A DNA stretch of 64,000 bases from Umezawaea tangerina. Its GTDB lineage: Bacteria > Actinomycetota > Actinomycetes > Mycobacteriales > Pseudonocardiaceae. The notes under the pieces are model-generated. The model ran no database searches, was not told the DNA's origin, and was given only the letters and a program-made list of their open reading frames with translations. The stretch covers positions 1-64,000 of the forward strand of contig NZ_PVTF01000022.1 of NCBI RefSeq assembly GCF_003002815.1. The letters run 5' to 3'. Position numbers and translations under genes: made by a program. Each line of letters opens with the position of its first letter. Position 1 is the first letter of the stretch. Positions 1-64,000 of this stretch are shown here, piece after piece.

Positions 1-1959
1 CAGGAAGTCCGGCCGCACACCCCACGACTCCACCAACCGGTACAACGCCACCTCCACCGCGAACAACGCGGGCTGGGTGAACTCCGTCCGGTTCAACAGG
101 TCCTGGTCGGCCAGCGCCTCGGACAGCCGCGGGTCCAGGTGCGCGCACACGGCGTCGAACGCCTCGGCGTACACCGGGAAAGCGCCGTACAGCTCCTGAC
201 CCATCGCGATCCGCTGGCTGCCCTGACCGGTGAACAGCACCGCCGTGCGGCCGGTGACGGCCTCCCCGACGACCAGTCCGGGCGCGCCGGAACCACCGGC
301 GAGGGCCTGGAGTCCCGCGAGCAGGTCCTCACGGCCGTCGGCGACGACCACCGCGCGGTGCTCCAGGTTGGCCCGCGTGGTGGCGGCCGAGAACGCGAGG
401 TCGGTGAGGTCGATCCCCTGCTCCACCAGCGGGAGCAGGTTCGCCGCCTGGGCCCGCAGCGCCTCTTCGCTCTTGCCCGACAGCACCACCGGCACAACAG
501 GGAGTTCGTGCCGCTCTTGGGTGATCCCACCGACAACCTGGGAAGACGAAGAACTTCCGAAGGCGCTGTTCGCGCCTTCGGGCGCCTGCTCCAGGATCGC
601 GTGCGCGTTCGTTCCGCTGTAACCGAAGGACGAGACGCCCATGCGGCGCGGGTGGCCGGTCTCGGGCCACGGCTGCGTCTCGGTGACCAGCTTGGCCGCG
701 CCCGAGCTCCAGTCGATCTGCTTCGAGGGCGCGTCCACGTGCAGCGTCTTCGGCACGATGCCGTGCTGCAGCGAGAGGACGGTCTTGATGATGGCGGCGA
801 CACCGGCGGCGGCCTGCGTGTGGCCGATGTTCGACTTCACCGAACCGAGCAGCAGCGGCGTGGCGCGCTCAGGTCCGTAGGCGGCGATCAGGGCCTGCGC
901 CTCGATCGGGTCGCCCAGCTTCGTGCCGGTGCCGTGCGCCTCGATGGCGTCCACGTCCATCGGCGACAGACCGGCGTTGGCGAGCGCCTTGCGGATGACC
1001 TTCTGCTGCGACGGGCCGTTCGGCGCGGTCAGGCCGTTCGAGGCGCCGTCCTGGTTCACCGCGGAGCCGCGGACGACCGCGAGCACCTGGTGGCCGTTGC
1101 GGCGCGCGTCGGACAGCCGCTCGACGAGCACGAGGCCGACGCCGTCGCCCCAGACCGTGCCGTCCGCGCCGTCGGCGAAGGACTTGCAGCGGGAGTCCCA
1201 GGACAGGCCGCGGGCGCGGCTGAAGTCGATGAACGCGCCGGGCGTGGCCATGACGGTCGCGCCACCGGCCAGCGCCAGGTCGCACTCGCCGTTGCGCAGC
1301 GCCTGGACGGCCAGGTGCAGGGTCACCAGCGAGCCGGAGCACGCGGTGTCGACGGTGACGGCGGGGCCTTCGAGACCGAACGTGTAGGAGACCCGGCCGG
1401 AGATCATGCTGGCCGCGGTACCGGTGCCGATGTGGCCTTCCATGCCGTCGGCGTCGCCCTCGATGAGGACGGTGAAGTAGTCCTGGCCGTTGGTGGAGGT
1501 GAACACACCGGTGCGGCTGCCCCGCAGCGACTGGGGGTCGATGCCCGCGCGCTCGAAGGTGCGCCACGCGGTCTCCAGCAGCAGGCGCTGCTGCGGGTCC
1601 ATCGTGATCGCCTCGCGCGGCGAGATGCCGAAGAAGCCGGGGTCGAACTCGGCGGCGCCGTCGACGAAGCCGCCCTCCATGACATAGGAGGTGCCCTCGT
1701 TGTCGGGGTCGGGGTGGTACAGGTTCTCCAGGTCCCAACCGCGGTCGGCCGGGAACGGGACGATGGCGTCGCGGCCCTCGACGATGAAATCCCAGAGCTG
1801 CTCGGGTGAGCCGATTCCCCCCGCGAATCGGCAGTCCATCGCCACGATCGCGATGGGCTCCTGCCCTTTCTCCTCCACCTCCTGCAAACGGTGGCGTGTG
1901 TTGTGCAGGTCCGCAGTCACCCGCTTGAGGTAATCACGAAGCTTCTGCTCGTTGGACAT
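1..1959 (-). CDS. Modular type I polyketide synthase, next subunit (N-terminal part only; truncated by window edge)
   Basis: The frame is open from the ATG at 1959 to the window edge (653 codons). Residues 1-33 form a charged, coiled-coil N-terminal docking segment (begins [14 protein letters not shown]), typical of a subunit that receives a chain from an upstream PKS. A ketosynthase follows from about residue 34 ([15 protein letters not shown]), with active-site Cys207 in [12 protein letters not shown] and the usual downstream His motifs. The acyltransferase starts near residue 570 ([14 protein letters not shown]) and is cut just before its GHSxG serine, so its extender specificity cannot be read. 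An AGGTGG-like ribosome site lies 7 nt before the ATG. It is on the same strand as the giant PKS that ends at 2139 and should act directly after it as module 7. The KS carries TNGQDY, like KS modules that receive beta-hydroxy chains, which agrees with the predicted output of module 6. Confidence 0.95.
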
Positions 1960-2031
1960 TCAACGCCACCTCTTCACAGAAACCAGCACGTCCCGGCACT
2001 TCCGACAGACCACTGATTCGAAAACTAACGA

Positions 2032-2064
2032 GGGGCCGTCAGGGATGACACCCCTGACGGCCCC
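2032..2064 (-). terminator. Strong hairpin between two consecutive PKS genes
   Basis: A perfect 13-bp stem (GGGGCCGTCAGGG at 2032-2044 with its complement at 2052-2064) has a 7-nt loop. It lies in the 179-bp gap between the giant PKS stop and the start of the next PKS. No T-run follows, as is common in actinomycetes. It could be a terminator, an attenuator or a processing site that sets the ratio of the two subunits. Confidence 0.6.
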
Positions 2065-2078
2065 CTAGGCGCCCCCTA
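2062..2078 (-). promoter_or_regulatory. CTAGGGG regulatory box before the second PKS gene
   Basis: On the minus strand CTAGGGG (2062-2068) points toward the PKS start, about 100 bp away. A second TAGGGG copy sits exactly 11 bp further upstream (2073-2078). The same 7-mer is found upstream of the other transcription units of this cluster. A TTAGTT at 2023-2028 is a possible -10 element. Its role as a binding site for the pathway regulator is inferred. Confidence 0.45.
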
Positions 2079-2138
2079 CGCATTCACCCCGAGAACAAGG
2101 GGAAATACGCGACCCTTATCGGGTGTGAACGCATTCCT

Positions 2139-5100
2139 CTAGACGCCGAACTCCTTGTCGATGAAGTCGAAGATCTCGTCGTCATCGGCGGTGTTGAGCT
2201 GGTCGGCGACGCTCTGGACGCCTCCCGCGGGCGCGTAGCGGGCCAGCAGCGCCTGGAGCCTGGCGACCACCGCGGTGCGCGCCTCGGAGTCCAGGTCGGT
2301 GCGTGCCGCGGCGCTCTCCAGGAGTCCCAGCTCGTCCAGGACGGGCTCGGGTGCCCGCTCGTCGAGCTCCAGCCGGTCGCGCAGGAAGTCGACCAGCGCG
2401 GCGGACGTCGGGTAGTCGAAGATGAGCGTCGCGGGCAGCGCCAGACCGGTCGCCGCGCCGAGCGTGTTGCGCAGCTCGACCGCGGACAGCGAGTCGAACC
2501 CGAGCTCGCTGAACGCCCGGTTCGGCTGGACCGCGTCGATCCCGCTGTGGCCCAGCACCGCGGCCACCCGTGCCCGCACCACGTCGAGCAGCAGCCGGTC
2601 CCGTTCCATCGGGGTCAGCGCGGCCAGGCGGCCCACCAGCTCCGACTGCTCGGGCTCGGCGGGGGCCGGTGCCATCGCCTCGCGCACCTCCGGCAGGTCG
2701 GCCAGCAGCGGGCTGGGCCTGGCCGCGGTGAACACCGCCGCGAACAGCTCCCAGTCCACGTCGGCCAGCGTGACCGTCGTGTCGCGCTGCGCCAACGACT
2801 CGCGCAGCGCGGCGACCGCCCGTGCGGCGGGCATCGCGGTCACGCCCCGGCGGCGCAGCTGCTCCGCCGCGTCGCCGTCGGCCATGCCGCCGTCGGCCCA
2901 CGGGCCCCAGGCGACCGACAGCGCCGCCAGCCCCCGTGCCCGGCGCGACTCGGCCAGGCCGTCCAGCGCGGCGTTCGCCGTGGAGTAGGCGGACTGGCCG
3001 CCGCTGCCCCACGTGCCCGCGATGGAGGAGAACAGCACGAACGCGTCCAGCTCGCGGTCGCCGAGCAGCTCGTCGAGGTGCCGGGCGCCCGCGACCTTCG
3101 CCGCGAGGACCGCGTCGAACTCCGCGAGGCCGTGCTCCTCGATCGGCTGGAACAGCTCGGCACCGGCCGCGTGCACCACCGACGTCGGCGGGTACTCGGC
3201 CAGCAGCGCCCGCACCGCGGCGCGGTCGGCGACGTCGCAGGCCACCACGGTGACCCGCGCGCCGAGGGCTTCCAGCTCGGCGGTCAGCTCGGCCGCGCCC
3301 GGCGCGTCCTGGCCGCGGCGCGAGGTGAGCACCAGGTGCTCGACGCCCACACCGGCCAGCCAGCGGGCCACGTGCCCGCCGAGCGCGCCGGTGCCGCCGG
3401 TGACCAGGACCGTGCCGCGCGGCGTCCACTCGGTCGCGCCGTCGGTCGCCGGTGCGTGCACGAGCCGTCGGCCGAACACGCCGTTCTCGCGGACGGCCAC
3501 CTGGTCCTCGGTGCCCGCCAGCACGGCGGTGACCCCGTCCAGGACGTGGTCGTCCACAGTGGACGGGACGTCGACCAGGCCACCCCAGCGGTGGGGGTGC
3601 TCCAGCGCCACGACCCGGCCGAGGCCCCAGAGCCCGGCCTGCACCGGGTCCACGTCCTCGGTCGCGGTCGCCACGCCGCCGCGGGTCAGGCACCACAGCG
3701 GCGCGTCGACCACGGCGTCGCCGAGAGCCTGCACCAGGACCACGGTCGACAGGGCGTCACCCACCAGGGACAGCACCCCGTCCACCTCGCCCGCGGTGAC
3801 GAGCACCTCGGCCAGCAGCTCGCGGTCGGTCGACGCGTCGACCGGCACGACCTCGAGGCCGCGGGCGGTGAGCCCGGCCAGCAGCGCGGCGTCGTGGCCG
3901 CCCTCGGGGGCGACGACGAGCCAGCGTCCGGACGCGGTCGCCGGGCCGGTAGTGACCGGCTCCCAGCGGACCCGGTAGCGCCAGCCGTCCACTGTGGACC
4001 GGTCACGCCGGGAGCGCCGCCACGACGACAGCGCGGGCAGCACCTCGCTGAGCGGGCGGTCGCCGTCGAGGTCCAGGGCCGCGCTGAACGACTCCAGGTC
4101 CCCGCGTTCGACGGCCTCCCAGAAGCGGGCGTCCACCTCGTCGACGGCGATCGCCGCCGGGTCGCCCGCCAGCCAGAACCTCTCGTGCTGGAACGCGTAC
4201 GTCGGCAGGTCGACCCGCTGGGCGCCGCTGCCCGCGAAGTAGGCGGCCCAGTCGACCGGCACCCCGCGCTCGTGCGCCTTGCCCAGCGCCTGGAGCAGGG
4301 TGGCGACCTCGGGGCGGTCCTTGCGCTGCCCGGCGACCAGCTCGGCGTCGGTCGCGGTCTCCGCGCCCATCGCGGTGAGCACGCCGTCCGGACCCAGCTC
4401 CAGGAACGTCGACACGCCCTCGGACTCCAGCGTCCGCACCGCGTCGGCGAACCGGACGGCCTCGCGGACGTGCCGCACCCAGTACTCGGGCGAGCACAGC
4501 TCCTCGGTGGTGGCGAGCTTCCCGGTCGACGTCGACACGATGGGGATCCTGGGCGCGGCGAAGGCCATGCCCTTGGCCGCCACCAGGAACTCGTCGAGCA
4601 TGTCGTCCATCAGCGGCGAGTGGAACGCGTGCGACACGGCCAGCCGCTTGGACTTCCGGTCGGGGAAGTGCCTCAACACCCGCTCGACCTCGTCCTCGGC
4701 ACCGGAGATGACGACGGAGGTCGGCCCGTTGACCGCCGCGATGGAAACCAGGGATTTCGCCAGATCGTCGGCTCCGCCGACGGCGAGGTGCGGCAACACC
4801 TCGTCCTCGGTGGCCTGCAACGCGACCATCGCACCACCGGCGGGCAGGGCCTGCATGAGCCGACCGCGAGCGCCGACCAGGACCGCCGCGTCCTCCAGCG
4901 TCAGCACGCCGGAGACGTGGGCGGCGGCCAGCTCGCCGATCGAGTGCCCCGCCAGGAAGTCCGGGCGGACGCCCCACGACTCGACGAGCCGGAACAGCGC
5001 GACCTCGAACGCGAACAGCGCGGGCTGGGCGAACTCCGTGCGGTCCAGCACCTCCTGGTCGTCCAGCCGGACGTCCAGCAGCGCGGCGACCTCGTCGAAC

Positions 5101-8100
5101 GCCTTGGCGAACACCGGGAACGCCGCGTGCAGCTCGCGGCCCATCCCGACCCGCTGGCTGCCCTGACCGGTGAACAGCACGGCCAGCCTGCCGCCGGACA
5201 CCGCCGACGACGGCTCCAGCGCGGCCAGCTCCCGCCGCAGCTCCTCCTGGTCCGCGGCCAGCAGCACCGCGCGGTGCTCCATCCGGGCCCGCGTGGTGGC
5301 CAGCGAGAAGCCGAGGTCCGCGAGGTCGGTCGGCGGCAGCGCGGCGAGCTGGTCGGCCTGCGCCCGCAGCGCCTCCGGCGTCCGGGCCGACAGCACGACC
5401 GGCACCAGCGGCAACGGGGTCCGCTCGACGACCGGCAGGTCCGCTTCGGGGGCCTGCTCGATGATCGTGTGCGCGTTCGTCCCGCTGATGCCGAACGACG
5501 ACACCGCGGCCCGCCGCGGCCGGTCCACCTCGGGCCACGCGCGCTGCTCGGTGAGCAGCTCCACGGCCCCGGAGGCCCAGTCCACGTGCGGTGTCGGCTC
5601 GCTCACGTGCAGCGTCTTCGGCGCCGTCCCGTGCCGCAGCGCCATCACCATCTTGATCACACCGCCGACACCCGCCGCCGCCTGGGCGTGGCCGATGTTC
5701 GACTTGAGCGAGCCCAGCAGCAGCGGGGTCTCGCGGTCCTGCCCGTAGGTGGCGAGCAGCGCCTGCACCTCGATCGGGTCGCCCAGCGGGGTTCCCGTGC
5801 CGTGGCCCTCGACCACGTCGACGTCCGAAGTGGACAGTCCGGCGTTGGCCAGCGCCTGGCGGATCACCCGCTGCTGCGACGGGCCGTTCGGGGCGGTCAG
5901 CGTGCTGGACGCGCCGTCCTGGTTGATCGCGCTGCCCTTGACGACGGCGAGCACCTGGTGCCCGTTGCGCCGCGCGTCGGACAGCCGCTCGACCAGCAGC
6001 ACGCCCACGCCCTCCGACCAGCCCGTGCCGTCCGCACCGGCGGAGTAGGCCTTCGACCGGCCGTCGGCGGACAGGCCGCGCTGGCGGGAGAAGTCGACGA
6101 ACGTGTCGGGCGTGGCCATCACGGTCACACCGCCTGCCAGCGCGAGGTCGCACTCACCGCTGCGCAGGGCCTGCACGGCCCAGTGCAGCGCCACGAGCGA
6201 GGACGAGCAGGCCGTGTCGACCGTGACCGCCGGGCCTTCCAGGCCGAACGTGTAGGACACGCGGCCGGAAACGACGCTGCCGGAGGTGCCGGTGCCGAGG
6301 TAGCCCTCGACCTCGTCCGGGATGGCCGACAGGTTCGTCGCGTAGTCGTGGTACATCAGGCCCGCGAACACACCGGTCCTGGTGCCGCGCACCTTCGCCG
6401 GGTCGATGCCCGCCCGCTCGAACGCCTCCCACGACGTCTCCAGCAGCAGTCGTTGCTGCGGGTCCATCGCCAGCGCCTCGCGGGGCGAGATCCCGAAGAA
6501 CGCCGGGTCGAAGTCGCCGGCCTCGTGCAGGAAGCCGCCTTCACGGGTGTAGGTCTTGCCGATGGCGTCGGGGTTCGGGTCGTACAGGCCGTCGAGGTCC
6601 CAGCCACGACCGGTCGGGAAGCCGGTGACCGCGTCGCGGCCCTCGGCCACGAGCTGCCACAGGTCCTCCGGCGAGCTGACCCCGCCGGGGAACCGGCAGG
6701 CCATCGCGACGATCGCGATCGGGTCGCCGTCGGCGACCTTCACGGAGGCGACCGCGTCGACCACCTCGTCCTCGTCGACCAGCTGGGTGCGCAGGTGCGT
6801 CGCCAGGGCGATCGACGTCGGGTAGTCGAACACCACGGTCGCGGGCAGCCGCAGGCCGGTCGCGGAGCCGAGCGCGTTGCGCAGCTCCACGGCGGACAGC
6901 GAGTCCAGCCCCATCTCGACCAGGCCGCGGCCCGGTTCGACGACACCGGAGTCCCGGTAGCCCAGGACGGCGGCGACCCGGCCGCGCACCAAGTCCAGCA
7001 GCAGCCGGTCCTGCTCCTCGGTCGGCAGGCCGAGCAGCCTGCGCGACCACGACGCCGACTCGGCCGAGGCCTTGGCGGCGTTGCGGCGCTTGGGAGTGCG
7101 GACCAGACCGCGCAGCAGCGCGGGCACGTCGGCGCTCGTGCGCAGCACGGCCGTGTCGAGCTTCATCGGCAGCACCAGGGCCGTGTCGGCGCGCAGCGCG
7201 GCGTCGAACAGCGCGAGGCCGTCGGCGACGGGCAGCACCGGCATGCCCGCCCGCGCCATCCGGGCGAGGTCGGCGGGCGAGAGCCCCGCTCCCATCCCGG
7301 TGCTCTGCTCCCACACGCCCCAGGCCAGCGACACCGCGGTCTGGCCGTTGGCCCGCCGGTGGGCGGCGAGGCCGTCCAGGAAGGTGTTGGCGGCGGCGTA
7401 GTTCGCCTGGCCGGGCGCGCCGAGCACACCGGAGGCCGAGGAGAACAGCGCGAACAGCTCCAGGTCGCCGGTGAGCTCGTGCAGGTGCCGTGCCGCGTCG
7501 GCCTTCGGGGCCAGCACGGTGTCGAAGCGCCGCGCGTCAAGGGATTCGAACACCCCGTCGTCCAGCACACCCGCGGTGTGCACGACGCCGGTCAGGTCGT
7601 CGATGCCCGCCAGCACGGCGGCAAGCGCTTCGCGGTCTGACACGTCGCAGGCGACGACGTCGACGTGGGCGTCCAGCTCGGCGACCAGCTCGGCCGCGCC
7701 GGGCGCGTCCGGGCCCCGCCGCGAGGTGAGGACCAGGTGCCGGACGCCGTACTCGGCCACCAGGTGCCGGGCCAGCTCCGCGCCCAGACCACCGGTGCCG
7801 CCGGTGACCAGCACCGTGCCGTCGAGGGTCTTCCCGGCCCCCAAGGCGAGCGGCACCAGCCGCGGCACGAACACCGTGCCGCCGCGGACCGCCATCTCGG
7901 GCTCGACCGCTCCGACCACGCCCGCGAGCGCGGGCTCGTCGATGTCCAGCAGCACGATCCGGTCCGGGTGCTCCGACTGCGCCGAGCGCACCAGGCCGGA
8001 CACGGCTGCCTGCGTCGGGTCGACGTCCTCGCCGGACACCGACACCGCGCCGGACGTGACGACGAGCAGGCTGTCCCGCTCGCCCGCCAGGAACTCCTGG

Positions 8101-11100
8101 AGGTCGGCCAGCACACCGGCCACGACGTCGTGCAGGTCGCCGGTCGGCACGACCAGCACCTGGGCGTCCGGGTCGGGCGCCACGTCGTCGGCGGGCGCGG
8201 GCGTCCACTCGACGCCGTACAACGGGTCCGCGGCCTTGCGGTCGATCCGGTCGGCACTGATCTCGCGCAGCACCAACGAGTCGATCCGGACCACCGGCGA
8301 CCCGGTGCCGTCCGCGGCCGAGACCGACACCGCGCCGCTGCGACCGGTCGGCGAGATCCTGGCCCGCAGTACCGAGGCGCCCGCGGCGAACAGGCTCACG
8401 CCGCCCCAGGAGAACGGCAGCGCGCCGGGCCCGGTCTGGCCGATCCCGATCGCGTGCAGCACGGAGTCCAGCAGCGCCGGGTGCACGCCGAACCCGGCGG
8501 CGTGGCGCTGTTCGGACTCGGGCAGGGCGACCTCGGTGTACACGTCTTCACCGTCGCGCCACGCGGCCGTCAGGCCCTGGAACACCGGCCCGTAGGCCAG
8601 TCCGCCTTGGGCCAGCTCGGTGTAGAGGTCGGTCACGTCCAGCGCGGTCGCACCGGTCGGAGGCCAGGTCGACAGGTCGAAGTCCGGTGTCCCGGCCTCG
8701 TCGGTGACGAAACCGGTGACGTGGGTCGTCCAGCGCACGTCCTCGCCGTCCGGTCGGGAGAGCACGGTGACGGCGCGACGGCCGTCCTCGTCCTCGCCGA
8801 CCGCCACGTGCAGGCTGACGCCGCCGCGCTCGGGCAGGACGAGGGGTTCCTGGAGCAGCAGCTCCTCCAGGTGGCCGCAGCCGACCTCGTCACCCGCGCG
8901 GACGACCAGCTCGACCAGCGCGGTCCCCGGCACCACGACGGCACCGGCCACGACGTGGTCGCCGAGCCAGCCGTGCGTGGTCACCGAGAGCCTTGCGGTG
9001 GCGAGGACTCCGCCGTCGGGCATCGGCAGCACCGCGCCCAGCAACGGGTGTCCGGCCGAGTCCAGGCCAGCCGACGACACGTCGCCGACCGAGCCTGAGC
9101 CCTCCATCCAGAAGCGCTCGCGCTGGAACGCGTAGGTCGGCAGGTCGACCCGCCGCGCACCGGACCCGGCGAAGTAGGCCGCCCAGTCGACCGGCACGCC
9201 GCGGCTGTGCGCCGCGCCGACGGCCTGGACCAGGGTGGTGACCTCGTCGCGGTCCTTGCGCTGCCCGGCGATCAGCACCGCGTCCACGGCGCTCTCGGCG
9301 CCCATCGCGGTCAGCACACCGTCCGGGCCCAGCTCCAGGAACGTCGTGACGCCCTTGGCCTCCAGACCCGTCACGGCATCGGCGAAGCGGACCGTGCCGC
9401 GGACGTGCCGCACCCAGTACTCCGGGTCGGTCACGTCGCCCAGCAGTGGGATCTTGGGCTCGTGGAACGCCAACGTCGAGACCACCGCGCGGAACTCGTC
9501 CAGCATCGGCTCCATCAACGGCGAGTGGAACGCGTGCGACACGCTGAGCCGCTTGGACTTCCGATCGGCGAAGTGCGCGACCACCCGGTCCACGGCGTCC
9601 TCGTCACCGGCGACGACGACCGACGACGGCCCGTTGATCGCCGCGATGGACACCAGGTCCGTCAGGAGCGGCGTGACCTCGTCCTCGGTCACCTGCAACG
9701 CGACCATCGCGCCACCCGCGGGCAATGCCTGCATCAGGCGGGCACGGGCGTTGACCAGCGTCGCCGCGTCTTCCAGCGACAGCACGCCGGAGACGTGCGC
9801 GGCCGCGATCTCGCCGATCGAGTGCCCCGCCAGGAAGTCCGGCCGCACACCCCACGACTCGACAAGTCGATACAGCGCCACCTCCAACGCGAACAACGCG
9901 GGCTGGGTGAACTCGGTACGGTCCAACGTCTCCTGGTCGTCGATCCGGACGTCCACCAGTGCCGCGACCTCGTCGAACGCCTTCGCGAACACCGGGAACG
10001 CCGCGTGCAGCTCGCGACCCATCCCGGCCCGCTGACTGCCCTGACCGGTGAACAGGAACGCGAGCCGTCCCTCGGTGGCGGCCGTGGACTCGCCCGCGAC
10101 AACGGCTTCCAGGCCGTGCCGCAGGTCGTCCGCGGAGGTCAAAGCGAGCACCGCCCGGTGCTCCAGCCGCGCCCGGCCGGTGGCCAGGGAGAAGCCGAGG
10201 TCGGTCAGGTCGGCCGTGGTGTCGAGCAGCGCGGAGGCCTGCGCCCGCAACGCCTCCGGGGTCTTGCCGGACAGCACCACCGGGACGACCGGCGGCTCGA
10301 CCCGTTCCACGACCGGCGCCTCGACGACCGGGGCCTGCTCCAGGATCGCGTGGGCGTTCGTGCCGCTGAAGCCGAACGACGACACACCCACCCGGCGGAC
10401 CCGGCCGGTCTCCGGCCACGGCACCGACTCGGTGACGAGGTCGACCATCCCGGCGGACCACTCGACCTCGTGCGTCGGCTCGTCCACGTGCAGCGTCTTC
10501 GGCACGACCCCGTGCCGCATCGCCATGACCGACTTGATCACCGCGGCGACACCGGCGGCGGCCTGCGTGTGCCCGATGTTCGACTTGACCGAGCCCAGCA
10601 GCAACGGGGTGGTCCGGTCCTGGCCGTAGGTGGCCAGCAGCGCCTGCGCCTCGATCGGGTCACCCAAAGCCGTTCCGGTGCCGTGCGCCTCCACGACGTC
10701 GACGTCCGAAGAGGACAGTCCGGCACCGGCGAGCGCCTTGCGGATCACGCGTTGCTGCGACGGCCCGTTCGGAGCGGTCAACCCGTTGGACGCGCCGTCC
10801 TGGTTGATCGCACTCCCCCGCACCACCGCGAGCACCTCGTGCCCGTTGCGCTGCGCGTCGGACAACCGCTCCACGAGCAGCATGCCGACACCCTCACCCC
10901 ACGCCGTACCGTCCGCACCCGCCGCGAACGCCTTGCAACGACCATCGACCGCGAGACCGCGCTGCCGGGAGAAGTCCACGAACGCCGCGGGCGTCGACAT
11001 GATCGTCACACCGCCCGCCAGCGCCAGCGAGCACTCACCGGAGCGCAGTGCCTGGACCGCCAGGTGCAGTGCCACCAGCGAAGAGGAGCACGCGGTGTCG

Positions 11101-14100
11101 ACCGTGACGGCCGGGCCCTCCAGCCCGAAGGTGTAGGAGACGCGGCCGGACACCACGCTCGCCGCGTTGCCGGTGCCGACGTGGCCTTCGAGGCCGTCGG
11201 GGATCCGGGGCAGCAGGTCCAGGTAGTCCTGGCCGTTGGTACCGGCGAACACGCCGACCTGGCCGCCGCGCACGGACGTCGGGTCGATGCCCGCGCGTTC
11301 GAAGGCCTCCCACGAGGTCTCCAGCAGCAGTCGTTGCTGCGGGTCCATCGCGGTCGCCTCGCGCGGCGAGATCCCGAAGAACGCCGGGTCGAACTCGCTG
11401 ACGCGGTCGACGAAAGCGCCCTCGACGACGTAGGACGTGCCCTCGTGGTCGGGGTCCGGGTCGTAGATGTTCGCCAGGTCCCAGCCGCGGTCGGTCGGGA
11501 ACCCGGTCATCGCGTCCCGGCCCTGCTCCAGCAGCTCCCACAGCTGTTCCGGCGACGCCACGCCACCGGGGAGGCGGCAGGCCATCGCCACGATCGCGAT
11601 CGGCTCGTCGACCCGGCCCGCGACCCCGGCCGTGGCCAGGGCTTCCGGCCTGGTGCCGACCAGCTCGGCCCGCAGGTGCTCGGCCAGCACGGCCGGGGTC
11701 GGGTAGTCGAACACCAGCGTCGCGGGCAGCTTCAGCCCGGTCGCGGTGCCGATCGCGCCGCGGAACTCCACGGCGGTCAGCGAGTCGAAGCCCAGCTCCT
11801 TGAACGCCAGCCCCGACTCCACGACCGCGTCGCCACCGAGGACGGCCACGACCTGGTCGCGGACCAGCTCCAGCAGCACGTGCCGCTGCTCGGCCTCCGA
11901 CAGCCCGGTCAGCCGGGCCACCACACCCGAGTCGCCCACCGGCGCGGACGACAGCGCCTGCCGCACCTGCGGGAGGTCGGCCAGCAGCGGGCTCGGCCGC
12001 ACGGACGTGAACAGCGGCGCGAACCGCTCCCAGTCGACGTCGGCCACGGTCAGCACCCCGACGTCCGAACCGACGGCCCGGCGCAATGCCGTCAGCGCGC
12101 GCTCCGGTGCCATCGGGCGGATCCCCTGTGCCCGCAGGTGTTCCTCGGCATCACCCTCGGTGGCCATGCCGCCGTCGGCCCAGGCACCCCAGGCGATCGA
12201 CGTGGCGGCGAGACCGCGGGAGCGCCGCGAGTCGGCGAGCCCGTCGAGGTAGGCGTTGGCCGCGGCGTAGGCCGCCTGCCCGCCCGCGCCCCAGGTGCCC
12301 GCGATGGAGGAGAACAGCACGAACGCGTCGACGTCACCGACCAGTTCGTCCAGGTTCTTCGCGCCCGCGACCTTGGCCGCCAGCACACCCTCGAACTCGG
12401 CCAGGTCCTGCTCCGCCAACGGCGAGAAGGCCTCGATGCCCGCGGCGTGTACGACGGCGTCCGGCGGGTACTCGTCCAGCAATGCCTTCAGCGCGTCCCG
12501 GTCGGCCACGTCGCACGCGGCCACCACCACGGGGATCCCCAGCTCCAACAGCTCTTGGGCACCTGGCGCGTCCAGGCCACGACGGGACGTCAGCACCAGC
12601 TGCTCGGCACCGGCCTCGGCCAGCCAGCGGGCCACCCGACCGCCCAGGGCGCCCGTGCCACCGGTCACCAGGACCGTGCCGCGAGGCGTCCAGTCCGTCG
12701 TGCCACCTCGGGTCGGCACCAGCCGTCGACCGAAGACGCCGGACGGTCGGACGGCGACCTGGTCCTCAGTGCCCGCCAGCACGGCGACCAGTCGGTCCAA
12801 CGCCTGCGCGTCCAGTTCCGGGAGGTCGACCAGACCGCCCCAGCGGGCGGAGTGCTCCAGCGCGACGACCCGACCGAGACCCCAGAGCTGCGCGAGTTCG
12901 GGCGTCACCACGACGTCGTCCCGGCCGGTCGTCACCGCGCCGCGGGTCGCGAACCACAGCGGGGCGTCGACGTTCCGCACCAGGTCCACGGCGGCGAGCA
13001 CGTCGGTGACCAGCGAAAGGACACCGTCGAACTCCCCCACCGGCACTGCGGTCGGCTCGGCCACCACGACGTCCAGGCCGCGCGCGGTCAGTCCGTCGAC
13101 CAGCGCGGACTCGTCGTCCGGCGACACCACCAGCCAGCGACCGGTCGCCCGGCCCGTCGGGGTGACGGGCTGCCACTCGACCCGGTACGTCCAGGCCGAA
13201 CCGGCACGCCGTTCCACCAGTTCGGGCAGCGCGTCCACAGCCGCCGCCAGATCGCCGTTGTCGACGATGGACCAGAACTCGGCCTCGTCGACCACGGGCG
13301 CGACCTGCGAGCTGAGCCAGAACCACTCGTGCTGGAAGGCGTACGTCGGCAGTGCGGTCTTGCGCGCGCCGGAGCCAGCGAAGTACGCGGTCCAGTCGAC
13401 GGCCTGGCCGCGCACGTGCAGCGCGCCCAGCGCCCGCAGCAGCGAGGTGACCTCTGAGCGGTCCTTGCGCAGCGCCGACACCAGCTCGGCCTCGCGCACG
13501 GAGTCCTGGCCCATCGCGGTGAGCACACCGTCGGGGCCCAGCTCCAGGAACGTCGTGACGCCCTTGTCCTCCAACGTGGTCACCGCGTCCGCGAAGCGCA
13601 CCGCGTCGCGGACGTGCCGCACCCAGTACTCGGGGTCGGTGACCTCGCCGAGCAGCGGGATCTTCGGCTGGTGGAACGTCAGCGTCGACACGACCGCGCG
13701 GAACTCGTCCAGCATCGGGTCCATCAGCGGCGAGTGGAAAGCATGCGACACGGCCAGGCGCTTGGACTTGCGGTCGGCGAACTCCGCGACCACCTGGGCG
13801 ACGGCGTCCTCCGCACCCGCGACGACCACGGACGTCGGCCCGTTGACCGCGGCGATCGACACGAGGTCGGTCAGGTGCGGCGCGACCTCGTCCTCGGTCG
13901 CCTGCAACGCGACCATCGCGCCACCGGCGGGCAGTGCCTGCATCAACCGGCCACGCTCGCCCACGAGCGTGGTCGCGTCTTCGAGGGAGAGCACCCCGGC
14001 CACGTGGGCCGCGGCGATCTCACCGATGGAGTGCCCGGCCAGGAAGTCCGGTCGCACGCCCCAGGACTCGACCAGGCGGTAGAGCGCCACTTCGAGGGCG

Positions 14101-17100
14101 AACAGCGAGGGCTGCGCGAACTCCGTCCGCTCCAGGGACTCGTCCAGCCGGACGTCCACCAGTGCCGCCACGGCGTCGAACGCCTCGGCGAACACCGGGA
14201 ACGCCTGGTAGAGCTCACGTCCCATCCCGATGCGCTGCGAACCCTGTCCGGTGAACAAGACCGCGAGCCGCCCGCCCACGACCGAGCCCGACGTGAGCGC
14301 TTCGAGGCCCTGCCGCAGCTCGGTGTGGTCGGTGGCGACCACGACAGCGCGGTGGTCGAGGGAGGTCCGCGTGGTCACCGACGAGAAGCCGAGGTCGGCC
14401 AGCTCGACGGACGGGTCCAGCGCCGCCAGCAGCCGGTCGGCCTGACCGCGCACGGCGGCGGCCGTCTTGCCGGACAGCACCACGGGAACGGCGGGCAGCG
14501 GCTTGCGTACCTGGCCGGTCCCGACAAGCGGTGCAGGCGCCTGCTCGATGATCGTGTGCGCGTTGGTGCCGCCGATGCCGAACGCGGACACCGCGGCCCG
14601 GCGCGGACGCCCGGTCTCGGGCCACGCGGTGGCCTCGGTCAGCAGCGCGACGGACCCGGAGGCCCAGTCGACGTGCGGTGACGGCTCGTCGGCGTGCAGC
14701 GTCCTCGGCGCGATGCCGCGGCGGATCGCCTCCACCATCTTGATCACACCACCGACACCGGCGGCGGCCTGCGTGTGGCCGACGTTGGACTTCAGCGCGC
14801 CCAGCAGCACCGGGCGTTCGCGGTCCTGGCCGTAGGTCGCGAGCACCGCCTGCGCCTCGATGGGGTCGCCCAGCTTCGTGCCGGTGCCGTGCGCCTCGAT
14901 GACGTCGATGTCCGAAGTGGACAGTCCGGCGTTGGCCAGCGCCTGGCGGATCACCCGCTGCTGCGACGGACCGTTCGGCGCGGTCAGCGTGCTCGACGCG
15001 CCGTCCTGGTTCACCGCGGAGCCGCGGACGACCGCGAGCACCTCGTGGCCGTTGCGCTGCGCGTCGGACAGCCGCTCGACGAGCACCATGCCGACGCCCT
15101 CGGCCCAGCCGACGCCGTCCGCCGAGGCGGAGAAGGCCTTCGACCGGCCGTCGGCGGACAGGCCGCGCTGGCGGGAGAAGTCGACGAACGTCTCGGGGGT
15201 CGCCATGACGGTGACACCACCGGCCAACGCCAGCGAGCACTCACCGGACCGCAGCGCCTGCACCGCCAGGTGCAGTGCCACCAACGACGACGAACACGCC
15301 GTGTCGACCGTGACGGCCGGACCTTCCAGCCCGAACGTGTAGGACACCCGACCGGACAGCACGCTGCCGGAGATGCCGGTACCGACGTAACCGCTGACCT
15401 CCTCGGGGATCGCGGTCAGACCGGTGGCGTAGTCGTGGTACATCAGACCGGCGAACACCCCGGTCCTGCTGCCGCGCAACGACGCCACGTCGATGCCCGC
15501 CCGTTCCACGGCCTCCCAGGACGTCTCCAGCAGCAGCCGCTGCTGCGGGTCCATCGCCAGCGCCTCGCGCTGCGAGATGCCGAACAGCGCGGGGTCGAAC
15601 CGGCCCGCGTCGTGCAGGAAGCCGCCGGAGCGGGTGTAGGTCTTGCCGACCGCGTCGGGGTCCGGGTCGTACAGGCCTTCCACGTCCCAGCCGCGGTTGG
15701 TCGGGAACCAGGAGATGGCGTCGGTGCCGGAGTCGACCAGCCGCCACAGGTCCTCGGGCGAGGCGACCCCGCCGGGGTAGCGGCAGGCCATGCCGACGAT
15801 CGCGATCGGCTCGTCGGTGCCGATCGAGGCCGCGGTGAACTCCTCGGTGGATTCCTCGTCACCCACAAGTTCGGTACGCAGGTGCGCGCCGAGCGCGGTG
15901 GCCGTCGGGTAGTCGAAGACCAGGGTGGCGGGCAGTCGGAGGCCGGTGGCCGCGCTGACCGCGTTGCGCAGTTCCACCGCGGACAGCGAGTCCAGGCCGA
16001 GCTCGACCAAGCCGCGCGCGGGGTTGATGTCGTCGGCCGAGCCGAAGCCCAGCACGGTCGCGACCTGCGCCCGCACCAGGTCGACGAGCAGCCGTTCCTG
16101 GTCGGTGCTCGGCAGTCCGGCGAGCTTGGCCACCCAGGGTGCCGCCGCGGCACCGGAAGCACCGGCGGCGATCCGCCGACGCGGCATCGGGACCAGGCCG
16201 CGCAGCGCGTGCTGGACGTGGCCGGTGGCGCGCAGGGCGGCGAGGTCGAGCTTCGCGGGCACCACGACGGGCTCGCCGACGAGCAGGGCGCGGTCGAACA
16301 GCGCCATGCCCTCGTCGATGCCCAGCGCGGGCATGCCGGAACGGGCGATCCGGGCCAGGTCGGCGTCGGAGAGCCCCGCGCCCATGCCGGAGTGCTGGTC
16401 CCACAGGCCCCAGGCCAGCGACACCGCGGGCAGGCCGAGCGAGTGCCGGTGCACGGCGAGCGCGTCGAGCGCGGTGTTGGCGGCGCCGTAGTTCGCCTGC
16501 CCCGGCGACCCGAGCACACCCGAGGTCGAGGAGAACAGGGCGAACAGCGCCAGGTCGCCGGTGAGGTCGTGCAGGTGCCACGCGGCGTCGACCTTGGGCG
16601 CGAACACCGCGTCGAGGCGTTGGGGCGTCAGGGACTCCAGGACGCCGTCGTCCAGCACACCGGCGGTGTGCACGACGCCGGTCAGCGGGTGGGCGGGATC
16701 GACGGAGGCCAACACAGCGGCCAGTGCGTCGCGGTCGGCCACATCACAGGCCACCACGTCCACCCGCGCGTCCAGCTCGGCCACCAGCTCGGCGGCGCCG
16801 GGCGCGGCCGGACCGCGGCGGGAGGTGAGCAGCAGGTGCCGCACGCCGTGCACGGCCACCAGGTGGCGGGCCAGCGCCGCGCCGAGACCACCGGTGCCGC
16901 CGGTGATCAGCACGGTGCCGTCGGGGTCGAGCGCGACCGGCTCGGCGTCCGCGGTGGCCCGCGCCAGGCGCGGCACGAGCGCCACGCCGTCGCGCAGGGC
17001 GACCTCGGGCTCGCCGGTCGCCAGGACCTGCGACAGGGCCGCGTGGATCTCGGCGCACGACTCCGCGTACACCAGCACGATCCGGTCCGGGTGCTCGGCC

Positions 17101-20100
17101 TGCGCCGACCGCACCAGGCCGGGGACACCGGCCTGGCCGGGGGTCTCCCCCGTCACCAGCACCAGCGTGCCGTCGCCGGTGGCGAGGAACGACTGGATCT
17201 CCACCAGCACGTGGCCGGTCACCTCGCGCGTCGTGCCGTCCGGCACGACCAGCACGGTGACGTCGTCCACAGAGGACTCTCCCGCGTTCGGGGCGGGGAC
17301 CCAGTCGACGCGGAACAGCGAGTCGCCGCCGGTCGTGGCGAACCGCTCGCCGGAGATCGGCCGCAGCGCCAGGGACTCGACGTGCGCGACCGGGCTGCCC
17401 GCGCCGTCCGCGACGCGCACGGACACCGCGTCGCCGTGGCCGGACGGGGAGATCCGGGCTCGCACGACGGAGGCACCGGCGGCGAAGAGGCTGACGCCGT
17501 TCCAGGAGAACGGGAGCGCGGCGGACTGCGCGCCGCCGACGCCGATGCCGTGCAGCACCGAGTCCAGCAGGGCGGGGTGCACGCCGAACCCGGTGGCGGC
17601 CTTGTGCTCCGCCTCGGGCAGCGCGGCCTCCACGAGCACGTCGTCGCCGTCGCGCCAGGCGGCCCTGAGGCCCTGGAACACCGGCCCGTAGGCGAGTCCG
17701 GCGCGGGCCAGGTCCTCGTACACCGAGCCGAGGTCGACCTCGGCGCCCGCGGGCGGCCAGGTCGTGAGGTCGAAGTCGGGTGCCTGCAGCACTTCCGCGA
17801 GCACACCGACCGCGTGCGTCGTCCACTCGCCGCCGTCCGGCTGCGCCGACAACGTGATGGCGCGCCGACCGGAGGTGTCGGCGGGGTCGAGCACGATGTG
17901 CACGTTGACCGCACCGCCCTCGGGCAGGATCAGCGGGGCCTGGAGGAGCAGTTCCTCCACGTGCCCGGAGCCGACCTCGTCACCGGTGCGGATGGCCAGC
18001 TCGACCAGCGCGGTGCCGGGCACGACGACCGCGCCCGCCACGACGTGGTCGGCCAGCCAGCGGTGGGTGGCCGCGGCCAGCCGGGTCGTGCCGAGCACAC
18101 CGCCGTCGGGGGTGCGCAGCACCGCGGCGAGCAGCGGGTGGTCGGCCGAGCCGAGGCCCGCCGACGTGACGTCACCGGCGACACCGTCGCTCTCCAGCCA
18201 GAACCGCTCGCGCTGGAACCGGTAGGTCGGCAGGTCGACCCGCTGGGCACCGGACCCGGCGAAGAACGCCGCCCAGTCCACCGGCACGCCGCGGCTGTGC
18301 GCAGCACCGACCGCCGTGACCAGGTTCTTGGCCTCGTCCCGGTCCTTGCGCAGGCCGGCGATCAGCACCGCGTCGGTGGCACTGTCGGCGCCCATCGCGG
18401 TGAGCACACCGTCGGGGCCCAGCTCCAGGAACGTCCGCACGCCCTGCGCTTCCAGGGTCGTGACGGCGTCGGCGAAGCGGACCGTGCCGCGGACGTGCCG
18501 CACCCAGTACTCCGGGTCCGTGACCTCGCCCAGCAGCGGGATCTTGGGCTCGTGGAACGCCAGCGTCGACACCACCGCTCGGAACTCGTCCAGCATCGGC
18601 TCCATCAGCGGCGAGTGGAACGCATGCGAGACGCTGAGCCGCTTGGACTTCCGATCGGCGAAGTGCGCGACGACCCGGTCCACCGCGGCCTCGTCACCGG
18701 CGACGACGACCGACGTCGGCCCGTTGACCGCGGCGAGCGACACGGTGTCGTCGAGCAGTGGGAGGACTTCGTCCTCACCTGCCTGCAACGCGACCATCGC
18801 GCCACCGGCGGGCAGTGCCTGCATCAGGCGGGCACGGGCGTTGACCAGCGTCGCCGCGTCTTCCAGCGACAGCACCCCGGCCACGTGGGCCGCGGCGATC
18901 TCGCCGATCGAGTGCCCCGCCAGGAAGTCCGGCCGCACACCCCACGACTCGACAAGTCGATACAGCGCCACCTCCAACGCGAACAACGCAGGCTGGGTGA
19001 ACTCCGTGCGGTCCAACGTCTCCTGGTCGTCGATCCGCACATCCACCAAGGCCGCGACCTCGTCGAACGCCTTCGCGAACACCGGGAACGCCGCGTGCAG
19101 CCCACGGCCCATGCCCGCGCGCTGCGAGCCCTGACCGGTGAACAGGAACGCCAGCCGTCCGGCCGACGCCTCGGTCGACTCGGCCGTGGCCAGGGCTTCC
19201 AGGCCCCGGCGCAGCTCGTCGTGGTCCGAGACCGCGAGCACGGCCCGGTGTGCCAGGCGCGACCGGCCGGTGGCCAGCGAGAAGCCCAGGTCGTGCAGGT
19301 CGGCGTCGGTCTCCAGCAGCGCGAGGGCCTGCGCTCGCAACGCCTCCGGGGTCTTGCCCGAGAGCACCACCGGCACGACCGGCGGCGCGACCCGCTCACC
19401 CGCGGACACCACGACCGGGGCCTGCTCCAGGATGGCGTGCGCGTTGGTGCCGCTGAAGCCGAACGACGACACACCCACCCGGCGCACCCGCCCGGTCTCC
19501 GGCCACGCGACGGCCTCGGTGACCAGGTCGACCGACCCGGCCGCCCACTCGACCTCGTGCGACGGCTCGTCCACGTGCAGCGTCTTGGGCACGATCCCGT
19601 GCCGCATCGCCATGACCGACTTGATCACCGCGGCGACACCGGCGGCGGCCTGCGTGTGCCCGATGTTGGACTTCAGGGATCCCAGCAGCAGCGGCCGTTC
19701 GCGGTCCTGGCCGTAGGTCGCCAGCAGGGCCTGGGCCTCGATCGGGTCGCCCAGCGCGGTGCCGGTGCCGTGCGCCTCGACCACGTCGACGTCCGAAGTG
19801 GACAGACCGGCGTTGGCCAGCGCCTTGCGGATCACGCGTTGCTGCGACGGACCGTTGGGGGCGGTGAGACCGTTGGACGCGCCGTCCTGGTTGATCGCGC
19901 TGCCGCGGACCACGGCAAGGACCTCGTGGCCGTTGCGCTGCGCGTCGGACAACCGCTCGACGAGCAGCATGCCGACACCCTCGCCCCACGCCGTGCCATC
20001 CGCACCCGCCGCGAACGCCTTGCAGCGTCCGTCGGCGGCAAGACCGCGCTGGCGGGAGAAGTCGATGAACGCGATCGGCGTGGACATGACGGTCACACCA

Positions 20101-23100
20101 CCAGCCAGCGCCAGTGAACACTCACCGGCCCTCAGCGCCTGCACAGCGAGGTGCAGTGCCACCAACGACGACGAGCACGCCGTGTCGACGGTGACGGCCG
20201 GGCCTTCCAGCCCGAACGTGTAGGAGATGCGGCCGGAGAACACGCTGGCCGCGTTGCCCGTCCCGACGTGGCCTTCGAGCCCGGTCGGGATGCCCGGCAC
20301 CAGGTCGAGGTAGTCCTGGCCGTTGGTGCCCGCGAACACGCCGACCTGGCTGCCCCGCAGGGAGTCCGGGTCGATGCCCGCGCGTTCGAAGGCCTCCCAC
20401 GAGGTCTCCAGCAGCAGTCGTTGCTGCGGGTCCATCGCCAACGCCTCGCGGGGGCTGATCCCGAAGAACGCCGGGTCGAACCTGCTGACGTCGTCCAGGA
20501 AAGCGCCCTGGAGCACGTAGGACTTGCCCTCGTGGTCGGGGTCCGGGTCGTAGAGGTTCTCCAGGTCCCAGCCGCGGTCGGTCGGGAAGCCACCGATGGT
20601 GTCGACACCGCCCGCGACGAGGTCCCACAGCTGTTCGGGTGACGCGACGCCGCCGGGGAAGCGGCAGGCCATCGCGACGATCGCGATCGGCTCGTCGGCG
20701 CGCAGCGCGATGTCGTGCGCCGCCAACGCCTCCGGGCGCGAGCCGACCAGCTCGCCGCGCAGGTGCTCGGCGAGCACGAGCGGCGTCGGGTAGTCGAAGA
20801 TCAGCGTCGCGGGCAGCCGCAGGCCGGTGACCTTCGCGATCGAGCCGCGCAGCTCCACGGCGGTCAGCGAGTCGAAACCCAGCTCCTTGAACGCCCGCGT
20901 CGGCTCCACCGCGTCCACGGACGCGTGCCCGAGCACGGTGGCGACCTGCGAGCGCACCAGCTCCAGCACCTCGTGGCGCTGCTCGGCCTCGCCCAGCGGG
21001 GTCAGCTTCGCCACCAGCGCCGAGGCGCCGGCGGCCGGGGTCTGCGCAAGGGCTTGGCGGACCGGCGGGAGGTCGCGCAGCAGCGGGCTCGGCCGCGCCG
21101 AGGTGAACAGCGGCGCGAACCGCCCCCACTCCACGTCGGCGACGGTGACCAGGCCCTCGTCGAGCCCAACCGCCTGGCGCAGCGCGAACACGGCCAGCTC
21201 CGGCGCCATCAGCCGGACACCGCGCAGCCTCAGGTGTTCCTCGACCTCGTCCTCGGCGGCCATGCCGCCACCGGCCCAGGCACCCCAGGCCACCGACAGC
21301 GCGGTCAGCCCGCGGGCGCGACGGGACTCGGCGAGACCGTCCAGGTAGGCGTTGGCGGCGGCGTAGGAGGTCTGGCCGCCGCTGCCCCACGTGCTGGCGA
21401 TCGAGGAGTACAGCACGAACGCGTCCAGCTCGCGGTCGCCCAGCAGCTCGTCCAGGTTCGCCGCGCCGGTGACCTTGGCGGCGAGCACCCGGCGGAAGTC
21501 GGCCATGTCGTGCTCGGCGAGCGGCGTCAGCGCCTCGATGCCCGCGGTGTGCACGACGGCGTCCGGCGGGTAGGCCTCCAGCAGCGCCGCGAGCGCCTCG
21601 CGGTCGGCGACGTCGCACGCCTCCACGGAGACGCGGGCGCCCAGCCCGGTCAGCTCGGCCACCAGCTCGACCGCGCCGGGAGCGTCCATGCCCCGGCGCG
21701 AGGTCAGCACCAGGTGCTCGGCACCGGCACCGGCCAGCCAGCGCGACACCTGCCCGCCCAGCGCGCCGGTACCGCCGGTGACCAGCACCGTGCCGCGCGG
21801 CGACCACTCGGTCCCGACCCCGGCCGGGGCCTGGGTGAGCCGACGGCCGACCACGCGGGACGCGCGGATCGCGACCTGGTCCTCGCCACCGGCGAGCACC
21901 TTCACCAGCCGGTCCAGCGCCTTGTCGTCCAGCTCCGGCGGCAGGTCGACGAGACCGCCCCACCGGTCGGGGTGCTCCAACGCGGCCGTGCGGCCGAAGC
22001 CCCAGACCGCGGTCCGCTCCGGCACCACGACGGCGTCGTCGGGTCCCGTCGACACCGCGGCGCTGGTGGCGCACCAGAGGCGGGCGTCGATCCCCGCGTC
22101 ACCCAGTGCCTGCACCAGGACGGCGGTCTCGACGACGTCGTCGGACACCGACAGCACGCCGTCCAGCGCGCCGACGGTGACCAGCTCGGCGGCCAGCGCG
22201 ACCCGGTCGGTCGACGCGTCGACCCGCACCAGGTCGAGGCCGCGGGCCGCCAGCCCGTCGACCAGCTCGGTGGCGGCGGGGCCGACCAGCAGCCAGCGGC
22301 CGGTCGCGCGGGTCCCGGACTCCGACACCCGCTGCCACTCGACCCGGTAGCGCCAGTTGTCCACAGTGGACGAGCCGCGGCGGGCCCTGCGCCACTTGGC
22401 CAGCACCGGCAGGGCCGAGGCGAAGGCCTCCGAGTCCGCCAGCGACAGCGAGGAGCTCAGCGCGGTCAGGTCCTGGCTCTCGACGGCGGCCCAGAACTCG
22501 GCCTCGTCGCCGTCGACCACCGGCACGTCGTCGCCGGTCAGCCAGAACCGCTCGCGCTGGAACGCGTACGTCGGCAGGTCGACCCGCCGCGCACCCGTCC
22601 CCGCGAAGAACACCGACCAGTCGACCGGCACACCGCGGGTGTGCGCGGCACCGATCGCCTCGACCAGCTGCCGCGTCTCCACCCGGTCCCGGCGCAGCGC
22701 CGAGATCAGCTCGGCGTCCACGACGCTGTCCGCGCCCATCGCGGTCAGCACGCCGTCGGGGCCCAGCTCCACGAACGTCCGCACGCCCTGGGTCTCCAGC
22801 GTGCGCACCGCGTCGGCGAACCGGACGGTCTCGCGCACGTGCCGCACCCAGTACTCCGGGTCGGTCATCGGCAGCTCGGTGCCCACGGTCGACACGATCG
22901 GGATGCGCGACTCGTCGAACTCCAGCGTCGCGACCACCGCGCGGAACTCGTCGAGCATCGGCTCCATGAGGGGCGAGTGGAACGCGTGCGACACGGTGAG
23001 CCGCTTGGACTTGCGGTCCGGGAACTCCGCCACGACCAGCTCGACGGAGTCCTCGTCGCCCGCGACCACGACCGAGCTCGGCCCGTTGACCGCGGCGATG

Positions 23101-26100
23101 GACACCGTGTCGTCCAGCAGGGGCAGAACCTCGTCCTCCGAGGCCTGCAAGGCCACCATCGCGCCACCGGAGGGCAGTGCCTGCATCAGCCTGCCGCGCG
23201 CCCGGACGAGCTTCGCGGCGTCGGCCAACGACAGCAGGCCGGAGACGTGGGCCGCGGCGATCTCGCCGATCGAGTGCCCCGCCAGGAAGTCCGGCCGGAC
23301 ACCCCAGGACTCGACCAGCCGGTAGAGCGCCACTTCCAGCGCGAACAGCGCGGGTTGGGTGAACTCGGTGCGGTCGAGCACGTCGGGGTCGTCACCGAAG
23401 ACCACGTCCCGCAGCGGCACGTCGAGCGCGTCGCAGACGTCGTCGAACGAGTCCGCGAACACCGGGAACGTCCCGTAGAGGTCGCGGCCCATGCCGAGCC
23501 GCTGCGAGCCCTGCCCGGTGAACAGGAACGCGAGCCGACCGACCGTCGCGGGCGTGGACTCGGCGTAGGCCAAGGCCTCCAGACCCCGGTGCAGGTCCTC
23601 CTGGTCGGACACGGCGAGCACCGCGCGGTGCTCCAGCAGTGCCCGGCCGGTGGTGAGCGTGTACCCGAGGTCGGCCGCGTCCGCCAGGTCGGCCTCCAGC
23701 AGCGCGGTCGCCTGCGCCCGCAGGGCTTCCGGCGACTTCGCCGAGAGCACCACCGGCACCACGACCGGCGTGGTCCGCGGCCGCGCGGGCTCCTCGACGA
23801 CCGGGGCCTGCTCCAGGATCGCGTGCGCGTTGGTGCCGCTGAAGCCGAACGACGACACGCCGACGCGACGCGGCCGGTCGGTCTCCGGCCAGGACACCCG
23901 CTCGGTGACCAGGTCGATCGCCCCCGCCGACCAGTCGACCTGCGGCGAGGGCGCGTCGACGTGCAGCGTCCTGGGCACCACGCCGTGCCGCATCGCCATG
24001 ACCATCTTGATCACGGCGGCGACACCGGCCGCGGCCTGCGTGTGGCCGATGTTGGTCTTGACCGACCCGAGCAGCAGCGGGTGCTCCCGGCCCTGGCCGT
24101 AGGTCGCGAGCAGCGCCTGGGCCTCGATCGGGTCACCCAGAGCCGTTCCGGTGCCGTGCGCCTCGACCACGTCGACGTCCGAAGAGGACAGTCCGGCGTT
24201 GGCCAGCGCCTTGCGGATCACGCGTTGCTGCGACGGCCCGTTCGGAGCGGTGAGACCGTTGGACGCGCCGTCCTGGTTGATCGCGGAACCCCGCACCACG
24301 GCGAGGACCTGGTGGCCGTTGCGCTGGGCGTCGGACAGCCGCTCCACCAGGAGCATGCCGACACCCTCGCCCCACGCCGTGCCGTCGGCACCCGCGGCGA
24401 ACGCCTTGCAGCGCCCGTCGGGGGCGAGACCGCGCTGACGGGAGAAGTCCACGAACGCGGCGGGGGTCGACATGATCGTCACACCGCCGGCCAGCGCCAG
24501 CGAGCACTCACCCGACCTCAGCGCCTGCACCGCCAGGTGCAGGGCCACCAACGACGACGAGCACGCCGTGTCGACCGTGACCGCGGGGCCCTCGAAGCCG
24601 AACGTGTAGGAGATGCGGCCGGACGCGACGCTCGCCGCGTTGCCGGTGCCGAAGTAGCCCTCCAGCTCGGCGGGCAGCGACCGCAGCTGCGTGCCGTAGT
24701 CCTGGCCGTTGCTGCCCGCGAACACGCCGACCGGACCGCCCCGCAGGGAGTCCGGGTCGATGCCCGCGCGTTCGAACACCTCCCACGAGGTCTCCAGCAG
24801 CAACCGCTGCTGCGGGTCCATCGCCAGCGCCTCGCGGGGCGAGATCCCGAAGAACGCCGGGTCGAACTCCCCAGCCTCGTAGAGGAACGCGCCTTCACGG
24901 GCGTAGGACTTGCCCGCCGCGTCGGGGTCGGCGTCGTAGAGGTCCGCCAGGTCCCAACCGCGGTCGGTGGGGAAGCCGCCGACCGTGTCGGTGCCCTCGA
25001 ACACCAGGTCCCACAGCTGTTCCGGCGACGCGACCCCACCGGGGAAGCGGCAGGCCATCGCCACGATCGCGATCGGCTCGTCCACGCTCGCGGCGGTCGC
25101 GGCCGTGGCCAGTGCGACGGGCCGCGAGCCGACGAGCTCGGAGCGCAGGTGCTCGGCCAGCGCGACCGGGGTCGGGTAGTCGAACACCAGCGTCGCGGGC
25201 AGCGCGAGCCCGGTCTCGGCCGCGACCACGCCGCGGAACTCCACGGCCGTCAGCGAGTCGAAACCCAGCTCCTTGAACGCCTTGCTCGGCTCGATCGCGT
25301 CATCGGACGAGTGCCCGAGGACGGTGGCGGCGTGCGTGCGCACCAGGTCCAGCACGAGGTGGCGCTGCTCCGGTTCGGCCAGCCCGGTCAGCCGCGCCAG
25401 CAGCCCGGTGCCGGCCTCACCGGGCGCGGCGGCGAGCGCGTCACGGGCCTGCGGCAGGTCGCGCAGCAGCGGGCTGAGCCGCTCGGAGGTGAAGATCGGC
25501 ACGAACCGCGCCCAGTCCACGTCCGCGACGGTGACCAGGCCCTCGTCGAGCTTGATCGCCTGGCGCAGCGCGGCCATCGCCAGCTCGGGCGCCATCGCCC
25601 GGACACCGCGCAGCCGCAGGTGCTCCTCGACGTCCTCGACGGTCGCCATGCCCGCGCCCGCCCAGGCGCCCCAGGCCACCGACAGCGCGGTCAGCCCGCG
25701 TGCCCGGCGCGACTCGGCCAGCCCGTCCAGGTAGGCGTTGGCCGCGCCGTAGGCGGCCTGTCCGCCACTGCCCCACGTGCTGGCGATGGAGGAGAACAGC
25801 ACGAACGCGTCCAGCTCGCGGTCGCCCAGCAGCTCGTCCAGGTTCGCCGCGCCCGCGACCTTCGCCGCGACGACGCTCCGGAACTCGTCGAGGTCCTGCT
25901 CGGCCAGCGACACCAGCGAGTCGACACCCGCGGCGTGCACGACGGCGTCCGGCGGGTACTCCGCCAGCAGCTCGGCCACCGCGTCCCGGTCGGCCACGTC
26001 GCACGCGGCGACGACGACAGGAATCCCCAGCTCCAGCAACGCTTCCGCACCAGGCGCGTCCAAGCCCCGACGCGAGGTGAGCACCAGGCGTTCAGCACCG

Positions 26101-29100
26101 GCACCGGCCAACCAACGGGCCACCTGCGTGCCGAGCGCGCCCGTGCCACCGGTCACGAGAACCGTGCCGCGGGGAGTCCACTCGGTCGAACCGCTCTTCG
26201 CGGGTGCCTGCGCCAGCCTGCGGCCGAACACGCGGGTGCCGCGGATCGCGACCTGGTCCTCGGTGCCCGCGAGCACCGACACGAGCCGGTCGAGCACGCG
26301 GTCGTCCACGTCGGCGGGCAGGTCGACCAGGCCGCCCCAGCGCTCGGGGTGCTCCAGGGCGACGACCTTGCCGACGCCCCAGATCTGGGTCAGCGCCGGG
26401 TCGACCTCGTCACCGCGACCGGTCGACACAGCGCCCCTGGTCGCGCACCACAGCGGTGCGGCGACCCCGGCGTCACCCAGTGCCTGCACCAGCACGACGG
26501 TCTCGACCACGTCGGCGGACAGCGACAGCACCCCGTCGACGTGTCCGGCCGCCGCGAGCGCTTCCGCGAGCGCGGCGCGGTCGGTGGACGGCTCGACCCG
26601 CACGACGTCGACCCCGCGCTCGGCCAGCCAGGTGAAGTTCTCGGCCGCGACGACGAGCCACCGACCGGTGATCCGGCCACCGGACTCCGGCAGCCTGCTC
26701 CACGTCACGCGGTAGCGCCAGCCGTCCACAGTGGACGCGTCCGCACGGCCGCGACGCCACTTGGCCAGCGTAGGCAGCAGATCGGCGAGAGCCCCGGAGT
26801 CGTCCAGCGACAGCTCCGAGGCCAGCGAGTCCAGGTCGCCGCGGTCGACCGCGGCCCAGAAGTCGGCCTCGTGCCGGTCGACGGCGGCGGGCGCGGAACC
26901 CGCGCTGAGCCAGAAGCCCTCGCGCTGGAACGCGTACGTCGGCAGGTCGACCCGGCGGGCACCGGTCCCGTCGAACAGCCTGCCCCAGTCGACCCGGACA
27001 CCGGACACGTGCAGCCTGCCGACCGCGCGGACCAGGCCCTCGGTCTCGGGGCGACCCTTGCGGACCGTCGGCACCAGCTCGGCGCCGGGCGCGGTCTCGG
27101 CGGCCATCGCGGTGAGCACGGCGTCGGGGCCCAGCTCGACGAACGTGGACACCCCCAGGCCCACCAGCGTGGTGACGGCGTCGGCGAACCGCACGGCCTC
27201 GCGCACGTGCCGCACCCAGTACCGTGGCGAGCACAGCTCCTCGGCCGACACGACCGCGCCGGTGACGGTGGAGACGATCGGGGTGCGCGGCGGCGAGTAC
27301 TTCAGGACCTCGGTGATCCAGCTGAACTCCTCCAGCATCGCGTCCATGTGCGGCGAGTGGAACGCGTGCGACACCGCCAGCCGCTTGGACTTCCGATCGG
27401 CGAAGTGCGCGACGACCCGGTCCACCGCGGCCTCGTCACCGGCGACGACGACCGACGTCGGCCCGTTGACCGCGGCGAGCGACACGGTGTCGTCGAGCAG
27501 CGGCCGGACCTCGTCCTCGGAGGCCTGCAACGCGACCATCGCGCCACCGCCCGGCAGCGCCCGCATCATCCGGCCACGCGCCGCGACCAGCGCGCACGCG
27601 TCGTCCAGCGACAGCACGCCCGCGACGTGCGCGGCGGCGATCTCGCCGACGGAGTGGCCCGCCAGGTAGTCCTGGCGCACGCCCCACGACTCCAGCGCGC
27701 GGAACAGCGCGACCTCGATCGCGAACAGCGCGGGCTGGGTGTACTCGGTGCGGTCCAGCAGGTCCGCGTCGTCGCCGAACACGACGTCGCGCAGCGGCAG
27801 GTCCAGGTGCACGTCGAGGTGGCGGCAGGCGTCGTCGAACGCGGCCGCGAACACCGGGAGCTCCCGGTGCAGCTCGCGTCCCATGGCCAGCCGCTGGCTG
27901 CCCTGGCCGGTGAACAGGAACGCGACCTTGCCGGGCACGGCGGTGCCGCTGAGCACGGCGGGGGACGAGGTCCCGCCGGCGAGCGCGGTGAGCGCCTCGC
28001 GGAGGTCCTCGGGGGTGGAGCCGACGACGGCGGCCCGGTGGTCGAACGCGACGCGGGAGGTGGCGAGCGAGAAGCCGATGTCCACTTCGGACAGCTCCGG
28101 CCGCTCGTCGAGGTGCGCCAGCAGGTGCCGGGCCTGGTCGGCCAGCGCCTCGGGGGACTTGGCGGACAGCACCCACGGCAGCACGCCGGGCGTGCGGGTC
28201 GGGGCGGGGACCTCGACGGTCTCGCCCCGGTACTCCTCGATGATGGTGTGCGCGTTGGTGCCGCTGATGCCGAAGGCGGACACGCCCGCTCGGCGGGTCC
28301 GGTCGCCCGCGGGCCACGGCGTCGCCTCGGTGAGCAGCCGCACCGACCCGGCGGACCAGTCGACGTGCGGCGACGGGCGCTCGACGTGCAGGGTCCGCGG
28401 CAGCATCTCGTTGCGCAGGGCCATGACCATCTTGATGACGCCCGCGACACCAGCGGCCGCCTGGGTGTGGCCGAGGTTGGACTTGAGCGAGCCGAGCAGC
28501 AGCGGCGCCTCGCGCTCCTGGCCGTAGGTCGCCAGGATGGCCTGCGCCTCGATCGGGTCGCCGAGCACCGTGCCGGTGCCGTGCGCCTCGACCACGTCGA
28601 CGTCGGAGGTGGTGAGCTCGGCGTCGACCAGCGCCTGGTGGATGACCCGCTGCTGCGCGGGGCCGTTCGGCGCGGTCAGGCCGTTGGAGGCGCCGTCCTG
28701 GTTGATCGCGGAGCCGCGGATGAGCGCGAGCACCGGGTGGCCGTTGCGCTGGGCGTCGGACAGCCTCTCCAGCAGCACCATGCCGACGCCCTCGGACCAG
28801 CCGGTGCCGTCGGCGGAGGAGGAGAACGCCTTGCAGCGGCCGTCGGGTGCGAGACCGCGCTGGCGGCTGAACGCGACCAGCGAGCCGGGGCTGGCCATCA
28901 CGGCCGCGCCGCCCGCGAACGCGAGCGAGGACTCGCCGCGGCGCAGCGTCTGCACGGCCAGGTGCAGGGCGACCAGCGACGCGGAGCACGCGGTGTCGAC
29001 GGTGAGCGCCGGGCCTTCCAGGCCGAGCGTGTAGGCGATGCGGCCGGACGCGACGCTGGCGGTGTTGCCGGTCAGCAGCGAGCCCTCGTGGCCCTGCGCC

Positions 29101-29894
29101 TCGGCCAGCCGCGGCCCGTACTCCTGCTGCTCGGCGCCGACGTAGACGGCGGTCGCGCTGCCGCGCAGGGTTCCGGGGTCGATGCCCGCGCGCTCCAGCA
29201 CCTCCCACGAGGTCTCCAGCAGCAGCCGCTGCTGCGGGTCCATCGCGACCGCTTCCCGCGGCGAGATCCCGAAGAACGTGGGGTCGAACAGGTCGGCGTC
29301 GTGCAGGAACCCGCCTTCGCGGGTGTAGGTCGTGCCCTGGTGCTCGGGATCGGGGTCGTAGAGCCCGTCCAGGTCCCAGCCTCGGTTGGTGGGCAGTCCG
29401 CTGATCGCGTCGCCGCCGTCGGCGACGAAGCGCCACAGGTCCTCGGGCGAGCTGAGGCCGCCGGGGAACCGGCAGGCCATCGAGACGATCGCGATCGGCT
29501 CGTCCGAGGCGGTGTTGGCGCTGGGCGGCAGGATCGGGGCGGCGGACAGCCCCAGCGCCTCCGCGCGCAGGTACCGGGCGACGGCAGCCGGTGTGGGGTA
29601 GTCGAACACGAGCGTGATCGGCAGGTGCAGACCGGTCGCCTCGGTCAGCTTCGCGTGCAGGTCCACCGCGGCGATGGAGTCGAAGCCCAGCTCGAGGAAC
29701 GGCCGGTCGGCCGCCACCACCTCGCCCGCGGCACGGCGCAAGACCGCGGCAGCAGCCCGTCCGACCAGTTCCACCAGCAGCTGTTCCTGCTCCGCCTCGG
29801 GCGCCTGCACGAGAAGCTGCCACGACGAAGGCTGCTCCGCCCCGTCGCTGCTGGTGGACGTGGCGGACGTGTTGTGCTCGGACTCGTTCAACAT
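2139..29894 (-). CDS. Giant modular type I PKS: ACP loading module plus six extension modules (9,251 aa)
   Basis: Approximate order with landmark residues: loading ACP (Ser73). M1 KS (Cys303)-AT (Ser748)-KR-ACP (Ser1547). M2 KS (Cys1778)-AT (Ser2208)-KR-ACP (Ser3009). M3 KS (Cys3240)-AT (Ser3662)-DH (His3950, Asp4111)-KR-ACP (Ser4636). M4 KS (Cys4867)-AT (Ser5289)-KR-ACP (Ser6038). M5 KS (Cys6269)-AT (Ser6692)-DH (His6980, Asp7143)-KR-ACP (Ser7665). M6 KS (Cys7896)-AT (Ser8318)-KR-ACP (Ser9135), then a C-terminal docking domain. All six ATs have HAFH, the malonyl-CoA signature. KRs 1, 2, 4 and 6 lack LDD and carry the A-type tryptophan ([14 protein letters not shown]); KRs 3 and 5 have the B-type LDD motif and pair with intact DHs (HxxxGxxxxP, DSVLH). 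KS1 is the divergent one (CSAS instead of CSSS), fitting an unusual starter. There is no loading AT or ligase domain, so the starter must be delivered by another enzyme, and no thioesterase. A GGAG site precedes the ATG. Confidence 0.97.
2340..20700. repeat. Tandem duplication of a two-module unit (modules 3-4 and 5-6), period about 9.09 kb
   Basis: Equivalent landmarks in the two halves are offset by an almost constant distance: KS Cys codons 9,087 bp (both pairs), AT Ser codons 9,090 and 9,087, DH His 9,090, and the ACP Ser of modules 3 and 5 9,087. Stretches of the AT coding sequence are near-identical, for example around 9751 and 18841. The last ACP pair differs by 9,291 bp because module 6 has acquired extra residues in its AT and post-AT linker. 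Ends are approximate. Confidence 0.8.
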
Positions 29895-30251
29895 TGCGCT
29901 CCACTATCCGCAGGCAGAATGTGCGACCGTCGGCTCATCGTTTCCTCCGCGCAGAGGCGCAGAAACCCCTAGCGGCCCCCTAAGGCCCCTTGCGTGCACA
30001 ACCGGGGTTGCCATGTGCGAAAGCCGTCGGTCTACAGTGGAACGCGACCGCCCGTTCCCGGTTCGGTCCCGAATTCCGGACAGCCCGCGATCCGTTCACG
30101 GGGAACCGGTGGACCACCAGGGGGCGCCCCGGAACTGGGGCCTTCTAGGGGTTGTAGTCCAGATCACACCCGCATACGGTGGCCATTCGCCAGGACGCAC
30201 CGGACCGGAAGCCCGTGTCGTGCAAGCAGTTGCGCACATCAGGAGGTAGGC
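29895..30251. promoter_or_regulatory. Divergent promoter region between the giant PKS and the small gene
   Basis: This 357-bp gap drives the PKS leftward and the small gene rightward. CCCCTA is repeated at 29966 and 29977 (11-bp period), with a CCCCTT at 29986, so the minus strand shows CTAGGGG pointing to the PKS ATG 72 bp away. On the plus strand CTAGGGG (30145-30151) points to the GTG at 30252 and is followed by TACGGT (30175-30180), a plausible -10. GGGGTTG occurs at 30004 and 30148. This looks like one control region for both directions; the regulator assignment is inferred. Confidence 0.55.
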
Positions 30252-30539
30252 GTGCCGAACAGTGAGATCACCGAGGTGCAGCGGCTCGTGAGCGTGCTCC
30301 GCAGGAAGGTAGCCTCGCTGCGGTTCCACTTCGGCGACGTTCCCGACGTGCGCAGGCTCCTCAACGACGTGGAACGCCTGGACATCGACATCACCGAGCT
30401 GCGCGGCAACGCCTCGCGCCCCCGCCGCGACGCCCAGCTGGCGGAGGTCGTGATGATCCCGGACGCCCCGTACAACCCCGATCTCTGGCACGGCGCCGAC
30501 GACGAGGGCGTCGGCGGGTACCGCCGTCAGACCGGCTGA
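30252..30539 (+). CDS. Small charged helical protein of unknown function (95 aa) beside the PKS
   Basis: I do not recognise this family. The GTG at 30252 is preceded by a full AGGAGG (30241-30246) at ideal spacing, which decides the start although the frame is open further upstream. Residues 1-50 are predicted helical with alternating Arg/Leu/Val and acidic residues (EVQRLVSVLRRKVASLRF, then VRRLLNDVERLDIDITEL), like a two-helix coiled-coil. The C-terminal third is Asp/Gly/Pro-rich and likely flexible. There is no signal peptide or membrane segment. It is divergent from the giant PKS and shares its control region with CTAGGGG boxes in both directions, so it is probably co-expressed with the PKS. 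A strong terminator follows. It might be an accessory or regulatory partner of the synthase or of the LAL regulator; that is conjecture. Confidence 0.75.
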   Translation: MPNSEITEVQRLVSVLRRKVASLRFHFGDVPDVRRLLNDVERLDIDITELRGNASRPRRDAQLAEVVMIPDAPYNPDLWHGADDEGVGGYRRQTG

Positions 30540-30560
30540 CCCCCGAGGTCTCCGAGACCC

Positions 30561-30600
30561 CGAACGCCCTGTCCGCGTGGCACCGCGGACAGGGCGTTCG
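30561..30600 (+). terminator. Terminator after the small gene
   Basis: A 17-bp perfect stem (30561-30577 with 30584-30600) with a 6-nt loop starts 21 nt after the stop codon. No T-tract follows. It separates the small gene from the convergent LAL regulator. Confidence 0.85.
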
Positions 30601-30847
30601 GCTGTGCGGGGATGCCCTGGCGCACAACGGCGACTGCCCGGAAGTCCATTCCGGATCGCGCTGATCGTAGAACGTGTCCGCCTTTACGGGAAGATGAATT
30701 CCGCGCCGCTTCCGTTATCCCGATGGGAAATGCCCCAGGGGCACCGGTCCATTCGCGATCGACATGGAAAAGCCCCCGGACACGAAGAAGTCCCCCTCGC
30801 CGAGGGGGACTGGCAACTACCGGGGAGCGCCGCTCCCACCGCCCGGC
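30601..30847. other. Non-coding spacer between convergent genes
   Basis: This is the middle of the 347-bp gap between the small gene and the LAL regulator. It holds a second hairpin at 30789-30811 (AGTCCCCCTCG paired with its complement). I see no gene in it. Confidence 0.6.
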
Positions 30848-30885
30848 CCCTGGACGCGCGCGGCGTGCGCCGCGCGGATCCAGGG
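30848..30885 (-). terminator. Terminator of the LAL regulator gene
   Basis: An outer CCCTGGA/TCCAGGG stem (30848-30854 with 30879-30885) encloses a 9-bp GC stem (30857-30865 with 30868-30876). It begins 1 nt after the stop codon of the regulator on the minus strand. Confidence 0.75.
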
Positions 30886-30886
30886 A

Positions 30887-33691
30887 TCAGGCGATGGAGG
30901 CGGCGTCGCTCCACAGGTCCGCGGGCAGGTCCTTGCGCTGCGTGACGTTCAGCTTGCGGTAGGCCTTCGTCAGGTGCTGCTCCACCGTGCTGATCGTGAC
31001 GTACAGCTTGTTCGCGATCTCGCGGTTCGTGTGCCCCAGCGCGGCCAGCCCGGCCACCCGGCGCTCGGCGTCCGACAACGTCGCCGCGCCGACCTCGGCG
31101 GCACCCTCACCGGACGATCCCGCGGACCGGTTCTGGTCCGGGATCAGCTGCGCGCACAACGGTTCCGCCTGGCAGTCCTTGGCCACTCGCCAAGCCCTCC
31201 TCACCATCATCCTGGCCCGGTCGGGTTCGCCGAGCTGGTGGTGCGTGTGGCTCAGGTCGGCCAGCACGCGGGCCACCTCCAGCTGCCCGCCCGCCGCCTG
31301 CACCTCGTCCAGCGCACCGTGCAGCAGCTGGGAGCGCTGCCGCAGGTCGAGCGTCGCGGCCTTGACCCGCATGGCCATCCCGCGCGACAACGACGGTCCC
31401 ATCACCGGCAGCGCCAGCTGCTGGTCGACGAGCTCGCGGGCCTTCGCCTGGTTGCCCAGCCGCAGGTAGACCTCGGCGGCACCGGTGCGCCACGGCAGCA
31501 GGCCGGGCGAGTCCAGGTGCCACTTGACCATCAGCTCGCCGCAGGACAGGAAGTCGCCCAGCGCCGCGGGCAGCTGCCGGGTCGAGAGGTGGTGGTGGCC
31601 CTTGGCGAACAGGTAGTGCAGACCGTAGCGACCGCGGTAGATGTGCTGCGGCACGCGCTGCGCCAGCGCCTCGGCGGCCTCGTCGAACTTGCCCATCGCG
31701 GTCGTCGCCTGCAGCAGCGTGCCGAGCGCCATCCCGACGCTGGCGCCCCACGTGCGCGGGTCGACCTTGTCCATGGCGAACCTCGCGTACTGGCGGGCGG
31801 CACCCAGGTCACCCATCCGCAGCGCGACCTCCGCGCGGATCATCGCCAGCTCGCCGCGCCAGCCGGGAGGGCTGGACGACTCGTGGCGGTCGGTCATCAG
31901 GGTGTCGCACCAGGACTTGGCGCTGTCGAGCTTCTCCAGGTACAGCAGCGTGCGCAGGGCGGCGCTGACCTCCTCGGTCGGCTCCTCCGCGAGGTTCGCG
32001 CTCTGCAGCACGCGTTCGGCGGTCATCACGACGCCGTCGTCGAAGTGGCCGCCGATGACCTTCGTCAACGCGGTGGCGGCCTGCACCCGCATGTCCAGGT
32101 CGACCGACACCCGGTCGGCGTCGGACACCTCGGCGGGCAGTCCGCTGACGATCTCCGGGTACGAGCCGAGCGCCCACATCCTGGTGATCGTGATCTCGGC
32201 CTTGCTGTGCTCGTCCAGCTCGTCCATCCGCTCGACGAGCCGCGACAGGCCCTCGGTCACGTCGTCGACGCGGCCGTGCACGACGAGGAAGCGGACGAAC
32301 CAGAGCAGGCCGCGGCCGAGGAGCTTGCCCTCGCGCATCGCCTCGCCCAACGCGGGGACGTGCTGCAACGCCGAGGCCGGGCTGAGCCGGAGCTTGAGGC
32401 GCACCAGCATCATCACCAGCTCGATGGGCGTCTCCTCGTCGGCCTGGTCGCGGACGGCCAGCTCGAGGTACTCGACGGCCTCCTCGACCTCGTCGTCCAG
32501 GAGCGCGGCCTCGGCGGCCTCGCGGAGCAGCGGCTGCGCCCACTCCGGGCAGTCGGTGCCCGCGGCGACCAGGTGGCTCGCGACCGTGCGCGGCTCGGCG
32601 CCGTCCTGGGCCAGCAGCCACGCGGCCTTCAGGTGCAGGTCGGGCAGGTCGGCGTTGGCCAGCGCGTCGTCCATGACGGCCTCGCGGATCGCCGGGTGGC
32701 GGTAGCTGTCGCCGCGCAGCAGGCCCATGACCACGAGGCTCTCGATGTCCTTGGCGGCCGTCTTGGCGCAGCGGTCGGTCATGCGGCCGAACAGCTTCGG
32801 CCGGTCGGACTGCGCGTCCAGCACGGCGAGCGCGTACGCGGCCTCGCGGACGGCCGGGTCGCCGCGGTGCAGGCAGCTCATGACCGCCTCGGCGAACCCC
32901 TCCCCCACAACGGGTTCCGCGACCGGGGCGTCGCCGTGGCCGAGCCGCACCCGCTGCTGGTCCTCCAGCAGCGCGCGCACCAGCAGCGGGTTGCCGCCGG
33001 TGACCTCGTAGTACTGCGCGCCGAACGCGTCGGCGATGCGGGCGTCCAGCTCGGAGGCGACCATCTCGCCGACGCCCGCGGGCGACAGCAGCGTCAGGCG
33101 GATGCTGTGGCAGTGCGGGTGGCGCAGGAACTCCGTGTGGAACAACGAGCGCGGCTCGCGGGAGCCGACGCACTCGGTGAACACCACGGCGACGCTCGCC
33201 GACCGCAGCCTGCCCAGCACGTGCCGGAGGGTCTCCTTCGACAGGTCGTCCATGTACTGCGCGTCGTCGACCACGACGACGATCGGGCGCTGTTCGGCGA
33301 TGTTCAGCAGCGCCGCACCGAGCTGGTGCAGCACGTGTCCGCGCTTGACCTCCGCGCCGTCCGCATCGCTCTCGCCGGTCCTGATAGGACTCGCGGCTTC
33401 CTCCAGCAGCCCCGCCAGGTAGGCGGCGCGATCCCCCGAGCAGAGCTCGAGGGGGATGTTGCGCTGGAGCTGGCTGAGGACGCCCAGCGGCAGAGAGCGC
33501 TCTCCCGCGGTGCAGGAGGCGTTGAGCAACAGCGCTCCCGAACGCTGGACTTCCTCGCCGAAGGCGTGCAGCAGCGCGGTCTTCCCGGTGGCTCTGGCAC
33601 CGGTGATCATGGCCACGCCGGACCGACCTCGGAGGCAGTCCTCCAGCACGTGCTGGAGGGTGGCCAGTTCTCTAGTCCGTTCGACCAACAT
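30887..33691 (-). CDS. LAL-family (large ATP-binding LuxR) transcriptional regulator, 934 aa
   Basis: The N-terminus holds a Walker A motif (GARATGKT, residues 31-38) and a hydrophobic Walker B-like strand (PIVVVVDDAQYMDDLS), as in STAND/AAA ATPases. The middle is a long helical, TPR-like region. The C-terminus (about residues 865-925) is a LuxR/GerE helix-turn-helix (LSDAERRVAGLAALGHTNRE, then IANKLYVTISTVEQHL). This is the usual architecture and size of LAL pathway-specific activators of actinomycete PKS clusters. A sigma-70-like promoter can be placed about 110 bp upstream, with a GGAAAGGA site before the ATG. It sits between the PKS side and the starter-unit enzymes and is the obvious candidate to bind the shared CTAGGGG boxes. 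Direct DNA binding is not shown by the sequence. Confidence 0.93.
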   Translation of the reverse strand: MLVERTRELATLQHVLEDCLRGRSGVAMITGARATGKTALLHAFGEEVQRSGALLLNASCTAGERSLPLGVLSQLQRNIPLELCSGDRAAYLAGLLEEAASPIRTGESDADGAEVKRGHVLHQLGAALLNIAEQRPIVVVVDDAQYMDDLSKETLRHVLGRLRSASVAVVFTECVGSREPRSLFHTEFLRHPHCHSIRLTLLSPAGVGEMVASELDARIADAFGAQYYEVTGGNPLLVRALLEDQQRVRLGHGDAPVAEPVVGEGFAEAVMSCLHRGDPAVREAAYALAVLDAQSDRPKLFGRMTDRCAKTAAKDIESLVVMGLLRGDSYRHPAIREAVMDDALANADLPDLHLKAAWLLAQDGAEPRTVASHLVAAGTDCPEWAQPLLREAAEAALLDDEVEEAVEYLELAVRDQADEETPIELVMMLVRLKLRLSPASALQHVPALGEAMREGKLLGRGLLWFVRFLVVHGRVDDVTEGLSRLVERMDELDEHSKAEITITRMWALGSYPEIVSGLPAEVSDADRVSVDLDMRVQAATALTKVIGGHFDDGVVMTAERVLQSANLAEEPTEEVSAALRTLLYLEKLDSAKSWCDTLMTDRHESSSPPGWRGELAMIRAEVALRMGDLGAARQYARFAMDKVDPRTWGASVGMALGTLLQATTAMGKFDEAAEALAQRVPQHIYRGRYGLHYLFAKGHHHLSTRQLPAALGDFLSCGELMVKWHLDSPGLLPWRTGAAEVYLRLGNQAKARELVDQQLALPVMGPSLSRGMAMRVKAATLDLRQRSQLLHGALDEVQAAGGQLEVARVLADLSHTHHQLGEPDRARMMVRRAWRVAKDCQAEPLCAQLIPDQNRSAGSSGEGAAEVGAATLSDAERRVAGLAALGHTNREIANKLYVTISTVEQHLTKAYRKLNVTQRKDLPADLWSDAASIA

Positions 33692-33809
33692 CTAAGACCG
33701 CGTTCCTTTCCCGGTGTGGTCACCTGTCCCGCACACGAGCCCGCGGTGAACAAACAGTGGCCAACTCAAGTCGGGTTGTCCCACCAGGCTGTCCTGGTAA
33801 CACACAACG

Positions 33810-33839
33810 ACAGTATCAGGACAATAAGAACCTTGTCGA
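33810..33839 (-). promoter_or_regulatory. Candidate promoter of the LAL regulator
   Basis: On the minus strand, TCGACA (33839-33834) is followed after 18 bp by TACTGT (33815-33810). Transcription would start near 33803, leaving a leader of about 110 nt. No CTAGGGG box pointing at this gene is nearby, so autoregulation through that motif is not evident. Confidence 0.4.
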
Positions 33840-34243
33840 TAACGTCGGCGAGAACTGATCGGTAACCCGTCGCACTTGCAACGTGGGTGTTACGAAGTTC
33901 CCGGCACAACTGCGGACAAGTCTCGTGAAGGATCGTGAGAATTGCATGAAACACGGGAGTGATAAAACCCTACTTTCGTAGGTTGCACCCCGTCCTACAT
34001 GGGGCGAATGCCCCGCTCCGGCCGGCAAAACCACAGGTCAAGCCGGTCAGAAACCCGTAAGGTTTTCATGAATTGATTACGGTCGGTAACTCCCCTGTTG
34101 AGACAAGGGCAGTAATCATTGCCCGATTGAACACCCCTTCGCTAGCGTTTGGACCAGGGCCGGTTGTTTAGCCAGGCGAAACAGCAACGCTGGCTACTTA
34201 CCCGCCGGGTCATTGCTACCAGGCCTAATAAGGGGTATCAAGC

Positions 34244-34279
34244 CCCCTAGGGGCGTACTGGGGCACGACAGGGGTTGCC
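34244..34279 (+). promoter_or_regulatory. CTAGGGG/GGGGTTG regulatory region of the starter-unit genes
   Basis: The palindrome CCCCTAGGGG (34244-34253) is followed by CTGGGG (34258-34263) and GGGGTTGCC (34271-34279), so GGGG blocks recur at 10- and 11-bp steps. TACATA at 34295-34300 is a possible -10. GGGGTTGCC also occurs in the PKS control region at 30004. Confidence 0.45.
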
Positions 34280-34334
34280 GCAGAACAAGCGCACTACATA
34301 GCGTCGGCGTACTCGAAGTTTCTCGGAATTGAAT

Positions 34335-34360
34335 CATAATGCCGTTTCATAATGACGTTA
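34335..34360 (+). repeat. 13-bp tandem repeat before the amidohydrolase gene
   Basis: CATAATGCCGTTT is directly followed by CATAATGACGTTA (11 of 13 identical), 74 bp upstream of the ATG. It may be a direct-repeat operator or part of the leader; function unknown. Confidence 0.5.
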
Positions 34361-34433
34361 TCACTACGGACATTACCGAGCGCCTTCACGAGCCGCCGCC
34401 CCACGACGATCGGCGGAGTAAGGACCGACGCGC

Positions 34434-35228
34434 ATGAGGATCGCTTGCTGGCAGACGGTCGCCGGTGGTGAGCCGCCCCGCACGCGGCTCAGAGCCGCGG
34501 CCCGCGGCGCGGCCGAGGCCGGCGCCCAGTTGCTGGTCACGCCCGAGATCTCCCTCACCGGTTACCACCTCGGCCCGCGCCGCCTCCGCGAACTGGCCGA
34601 GCCCGATGACGGCCCGATGTGCGAGGAGGCCTCGGAAATAGCCGAGGAAACCGGTGTCGCCATCGTCTTCGGCTGGCCGGAGTCGTCCGGCGGAAAGGTC
34701 TACAACACCGTCCGCATGGTCGACGGCACCGGGCGGGCGCTGGCCACCTACCGCAAGACGCACCTGTTCGGCGACATCGACCGGGCCATCTTCGAGCCCG
34801 GCGACGTGGGTGTCGTCCAGGCCGAGCTCGGCGGCTTCACCGTCGGGATGGTCATCTGCTACGACGTCGAGTTCCCGGAGACGGTGCGCGCGCACGCCCT
34901 GGCGGGCACGCAGCTGCTGGTGGTGCCGACCGCGTTGATGAAGCCGTGGGACATCGTCGCCAGGACCCTCGTGCACACCCGCGCGCTGGAGAGCCAGCTC
35001 TACATCGCCTACGTCAACTGGGCGGGCGCCGAACGCGAGCTGGAGTACTGCGGACTCACCCGCGTCGTCGGCCCCTCGGGCCACGCCCTGCACGACGACG
35101 TCCACGGCGAGCAGCTCGTGCTGGCCGACCTCGACGCCACCCGGATCACGAAGGCCAAGCAGGTCAACGACTACCTGGCCGACCGACGACCCGAGCTCTT
35201 CGGACCCCCTTCCACCGACACCGCCTGA
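34434..35228 (+). CDS. Carbon-nitrogen hydrolase (nitrilase superfamily amidase), 264 aa
   Basis: The nitrilase-superfamily Glu-Lys-Cys triad is intact: Glu38 (VTPEISLTGY), Lys108 (TYRKTHLFG) and Cys142 (VICYDVEFPE). The length is normal for an aliphatic amidase/omega-amidase type enzyme, and there is no signal peptide, so it acts in the cytoplasm on small amides. It lies 35 bp upstream of an amino-acid 2-monooxygenase homologue. That enzyme family makes carboxamides from amino acids, so the natural reading is that this enzyme hydrolyses the amide to the free acid. In arginine-primed polyketide pathways the same enzyme pair gives 4-guanidinobutanamide and then 4-guanidinobutyrate. The actual substrate here (arginine, lysine, or an aromatic amino acid) is not determined. 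An AAGGA site precedes the ATG. Confidence 0.9.
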   Translation: MRIACWQTVAGGEPPRTRLRAAARGAAEAGAQLLVTPEISLTGYHLGPRRLRELAEPDDGPMCEEASEIAEETGVAIVFGWPESSGGKVYNTVRMVDGTGRALATYRKTHLFGDIDRAIFEPGDVGVVQAELGGFTVGMVICYDVEFPETVRAHALAGTQLLVVPTALMKPWDIVARTLVHTRALESQLYIAYVNWAGAERELEYCGLTRVVGPSGHALHDDVHGEQLVLADLDATRITKAKQVNDYLADRRPELFGPPSTDTA

Positions 35229-35263
35229 TCACAGGCCTCCACCGCCACACGGGGGTAGCGCAC

Positions 35264-36949
35264 ATGGACCAGCACAGCCCGATCGACGACCTCCGGGGCC
35301 TGCGGGCCCCGGTCACGATGTTCGGCCCCGACTTCCCGTTCGCCTACGACGACTGGCTCACCCACCCCGCGGGCCTCGGTGCCGTGCCCGCCTCGGCGCA
35401 CGGCACCGAGGTCGCCGTCGTCGGCGGCGGCATAGCCGGGCTGGTCGCGGCCTACGAGCTGATGAAGCTCGGGCTGCGGCCGGTGGTGTACGAGGCCGAG
35501 CAGCTCGGCGGGCGGATGCGGTCGGTGCCGTTCCGGGAGCACCCGGAGTCGGTCGCGGAGATGGGCGCCATGCGCTTCCCGGTCGCCGCGACGACGTTGT
35601 TCCACTACATCGACAAGGTGGGGCTGAAGACCACGCCGTTCCCCAACCCGCTGTCCACCGACACCCCGAGCACGGTGGTGGACCTCAAGGGGGTCAGCCA
35701 CTTCGCGCACACGATGACCGACCTGCCGATGATCTACCAGCAGGTCGCCGACGCGTGGGACAAGGCGCTGCAGGAGACCGCGGAGGTCTCCGCGATGGAG
35801 GACGCGGTCCGCAGCCGCGACGTCGCGACCATCAAGGCGATCTGGAACCGGCTCGTGCCGCGGCTGGACGACGTGTCGTTCTACGGCTTCCTCACCGCCT
35901 CGCCCGCGTTCGCCTCGTTCCAGCACCGCGAGATCTTCGGCCAGGTGGGCTTCGGCACCGGCGGCTGGGACACCGACTTCCCCAACTCCATGCTGGAGAT
36001 CCTCCGGGTCGTCTACAACGGCGCGGACGTCGACCAGCAGCGCATCATCGGCGGCAGCCAGCAGCTGCCGACCAGGCTGTGGACGCACGAGCCGGAGTTC
36101 CTCGACCACTGGCCGGAGGGCACGACGCTGGCGTCGCTGCACACCGGCGGCGTGCCGAGGAACGCGGTGAAGTGGATGCGCCGCACCGGGCACGGCATCA
36201 CCGTCGAGGACGTCGACCACGGCATCCGCACCTACCCGGCCGCGGTGTTCACCGCGCAGAGCTGGGCGCTGCTGTCGAAGGTGAAGTGCGACGAGGCCCT
36301 GCTGCCGCAACCGCTGTGGACCGCGGTGGAGCGCACGCACTACATGGGTTCGTCGAAGCTGTTCGTGGTGACCGACAGGCCGTTCTGGCTGGACGTCGAC
36401 CCGCGCACCGGCAGGCACGTCATGAGCATGACGCTCACCGACCGGATGCCGCGCGGCGTCTACCTGTTCGACGACGGGCCGGACAAGCCGGGCGTGATGT
36501 GCCTGTCCTACACGTGGAACGACGACTCGCTGAAGCTCGCGACGCTCACCCTCCAGGAGCGGCTGGAGGTCGTGCTCGGCTCGCTGGCCGAGATCTACCC
36601 CGGCGTGGACATCCGCACGCACATCATCGGCGACCCGGTGACCATCACCTGGGAGACCGAGCCGCACTTCATGGGCGCGTTCAAGTCGAACCTGCCGGGG
36701 CACTACCGCTACCAGCGCAAGCTGTACACGCACTTCATGCAGGACGACCTGACCGACGCGCAGCGCGGGCTCTTCCTGGCGGGCGACGACATCTCCTGGT
36801 GCGGCGGGTTCGCCGAGGGCGCCGTCACGACGGCGCTCAACGCGGTGTGGGGCGTCCTGCACCACCTCGGGGGCCGCACTCATCGCGGCAACCCCGGTCC
36901 CGGTGACGTCTTCAGCGAGATCGCCCCCCTGGAGCTGCCGGAGTTCTGA
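35264..36949 (+). CDS. FAD-dependent amine oxidase, amino-acid 2-monooxygenase type, 561 aa
   Basis: A Rossmann FAD-binding motif at residues 54-59 (VVGGGIAGL, then a GxRPVVYEAE strand end) and the C-terminal FAD motif (LFLAGDDISWCGGFAEGA) identify a flavin amine oxidase. Length and layout fit tryptophan/phenylalanine/lysine 2-monooxygenases, which oxidatively decarboxylate an L-amino acid to the amide one carbon shorter. It is translationally close to the upstream amidase (35-bp gap, GGGGG ribosome site) and followed by a strong terminator, so the two form an operon. In several linear and macrocyclic polyketide clusters such a pair converts arginine to the 4-guanidinobutyryl starter, which fits the ACP-only loading module here. 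Substrate choice cannot be read from the sequence. A plain L-amino-acid oxidase is the main alternative. Confidence 0.88.
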   Translation: MDQHSPIDDLRGLRAPVTMFGPDFPFAYDDWLTHPAGLGAVPASAHGTEVAVVGGGIAGLVAAYELMKLGLRPVVYEAEQLGGRMRSVPFREHPESVAEMGAMRFPVAATTLFHYIDKVGLKTTPFPNPLSTDTPSTVVDLKGVSHFAHTMTDLPMIYQQVADAWDKALQETAEVSAMEDAVRSRDVATIKAIWNRLVPRLDDVSFYGFLTASPAFASFQHREIFGQVGFGTGGWDTDFPNSMLEILRVVYNGADVDQQRIIGGSQQLPTRLWTHEPEFLDHWPEGTTLASLHTGGVPRNAVKWMRRTGHGITVEDVDHGIRTYPAAVFTAQSWALLSKVKCDEALLPQPLWTAVERTHYMGSSKLFVVTDRPFWLDVDPRTGRHVMSMTLTDRMPRGVYLFDDGPDKPGVMCLSYTWNDDSLKLATLTLQERLEVVLGSLAEIYPGVDIRTHIIGDPVTITWETEPHFMGAFKSNLPGHYRYQRKLYTHFMQDDLTDAQRGLFLAGDDISWCGGFAEGAVTTALNAVWGVLHHLGGRTHRGNPGPGDVFSEIAPLELPEF

Positions 36950-36978
36950 GTGAGTCGCATCACTCCCAACCCTGTCGT

Positions 36979-37015
36979 CGGAGCCCCCGTGCCGCAACGC
37001 GCCACGGGGGCTCCG
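36979..37015 (+). terminator. Terminator after the amine oxidase gene
   Basis: A 13-bp stem (36979-36991 with 37003-37015, core GGAGCCCCCGTG) with an 11-nt loop begins 30 nt after the stop codon. Confidence 0.85.
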
Positions 37016-37072
37016 GTGCAACTCTGCACGCTTGTACACCTGGCCATTCACTTTTCGACAGGCCCCAGGACG

Positions 37073-37120
37073 ACGGGAAGGGCGGGTCCGGGGTGACCAC
37101 CCCGGACCCGCCCTTCCCGT
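37073..37120. terminator. Very long bidirectional terminator hairpin
   Basis: A perfect stem of at least 21 bp (37073-37093 with 37100-37120), extendable to 23 bp, sits 15 nt beyond the stop of the convergent UbiD gene. It can serve both strands. Confidence 0.88.
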
Positions 37121-37135
37121 TCGGCAGAGGAGCTC

Positions 37136-38596
37136 TCAGACCCAGTTGTCGACCACCTGCTTCTGCAGCTCGACCGGGTAGGAGGCCGCGAACGACGTGT
37201 GCGCCATCCGCTCCCCGATCGGGGGCAGCAGGCCGTCGAAGACGACCCTGGGGCCCCAGCCGCGCTTGTACTCGATGTCGGTGTGGCTGACGAAGAGCGG
37301 CAGCACCACGCTGTCCATCTGCACCCGCTTGGAGACGGGGTGGACGCGGGTGGCGATCGCCCAGGTGACCTCGGCGAGGTCGGTGGGGTCGATGTCGTCG
37401 TCGAGCAGGAAGATCTGCGGGAAGTACAGGCCCGCCTTGTTCCAGAACAGCGTCTGCCCGATGTACTGCGCGAGCGTGTCGCTGGTCGTGTCGGGGTCCA
37501 TCATGTCGCGCCAGTCCGGCGGCACGGTCACCACGAGCCACATGCCCGCGGAGTCCATCGGCGACCACACTGTGCTGACCGGCAGCTGGACCTCGCGCAG
37601 CCGGGCCAGGCACTGGCTGGCGGCGCCGACGCAGGTGACGGTGTGGTACTCGTCCGGCGGGCGGCCCTCGGCCACCAGCGGCCAGATGGGGTCGTCGCGG
37701 TGCGTGATGGCCTCGACGTGGAAGGTCGGCTGCTTGGTGACGTCCATCGGGTGGTAGCCGGCGGCCTCGCCGAACGGGCCCTCCAGCGCGTCGCGCTCCA
37801 GGGACACGTGCCCCTCGATCACGACCTCGGCCGTGGCGGGCACGAGCAGGTCCACGGTCTGCGCCTTGACGAGCTCGATGGGCTCGCCCACCAGAGCGCC
37901 GAGGAAGCCCGCGTCGAACGCGCCGTCGGGCAGCGGGAAGCCCGACACGTACGGGATCCCCGGCTCGGCGCCCTGCACCAGCGCGTAGGGCATCGGCTTG
38001 CCGATCTCCACCCACTGGTTCCAGACGTGCCCGATGTGCTGGCCGTCGGCGACCAGTCCCGCCATCCGCTTGCCGTCGATCTTCATCACCCGCGCGATGG
38101 ACCAGTTCGTCCACTCGCCGTCCGGGGTCTGCACGATCAGGGCGCCCCAGGTGTTCGCGTACCGGCCGCCGTCCTTCTCGTGCACGATCGGGATCGGGAA
38201 CGAGTCGAGGGTGGCGTCGTCGCCGAGCAGGACGTTCTCCTGGCACGGTCCGCTCTCGACGATCACCGGCGGGATCGGCTCGCGGGTCTGGGCGTCGGCC
38301 AGCGCGTCGACGATCTGCTGCCCCGTGCTGTCGGGCTGCAGGCCCAGCGACAGCGCGATCCTGGCGTAGGGCATGTCCTTGCGCGACGACATGGCCGCGG
38401 GGGCGCCGAGTATCCGGAAACCCTCGCGGGCGCCCCGGATGTTGGTGAACAGCGGTGCCGGGGAGCGGATCTCGTAGCTCCGCCTCGTGATCGCGGCGGG
38501 CTCCATGTCGCCGTCGACCTCCCGGTCGATCGTCACCAGGTCCCCGATGTCCGCCAACGCGTCGAGGTAGCCGCGCAGATCAGTGAAGTGCTTCAT
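37136..38596 (-). CDS. UbiD-family (prenylated-FMN) decarboxylase, 486 aa
   Basis: The UbiD signature LEGPFGEAAGYHP is present, with Glu272 and Glu277 matching the conserved catalytic glutamate pair, and the prFMN/metal-binding SIARVMKIDGKRMAG segment upstream. The length is that of Fdc/UbiD enzymes. They decarboxylate alpha,beta-unsaturated or aromatic acids using prenylated FMN supplied by UbiX. The gene overlaps the 3' end of the UbiX gene by 17 bp and has its own GAAGGAG site, so the pair is coupled. In a PKS cluster the closest precedent known to me is TtnC/TtnD of tautomycetin, where a UbiD homologue decarboxylates the released polyketide acid to a terminal alkene. A role in aromatic acid metabolism unrelated to the polyketide is possible but the operon context argues against it. 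Confidence 0.93.
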   Translation of the reverse strand: MKHFTDLRGYLDALADIGDLVTIDREVDGDMEPAAITRRSYEIRSPAPLFTNIRGAREGFRILGAPAAMSSRKDMPYARIALSLGLQPDSTGQQIVDALADAQTREPIPPVIVESGPCQENVLLGDDATLDSFPIPIVHEKDGGRYANTWGALIVQTPDGEWTNWSIARVMKIDGKRMAGLVADGQHIGHVWNQWVEIGKPMPYALVQGAEPGIPYVSGFPLPDGAFDAGFLGALVGEPIELVKAQTVDLLVPATAEVVIEGHVSLERDALEGPFGEAAGYHPMDVTKQPTFHVEAITHRDDPIWPLVAEGRPPDEYHTVTCVGAASQCLARLREVQLPVSTVWSPMDSAGMWLVVTVPPDWRDMMDPDTTSDTLAQYIGQTLFWNKAGLYFPQIFLLDDDIDPTDLAEVTWAIATRVHPVSKRVQMDSVVLPLFVSHTDIEYKRGWGPRVVFDGLLPPIGERMAHTSFAASYPVELQKQVVDNWV

Positions 38597-39191
38597 CGCC
38601 GTTCTCCTTCCGGTGCTGGCGTGCTGCCTTCCCGCCGTCCCACCGTGTCGTGAGGTCGTTGTCCACGCCGAACTGGTCGAGCACGCGACTGGTCACGTGG
38701 TCGACGATGTCGGGCACACCCCTGGGGTGGTTGTAGAAGGCCGGCATCGGGGGCAACATGACGACGCCCATCCTGGCCAGCACCAACATGTTCTCGAGGT
38801 GGATCTCGCTGAGCGGGGTCTCCCTCGGCACGAGCACCAGCTTGCGGTGCTCCTTGAGGGTCACGTCGGCGGCCCGCGCGATCAGGCCCTCGCCGTACCC
38901 GACCCTGATCGCGGCCAGGGTCTTCATGCTGCACGGGGCCACGACCATCCCGTCGGTGCGGAACGAGCCGCTGGAGATGGCCGCGGCCTGGTCGTGCGAG
39001 CCGTACACGTGGTCCGCCAACGACTGCACCTGGCGGACCGTGTAGTCGGTCTCCATCTCGATCGTGGCCCGCGCCCACTTGCTGAGCACGAGGTGCGTCT
39101 CCACACCGACCGCGCTCAAGGTCTCCAGGATCCGGATGCCGATCGCGGCACCGGTGGCACCGGTCATGCCGACGACGACGCGCCTCGGCAT
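38580..39191 (-). CDS. UbiX-family flavin prenyltransferase, 203 aa
   Basis: The N-terminus VVVGMTGATGAAIGIRIL is the typical flavoprotein/UbiX FMN-binding start. It is followed by VVAPCSMKTLAAIRVGYGEG and the LVLVPRETPLSEIH block of UbiX proteins, and by LPPMPAFYNHP. UbiX makes prenylated FMN from FMN and dimethylallyl (mono)phosphate for the adjacent UbiD. I chose the ATG at 39191; a GTG at 39218, nine codons earlier, is in frame and possible, and neither has a good ribosome site, which suggests coupling to the ABC permease gene ending 33 bp upstream. The gene is third in a four-gene minus-strand operon (ATPase, permease, UbiX, UbiD). Confidence 0.93.
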   Translation of the reverse strand: MPRRVVVGMTGATGAAIGIRILETLSAVGVETHLVLSKWARATIEMETDYTVRQVQSLADHVYGSHDQAAAISSGSFRTDGMVVAPCSMKTLAAIRVGYGEGLIARAADVTLKEHRKLVLVPRETPLSEIHLENMLVLARMGVVMLPPMPAFYNHPRGVPDIVDHVTSRVLDQFGVDNDLTTRWDGGKAARQHRKENGDEALH

Positions 39192-39224
39192 CCGAATCCC
39201 GTCACCGAACGCCCGCACCGGCGA

Positions 39225-40271
39225 TCACTTGTCTTCCCAGCGGAACGACACCGCGGCGATGGCGCTGACCACCAGGGTGAAGCCGATGAGCACCGAGCCG
39301 GGCAGGACGAGCGCGTCAAAACCCTTGCCGCGCACCAGGACGTCGAGCATGCCCTCGTTCATGTGCCGCAGGGGAAGCGCGTTGGTGATGAGCTTGACCC
39401 AGTCCGGGGCCTTGTCGATCGGGAAGAAGCTGCCCGCCAGCAGGGCCATCGGGAGCACGACGAGGTTCGCCGCGCCGGTCACCGAGTCCTCGGTCTTGCA
39501 GATGGCGCCCAGCAGCATGCCGACCGAGAAGAACGCCAGCGTCCCGAGTATGAGCAGCGGGATCGCGAGCCACCACTGGTTGGACAGCTTGAGACCGAAC
39601 ACCGGGAGGGTCGCCACCGCCACGAACAGGACCGCCTGCAGCAGCGCGATCACGACCGAGAGCAGCAGCCTGGACGAGAGCACCGAGCCGCGGCCGATGG
39701 GGGCGAGCTGGATGCGCCGCAGGACCTGCTTGCGGCGCCACGCCACCAGGGTGAGCGCGGAGCTGAACACCGCGGCGGTGGAGACACCCCAGGAGAGGAT
39801 ACCGGGGGTGAGGTACTGGATCGGCTCGAAAGCCGTCTCCTCGATGGGTTTCTGCCGCACCGCGTACTTCGGCGGGGTGGTGCCCGCGCCGAGGTTCGCG
39901 CTCGCGATCGCGTCGGAGATCTTGGCCAGCGCGGGCCCGGTCTCGGCGCGGTCGCCGTTGGCGTAGCGGACGTCGATCGTGTCGCCCTGCGACACGACGA
40001 TCGCCGCCACCTTGCCGTCGCGCAGCATGTCGATCGCGCTGCTCGACTCCTTGATCCGCTGGATGTTGACGCCCTCGGAGTTCTGCAGCGCGGCGACCAC
40101 GCGGCTGTCGCCGACCACCGCGATCTCGACGTTGCTGGCCAGCTTCACACCGGAGAGCAGGGCGAACACGACGAGGAACATCAAGGGGAACATGAAGGTG
40201 AAGAAGAGTGCTGCCTTGTCCCGGATCGAGGCCTTGAACATGGCCACGGACAGGCTGGTAAAGGCGTTCAT
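39225..40271 (-). CDS. ABC-2 type exporter permease, 348 aa
   Basis: The layout is the ABC-2 permease one: an N-terminal membrane helix (about residues 20-42, LFFTFMFPLMFLVVFALL), then a soluble loop of about 110 residues, then five hydrophobic segments in the C-terminal half (including VSTAAVFSSALTLVAW, LQAVLFVAVATLPVFG, LGTLAFFSVGMLLGAI and VLPMALLAGSFFPI). It follows its ATPase gene after 73 bp with a GGAGACGG ribosome site, and precedes UbiX by 33 bp. Such two-gene systems in antibiotic clusters usually export the product and give self-resistance, as with DrrAB. Substrate is inferred from context only. Confidence 0.93.
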   Translation of the reverse strand: MNAFTSLSVAMFKASIRDKAALFFTFMFPLMFLVVFALLSGVKLASNVEIAVVGDSRVVAALQNSEGVNIQRIKESSSAIDMLRDGKVAAIVVSQGDTIDVRYANGDRAETGPALAKISDAIASANLGAGTTPPKYAVRQKPIEETAFEPIQYLTPGILSWGVSTAAVFSSALTLVAWRRKQVLRRIQLAPIGRGSVLSSRLLLSVVIALLQAVLFVAVATLPVFGLKLSNQWWLAIPLLILGTLAFFSVGMLLGAICKTEDSVTGAANLVVLPMALLAGSFFPIDKAPDWVKLITNALPLRHMNEGMLDVLVRGKGFDALVLPGSVLIGFTLVVSAIAAVSFRWEDK

Positions 40272-40344
40272 GTCGCCGTCTCCGCTCGAAGTGCTGACGA
40301 CGTCCGGGGCACGAGCACCGTTGCGACGCCAGGGGGTTGGTGGG

Positions 40345-41256
40345 TCACTCGCGGTACGCGCGGCCGGTCAGGTGCAGGAAGACGTCCTCGAGGGTGGCCG
40401 TCCGGACCTGCGCCTTGTTCAACGCGTCGAGCTCCCCCAACGCCTTGATCGTGAGGCCCGCGTCGTTGGTCGCGATGATGACCGAGACGCCGTCGTCGAT
40501 GACCTTGTCGGCACCGGGGAGGTTCCTGGCGATCTCGACGGTGACCGTGCCGTGCTCGACGATGACCTGGGTCTGCGCGTCGAGCTTGCGCACCAGCCAC
40601 GCCGGCGCGCCCATCGCCATGACCCGTCCTTTGTCGACGACCGCCACCCGGTCGCAGAGGATCTCGGCCTCGTCGAGGTGGTGGGTGGTGTAGACGATCG
40701 TCTTGCCGCGCGCCTGGATGGCCCGCAGCACGTCCCAGAGGTTGCGGCGCGCCTGGGGGTCGAGCGCCGCGGTCGGTTCGTCCAGGAACACGATCTCGGG
40801 GTCGTGCGCCAGCGCGCACGCGATGGAGAGGCGTTGCCGCTGCCCGCCCGAGAGGTTGTTCTCCTGGACGTCGGCCTTGTCGGTCAGGCCGACCAGTTCC
40901 AGCATGTCGACGGCGGCAGCCCGGCTGACGCCGTAGAGCGATCCGAAGGTCTGCAGCTGCTCCTTGGACGTGAGCCGCTCGAAGAACGACGACGCCTGCA
41001 GCTGCACGCCCATCTTGGGCAGTAGCGCGGGATTCCGCGGCCAAGGGCTCTCACCGAGGATGCGCACGGAACCGGAGTCCGGCTTCCGCAGCCCCTCGAT
41101 GATCTCCAGGGTGGTGCTCTTCCCTGCCCCGTTGGGGCCGAGAAGACCGAAGAACTCTCCTTCCGCGACGGTGAACGACACACCGTCGACGGCACGCAAG
41201 TCGCCGTAGGACTTGCGAATGTCGCTCACGACGATCGCGGGCCCGTCTGCTCTCAT
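40345..41256 (-). CDS. ABC transporter ATP-binding protein (DrrA-like), 303 aa
   Basis: All nucleotide-binding motifs are intact: Walker A GPNGAGKST, signature LSGGQRQRL, Walker B IVFLDEP, and the H-loop in YTTHHLDEAE. The C-terminal extension after about residue 220 is like that of drug-exporter ATPases of the DrrA type. I chose ATG 41256 (MRADGPAIVVSDIRKSYGD), which puts the start directly before the first ABC strand; the frame is open for 25 more codons upstream but without family similarity. It heads the operon with the permease, UbiX and UbiD. The perfect palindrome CTAGGGGAGCCCCTAG lies 53 bp upstream, with GATACA as a possible -10 between them. Confidence 0.93.
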   Translation of the reverse strand: MRADGPAIVVSDIRKSYGDLRAVDGVSFTVAEGEFFGLLGPNGAGKSTTLEIIEGLRKPDSGSVRILGESPWPRNPALLPKMGVQLQASSFFERLTSKEQLQTFGSLYGVSRAAAVDMLELVGLTDKADVQENNLSGGQRQRLSIACALAHDPEIVFLDEPTAALDPQARRNLWDVLRAIQARGKTIVYTTHHLDEAEILCDRVAVVDKGRVMAMGAPAWLVRKLDAQTQVIVEHGTVTVEIARNLPGADKVIDDGVSVIIATNDAGLTIKALGELDALNKAQVRTATLEDVFLHLTGRAYRE

Positions 41257-41308
41257 GCCGGGAAACGCTAGGGCTGTATCGGTTTCGCCACAGCAGCTGA
41301 GCACGGAT

Positions 41309-41324
41309 CTAGGGGAGCCCCTAG
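41309..41324. promoter_or_regulatory. Perfect palindromic regulatory box CTAGGGG-AG-CCCCTAG
   Basis: Two 7-bp arms in inverted orientation are separated by 2 bp, midway between the divergent exporter operon (start 41256) and the siderophore-interacting protein gene (start 41415). It is the most complete copy of the CTAGGGG element seen elsewhere in the cluster. Its 16-bp layout resembles the dyad sites bound by LuxR-type helix-turn-helix regulators of polyene clusters (PimM-type consensus CTVGGGAWWTCCCBAG). Confidence 0.65.
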
Positions 41325-41368
41325 CACACATTCAGGGGGCCTCGCATTCGGCCGCCCTACCCGATCGG

Positions 41369-41387
41369 CCTACTTAGGCTACCCTAA
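41369..41387 (+). promoter_or_regulatory. Iron-box-like site (DmdR1/IdeR type) before the siderophore-interacting protein gene
   Basis: CCTACTTAGGCTACCCTAA matches the 19-bp iron-box consensus TTAGGTTAGGCTAACCTAA at 13 positions, with the right half almost perfect. It lies 28 bp before the ATG. Iron-dependent repression fits the product of the gene. Confidence 0.5.
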
Positions 41388-41414
41388 AAGAATGAACCAC
41401 CACCGGGAGGTCGG

Positions 41415-42236
41415 ATGAGCAACGCCCCTGCGAGCGACGCGCCCAAGCGGGACCGCCGCCAGGTCACCACTCTACGAGTGCTGCGGACCGAACGCGTCAC
41501 CCCGCACATGATCCGCGTCGTGGCGGGAGGCCCCGGACTGCGGGACTTCGAAGGCAACGACCACACCGACGCCTACGTGAAGGTGCTGTTCCCCCTCGAG
41601 GGCGTCGACTACCCCAGCCCGCTGGACATGCAGGCAGTCCGCCGCGACTTCCCGCGCGACCAGTGGCCCGCCGTCAGGACCTACACCGTCCGCTACCACG
41701 ACCCCGTCGCACAGGAGCTGGCCATCGACTTCGTCCACCACGGCGACGTCGGCGTGGCGGGCCCCTGGGCGGCCACCGTCCAGCCGGGCACCGAGTTCTC
41801 GCTGCTCGGCCCCGGCGGCGCCTACGCGCCCCAGCCGGAGTCCGACTGGCACCTCCTGCTCGGCGACGCAGCCGCACTGCCCGCCATCAGCGCCGCCGTC
41901 GAGCACCTCCCCGCAGGTGCCGTCGCCAAGGTCGTCGTCGAGGTCGACGGCCCCGACGAGGAGCAGAAGATCGACAGCCCCGGCTCCGTCGACCTCCAGT
42001 GGGTCCACCGCTCCGCGGGCGGCTCCCTGGTCGACGTCGTCCGCGCCATGGAGTTCCCCACCGGCGAACCCCAGGCGTTCGTGCACGGCGAGGCGTCGAT
42101 GGTCAAGGAGCTGCGCCGCCACCTGCTCGACGAGCGCGGCGTCACCAAGGACCGCCTGTCCATCTCCGGCTACTGGCGCCGCGGCCTCACCGAGGACGGC
42201 TTCCGCGAGGTCAAGGCCGCCGAGAGCGGCGCCTGA
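41415..42236 (+). CDS. Siderophore-interacting protein (FAD-dependent ferric-siderophore reductase, ViuB/SIP family), 273 aa
   Basis: The N-terminal half is an FAD-binding barrel with the diagnostic RTYTVRYHDP motif. The second half holds LLLGDAAALPAISA and the C-terminal SGYWRRGLTEDGFRE motif shared by ViuB-type SIPs. These enzymes reduce ferric siderophores in the cytoplasm to release iron. There is no signal peptide. The ATG at 41415 has a GGGAGG site 4 nt upstream. An iron-box-like sequence precedes it, and the palindromic CTAGGGG box is 91 bp upstream, so it may be under iron control, cluster control, or both. A terminator hairpin follows directly. It probably marks the cluster boundary; a role as an electron donor for a tailoring step is an untested alternative. 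Confidence 0.93.
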   Translation: MSNAPASDAPKRDRRQVTTLRVLRTERVTPHMIRVVAGGPGLRDFEGNDHTDAYVKVLFPLEGVDYPSPLDMQAVRRDFPRDQWPAVRTYTVRYHDPVAQELAIDFVHHGDVGVAGPWAATVQPGTEFSLLGPGGAYAPQPESDWHLLLGDAAALPAISAAVEHLPAGAVAKVVVEVDGPDEEQKIDSPGSVDLQWVHRSAGGSLVDVVRAMEFPTGEPQAFVHGEASMVKELRRHLLDERGVTKDRLSISGYWRRGLTEDGFREVKAAESGA

Positions 42237-42285
42237 CGAACGAGGTGTACCCCGAGTGTGGGGCTCGGGGTACACCCCACGTTCG
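42237..42285 (+). terminator. Terminator after the SIP gene
   Basis: A 13-bp stem (GGTGTACCCCGAG at 42244-42256 with 42264-42276) is enclosed by a 6-bp outer stem (CGAACG/CGTTCG). It begins right after the stop codon. Confidence 0.88.
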
Positions 42286-42308
42286 TCGGCGGGACGCCAA
42301 CCGGTTCG

Positions 42309-42376
42309 ACCGGATCCGGTCACGACCGCACCGGGCTTTCCATTACCGGATGATATGTCAACCTAAAGCGTAGTAT
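42309..42376 (+). promoter_or_regulatory. Promoter/operator region of the MarR gene
   Basis: The 12-bp palindrome ACCGGATCCGGT (42309-42320) is a candidate operator. TAGTAT (42371-42376) is a good -10 hexamer only 7 bp before the GTG, so the transcript is probably leaderless. Confidence 0.4.
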
Positions 42377-42383
42377 TCGGTTC

Positions 42384-42863
42384 GTGAGCGACGACCCGTG
42401 GCTGAACGAGACCGAGCAGCGCGCCTGGCGCAGCTTCCTGGCGATGCAGAGACAGCTGAGCACGCACCTGTACCGGCACCTGCAGCGCGAGTTCGGCCTC
42501 TCCTCCTCCGACTACGAGATCCTCGTCATCCTCTCGGAGTCCCCCACCGGCCGCATGCGCGCGTTCGAACTGGGCGAGGTCACCGACTGGGAGAAAAGCC
42601 GCATGTCCCACCACCTCACCAGAATGGCCCAACGCGGCCTGGTCCGCCGCGAACCCTGCCCCGACGACACCCGCTACGCCGACATCGTCCTCACCGACGA
42701 GGGCCGCAACGCCATCACCGAAGCCGCCCCCTCCCACGCCGCCAACGTCCGCGCCTGGTTCATCGAAGCAGTGGGCCCAGAACGCCTGGACACCCTCCAG
42801 GACGCCGCGGACGCCGTCCTCACCACCCTCGCAAAACACTCGGACAAACCAACCCCCACCTAA
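42384..42863 (+). CDS. MarR-family transcriptional regulator, 159 aa
   Basis: This is a winged helix-turn-helix protein of normal MarR length. The recognition region reads MRAFELGEVTDWEKSRMSHH and the wing is REPCPDDTRYADIVLTDEGR, a standard MarR D-x-R-x-x-x-x-x-L-T-x-x-G pattern. The GTG start at 42384 directly follows a -10-like TAGTAT, with no ribosome site, suggesting leaderless translation. Such regulators usually respond to small phenolic or lipophilic ligands and repress neighbouring transport or redox genes. Here the divergent/adjacent targets could be itself or the SIP gene; no clear target operator outside its own promoter was found. Confidence 0.92.
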   Translation: MSDDPWLNETEQRAWRSFLAMQRQLSTHLYRHLQREFGLSSSDYEILVILSESPTGRMRAFELGEVTDWEKSRMSHHLTRMAQRGLVRREPCPDDTRYADIVLTDEGRNAITEAAPSHAANVRAWFIEAVGPERLDTLQDAADAVLTTLAKHSDKPTPT

Positions 42864-42892
42864 ACCACCGGCACGAAACGCCGACCGCCAGT

Positions 42893-43147
42893 CCGACGGC
42901 GCAGCCGAGGATCCGTCGTCGGGCGCAGCCCGCCAGCACGCATCCGGCGCGAAGCGCCCCCGCTTTCCGACGCGCAGCGAGCACGGACCGCCAATGGGCG
43001 AAGCCCGCCGGCGCGCATCCGGCGCGGAGCGCCTGGGGCCCTGTCGGCGCCAGCCGATGCCTGGTCCGACGGCGAAGCCGAGGATGCCCGAGTCAGGCGA
43101 AGCCTGATGCTTGAGTCGAGCGCAGCTCGATGTCTGGCGAAGCCAGA
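42893..43147. repeat. Array of about eleven GNA-loop mini-hairpins
   Basis: Short GC stems closing GAA, GCA or GGA triloops follow one another at 21-30 bp intervals: CGGC-GCA-GCCG (42897), GGGC-GCA-GCCC (42921), GGCGC-GAA-GCGCC (42946), CGC-GCA-GCG (42971), GGGC-GAA-GCCC (42996), GGCGC-GGA-GCGCC (43021), TCGGC-GCCA-GCCGA (43044), CGGC-GAA-GCCG (43070), TCAGGC-GAA-GCCTGA (43093), TCGAGC-GCA-GCTCGA (43116) and TCTGGC-GAA-GCCAGA (43133). The spacers share GATGC/GATCC-like words. Stems vary by compensated changes. It starts 29 bp after the MarR gene. There is no coding evidence. Confidence 0.75.
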
Positions 43148-43179
43148 TCCCCTCCCGCCCCCGATACACAGCGCCCTCC

Positions 43180-43236
43180 TGCCCTGCCCCAGTTTGTCAA
43201 GACAGCTCTATCGTCTTGACAAACTGGGGCAGGGCA
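43180..43236. repeat. 24-bp perfect inverted repeat with 9-nt loop
   Basis: Arms 43180-43203 and 43213-43236 are exact complements, including a non-GC-rich core (TTTGTCAAGAC / GTCTTGACAAA). It lies between convergent genes (MarR, lsr2), so it could terminate either, but a stem this long and perfect is unusual. It may also be a remnant of a mobile element end. Confidence 0.8.
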
Positions 43237-43358
43237 TTGAGACAATCGCGCGCCGGGGGCCGGGCTTCACCAGGGGCGGGAACCAAGCCATCCGAACCCC
43301 CGCCCATTCACAGCAAACCCACAGCCTCCCAGCCCCCACACCTTCGGATTCCCGAAGA

Positions 43359-43386
43359 CCCCGGACACACCCCCACACCCACCCCC
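43359..43386 (-). other. Potential G-quadruplex downstream of lsr2
   Basis: The minus strand has four G-runs (5, 3, 5 and 4) with loops of 1, 3 and 7 nt, 67 bp past the lsr2 stop codon, in the predicted 3' untranslated region. Confidence 0.3.
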
Positions 43387-43452
43387 AGACACACAAGAGC
43401 CCCGAGGCCGACACGCCCCGGGACTCCCGCGCACACAGATCCAACAGCCCCC

Positions 43453-43809
43453 TCAGCGGTGGGCGGACTCGAACGCGTCCACGACGCTCGCCGGGATCCG
43501 ACCCCGGTCCGCGAGCTCGTGCCCGTTGGCCTTGGCCCAGTCGCGGATGGCCCGCGTCTGCTCCTTGCTCCGCCCCTCACCGGCGGGCTTGCCCCCCACG
43601 ATGGCGGCGGTTCCGCGCTTGGCGCGACCGCCGGTGCGCCGTGCGGCGGCCACGAAACTGGCCAGTCCGTCACGCAGCTTCGCGCCGTTGGCTTCATTCA
43701 GGTCGATCTCGTAGGTAACACCATCCAGTGAAAACTGCACCGTGGAAATGTCTTCACTGCTCGTGCCGTCCAGGTCGTCGATCAGCTGGACGAGAACCTT
43801 CTGGGCCAT
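43453..43809 (-). CDS. lsr2: Lsr2 nucleoid-associated protein, 118 aa
   Basis: The N-terminal dimerisation half ([20 protein letters not shown]) and the C-terminal DNA-binding half ([20 protein letters not shown] then [11 protein letters not shown], with an RGR AT-hook-like motif at its heart) are both complete and at the usual length. Lsr2 bridges AT-rich DNA and silences horizontally acquired and secondary-metabolite genes, functionally like H-NS. A GAGG site precedes the ATG, and an AT-rich stretch with TATTGT (43857-43852) is a possible -10. Its position next to a polyketide cluster may be chance, but it is a plausible regulator of the AT-rich control region at 33.7-34.4 kb. Actinomycetes commonly carry more than one Lsr2 paralogue, so this need not be the main copy. 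Confidence 0.95.
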
Positions 43810-45059
43810 GGGTCGAACCTCACAACGAGTCGAACGGGCGGAATGTCACGACAATACCAAACCAAACGCAGTTAATAGTCCGGTACCGGAAAAAAGTCAA
43901 CGACCGCACCACTCGGAGTTTGGAGTCGCTCCAAACGTCACCCGTTCGAGGGCAACCGTTATCCCGGCGCCCGTCCGCACCACGGGAGACGCCGCCGCAC
44001 CAGCGCCACCCGACCGGCCCAACGCCGCGGCGGCCTCCGGTGTGGACCACTCCCCTACCAATCCGCCTCGAAATCGAGGGCGCGGAGCCGGCACACCGGA
44101 ACCGGTGAGTACCGCCGCGAGGAACGGTGGACCACTTCCCCGGACCATTTTTCCCCGCCCGACGAAACGTCGGGCACCCGTGCGGAAATCCCGCCGAGAA
44201 GTCCGACCGGTATGGCGGCGCAAATGACACAGGAGCCTTGCCGGATCGATTTATTCGCGCCGAGCGGACCCCGTCGCAGGGGCTCCGGACACCGCACCTC
44301 GGGCGTCGACCCACCGCCGCGGCACCGGTCCGCGCGGTGACGGCCCCTCCCCCACCACCGACTCCGACACGTGCGGATACCCGTCCACCAACAGCACTCC
44401 CCCCGACGCGACCACCACGCGCACGCCCTCCACCACGCCTGCGAAGCCCCGCCGACGTACGGAGGATTCCCACCCCGTGGACGGCCGGATCACGGCGACC
44501 ACTCCGACTCCCGGAGAACCCGCACCGGAAAGAGCCGCCTATCCGGCAATCCCAGAACAACGAACGACCTGAATCCGCGAACAACGGACGACACCCGCCG
44601 CACGAATGACAACGCCAATTGGCGGAACACCGACCACACCCCGCACCACCGCGCACCGGACGGATATCCGCGGCCGTCCGCACCTCACCCGACCGCCCCG
44701 CTTTTCCCAGTTGGAACACCGGCATCCGGTGCCCCTACCGCACCTATCGACTCACCCCGCCACCGGACGCCCACCAGACCCGCGACCCCGAGGACCAGCA
44801 TCGACTCCACCCGGAACCGGCAACCGGCCAAGGCGCGGCGGCCGAACCGCACAACACCTCCGGGAACAACATCCGAGCCGCATATTCCACGACGCCCGAC
44901 TACCCGCCGCGCACGTCCGACAACACATCCACCACCCGTGGCGCACCGACCCGGACCAGCCGCGCCACCGGGCCGCCGCGCCACCGCCCGACACCGGCGT
45001 CCGCACCGTCTTCGCGATCAAGAACTGAACATCGGCGCCGGGTAGGGCAGAGTGGTCGC
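43810..45059. other. 1.25-kb gene-poor, strand-skewed region
   Basis: No open frame here has convincing protein character in either direction; the long ones translate to Pro/Thr/Arg/His-rich or Gly/Arg/Cys-rich low-complexity sequence. The plus strand is strikingly rich in C and A over G and T for about 1 kb (43950-45000). The left end holds the lsr2 promoter. One weak minus-strand small frame is listed separately. It may be degraded coding DNA or a long regulatory region. Confidence 0.55.
44251..44502 (-). CDS. Doubtful small open frame (83 aa)
   Basis: A GTG at 44502 has a GGGAG site 4 nt upstream, and the frame has high GC at third positions and a more protein-like middle (VVEGVRVVVASGGVLLVDGY). 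No family is recognised. The same purine skew runs beyond both ends, so this may be chance. Confidence 0.2.
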   Translation of the reverse strand: MVAVIRPSTGWESSVRRRGFAGVVEGVRVVVASGGVLLVDGYPHVSESVVGEGPSPRGPVPRRWVDARGAVSGAPATGSARRE

Positions 45060-45752
45060 ATGGAAATGCGTCTGCCCGCCCCCGGTGAGCTGTTCGGCCT
45101 GGCGAAGTCGACCGTCGGCTGGGCGGTCGACTCCGCCGTCGCGGTCGCCGCCGTCCCCGGCCGGGTGCTGGGCCTGCTGGACTCGGCCGAAGCACTGGTC
45201 GCGCGGGTCGACGGCGTCGTCACCCGCGCCGACGACCTCATCCAGCGCACCGGTGCGCTCGTCGGCGAGGTCGAGGCGGTCGTCGCCCAGGCCAGGGTGG
45301 TCTCCTCCGCCGCCCAGGTCGTGGTCGCCGACGCGCGACGGGTCTCCACCGCCGCCGAGGCCGTCGTCACCGAGGTCGTGGACGTCACCAACCAGGCCAC
45401 CGGGGTCGTCGCCACCGCCGAGTCCACCGCCCGCACGGCGCACGAGCTGCTGGAGGCCTACTCGCCGTTGGCCCGCAAGGCCGTGCCGCTGCTGAAGCGG
45501 TTCGTCGACGAGCTGTCCCCGCAGGAGATCGAGGCCGCCATCCGGCTGGTCGACCAGCTCCCCGTGCTGACCGAGCACATCATCTCCGACGTGCTGCCGA
45601 TCCTCGCCACGCTCGACAAGGTCGGCCCCGACGTCCACCAGCTGCTGGAGGTGACGAACGACGTGCGCCAGGCGATCCTCGGTATTCCGGGATTCAACTT
45701 CCTGCGCAAGCGCGGCGAGGAGAAGGACCCCGAGAACGGCTCCGCCGAATGA
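45060..45752 (+). CDS. Conserved-looking helical protein of unknown function, 230 aa
   Basis: I do not recognise a named family. The ATG at 45060 is chosen because the upstream part of the frame is low-complexity; a second Met follows two codons later. Residues about 30-135 form a long heptad-like amphipathic stretch rich in Ala, Val, Glu and Asp (VARVDGVVTRADDLIQRTGA, later VVVADARRVSTAAEAVVTEV), resembling phasin- or apolipoprotein-like coiled coils. The C-terminal part (LLKRFVDELSPQEIEAAIRL and GIPGFNFLRKRGEEKD) looks globular and conserved. There are no membrane or secretion signals. It may bind lipid or membrane surfaces; that is inferred from the helix pattern only. Confidence 0.82.
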   Translation: MEMRLPAPGELFGLAKSTVGWAVDSAVAVAAVPGRVLGLLDSAEALVARVDGVVTRADDLIQRTGALVGEVEAVVAQARVVSSAAQVVVADARRVSTAAEAVVTEVVDVTNQATGVVATAESTARTAHELLEAYSPLARKAVPLLKRFVDELSPQEIEAAIRLVDQLPVLTEHIISDVLPILATLDKVGPDVHQLLEVTNDVRQAILGIPGFNFLRKRGEEKDPENGSAE

Positions 45753-46074
45753 TCTTGCCGTCCGGTCCGCGAATTCCCGCCGGCGACCACCGGTAGTTTG
45801 TGAACCGGGGCCCCGCACCGCGCGGGAACACCCGGAGAGCGTTTTCCGGAACACCCGTTCAGCATGTTCCGAACCGGCGTCCGGGTCTTCGCAGGCGCGG
45901 ACCGACGCGGGGTCGGGAACGACCGCGGGAACCGTCCTCCGGCGGTCGGCCGCCCGCGTGGCGTCGTCCGAATCCCCCGGAGGAAGCGCGATCCCGCGAT
46001 TTCCGGTCGTCGGCCCGGAATGGTCGCGCACCCGGCAGTGGAACGCGGTTCAAGCGGCCCAACCACCGCGCACG
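45753..46074. other. Intergenic spacer
   Basis: 322 bp between convergent genes. A 10-bp direct repeat GGAACACCCG (45825 and 45848, roughly) and a weak CCGGA/TCCGG hairpin are the only structures I see. No gene. Confidence 0.5.
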
Positions 46075-47463
46075 TCAACCGGTCGACTTCGCGGAGACCT
46101 CGTCGCGCGCGCACAGGTAGGGCCTGGACAACACCAACGCGACCGCGGTGAGCACCACCCCGACGTACACCGGTGCCAGGTGCCAGAAGTCCGTGTACCC
46201 GATGACGCCGTGCACGACGAGCGCGGGCACGAACCCCGCGGCGGCGGCCAGGGCGAGCGTCCACCAGACCCAGGAGTCGCCGCGCCGCCACCCCCACAGG
46301 GCCAGCAGCGCGATGGCCGCCGCGGCCGCCATCAGCGCACCGCCGAACCCGGCCCGGTCGTGGGCCACGAACGGGACGAGCCGGGGGTTGACCGCGCTCA
46401 GCGCGTCCGCGTCGGTGACCAGGTACCCCAGGTCGCTGGGCACGAACACGGCGGACAGGCCGGTCGCCGTCACCACCACCGCGCCGACGAACAGGCCGAC
46501 ACCGGTCACGATCATCAGCAGCTGGCCGACGAGGGCGCGGCGGCGCACGGCCTCCGGCCCGTCCGGCAGGGCGGTCCACCGCGGGCTCCTCGGGGCGCGC
46601 CGGGTGGCGACGACGAACATCGGGACCAGCACGGCCGTCGCCAGGATGTGCAGCGGTTCCAGGAAACCGTAGGACAGGAAGAAGAACAGGGTCGGGAAGC
46701 CGATCGCGCCGGACACCAGGAGCGCGGTGCGCGCCCACGGCCACCCGTGCCGGATCCCGCCCGCCGACAGCCCGGTGTACAGGAATCCGATCGCCACCAT
46801 CGTGCCCGCCATGGTGACGCGGTCGTGCTGGAGGAAGTGCACCAGGTTGTGGTTGACGGCGTGCAGGTCGTCGAGGGTCATGCCCAGGAACGAGCGGTCG
46901 TACCAGAGCAGGACCGGGCCCAGCGTGATCGCGGCGGCACCCGTGCCCGCGACGAGCATGCCCAGGCCCACCAGCGCGCCCCAGCACCAGGCGGGCCACC
47001 TCAGGGGGTTGCGCGGCAGGTCGCGCACGGGTGGTGGCGCGGTGGTCGGGGTGGTCGCCTCGGCCACGCGCTGGAACCAGCCGGGTCCCGCTTCGAGCAG
47101 GAGCGCCGGGGACGCCAGGACGGTGGTCCCCCGGTCCGCCAGCAGGGCGGTGGCGGCGGCCGTCGAGGGGTCGTGCAGGACCACCTCGTGCGGCTCGGGC
47201 GGCCCCACCCGCACGACGCTCGCGCCCAGCGGGGGGAGGGCGCGGCGGGCGTCCTCGGCCAGGTGCGGGGGCACCACCGCGCCGACCCCCGGCACGGGCG
47301 GGTGGCCGAAGACCCCGGTCACGAGGCGCCTGCCGCCGGGGAGGCCCGTGAGGACGGCCAGGGCGTGCAGTGCCGCGTGGCGGGACCGCCGCTCGCCCAG
47401 GAGCGCGGCGGCCGGGCCGCTGAGGGGGTGGTAGGTCCAGTCCGGCATGCGCGTCAGGGTCAC
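46075..47463 (-). CDS. Polytopic membrane protein with an internal repeat, 462 aa
   Basis: Residues 1-150 are soluble and Ala/Pro/Leu-rich. Residues 155-450 contain eight to nine hydrophobic segments. Two blocks share the pattern AVNxxLVxFxxHDRxxxxGxMxA (LHAVNHNLVHFLQHDRVTMA and LSAVNPRLVPFVAHDRAGFG), each followed by two or three membrane helices, so the membrane part arose by duplication. The paired His/Asp/Arg at the start of each block may be functional. The GTG at 47463 gives the full length; an ATG 5 codons later (MPDWTYHPL) is an alternative start. It is divergent from an RluA-type gene. I cannot assign a family or a substrate. Confidence 0.85.
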   Translation of the reverse strand: MTLTRMPDWTYHPLSGPAAALLGERRSRHAALHALAVLTGLPGGRRLVTGVFGHPPVPGVGAVVPPHLAEDARRALPPLGASVVRVGPPEPHEVVLHDPSTAAATALLADRGTTVLASPALLLEAGPGWFQRVAEATTPTTAPPPVRDLPRNPLRWPAWCWGALVGLGMLVAGTGAAAITLGPVLLWYDRSFLGMTLDDLHAVNHNLVHFLQHDRVTMAGTMVAIGFLYTGLSAGGIRHGWPWARTALLVSGAIGFPTLFFFLSYGFLEPLHILATAVLVPMFVVATRRAPRSPRWTALPDGPEAVRRRALVGQLLMIVTGVGLFVGAVVVTATGLSAVFVPSDLGYLVTDADALSAVNPRLVPFVAHDRAGFGGALMAAAAAIALLALWGWRRGDSWVWWTLALAAAAGFVPALVVHGVIGYTDFWHLAPVYVGVVLTAVALVLSRPYLCARDEVSAKSTG

Positions 47464-47545
47464 ACAGGACGGTGCGCCGGGCGGGGAAGGCGTGCGGGAC
47501 GCCGCCGCGCGTCGCGCGAGGACGGCCGCCTACGCTGCCATCCTG

Positions 47546-48505
47546 ATGAGACGCAAGCAGAAGCCCCCGTTGCCCCAGCGGCACGGGCTCGACCCCGCGC
47601 GGCTGCGGATGCCCGCCGAGGGGCCGTGGACGACGCTGCGGGACCACCTCGTGGACCGGCTGCCGAAGGTGGACCCGGCGCGGATCGACACGATGCTGCG
47701 CGAGAGCCGGATCGTGGACATGGACGGCCCGCTGGCGCCGGGCGCGCCGTTCGTGCCGAACTCATCGGTGTGGTTCCACCGGGACCTGCCCGACGAGGTG
47801 GCGGTGCCGTTCGAGATCGGGGTCGTGCACCGCGACGACGACCTGCTGGTCGTGGACAAGCCGCACTTCCTGGCCACGATCCCGCGCGGCAAGCACGTGG
47901 TGGAGACGGCGCTGGTGCGGCTGCGGCGCGAGCTGGACCTGCCGGACCTCGTGCCCGCGCACCGGTTGGACCGGGTGACCGCGGGGCTGATCATGTTCAT
48001 CGTGAACCCAGCCCGGCGCGGGGCTTACCAGACGATGTTCCGGGATCGGGTGGTGCACAAGGAGTACGAGGCGATCGCGCCGCACGACCCCGCGCTGGAG
48101 CTGCCCCGCACGGTGCGCAGCCACATCGTGAAGGAGAAGGGCGTCATCACCGCGCGGGAGCTGGACGCGCCGCCCAACAGCGAGACCCTGGTGGAGCTGG
48201 TCGAGCACCGCGACGGGCTGGGGCGCTACCGGCTGCTGCCCAGGACCGGTCGCACGCACCAGCTGCGGCTGCACATGAACGGGCTCGGCGTGCCGATCCT
48301 GGGTGACGACTTCTACCCCGTGCTCACCGAGACCGCGCTGGACGACTACCGCAAGCCGTTGCAGCTGCTGGCGAAGGTGCTGTCGTTCACCGACCCGGTC
48401 AGCGGGCGGCCGCGCCGGTTCGAGAGCCCGTCGACGTTGCTGGCGTGGGAGTCTCGGGAGCGGTGGCTGGCCGGTCCGGTGGCTACCCGGCTCCCACCAG
48501 GCTGA
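47546..48505 (+). CDS. RluA-family pseudouridine synthase, 319 aa
   Basis: The catalytic motif HRLDRVTAGLIMF (Asp nucleophile) is intact, followed by KEYEAIA and the C-terminal RTGRTHQLRLHMNGLG signature. The enzyme isomerises specific uridines in rRNA or tRNA to pseudouridine. I chose ATG 47546 (MRRKQKPPLPQRHG); the frame is open further upstream but is low-complexity there. TACGCT at 47531-47536 is a -10-like element 9 bp before the ATG with no ribosome site between, suggesting a leaderless mRNA. The gene ends inside the convergent DUF305 gene, with a 23-bp overlap of the two 3' ends. Confidence 0.93.
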   Translation: MRRKQKPPLPQRHGLDPARLRMPAEGPWTTLRDHLVDRLPKVDPARIDTMLRESRIVDMDGPLAPGAPFVPNSSVWFHRDLPDEVAVPFEIGVVHRDDDLLVVDKPHFLATIPRGKHVVETALVRLRRELDLPDLVPAHRLDRVTAGLIMFIVNPARRGAYQTMFRDRVVHKEYEAIAPHDPALELPRTVRSHIVKEKGVITARELDAPPNSETLVELVEHRDGLGRYRLLPRTGRTHQLRLHMNGLGVPILGDDFYPVLTETALDDYRKPLQLLAKVLSFTDPVSGRPRRFESPSTLLAWESRERWLAGPVATRLPPG

Positions 48506-49037
48506 GCAGCCTGGCGATCTCCTTGGTGCGCGACTCGCGGATCGTGGTCGCCAGGTCCTTGGCCGGCTGGTTGGTGCCGCCCTCGATCTCGGACCTGGTC
48601 AGCTCCACGGAGTTGTGCAGGTGCCCGGTCATCAGGTTCAGGAACGTGGTGTCGAAGTCCGCGTCGGGCGCCTTGGCCAGCGCGTCGATCTCGGCGGGGC
48701 TCGTCTGGTGCAGGCCGCCGTGGTGCTCGTGCGCGGCCGGGTCGCCGTCCATCGCCGTCGGCTGGGACCAGTCGGTCAGCCACCCGGTCATCTTCGCGGT
48801 CTCGTCGCGCTGCGCGGTGTCGAGCTCGTCCGCGATGTCGCGCACCTCGGCCCTGGTGGTGCGCTCCTTGGCGATCCGGGTCAGTTCGAGCCCCTGGGCG
48901 TGCAGCGGCAGCATCATCTGCAGGAACATCACGTCGGCCGCGTTGTACTCGGCGGCCCCGGACGGTCGAGCGGCCGCACCGCAGCCGGAGAGCAGCAGGA
49001 CGACCGCCGCGACGGCGGCGAACGGGTGGCGCTTCAT
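48483..49037 (-). CDS. DUF305-family secreted lipoprotein, 184 aa
   Basis: The start is ATG 49037 (MKRHPFAAVAAVVLLLSGCG), which gives a clear lipoprotein signal peptide with lipobox LLSGC. The mature part has the four-helix DUF305 pattern: DVMFLQMMLPLHAQGLEL early and FLNLMTGHLHNSVELTRSEI late, with repeated Met/His residues (MM-P-H, HEHHGGLH, MTGHLHN) that suggest metal, probably copper, binding. It would be anchored on the outer face of the membrane. Its 3' end overlaps the RluA-type gene by 23 bp. Copper handling fits the neighbouring copper-dependent LPMO, though this pairing is only inferred from adjacency. Confidence 0.9.
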   Translation of the reverse strand: MKRHPFAAVAAVVLLLSGCGAAARPSGAAEYNAADVMFLQMMLPLHAQGLELTRIAKERTTRAEVRDIADELDTAQRDETAKMTGWLTDWSQPTAMDGDPAAHEHHGGLHQTSPAEIDALAKAPDADFDTTFLNLMTGHLHNSVELTRSEIEGGTNQPAKDLATTIRESRTKEIARLLSLVGAG

Positions 49038-49118
49038 GGGCGGGAAGTCCTCCACGGCAAGGGGAACGGACGGCGGAAGGCCCGCGCTCCGGCGCGGAAC
49101 GCGGGCCCCTCCCACCGG

Positions 49119-49285
49119 CTAGTGCGGTGACCACGATCCTCGGCGGGCATTTCCGGGCCCAGCCGCTCGCTCGCTTCTCCGCCCCCGCACCCCCGTACTG
49201 CCAGTACGAGGGCGCGGGGGCGGAGAACCGAGGGACCGACTGGACGACGGAACTCCCCGGCAAGGGTTCGTGGCCACCGCACTAG
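49119..49285. mobile_element. 167-bp fold-back element (MITE-like) with CTAG ends
   Basis: The left half (49119-49200) and the reverse complement of the right half (49202-49285) are about 80 percent identical over their full length. The terminal 18 nt match at 17 positions (CTAGTGCGGTG[A/G]CCACGA) and a central 14 nt (TTCTCCGCCCCCGC) match exactly. Both ends carry CTAG, the target duplication typical of IS5-group elements. There is no coding capacity. The right end supplies the TAG stop codon of the LPMO gene, and the structure would also act as its terminator. Without a second copy or an empty site, mobility is not proven. Confidence 0.55.
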
Positions 49286-49842
49286 ACAGCAGCCAGCGCG
49301 TTCGGGGTGCCCCCCGCGAAGCCGTTCACCTGGAGGTCGACGCACGAGTAGAACGCGTTCGCCGTGTCGGCGATGTTCCAGACGGCGAGGAGCTTCTGCC
49401 TGCCGCTGCGCCCGCCGAGGTTGACCGTGTGGCTCACGGTCGCCCCCGGCTGCCTGCCGCCGTCGTTGAACTCGGCGATGCGGGTGCCGCCGATGAAGTA
49501 CTGCCACGTGCTGGTGGCGTGGCGGGCCGTCAGCACCCAGTTGAAGGTGACCGTGCCGCCGACCGACGTCGCGGGCCAGCCCTTGCTCTCGTCGCTGAGC
49601 TGCGCGAACCGCCCGTTGTTGCCGTGGCAGTTGGTCGCGCCCTTCGGGCCTTCCACGCTCTGCGGCTCCCACACGATGTCACCGCAGTTCTGCACCTTGC
49701 CCTGGGCGCAGTTCGCCTGCCTGCTGGGTGGGGACGAGATGTAGCCGTGCGCGCTCGCCGTGGCCGCGGGTGCGACGACGACGATCAGGGGCGCGACACC
49801 GATGGCGACCGCCGCCGCGGCCAGCTTGCTCCTCAAACTCAT
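49282..49842 (-). CDS. AA10 lytic polysaccharide monooxygenase (chitin/cellulose-active), 186 aa, secreted
   Basis: The signal peptide (residues 1-31) ends TASA and exposes His32 as the mature N-terminus (HGYISSPPSR). With His108 (TARHATSTW) it forms the copper-binding histidine brace of AA10 enzymes. Cysteines at 45, 53 and 72 fit the family pattern. These enzymes cleave crystalline chitin or cellulose by copper-dependent oxidation. It is catalytic-domain only, with no carbohydrate-binding module. The ATG at 49842 has a GGAG site. A perfect DasR-type palindrome lies 185 bp upstream, pointing to N-acetylglucosamine control and a chitin substrate. Its stop codon lies in the end of the fold-back element, so the original C-terminus may have been slightly different. 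Confidence 0.93.
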   Translation of the reverse strand: MSLRSKLAAAAVAIGVAPLIVVVAPAATASAHGYISSPPSRQANCAQGKVQNCGDIVWEPQSVEGPKGATNCHGNNGRFAQLSDESKGWPATSVGGTVTFNWVLTARHATSTWQYFIGGTRIAEFNDGGRQPGATVSHTVNLGGRSGRQKLLAVWNIADTANAFYSCVDLQVNGFAGGTPNALAAV

Positions 49843-49868
49843 GACAGCTCCTCTGGAATGAACGGCTG

Positions 49869-49921
49869 TTCCCAGGTGGGAAGCAATTCGGGAGCGCCTC
49901 CCACCGCAGGGTTGGGAACCC
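49869..49921 (-). promoter_or_regulatory. Three stacked inverted repeats upstream of the LPMO gene
   Basis: TTCCCA-GG-TGGGAA (49869-49882), GGGAG-CGC-CTCCC (about 49891-49903) and GGGTT-GGG-AACCC (about 49909-49921) lie in series 27-80 bp before the ATG. The middle one resembles the CebR operator TGGGAGCGCTCCCA but with one extra base at its centre. They may be operators or mRNA leader structures. Confidence 0.4.
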
Positions 49922-50026
49922 GGTGCAGCGGTACGTGGTCCTCCGTGTCGACGCGGCGGAATCGACACGGGCAGGTCGGACACGAGTTTCCGCTGGTCAG
50001 CGGATCCAGGTCGTCACTTGTTCCTG

Positions 50027-50038
50027 TGGTCTAGACCA
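50027..50038. promoter_or_regulatory. DasR-type (dre) palindrome TGGTCTAGACCA
   Basis: A perfect 12-bp palindrome identical to the core of the DasR responsive element (AGTGGTCTAGACCACT type). It is 185 bp before the LPMO start and 96 bp before the NlpC/P60 start, in their shared divergent region. DasR is the GntR-type repressor that responds to aminosugar phosphates and controls chitin use. Confidence 0.7.
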
Positions 50039-50133
50039 GCCACGTTAGCGACCTCGGACATAACGGTCAAGCATTTGGGAAACCTTCCACACGAATACTG
50101 AACCGGGAGCCCCCGCATCCCGTAGGGCCGGGT

Positions 50134-51174
50134 ATGACGTCGTTCCCCGGTAGGCGGACCACTCGCGCGGCATTGGCGGCCGCGGTCGTCGTGGCCGCTT
50201 TGATCGTCACCCCGACGCAGGCCCTGGCCGATCCCGTGCTGCCGGCGAACGCGTCCGAGGCGCTCAAGCGGTACACCGACCTGACCCACGACGCGGAGGC
50301 CCTCAACGAGGAGCACCTGCGCGCGCAGGAGGACCGGCAGAAGAAGCAGGGCGAGCTCGACCGCGCCAACCAGGACCTCGCCACGACCGGATCGGCGCTG
50401 GAGAAGGCGTCCGCCGCGGAGCGGGAGTTCCGCGGCAAGGTCGACCTGCTGACCGAGGCGTCGTTCGAGGGGGCCAGGTTCACCGGCCTGTCGGCGATGC
50501 TGACCGCCTCCTCGCAGCAGGACTTCCTCAGCCGGATGTCGGCGATGACCGTGATGGCGGCCGACCAGGCCGCCGCGCTGGACGCGCTGTCCGGGGCGCT
50601 GGCGGACGCCTCCGCGGCGCGGGCCGGGGCGGTGGACGCGCAGAAGCGCGCCGACGAGGCCTCCGCGGCGGCCACGAAGCTGGTGACGGACATCGAGGAC
50701 CGGCGGGTGGCGCTGGTGTCGCAGGTGAACGCGGCCCGGACGCAGTACAACTCGCTCAGCTCGGCGGACCGGGCCGTGCTGGCCGACCGCGGCGACACGA
50801 CGTCGGTCGACACGCCCTCGGGCGCGGCGGGCGCGGCGTTGGACTTCGCGTTGGCGCAGCGCGGGAAGCCGTACGTGTTCGGGTCGAACGGGCCGAACTC
50901 CTGGGACTGCTCCAGCCTGACGCAGGCCTCCTACCGGGCGGCCGGGGTGAGCATCCCGCGCACCACCTACACGCAGGCGACGACCGGGCGGGCGGTGTCG
51001 CGCGGCGAGGTCAAGGCCGGTGACCTGATCATCTACTACTCGGGGCAGTCGCACGTGGCGATGGCCGTGGACAACGTGCGGGCCGTGCACGCGTCCACCG
51101 AGGGCGTGCCGGTGAAGATCGCCAACATCGACGACATCGGGCCGATCAACACGATCCGCCGGATCGCCGGGTAG
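50134..51174 (+). CDS. Secreted NlpC/P60 peptidoglycan endopeptidase, 346 aa
   Basis: A signal peptide (residues 1-32, cleaved near TQALADP) is followed by a long coiled-coil region (about 40-220, Ala/Glu/Gln-rich) and a C-terminal NlpC/P60 domain. The domain has catalytic Cys259 (SWDCSSLTQASYR), His307 (SHVAMAVDN) and His319 (AVHAST). This is the RipA/RpfB-neighbour type architecture in which the coiled coil restrains the hydrolase. It should cut stem peptides of peptidoglycan outside the cell. The ATG follows a GTAGGGCC stretch, a weak ribosome site. The gene is divergent from the LPMO across the DasR-type site, so it may be induced by aminosugars too. It converges on TetR after 27 bp. Confidence 0.93.
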   Translation: MTSFPGRRTTRAALAAAVVVAALIVTPTQALADPVLPANASEALKRYTDLTHDAEALNEEHLRAQEDRQKKQGELDRANQDLATTGSALEKASAAEREFRGKVDLLTEASFEGARFTGLSAMLTASSQQDFLSRMSAMTVMAADQAAALDALSGALADASAARAGAVDAQKRADEASAAATKLVTDIEDRRVALVSQVNAARTQYNSLSSADRAVLADRGDTTSVDTPSGAAGAALDFALAQRGKPYVFGSNGPNSWDCSSLTQASYRAAGVSIPRTTYTQATTGRAVSRGEVKAGDLIIYYSGQSHVAMAVDNVRAVHASTEGVPVKIANIDDIGPINTIRRIAG

Positions 51175-51201
51175 CCGACTCCGTCCGGACCCGCGGGCAG
51201 G

Positions 51202-51783
51202 TCACGCGGTGGGCGGGGACCAGCCGTGCGCGAGGACGTCGAAGACCGTCTCGACGGCGGCGCGGCGGTCCTGCCTGCCGCGGGTGAGCGCGGGCACCTC
51301 GAGCACGAACCGGGCCAGGGTGACGCACGCCAGGTCGTCGCGGTCCACGCCCGAAGCTTCGGCGATGGCGGCGCCGAGGGCGTCGGTGTGCCGCGTCCAC
51401 ATGCGTTCGGCGTAGTCCCGCAGCGCCGGCGTGGTGTCGACGAGGGCGGTGAACTCCGCCAGCTGCGGGTGCGCCGTGAGCGGCAGCCAGGTGGCGAGGA
51501 CGTGCTCGCGCAAGGCCTCCACGACGCTCTGCCCCTCGGCCCGGTCGCGCACCACGGCGACCAGCCGCGCCTCCTTGTCCGCCTCCTCGTCGAACACCAG
51601 CGCTTCCTTGCCGGTGAAGTGCTTGAACAGCGTCGTCGTCGACACGTCGGCCTCGTCGGCGATGTCGCGGATGCTCACCTGGTCGTAGCCGCGCTCCAGG
51701 AACAGCCGCAGCGCCGCGTCGGCGATCGCCTGCCGGGTGGCGGCCTTCTTGCGCTCGCGTCGACCGACCGGGGGCTGGGTCAT
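51202..51783 (-). CDS. TetR-family transcriptional regulator, 193 aa
   Basis: The N-terminal helix-turn-helix is typical (AIADAALRLFLERGYDQVSI then RDIADEADVSTTTLFKHF). The C-terminal part is an all-helical ligand-binding domain with no recognised ligand class. The ATG at 51783 (MTQPPVGRRERKK) is chosen over an upstream one 19 codons away because it gives the normal short arm before the first helix. The palindrome AACCGGTT (51823-51830) 40 bp upstream, and GGTGCACC (51803-51810), are candidate operators for autoregulation. Neighbours do not reveal its target. Confidence 0.92.
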   Translation of the reverse strand: MTQPPVGRRERKKAATRQAIADAALRLFLERGYDQVSIRDIADEADVSTTTLFKHFTGKEALVFDEEADKEARLVAVVRDRAEGQSVVEALREHVLATWLPLTAHPQLAEFTALVDTTPALRDYAERMWTRHTDALGAAIAEASGVDRDDLACVTLARFVLEVPALTRGRQDRRAAVETVFDVLAHGWSPPTA

Positions 51784-51942
51784 GGCCGGAGCATAACCGG
51801 AAGGTGCACCGAGCACTAAGTGAACCGGTTGCACCTTCACCCGCCGGCGGCAGGGCCACGAGACCCGAAGGGTGGCGCGGCCGGCGTCGAGGCGGTGGGC
51901 GGCCCGGCCACCGCGGGCGGGGTCACGCCCGACCCCACGGCC

Positions 51943-53778
51943 TTACTCCGCCAGCGTGTCCAGGATCCCCTGCCCGTACTTGGCGAGCTTGTTCTCGCCC
52001 ACCCCGTTCACGGTCCCCAGCTCCGCGAGCGTCGACGGCTCCAGCGTGGCGATCTGGCGCAGCGTCGCGTCGTGGAACACCACGTAGGCGGGCACGCCCT
52101 GCTCCTTGGCCACCGCGCCCCGCCAGGCCCGCAGGCGTTCGAACACCGGCACGGCCTCGGTGGGCAGGTCGACGACCGCGGCGGCCTTCGACGCCTTCGC
52201 GGGACGGGCCGCGCGGGCCTTCTCCGGCTCGCGGCGGAGCATCACCTCGCGCCGCCGCGACAGCACCTCGGCGCTCGCCTCGGTCAGCACCAGCGTCCCG
52301 TAGTCGCCCTCCACGGCCAGCAGGCCCTGGGCCAGCAGCTGCCGGACGACCCCTCGCCACTCGGCCTCCCGCAGGTCCGTGCCGATGCCGAACACGGTCA
52401 GCGAGTCGTGGTCGTGCTGGATGACCTTCGCGGTCTTCTTGCCCAGCAGGATGTCGATCAGCTGGCCCGCGCCGAACTTCTGCCGCCGCTCGTTCTGCAG
52501 CCGCACCACGGTCGACAGCAGCTTCTGCGCGGGCACGGTCCCGTCCCACGACTCGGGCGGCGACAGGCAGGTGTCGCAGTTGCCGCAGGGCTCGCCCTGC
52601 TGGCCGAAGTAGGCGAGCAGGCGGGTGCGGCGGCAGTCGACCGTCTCGCACAGGGCCAGCATGGCGTCGAGGTGCATGCCGAGCATGCGCCGGTGCGCCT
52701 GGTCGCCCTCGGAGGTGTCGATCATCTTCCGCTGCTGCACCACGTCCTGGAGCCCGTAGGCAAGCCAGGCCGTGGACGGCAGTCCGTCCCGACCCGCGCG
52801 GCCGGTCTCCTGGTAGTAGCCCTCCACGGACTTCGGCAGGTCGAGGTGGGCGACGAACCGGACGTCCGGCTTGTCGATGCCCATGCCGAACGCGATGGTC
52901 GCGACCATCACCAGGCCGTCCTCGCGCAGGAACCGCGACTGGTTGGTCGCGCGCACCCGCGAGTCCAGCCCAGCGTGGTAGGGCAGCGCGGGAATCCCGT
53001 TCTGCACCAGGAACTCGGCCGTCTTCTCCACGGACGCGCGGGACAGGCAGTACACGATGCCCGCGTCGCCGGCGTGCTCGGTCTTGAGCAGGTCGAGCAG
53101 CTGCCGCTTCGGCTCGTTCTTCGGCTCGATGCGGTACTGGATGTTGGGGCGGTCGAAGCTCGCGACGAAGTGCCGCGCCTCCTTGAGGTTGAGCCGGGTC
53201 GCGATCTCCGCGTGGGTGGCCTCGGTGGCCGTCGCCGTCAGCGCGATCCGCGGCACGTCCGGCCAGCGCTCGTGCAGGGCCGACAGCGCCAGGTAGTCCG
53301 GCCGGAAGTCGTGGCCCCACTGGGACACGCAGTGCGCCTCGTCGATCGCGAACAGCGACACCTTGCCGCGGTCGAGCAGGCGCATGGTCGACTCCAGGCG
53401 CAGCCGCTCCGGCGCCAGGTACAGCAGGTCGAGCTCGCCCGCGAGGAACTCGGACTCGACCATGCTGCGCTCGTCCGGGTTCTGCGTGGAGTTCAGGAAG
53501 CCCGCGCGCACGCCCACGTTGCGCAGCGCGTCGACCTGGTCCTGCATGAGCGCGATCAGCGGCGAGACGACCACACCGACGCCCGCCCGCACCAGGGCCG
53601 GGATCTGGTAGCAGAGGGACTTGCCGCCACCCGTCGGCATCAGGACCAGCGCGTCGCCGCCCGCGACCACGTGCTCGATGACGTCCTGCTGGCTGCCGCG
53701 GAACGAGTCGTAGCCGAAGACCCGGTGGAGCACCTGCCGGGCCTCGCTCGGATCGGTTCCGATGTCGGGAGTCGCCAT
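51943..53778 (-). CDS. recQ: ATP-dependent DNA helicase RecQ, 611 aa
   Basis: All RecQ motifs are present: Walker [13 protein letters not shown] (about residues 48-59), the DEAH box with aromatic loop ([15 protein letters not shown]), motif [12 protein letters not shown], the zinc-binding cysteine set ([10 protein letters not shown], later CGNCDTC), a winged-helix region and a C-terminal HRDC domain (residues about 530-611). It unwinds DNA 3' to 5' in recombination and repair of stalled forks. The ATG at 53778 is chosen because motif 0 begins about 15 residues later. The same frame stays open for over 5 kb upstream across other genes, which is an effect of high GC. Confidence 0.96.
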
Positions 53779-53892
53779 GCCCGCAGATCCTACGAGGGGG
53801 CACCGACAACGGCGGATCCGAGTTGACTTCCAGCGCGCTCGAGGTTCTACGCTCGTCGGTTCCACCAGACCGGAAAAGGGGGATCCACCAGC

Positions 53893-54276
53893 ATGGCAGT
53901 GCGGTTGAACCACACGATCGTGGCCGCTCGGGACGCGCAGGCCTCGGCGGAGTTCCTGGCGTCGGTGATGGGCCTGCCCGCACCCGTGCCGTTCGGGCCG
54001 TTCGTCACCGTGCGGACCGACGGTGACACCACGCTCGACTTCATGGAGGTGCGCGGGGAGATCACCTCGCAGCACTACGCGTTCCTCGTCGACGAGGACG
54101 ACTTCGACGCCATCTTCGGACGGGTCAAGGAGCGCGGCGTGACCTACTGGTCCGACCACGGCCACCGCGGCGAGGGCCGGACCAACACCCACGACGGCGG
54201 GCGGGGCGTGTACTTCGACGACCCGGACGGGCACGCGCTGGAGATCATCACCAGGCCGTACGGCAGCGGTTCGTGA
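53893..54276 (+). CDS. VOC-superfamily (glyoxalase/dioxygenase-like) protein, 127 aa
   Basis: A single-domain vicinal oxygen chelate protein with the paired beta-alpha-beta-beta-beta halves: [19 protein letters not shown] at the start, [19 protein letters not shown] at the end. His7 and Glu near 119 fit the VOC metal-binding positions. Such proteins include glyoxalases, bleomycin-type resistance proteins and dioxygenases; the substrate cannot be told. An AAGGGGG site precedes the ATG. Its stop codon overlaps the start of the next gene (GTGA), so the two are translationally coupled. Confidence 0.9.
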
Positions 54277-54752
54277 GACGGGGCCCGCGGGCCGCGGCCG
54301 TCGCGGGCGTGCTGAGCGGGGCGCCGTCCACGCTGCACGCGCTGGCGACCGGTGGTGACGTCCTGGCCGCCACGCGCGCGGCCGGGACGCTGCTGCCCGG
54401 CGGCCGCCCCGGCACCGCCCGCGGCGCCGTCGCCCACGTCGTGCTGACCGCGGGGTGGACGGCGGTGCTCGCCGCCGTGCACGGGCGGCGGCCGTTCGGG
54501 GCGCTCGGCGGGGCCGCGGCGGGACTGGCGATCGCGGTGCTGGACCTCGAGGTGGTCGGACGGCGGTACCCGGCCGTCCGGGCGCTGCCGAGGTGGCCGC
54601 AGTACGCCGACCACCTCGCCTTCGGGGCCCTCGTCGGGGTCCTGCTGCGCCGCGGGTGGTCCCGTTCGCCGCGAAACGAACGGTCAGGCGGCTGTCCGCT
54701 TTTGTCCGGTCGGGTCTGCGGTCTGTCGTTGACAGCCGGTCAGTCCTCCTGA
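54273..54752 (+). CDS. Small membrane protein of unknown function, 159 aa
   Basis: The GTG start overlaps the VOC stop codon by 4 bp (GTGA). Three to four hydrophobic segments are visible ([54 protein letters not shown] and [15 protein letters not shown]) before a Ser/Gly/Cys-rich tail that may be unstructured. I recognise no family. Coupling to the VOC gene suggests related expression. The last 25 residues lie in sequence with promoter features for the next gene and may be poorly conserved. Confidence 0.75.
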
Positions 54753-54813
54753 CACGGTGCGTCTCTAGGCGGCAACTGTGGGGCATGACAACGATGTCAG
54801 CTAGGAGGACCTG

Positions 54814-57800
54814 GTGCGCAGCAGACGAACCCGTGTCGTGGCGGTGCTCGCAGGAGCGCTGGTGGCGGGAGTGCTCGCCGCACCGCCCGCGTCGGCGGCG
54901 CCCGAGGACGACCCGACGGCGCTGGTGAACCCGTTCGTCGGGACGCAGAACTTCGGCAACACCTTCCCCGGCGCCAGCGCGCCGTTCGGGATGGTGCAGG
55001 TCAGCCCGGACACCGGCGGCCAGGGCGGGTACGACTACCAGCAGGGCACGATCTACGGGTTCAGCCAGACGCACCTGTCCGGCGTGGGCTGCGGGGTCGC
55101 GGGCGAGCTGCCCATGATGCCCACGACCGGCGCGGTGAGCAGCGTCGACCCGAACGTCTACAAGTCCCCGTACTCGCACTCCGACGAGCAGGCCACACCC
55201 GGCTACTACCGGGTCGGGCTGTCGAAGTACGGCGTGGGCTCCGAGCTGACCGCGACCGCCAGGACCGGGTGGCAGCGGCACACCTTCCCCGCCACCGGCG
55301 CGGCGAACATCCTGTTCAACACCGGCAAGGCGAACCAGAACGTGTTCGACTCCGAGGTGCACGTCGTCGGTGACCGGACGGTCGAGGGGCGCGTCCGGGC
55401 GGGCCAGTTCTGCGCGGGCCACGACGAGCACACGGTGTACTTCACGGCCACGTTCGACCGGCCGTTCGCGTCGTTCGGCACCTGGCGCGGCTCCACGACG
55501 ACCGGTGGCGGCCGGGACGCCGCGGGCACCGGCGGGAACGGCGCGTGGGTCACGTTCGACGCCAACGCCGACCGCGACGTCGTGGTGAAGGTGGGGCTGT
55601 CCTACACCGGCGCCGAGGGGGCGCGGAAGAACCTCGCCGCCGAGACGACCGACTACGACTTCGACGCCGTGCGGCAGCGCCTGCACGACTCCTGGGTCGA
55701 ACAGCTCGGCTCCATCAGGATCGGCGGCGGCACCACCGAGCGGCGCACGGCGTTCTACACCGCGCTCTACCACTCGCTGCTGCACCCGAACGTCGCCGGT
55801 GACGTGGACGGCAAGTACGTCGGGTTCGACGGGGCCGTGCACACCGCCGACGGGTACACGCCGTACCAGAACTTCTCGCTGTGGGACACCTACCGGCCGC
55901 AGAACCAGCTGCTGGAGATGCTGCGGCCCGAGGTGGCGCGCGACGTCGCGCTGTCGCTGGTCGCCAGCGGCCGCGACGGCGGGTGGCTGCCGCGCTGGGC
56001 GCTCGCCAACAGCGAGACCAACATCATGACCGGCGACCCGGTCACTCCGTTCCTCGTCGAGGCCTGGTCCAAGGGGCTGCTGGCCGGGCACGAGGAGGAG
56101 GCGTACGCGCTGCTGCGCAAGAACGCGACCAGCCTGCCGCCCGCCGACTCGCCGTACAACGGCCGGTCCGGTGTCGCCTACTACAACGACCGCGGCTACG
56201 TCCCGTCCGGTCTGACCCTCGGCACCGACTGCGCGCACAAGGGCGGCGACAACGACTGCGTGCACCCGGCCTCGGCCACGCTGGAGTACTCCGCCGCCGA
56301 CGCCGCGCTGGCGCTGATGGCCAAGGGCCTGGGGCACACCGCCGACGCGACCATGTTCGCCGGTCGCGGCCAGTGGTACCGCAACCTGTGGGACTCCTCG
56401 ATCTCCCAGTTCCGGCCGCGCACCAAGGAAGGCACCTGGCTCGCGCCGTACAACCCCGTCGAGGCCTCCCACCAGTTCCACGAGGGTGGCGCCTACCAGT
56501 ACCAGTGGCTCGTCCCGCAGGACCCGAAGGGACTCGTCGGGCTGATGGGCGGCAAGGCCGCCACCGAGAAGCGGCTGGACGACTTCTTCGTCTACGACAA
56601 GCTGCTCACCGACCCCGCGGGCACCGCGCGGACCGACTGGATCACCCAGCCCTACGACTACTACGGCAAGCCCACCTACAACCCGAACAACGAGCCCGAC
56701 CTGCTCGCGCCCTACGTCTACCTGTGGGCGGGCGCGCCCGCGAAGACCGCGACCGTCGTGCGGGCCGCGATGACGCTGTTCACCACCGGCCCGGACGGCA
56801 TGACCGGCAACGACGACCTGGGCACGATGTCGGCCTGGTACGTGTTCTCCTCGCTCGGGCTGTACCCGACGATGAGCGGCGGCGACTTCATGGCGCTGTC
56901 CAGCCCGCAGTTCGAGTCGGCGACCGTCCGCATCGGGTCGTACAAGTCGTCGCAGGGCGGCACGCTCACCGTGACCGCGCCCGGCGTCAGCGACACCAAC
57001 CGGTACGTGCAGAGCCTGAAGTTCAACGGTGCCGACCAGTCCAGGACGTGGCTGGACTGGAAGGCGCTCGCCCGCGGCGGCACGCTCGCCCACCAGGTCG
57101 GCTCCAAGCCGTCCGCGTGGGGCACCAGGTCCGGTGACGAGCCGCCGTCGGTCAACTCCGCCCCCGCCGACGGCCGCGAGCACGTGGACGCCTCGCTGCG
57201 GCCCGCGTCGGTGATCGTGCCGACCAAGGCCGCCGCGCAGACCGTGACGCTGAACGTCGACGTGCTCGGCCAGTCCCCCGGCACGCTGTCGGTGCCGCTG
57301 AAGGTCACCGTGCCCAAGGGCTGGGGCGTGACGGTGCAACGCGCGCCGCTGCTGATCGAGTCGAAGCGGCTGCCCGTGCAGAAGACCGTCACGGTGCCGG
57401 TCACCGTGCCCGCCAACACCGCGGCGGGCACCTACCGGGTGCAGGCCACCGCGGGCACCGTGACCCGGATGGCCACCATCGAGATCAAGGCCGCGGGCAG
57501 CTGCGCGACCGTGGTCGACGGGCAGTGCGCGGTGGACCTGGCGCGCGAGCGCAACCACGACGGGGCGGCGACCGTGGCCGACTCGGCGCAGGGCGACTTC
57601 GACGGCGGCGGCTGGAGCTACGACGGCGCGCTGCTCCCCGCGGCGGGCCAGGTGGTGTGGGGCGGCGTGACGTACTCGACGCCGGACCCGACCGGCCCGG
57701 CGAACAACTTCGTCGAGACGCGGGGCCAGGCGATGCTCCTGCCGCAGGGCAACTACAGCAGCGCCAACCTCGTCGCGGCCTCGCACAACGGGCCGGTGAC

Positions 57801-58059
57801 GGTGGCGCTGACCGTGCGGTACTCCGACGGCACCAGCGCCGAGGTGCCCGTCACCGTCGGCGACTGGGCCGGGTCGACCCCGCCGGGCAGCACCGTCGTG
57901 CTCGACATGCCGCACCGGATCAAGGCCGGTCAGGGTGTCGACGGACCGCCGGTGCGGCTGTTCGGGCAGGCGCTGCCCGTGGACCGCACCAAGGTGCTCC
58001 AGTCGGTCACCCTGCCCGACGACCCCCGCGTGGAGGTGTACGCCCTGACCCTGGTCTGA
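54814..58059 (+). CDS. Secreted GH92 alpha-mannosidase with C-terminal beta-sandwich domains, 1,081 aa
   Basis: A signal peptide (about residues 1-28, ending ASAAP) is followed by the GH92 N-terminal motif ([18 protein letters not shown], then [12 protein letters not shown]) and the catalytic barrel blocks ([46 protein letters not shown]). GH92 enzymes are calcium-dependent exo-alpha-mannosidases. Residues from about 790 on form a NEW3-like beta-sandwich ([16 protein letters not shown]) and a further C-terminal sandwich domain. The GTG at 54814 has a perfect AGGAGG 5 nt upstream. A TTGACA (54729-54734) inside a GTCAG/CTGAC inverted repeat is a possible -35. The substrate is likely yeast or fungal mannan or glycoprotein mannan. 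A MocR-type regulator gene follows after 33 bp. Confidence 0.94.
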
Positions 58060-58092
58060 TCGGCCGCTCCCGGCGAAGAGGGTGGACCGAGC

Positions 58093-59514
58093 GTGGACCT
58101 GCACGTGAGCCTGGACGGACGGCGCGACCTGACCGCCCAGATCTACCTGCAGGTCCGCGCCGCCATCCTGGACGGGCTGCTGCGGCCCGGCGAGGCGCTG
58201 CCGCCGACCAGGGAGCTGGCGGCGGCGCTCCAGGTCTCCCGCAACACCGCCAACGCGGCCTACGAGAAGCTGGCCGCCGAAGGCTTCCTGACCAGCCGGG
58301 TCGGCGTGGGCACGTTCGTCAGCGACCTGCCGTTCCGCGGCTCCCGCGAGCCCGAGGCGCGCCCGTCGCCGCTGCGGCCGCGGCCGATGTGGGACGACAT
58401 GCCCGACCCGCCGGACCTGTCCGCGGGGACCCTCGAGTTCGACTTCCGGCCGGGCATGCCGGACGCGACCCGCTTCCCGTTCCCGACGTGGCGGGCGCTG
58501 CTGGCCAACCAGCTGCGCGGCTCGGGCACCGCGCTCGGCATGTACGGCGAGCCGATGGGCCACGCCGGGCTGCGGGCGGCGATCGCCCGGCACGTCGGCG
58601 TGTCCCGCGCGGTCCGGGCGACCGCGGCCGACGTGATGGTCACCGCGGGCGTGCAGCAGGCCGTGGACCTGGTCGCCAGGGTGGTGCTCGCGCCCGGCGA
58701 CGTCGTGGCGATGGAGGACCCCGGCTACCCGCCGGTGAAGCGGCTGTTCCAGGCGATGGGCGTGCGGCTGGTCGGCGTGCCGGTGGACGCGCAGGGCCTG
58801 GTGGTCGACGAGCTGCCGGAGTCCGCGCGGCTGGTGTACCTCAGCCCGTCGCACCAGTTCCCGCTCGGCCACGCCCTGTCGCTGTCGCGGCGGCTCGCGC
58901 TGCTGGAGTGGGCGGAACGGGTGGACGCGGTGGTCCTGGAGGACGACTACGACAGCGAGTTCCGCTGGACGGGCCGCCCGGTGGAGCCCCTGCACGCGCT
59001 CGACCGGACCGGCCGGGTCGTGTACGTGAGCTCGTTCTCGAAGGTGCTGCTGCCGACGCTGCGGGTCGGGTTCTGCGTCGCTCCCCCGCCGCTGCACTCC
59101 GCGCTGCGCAAGGCCAAGCACCTGGCCGACTGGCACTCCTCCAGCCCGGTGCAGGGCGCGCTGGCGGAGTTCATCGAGAACGGGCTGCTGGCCGCGCACC
59201 TGCGCCGGATGCGGCGCGTCTACCGGACCCGCCGCGACCGGATGTCGATGGCGTTCGACCAGGACTTCGCCGACCACCTGGAACCCATCACCAGCGCTAC
59301 CGGGCTGCACCTGACGGCCTACCTGCGCTCCGACGTGCCGGGCGAGGACGCCGCCGTCACCGCCCGCGCGGCCTCGCTGGGCGTCGCGCTGCACACCATG
59401 GCGCTGTGCGGCGTCGACCGGGTGCCACGTCAGGGGTTCGTGTTCGGCTACGGGCTGGTGGCGACCGAGGCCCTGGACGAGGGCTTGGCGAGAATGCGCC
59501 GCGCGTTCGCGTGA
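58093..59514 (+). CDS. MocR/PdxR-type GntR-family regulator with aminotransferase-like domain, 473 aa
   Basis: The N-terminal GntR winged helix ([20 protein letters not shown], then [18 protein letters not shown]) is joined to a fold-type I aminotransferase domain. The PLP-binding lysine is Lys317 ([18 protein letters not shown]) and the PLP phosphate/ring contacts include [12 protein letters not shown]. MocR proteins sense PLP or amino compounds; PdxR activates pyridoxal phosphate synthesis, but no pdxST genes are adjacent, so the target is unknown. The GTG at 58093 is chosen because the winged helix begins about 8 residues later. It follows the GH92 gene after 33 bp on the same strand and could be co-transcribed. 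Confidence 0.92.
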
Positions 59515-59641
59515 CCTGACCGTCATTGGCTCCCCGCGGACGGGCCGGTCCTGGTACTTCCACCGCGCGCCGCGCGCTTCGTAGGCTCGACGAGCCGCCG
59601 GACCCGAGGAGGGACCCCGAGCCCGGCGGACGATCGGAGGA

Positions 59642-59890
59642 TCAGCCCAACTGCGACTTGACCTGGGCGATCGAGGGGTTCGTCAAGGTCTCGCCGTTGG
59701 GGAAGTGCAGGGTGGGCACGGTCTGGTTCCCGCCGTTGACGCTCATCACGAAGTCGGCGGCACCGGGGGTCCGCTCGATGTCCACCTCGACGTACTCGAT
59801 GCCTTCGCGCTTCAGCTGGTTCTTCAGGCTGAAGCAGAAACCGCACCAGGAGGTGGAGTACATCGTCAGGGTCGCGGGCGCAGCGGACAT
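59642..59890 (-). CDS. Mycoredoxin-like glutaredoxin (Mrx1 type), 82 aa
   Basis: A minimal glutaredoxin-fold protein with active-site Cys16-Gly-Phe-Cys19 ([12 protein letters not shown]), the cis-Pro motif QTVPTLHF and the [12 protein letters not shown] segments of the actinobacterial mycoredoxin family. It would reduce mixed disulfides of proteins with mycothiol in the cytoplasm. The usual Mrx1 motif is CGYC; here it is CGFC, a conservative change. It is transcribed toward the convergent MocR gene, 127 bp away. Confidence 0.9.
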
Positions 59891-59997
59891 CGGTGGAACG
59901 CTCCTCGGGTAGGGGGAGAGGCCGGGTCGACAGCTGCAACGCGCGGGCGCCCACCATCGTTACCCCACGACGGGTGAGCCGTGCGTCATACCCGCGG

Positions 59998-60039
59998 CGG
60001 CGGGCCGGTCGCGCCCCTGTCGGTGCGACCGGCCCGCCG
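59998..60039 (-). terminator. Terminator of the GH87 gene
   Basis: A 15-bp perfect stem (59998-60012 with 60025-60039, CGGCGGGCCGGTCGC and complement) with a 12-nt loop, about 70 nt past the stop codon. Confidence 0.82.
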
Positions 60040-60107
60040 TGGTCAGGTGCCGGGACGGCCGGTGGGGGCTCCGTCGACCCCGCCGGCCGTCCGCTTCACC
60101 ACGTCCG

Positions 60108-63100
60108 CTAGTTGCGGACGATGGTGAAGGTGGAGGTGGTGTTCTTGACGTCCTGCGCGTTGTTGGCCAACCGCAGGTTGGTGAACGTGGCCGTGCCGAT
60201 CGCCGGGCCCTGGCCGGGTTCGGGCAGTTCGTTCGCCCAGATCCCGAAACCGGACTTGGCGTCGTAGGCGTCACCGCTGCGCTGCGCACCCGTGATCGAC
60301 ACGTTGGTGAAGATCGTGTCCTTCACCGGGAACTGGGGGTTGCCGGGACTGCTGTAGTTCGTCTGGAACATGACCCCGCTGTAGGTCGGGTCCACGATGT
60401 CGACGTCGGAGATCCTGATGCCCTGGAACACCTTCGAGGCGGAGAAGACCCAGATGCCGGGGAAGGTCTGGCCGTTCCAGAAGTGGCCGCCCGCGCGGAC
60501 GATCGAGATGTTCTCGAACTTCGTGGGCGGGTCGGCGCCGAAGCCGTTCATCGGGTAGCCGAAGTCGAGCGAGCTGATCGTGATGCCCGCGTACACCAGC
60601 GTGTCCGCGATGTAGATGTTGCGGAAGGTGTTGGCGTACCCGCCGTAGACCGCGACACCGGCGGCGCGCCAGGTCAGGGTCGTGGACAGGTTCTCGTAGA
60701 CGTTGTCCTTCTCGTCGGCGCCACCGGCGTCGATGGCGGAGAACAGCGCGAACGAGTCGTCACCGGTGGCCCGCGCGTCGTTGTTGACGACGTGGTTGTT
60801 GGTGCTGCCGTTGGTCATGTTGACGCCGTCGGCGAACAGGTTCCGGATCCGCGAGTTCTTGATCGTCACGAAGTCCGTGTTGGCGCCCCAGTAGAGGCAG
60901 ACCATGTGCTCGACCCAGATGTCGTCGATCTCCATGTTGGCCACGTTCGCGAAGTCGAAGACCTTGCCGGGGCCGTCGATGCGCGAGGTGTAGTTGCCGA
61001 GGTAGGCGAAGCCGGAGAACGTGGAGCCGTTGGCCGTGCCCTCCGCCCGGAAGCCGACGTCGGTGTTGTCCTGGGTGGACGGTGCCTGGAACCTGGTGAA
61101 CCACGGACCGGCGCCGACGACCTTGACCGCCTTGCCGTACACCTGGAACTTGCTGGCGGTCTGGTAGGTGCCCGCGGGCAGGTAGACGCCGACGAGGGTT
61201 CCGGTGGTGTCCATCCGGACCCGGTCCAGCGCGTTCTGCACGTCCTGGTGGCCGAAGCCGGTCGGCACGGCGTACTTGGCCGGGTCCGGGTTCGCGATCG
61301 CGGTGACCTGCTCGGTGTTGATGAAGTCGATCGCGTAGTTGGTGGTGTTGGCCGCGTCCTTCTGGAGCCTGATCTTGTGGCCGGCCTGCACCGTCGAGTT
61401 CAGCATGATGCTGGCCTCGTCGTAGATGTGCCGGGCCTCGCCGCCGGGCGAGTTGCCGGGACCGGCCTCGGGACCGTAGAGCCAGGCGTACTTCGACGTC
61501 AGCGGCAGCGCCTTGTGGAACACGCCGTCGACGTAGACGTTGATGGTCGCGTCGATGCCGCCGCCGCCCGCGGAGTCCGGGATGGAGAAGCGGGTGACGA
61601 GCGTGTTGGTGCTCGCCTTGGTGGTGAACTCGACGTAGCTGCCGGTGGAGTTCAGCGTGACGGCCTTGCGGCCGGACGCCTCGCCCGCGAGGTCGCCGAT
61701 CTTGCGGTTCGGCCCGACGACGGTCGCGCCGCCGCCTACGGCCGCGTCCTCGGCCTCCAGCATGTCGTAGGGCATGTTGGCGCCGCGGCCGACGAAGAAC
61801 GGCTGCTCGCTGGTGTTGTTGGGCTGTTTGACCGGCAGCTCGTTGGCGTCGTTGGCCAGCACCACCTTGACGGTGTACTTGCCGTTGGCCGCCGTCCACG
61901 TGCCGACGGTGACCGGTGCGGTGGTGGCGCCCGCGGCGATGGCACCGCTGTAGGAGCCGGTCAGGGTCTGCACGACCGCGCCGGTGGTGGAGTTGACCAC
62001 CTGGAGCGTGATGCCGTGCGCGCCGCCCGCGGAGGCGACCGTGCCCTGGTTCTTGATGGCCACGGAGAACGTGACCGCGTTGCCGTTGGCCGGGTTGTTC
62101 GGCGTCCAGCCGACGTTCGCGACCAGGTCCGAGCTGGCGACCGGGGTGACGACCAGCGGGCTGCCGCTCGCGAAGCCGTTGTTGGTCTCGTCGGACTCGA
62201 CGACGACGTTGCCCTCGTCCACCTTGGCGCTCAGCGGGTAGCTGCCCGCGGTGCGGGTGCCGACGTTGGCGCTCACCGTCGCCGAGGCGCCGGGTGCCAG
62301 CGCGCCGACGTTGGCGCTCACCGTCGCCGAGGCGCCGGGTGCCAGCGCGCCGACGTTGGCGGTGCCCGCCTTCGTCGAGCCGAGGTAGAAGTTGGCGGTC
62401 GTGGCCCCGGAGGCGACCGCGCCCGCGTTGCGGACCACCGCCGACAGCGTGACGGCGTCGGTCTCGACGGGGGCGCTGGGCGACCAGGAGGCACCGGTGA
62501 TCGTGAGGTCCGGGTTGGGCGCGGGGACGCCGATGACCTGGAACTCGGCGACCTGCCCCGCCGGGGCGCCGGTGTTGGAGGTGATCCGGAGCTGGACGTC
62601 GGCCAGTGCCGCGCCGCCGACCGGGATCGTCACGATGTTGCTCGACGCCGGGGTGAAGACGTAGTCGGCCGCCGACACCACGTTCGTGAAGCCGGAGGCG
62701 CTCTGCTCGCGGCCGAGCACCTGGATGTTCTGCGTGCGGGTGCCCCACGAGCTGTCCGGGTTGAGCTTCAGCACGACCGAGTCGACCGAGGCGTTCGCGC
62801 CCAGGCTCACCGCGAGGGTGTTGGGGTACGAGCCGCCCGCACCCTCCCAGTAGGTGCTGGTGCTGTTGTCGTTCGCGTTGGTCGCGACGAACGTGAACAC
62901 CGTCGAGGACGCGGTGATCGGCTTGCCCACGGCCAGGTTCGTGCCACCGGGGATGCTGGTCCCGTTGCGGGTCACGGTGTTGCTGTTGGCCGACTGGTTG
63001 CCCGCGGCGTCCTTGGCCCGCACGTAGTAGGACACGGTCGCGGTGCCCGGCTGCGTGTCGGTGTAGGTGAGGACGTTGCCCGCGACGCTGGTGCGCAGCG

Positions 63101-63776
63101 CGTTGTTGGCGTAGACGTCGTAGCCCGTCACGCCGACGTTGTCGGTGGACCCGCTCCAGGACAGCCGGATCTGCCCGGTGCCCGGCTCGGTGAAGGAGAG
63201 GTTGGCGGGCGCGCTGGGCGCCTGCGTGTCACCGCCCGACGGCCCGTAGACCTCGAGCTCGGACAGCTGGCCCGCGGGCCATCCCGTGTTGGCGGTGATG
63301 TTCAGCCGCACGTACCGGACCGTGGTGGCGGCGATGTCGATCGTCACCGAGTTCCCGGTGGCCGGGTTGAAGACGTACCCCTTGGAGGGGGCCAGGTCGG
63401 AGAAGCTGCTGCCGTTGGTGCTGCCCTGCACGGAGAGGGTCTGCGTCCTGGTCTCCCAGCCCGTCGGCAGCTTCAGGACGAGCTTGTTCGTGGCGAGCGA
63501 GGAACCGAGGTCGGCCTGGATCCACTGGGGGAAGGCGTTGCTGCCGCTCTCCCAGTAGGTGGCCTGGTTGCCGTCGTTCACGTTCGACGCCGGGTACTCG
63601 CCGTGCGAACTGCTGGCCGAGATGGAGACGGCGGCCGCGGCGAGCCGGGCACCCAGGGCGTTCGCCGCGGGTGCGGCCGGGGCCGCGTTCGCCGGGAGGC
63701 CCGGCCCGGCGAGCAGCACGAGGCTGCCCGCGAGCAACGCGGCGGTGAGCCGCGTGATCAGGCTTGTGGTTCTCAT
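60108..63776 (-). CDS. Secreted multidomain GH87 alpha-1,3-glucanase (mycodextranase type), 1,222 aa
   Basis: The signal peptide ends near residue 33 (GLPANAAP). Domains in order: discoidin/F5-8 C-type CBM (about 48-180), fibronectin type III (about 185-270), second discoidin domain (about 280-410), two CARDB-like domains (about 415-640), a CBM6/35-like sandwich (about 660-790), and a right-handed beta-helix (about 800-1222). The helix has Asp983 (LFADGVNMTNG) and Asp1006-Asp1007 (ATGDDSFALF). Their spacing (+23, +24) equals that of the three catalytic aspartates of the GH87 enzyme Agl-KA as I recall it. It should cut alpha-1,3-glucan of fungal walls. The ATG at 63776 with an AGAGGAA site is chosen because the signal peptide starts there; the frame is open for 57 more codons. 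Confidence 0.92.
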   Translation of the reverse strand: MRTTSLITRLTAALLAGSLVLLAGPGLPANAAPAAPAANALGARLAAAAVSISASSSHGEYPASNVNDGNQATYWESGSNAFPQWIQADLGSSLATNKLVLKLPTGWETRTQTLSVQGSTNGSSFSDLAPSKGYVFNPATGNSVTIDIAATTVRYVRLNITANTGWPAGQLSELEVYGPSGGDTQAPSAPANLSFTEPGTGQIRLSWSGSTDNVGVTGYDVYANNALRTSVAGNVLTYTDTQPGTATVSYYVRAKDAAGNQSANSNTVTRNGTSIPGGTNLAVGKPITASSTVFTFVATNANDNSTSTYWEGAGGSYPNTLAVSLGANASVDSVVLKLNPDSSWGTRTQNIQVLGREQSASGFTNVVSAADYVFTPASSNIVTIPVGGAALADVQLRITSNTGAPAGQVAEFQVIGVPAPNPDLTITGASWSPSAPVETDAVTLSAVVRNAGAVASGATTANFYLGSTKAGTANVGALAPGASATVSANVGALAPGASATVSANVGTRTAGSYPLSAKVDEGNVVVESDETNNGFASGSPLVVTPVASSDLVANVGWTPNNPANGNAVTFSVAIKNQGTVASAGGAHGITLQVVNSTTGAVVQTLTGSYSGAIAAGATTAPVTVGTWTAANGKYTVKVVLANDANELPVKQPNNTSEQPFFVGRGANMPYDMLEAEDAAVGGGATVVGPNRKIGDLAGEASGRKAVTLNSTGSYVEFTTKASTNTLVTRFSIPDSAGGGGIDATINVYVDGVFHKALPLTSKYAWLYGPEAGPGNSPGGEARHIYDEASIMLNSTVQAGHKIRLQKDAANTTNYAIDFINTEQVTAIANPDPAKYAVPTGFGHQDVQNALDRVRMDTTGTLVGVYLPAGTYQTASKFQVYGKAVKVVGAGPWFTRFQAPSTQDNTDVGFRAEGTANGSTFSGFAYLGNYTSRIDGPGKVFDFANVANMEIDDIWVEHMVCLYWGANTDFVTIKNSRIRNLFADGVNMTNGSTNNHVVNNDARATGDDSFALFSAIDAGGADEKDNVYENLSTTLTWRAAGVAVYGGYANTFRNIYIADTLVYAGITISSLDFGYPMNGFGADPPTKFENISIVRAGGHFWNGQTFPGIWVFSASKVFQGIRISDVDIVDPTYSGVMFQTNYSSPGNPQFPVKDTIFTNVSITGAQRSGDAYDAKSGFGIWANELPEPGQGPAIGTATFTNLRLANNAQDVKNTTSTFTIVRN
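62259..62360. repeat. 45-bp perfect tandem repeat inside the GH87 gene
   Basis: Two identical 45-bp copies (62259-62303, 62304-62348) and the first 12 bp of a third encode a 15-residue repeat (VGALAPGASATVSAN) in the first CARDB domain. Perfect identity at third positions means a recent slippage or duplication, in frame. Confidence 0.95.
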
Positions 63777-64000
63777 TGCGTTCCTCTCTGCAGGGGGAGC
63801 GGGTGTGGCAAGGAGACCTCCGGACACACCGGGTGCGGGGCCGCCGGTCACGGACAGGGGGTGGCCGGTCGTCGACGGGATGGGGAGTGGGAACGGTGGT
63901 CCAGACGTAATTACGAAGCGTTGCCAGGATTTTCCAAGATCATGCAACTTTTTTGCGTCGAGTTGAGCAAGAGTTACAGACGCGCTACAGCTACGTCAAC
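63777..64000 (-). promoter_or_regulatory. Upstream region of the GH87 gene
   Basis: The last 100 bp are markedly AT-richer than the surroundings, with an A6 run on the minus strand, suiting a promoter. TGGTCCAGACGT (63897-63908) matches the DasR core TGGTCTAGACCA at 9 of 12 positions, 121 bp before the ATG; this is weak. No other gene is seen before the window edge. Confidence 0.35.

Follow-up and report, generated by a model that had tools for sequence, protein, structure and literature searches.

What reads the word CTAGGGG, which recurs in front of the genes of a large polyketide cluster, and is the 7-mer itself the unit that is read? The question arose from a sequence-only reading of the window (the whole stretch analysed, 64,000 nucleotides of contig C22), which had placed the word before every transcription unit, always pointing at the gene, and had named the LAL regulator as its obvious binder. 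According to the available parts of the sources, LALs act as a rule as activators of antibiotic clusters, and many of these clusters make type I polyketides; the accessible part of a study on the LAL SCO6993 states that a consensus site could not be predicted. The genes concerned are the following.

1-1959, minus strand: PKS-B, 5' part (docking domain, KS and start of AT); runs off the contig
2139-29894, minus strand: PKS-A, 9251 aa
30252-30539, plus strand: small gene P0002, 95 aa
30887-33691, minus strand: LAL regulator, 934 aa (AAA_16 ATPase and GerE HTH, helix STVEQHLTKAYRKL); candidate binder
34434-35228, plus strand: carbon-nitrogen hydrolase (amidase)
35228-36949, plus strand: flavin amine oxidase/monooxygenase-like enzyme (domain in ORF 34619-36949; start approximate)
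37136-41256, minus strand: UbiD, UbiX-like flavoprotein, ABC-2 permease and ABC ATPase (start at 41256 inferred)

A 9251-codon frame, as for PKS-A, is present in the related genome G022 too, and P0002 looks like the N-terminal portion of a short LAL paralog encoded on contig C7.

The six occurrences read earlier are all present, at 2062-2068 (minus), 29966-29972 (minus), 30145-30151 (plus), 34247-34253 (plus), 41309-41315 (plus) and 41318-41324 (minus). An additional, overlapping CTAGGGG at 34244-34250 (minus) had been overlooked, and it makes 34244-34253 a palindrome, CCCCTAGGGG. In total the window holds seven matches at five places, all five of them intergenic, with only about 2.0 kb of the first 42.2 kb being intergenic when the ABC start is set at about 41256; the longest ABC ORF is 40345-41331, and that frame would take in the fifth place. 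CTAG is indeed rare, with 16 copies in the window against 50 expected. Shuffled sequences held a mean of 2.64 CTAGGGG and 2 of 100 reached the observed 7, while the density in the whole genome (131 copies in 10.68 Mb) predicts 0.78 (P = 1.8e-5 for the matches, 1.3e-3 for the five places), so that the claim of a non-chance distribution was borne out. The reversed pattern proved uninformative as a control for CTAGGGG (2261 matches) because CTAG is depleted.

The distances from site to start codon are roughly as claimed, about 50-180 bp. However, the start of the LAL gene itself lies 553 bp from the nearest site, so the word does not precede every transcription unit, and the place at 41309 faces both ways. 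Furthermore, since the exact 7-mer has 131 genomic copies and boxes are kept at a place that lacks it, we rejected it as the unit: the promoter at C16:87702 retains its boxes but lacks CTAGGGG, which is present at the homologous promoter in G022. The original observation therefore stands in part, in that the sites are genuine and the 7-mer is only a portion of what recurs.

At four of the five places CTAGGGG is part of a direct array of two or three AGGGG/TGGGG boxes spaced 9-11 bp apart; the final box adjoins a -35-like hexamer, followed by 17-18 bp and a -10-like hexamer (hexamers assigned by eye). The exact 11-bp period of CCCCTA/TAGGGG noted before at sites 1 and 2 was found again.

Site 1, 2051-2077, minus strand: three AGGGG boxes before PKS-B (2073-2077, 2062-2066, 2051-2055), 11-bp steps
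Site 1 putative promoter, 2022-2050, minus strand: -35 TGTCAT (2045-2050), 17 bp, -10 TAGTTT (2022-2027); abuts the last box
Site 2, 29966-29990, minus strand: AGGGG boxes before PKS-A (29986-29990, 29977-29981, 29966-29970)
Site 2 putative promoter, 29937-29965, minus strand: -35 TTTCTG, 17 bp, weak -10 AACGAT; partly conserved
Site 3, 30136-30151, plus strand: TGGGG 30136-30140 and AGGGG 30147-30151, 11 bp apart
Site 3 putative promoter, 30152-30180, plus strand: -35 TTGTAG, 17 bp, -10 TACGGT
Site 4, 34244-34274, plus strand: the palindrome at 34244-34253; boxes AGGGG 34249, TGGGG 34259, AGGGG 34270, steps of 10 and 11 bp
Site 4 putative promoter, 34275-34304, plus strand: -35 TTGCCG, 18 bp, -10 TAGCGT
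Site 5, 41309-41324, no strand assigned: palindrome CTAGGGGAGCCCCTAG between the exporter operon and the SIP gene

The minus-strand box of site 4 may serve the LAL gene. Site 5 is without the box-to--35 geometry of the other places.

These layouts are conserved between species. The boxes and putative -35/-10 of site 1 are kept in G022 and G060; at site 2 the spacers vary and the boxes are retained in both, and a two-box array in Lentzea (L071:9823) is its counterpart. Site 3 retains its last box in G022 and G060, with the upstream box shifted in G060, and site 4 is conserved in the same two genomes and degenerate in G306. The site 1 layout recurs at a homologous promoter, C18:164474; the second PKS gene start there (C18:164453) was considered as part of the cluster, but 200 kb of G022 holds no second copy and it more likely belongs to another cluster.

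The cluster extends onto contig C16, where three further arrays lie at 34637, 87702 and 96873, collinear with G022 8441647, 8494582 and 8504130. The -10 hexamer deviates from TANNNT at site 2 and at C16:34637. All eight places recur in the same order in a completely sequenced member of the genus; the shared array had linked C22 to C16 before this relative confirmed the link. Arrays at four window places and three on C16 support the cluster-wide cis element proposed earlier. The idea that it defines the edges of the regulon was too strong, because the cluster continues on C16 and boxes also stand at two unlinked genes. The C16:96873 array sits between a LacI-type gene (C16:95394-96521) and a hydrolase gene, and a TetR-type gene lies at 51202-51840 of the window; neither type of regulator would account for direct phased boxes.

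We compared the neighbourhoods of 40 homologous LALs (791 kb), picked by hand and not independent of one another, with 19 control stretches (380 kb), which are arbitrary stretches rather than other biosynthetic clusters. In an unbiased word ranking TAGGGG led the 6-mers and TAGGGGTT the 8-mers, the latter with 42 copies around LALs and none in the controls; 35 of the 42 lie in DNA judged non-coding, which is 21% of the total. Of 62 non-redundant AGGGGTT sites, 13 are followed by TANNNT at a gap of 20-23, where 0.15 would be expected; at 36 other gaps it never occurs, and four permuted words gave none at gaps 20-23. Upstream of 62 TAGGGGT sites, direct boxes occur 20 times at 9-12 bp and 11 times at 19-23 bp, but only 5 times at 13-18 bp and 6 times at 24-29 bp; with the permuted GGGGATT a box at 10-12 bp was seen in 3 of 24 sites. 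An array or composite is missing from 13 of the 40 neighbourhoods and present in 3 of the 19 controls.

Counts over whole genomes are more mixed, and they bear on whether the boxes are a compositional accident, that is, intergenic G-runs of a GC-rich genome. In that direction point the 131 copies of the 7-mer and the simple words, which are not enriched genome-wide (AGGGGN6AGGGG, 29 against 34 reversed; TAGGGGTT, 105 against 153). The phased GGGGN5-6AGGGGTT occurs 33 times in this genome against 10 for the reversed pattern, although several of the 33 places appear coding, and 771 times against 447 in 150 genomes of the family taken together, 36 of which have fewer matches than control. The composite AGGGGTTN20-23TANNNT has 11 matches against 3 reversed: 4 in the cluster, 1 at a terpene synthase and 6 elsewhere. 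By eye, neither an AGGGG nor a TGGGG box stands 9-12 bp upstream of five of these 6; the composite at C20:96260 has CGGGG at 21, and that at C14:57162 reads like what we take to be a tRNA end. An accident is hardly credible given the -10 spacing, the helical phase of the boxes, their conservation and the permuted-word controls, and the gap histogram contradicts it.

Which protein would bind the arrays? The 934-aa LAL has an N-terminal AAA_16 match (73.2 bits, 2-170) and a C-terminal GerE match (39.1 bits, 871-922), as in the LAL class, whose members carry an N-terminal AAA/STAND ATPase and a C-terminal GerE HTH in about 900-1000 aa. Homologues at E < 1e-100 occur in 139 of 390 genomes of the family. 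The helix ST(V/I)EQHLT belongs to the best HTH at all 47 subfamily loci (the 40 neighbourhoods and 7 further loci), and to none of the 14 other large GerE proteins of this genome whose HTH aligned (of 20). No enrichment was found in the neighbourhoods of these 20, which were taken as GerE open frames of 798-1263 aa irrespective of an ATPase domain. The box word thus tracks LALs with one helix, and the cluster LAL is probably, if not obviously, its binder. A short LuxR-type protein at C16:99778-101683 was rejected as binder, having a different helix (RTIEFHLS) and no ATPase match.

A rather unlikely alternative is that some other regulator sharing the helix does most of the reading, for example the short C7 paralog, whether constitutively or as a competitor of the cluster LAL. 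This paralog, which lacks the ATPase module, carries STVEQHLTKAYRKL and shares 71% identity over residues 391-934; its own 20-kb stretch has no array, and boxes stand on unlinked promoters. A CTAGGGG at C7:205605 beside it, likewise without an array, is probably unrelated. G022, however, keeps the arrays and yet has a single match at E < 1e-100, so that no short-form ortholog was seen there (two candidates scored).

The sequence-only reading had seen in site 5 a 16-bp palindrome of the LuxR type, which would make the sites PAS-LuxR operators bound by a small LuxR dimer. Site 5 agrees with 13 of the 16 letters of CTVGGGAWWTCCCBAG, 34244-34253 is palindromic too, and PAS-LuxR sites, in the sources as available, likewise lie at -35, where PimM-type regulators place a CTVGGG half-site under a LuxR-type HTH. 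On the other hand, the remaining places are direct repeats, which are common around LALs; CTAGGGGN1-3CCCCTAG does not occur in the 40 neighbourhoods; and the palindrome of site 5 varies in length, with 16 bp in this genome and in G022 and 15 bp in G060. PimM-type regulators are small PAS-domain proteins, none of which was seen in the cluster; with 150 of 226 candidates scored, the GerE matches of C22 are the LAL and, at 94399, a protein of 644 aa. We consider this layout highly improbable, and of the earlier interpretation we keep the cis element and the probable LAL binder, but neither the palindrome nor the cluster edges.

The period of the arrays also matches SARP operators, described in the accessible text as (heptameric) direct repeats, sometimes three, in 10-11-bp steps and usually overlapping -35 (PMC10972967, PMC5930380). 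These have another word and another protein family. With 150 of 185 candidates scored, the genome gave 63 BTAD matches, none of them inside the cluster spans; the one on C22 is at 83009 (33.6 bits) and the one on C16 at 220872, and Pfam gave no BTAD in 9 ORFs of C16:91-104 kb or 10 ORFs of window 42-52 kb. Since, in addition, the box word tracks LALs having one recognition helix, binding by a SARP is very unlikely.

Arrays, spacing, promoter-like geometry, conservation and a tie to one LAL subfamily with an invariant helix are all present in the DNA, and across dozens of relatives the comparison points to AGGGG rows as docking sites of one family of large activators. We therefore consider it likely that the sites are MalT-like activator-binding arrays of the cluster LAL at putative promoters; the binding, the activation, the oligomeric mechanism and the ligand are what we infer. 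In this model an array would comprise two or three boxes in direct repeat, most of them (T/C)AGGGG, 9-11 bp or about one helical turn apart, the last abutting the -35 of a sigma-70-type promoter, often as AGGGG-TTGNNN-17/18-TANNNT. The LAL belongs to the STAND ATPases; once activated, it would assemble along the array with one HTH per box, all facing the same side of the helix, and the subunit nearest the promoter would contact RNA polymerase in the manner of MalT.

The boxes at the two unlinked promoters are conserved, and at that of an acyl-CoA carboxylase they are retained where the upstream DNA diverges, although missing in G306. Whether the subfamily reads a fixed tandem-AGGGG code, and the cluster LAL also switches on unlinked genes, notably this carboxylase, we regard as evenly balanced. 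If so, the enzyme would provide the giant PKS with malonyl-type extender units, and the fixed code (tandem AGGGG, one helical face, last box on -35) would make regulons, including those of silent clusters, predictable from sequence, help to draw cluster borders on fragmented assemblies and expose unlinked targets such as precursor supply.

Among the literature matches listed, with most subscription papers outside the scope, there was no statement of an AGGGG LAL box. SlnR, the activator of salinomycin biosynthesis, is like the present regulator a cluster-situated LAL. Work attributed to Zhu and colleagues in 2017 is said to give it the recognition sequence ACCCCT/AGGGGT, which would be the same word as here, reportedly as inverted repeats and not as the direct, phased boxes tied to -35 seen here. 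In Actinoplanes sp. SE50/110 an actinobacterial MalT-type activator has, in the available account, a motif overlapping the -35 of 17 start sites in one region, but this is an inverted TCATCC-5-GGATGA. The MalT of E. coli and Klebsiella, prototype of the STAND/LAL proteins, differs in its word, GGGGA(T/G)GAGG against (T/C)AGGGG, in sensor, ligand and targets, and from the 9-12 bp box spacing found here. It likewise carries a LuxR-type HTH on a large STAND ATPase and, as far as the available sources go, binds G-rich, asymmetric, repeated boxes cooperatively as a multimer, with the promoter-proximal box at -35. The putative promoters described here, known from their letters, have the same repeated asymmetric boxes with the proximal one at a -35-like hexamer, and they offer a direct test of whether actinobacterial LALs act as MalT-like oligomers.

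The sequence-only reading had placed the 7-mer CTAGGGG before every transcription unit of the cluster, with the 934-residue LAL regulator (30887-33691, minus strand) as its binder. Seven copies lie at five places in the window, each of them intergenic, whereas dinucleotide shuffling gave a mean of 2.64 (at least seven in 2 of 100 shuffles). The draft actinobacterial genome of 10.68 Mb, in which the window is the opening 64 kb of contig C22, holds 131 copies and thus predicts 0.78 per 64 kb (P 1.8e-5 by matches, 1.3e-3 by places). The observation holds, but with 131 copies genome-wide the 7-mer alone is a poor marker. Judged from the sequence, the unit is instead an array of boxes. Four of the five places, read in the direction of the gene that follows, carry direct arrays, and at all four a hexamer of a plausible promoter, assigned by eye, adjoins the final box.

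Arrays and putative promoters (by eye) in the window
2051-2077, minus strand, before PKS-B (site 1): direct array, three AGGGG in 11-bp steps; TGTCAT-17-TAGTTT
29966-29990, minus strand, before PKS-A (site 2): direct array, three AGGGG in steps of 9 and 11 bp; TTTCTG-17-AACGAT
30136-30151, plus strand, before the small gene (site 3): direct array, TGGGG-AGGGG, 11 bp; TTGTAG-17-TACGGT
34244-34274, plus strand, before amidase/oxidase (site 4): direct array, AGGGG-TGGGG-AGGGG, 10 and 11 bp; TTGCCG-18-TAGCGT
41309-41324, between the exporter/UbiD operon and SIP (site 5): palindrome, lacking the box/promoter geometry of the other sites

AGGGGN6AGGGG occurs three times in the window, each time at one of these array promoters, and the reversed control word GGGGAN6GGGGA is absent from it. 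Between this genome (G000) and those of two relatives, G022 and G060, the site-2 boxes are unchanged while the spacers vary; at site 3 the last box, -35 and -10 are retained, with the upstream box shifted in G060. The site-5 palindrome measures 16, 16 and 15 bp, respectively. In Lentzea (L071, G306; LAL 68-70%) two boxes form an array at the site-2 position, and site 4 is degenerate in G306. At the end of contig C18 (164451-166491, L077) a PKS gene starts behind a promoter homologous to site 1, with boxes and promoter retained, and this locus probably represents a second, related PKS cluster. At site 1, box 3 and the -35 region are overlapped by a 16-bp inverted repeat (2032-2064), which may be a promoter hairpin or the terminator of PKS-A; the C18 promoter, judged by eye, does not retain this repeat. 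On the minus strand (34210-34253) the AGGGG of the site-4 palindrome is followed, two bases further on, by TTGATA-17-TAGCAA; G022 conserves this stretch and G060 most of it. It is a possible promoter of the LAL gene, with possible autoregulation and a leader of about 500 nt.

LAL homologs were found in 139 of 390 family genomes at E < 1e-100, with no more than two candidates from each genome being scored. From this list 40 neighbourhoods, mostly of 20 kb, were picked by hand, and 19 of their genomes supplied one control stretch each. By log-likelihood TAGGGG was the top 6-mer (210 vs 29 copies, or 26.6 vs 7.6 per 100 kb) and TAGGGGTT the top 8-mer (42 vs 0), with 35 of the 42 in DNA judged non-coding, which makes up 21% of the total; TAGGGGT ranked third among 7-mers, behind GGGGTGG and TGGGGTG. 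TANNNT follows AGGGGTT at gaps of 20-23 in 24 of 83 sites in LAL neighbourhoods and in 13 of the 62 left without near-copies (0.15 expected for 62), never at the 36 other gaps, and never at gaps 20-23 after GAGGGTT, GGAGGTT, GGGAGTT or GGGGATT. Direct boxes upstream of 62 TAGGGGT sites number 20 at 9-12 bp and 11 at 19-23 bp, with five and six at the off-peak distances of 13-18 and 24-29; inverted boxes have no comparable peak. Since the LAL neighbourhoods followed no palindrome rule, the PAS-LuxR palindrome model is the weaker explanation. Of the LAL stretches, 27 of 40 contain an array or composite, as do 3 of the 19 controls (Fisher 2.5e-4, optimistic because the genomes are related). GGGGN5-6AGGGGTT outnumbers its reversed form by 33 to 10 in the whole own genome, in which simpler words are not enriched, and by 771 to 447 across 150 genomes of the family, of which 98 exceed their own control and 36 fall short of it.

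All 40 neighbourhoods and seven further loci carry the recognition helix ST(V/I)EQHLT(R/K) in their best HTH. The helix was absent from the 14 aligned HTHs of other large GerE proteins in the own genome (20 neighbourhoods, six HTHs giving no usable alignment), around which neither CTAGGGG (7 vs 4.9 expected) nor GGGGN5-6AGGGGTT (1 vs 1.2) was enriched. The word thus tracks the recognition helix and not large GerE proteins generally.

The cluster is not confined to the window. In the complete genome of the same genus, G022, whose LAL is 96% identical, 200 kb around the locus contain 12 CTAGGGG at eight places. These span 8365603-8504128 and lie at the exporter operon, the amidase operon, the small gene, three of the PKS genes and two additional units. 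Contig C16 aligns to G022 from 8407139 onward and so continues C22, with collinear arrays.

Arrays on C16
34637 = G022 8441647
87702 = G022 8494582
96873 = G022 8504130, directly preceded by a LacI-type regulator gene (95394-96521; L159:10395-11522)

By eye, seven of the eight places of the whole cluster (C22 and C16) have box, -35 and -10, and five have a TANNNT -10. No BTAD gene was seen in the cluster among the 150 of 185 genome-wide candidates scored or in the ORFs scanned at its two ends, which makes binding of the arrays by a SARP the weaker alternative. Products of the 87702 unit are an AMP-ligase, a VinK-like acyltransferase and an enzyme of the arginase family; together with the amidase and amine oxidase (34434-36949) they suggest an arginine-derived starter unit. 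The UbiD/UbiX pair (37136-39218) has best NCBIfam matches, below cut-off, to BagN/FevL and BagM/FevK, the bagremycin/ferroverdin decarboxylases, and such a pair is unexpected within a giant modular PKS cluster. Upstream of SIP, TTAGGCTACCCTAA (41374-41387) resembles an iron-regulator (IdeR/DmdR) box, so that SIP may not belong to the LAL regulon.

Boxes also abut TTG at two promoters elsewhere in the genome.

Unlinked promoters with boxes
C8:219122-219153 (L080), multidomain acyl-CoA carboxylase, 1846 aa, unlinked to the cluster: three boxes with spacings of 13 and 11 bp, -10 not clear
C6:458583 (L166), terpene synthase: two boxes 10 bp apart, TTGTCC-TTATTTT

Both sets are retained in G022 and G060, and upstream of the carboxylase array the DNA has diverged between the three genomes while the boxes stay. 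The G306 carboxylase lacks boxes, and G306 has no terpene synthase homolog at E < 1e-30; the G022 synthase match contains one internal TAG stop. Candidate regulators are the cluster LAL, a short paralog on contig C7 (205630-207258, L061), or both. This paralog is without the ATPase module, and G060 has the same short form. The 95-residue product of the small gene (30252-30539) resembles its N-terminal part, collinear from the start (pairwise comparison: 29-31% over 85-89 aa, E 1e-5 to 2e-5), and such a fusion hints at an action of the small protein on the LAL.

We propose that LAL would bind the arrays and activate, presumably in response to a ligand, in the manner of MalT, the STAND prototype, which binds G-rich boxes at -35 as a multimer (PMC7567727, PMC4381067). 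The arrays here are compatible with this mode. The portions of the literature consulted contained no statement of an AGGGG box for a LAL. The regulator SlnR reportedly has an ACCCCT/AGGGGT sequence; if this is correct, one member of the subfamily already has the word itself on record, and the novelty would lie in its subfamily-wide reach, the direct phasing and the promoter geometry.
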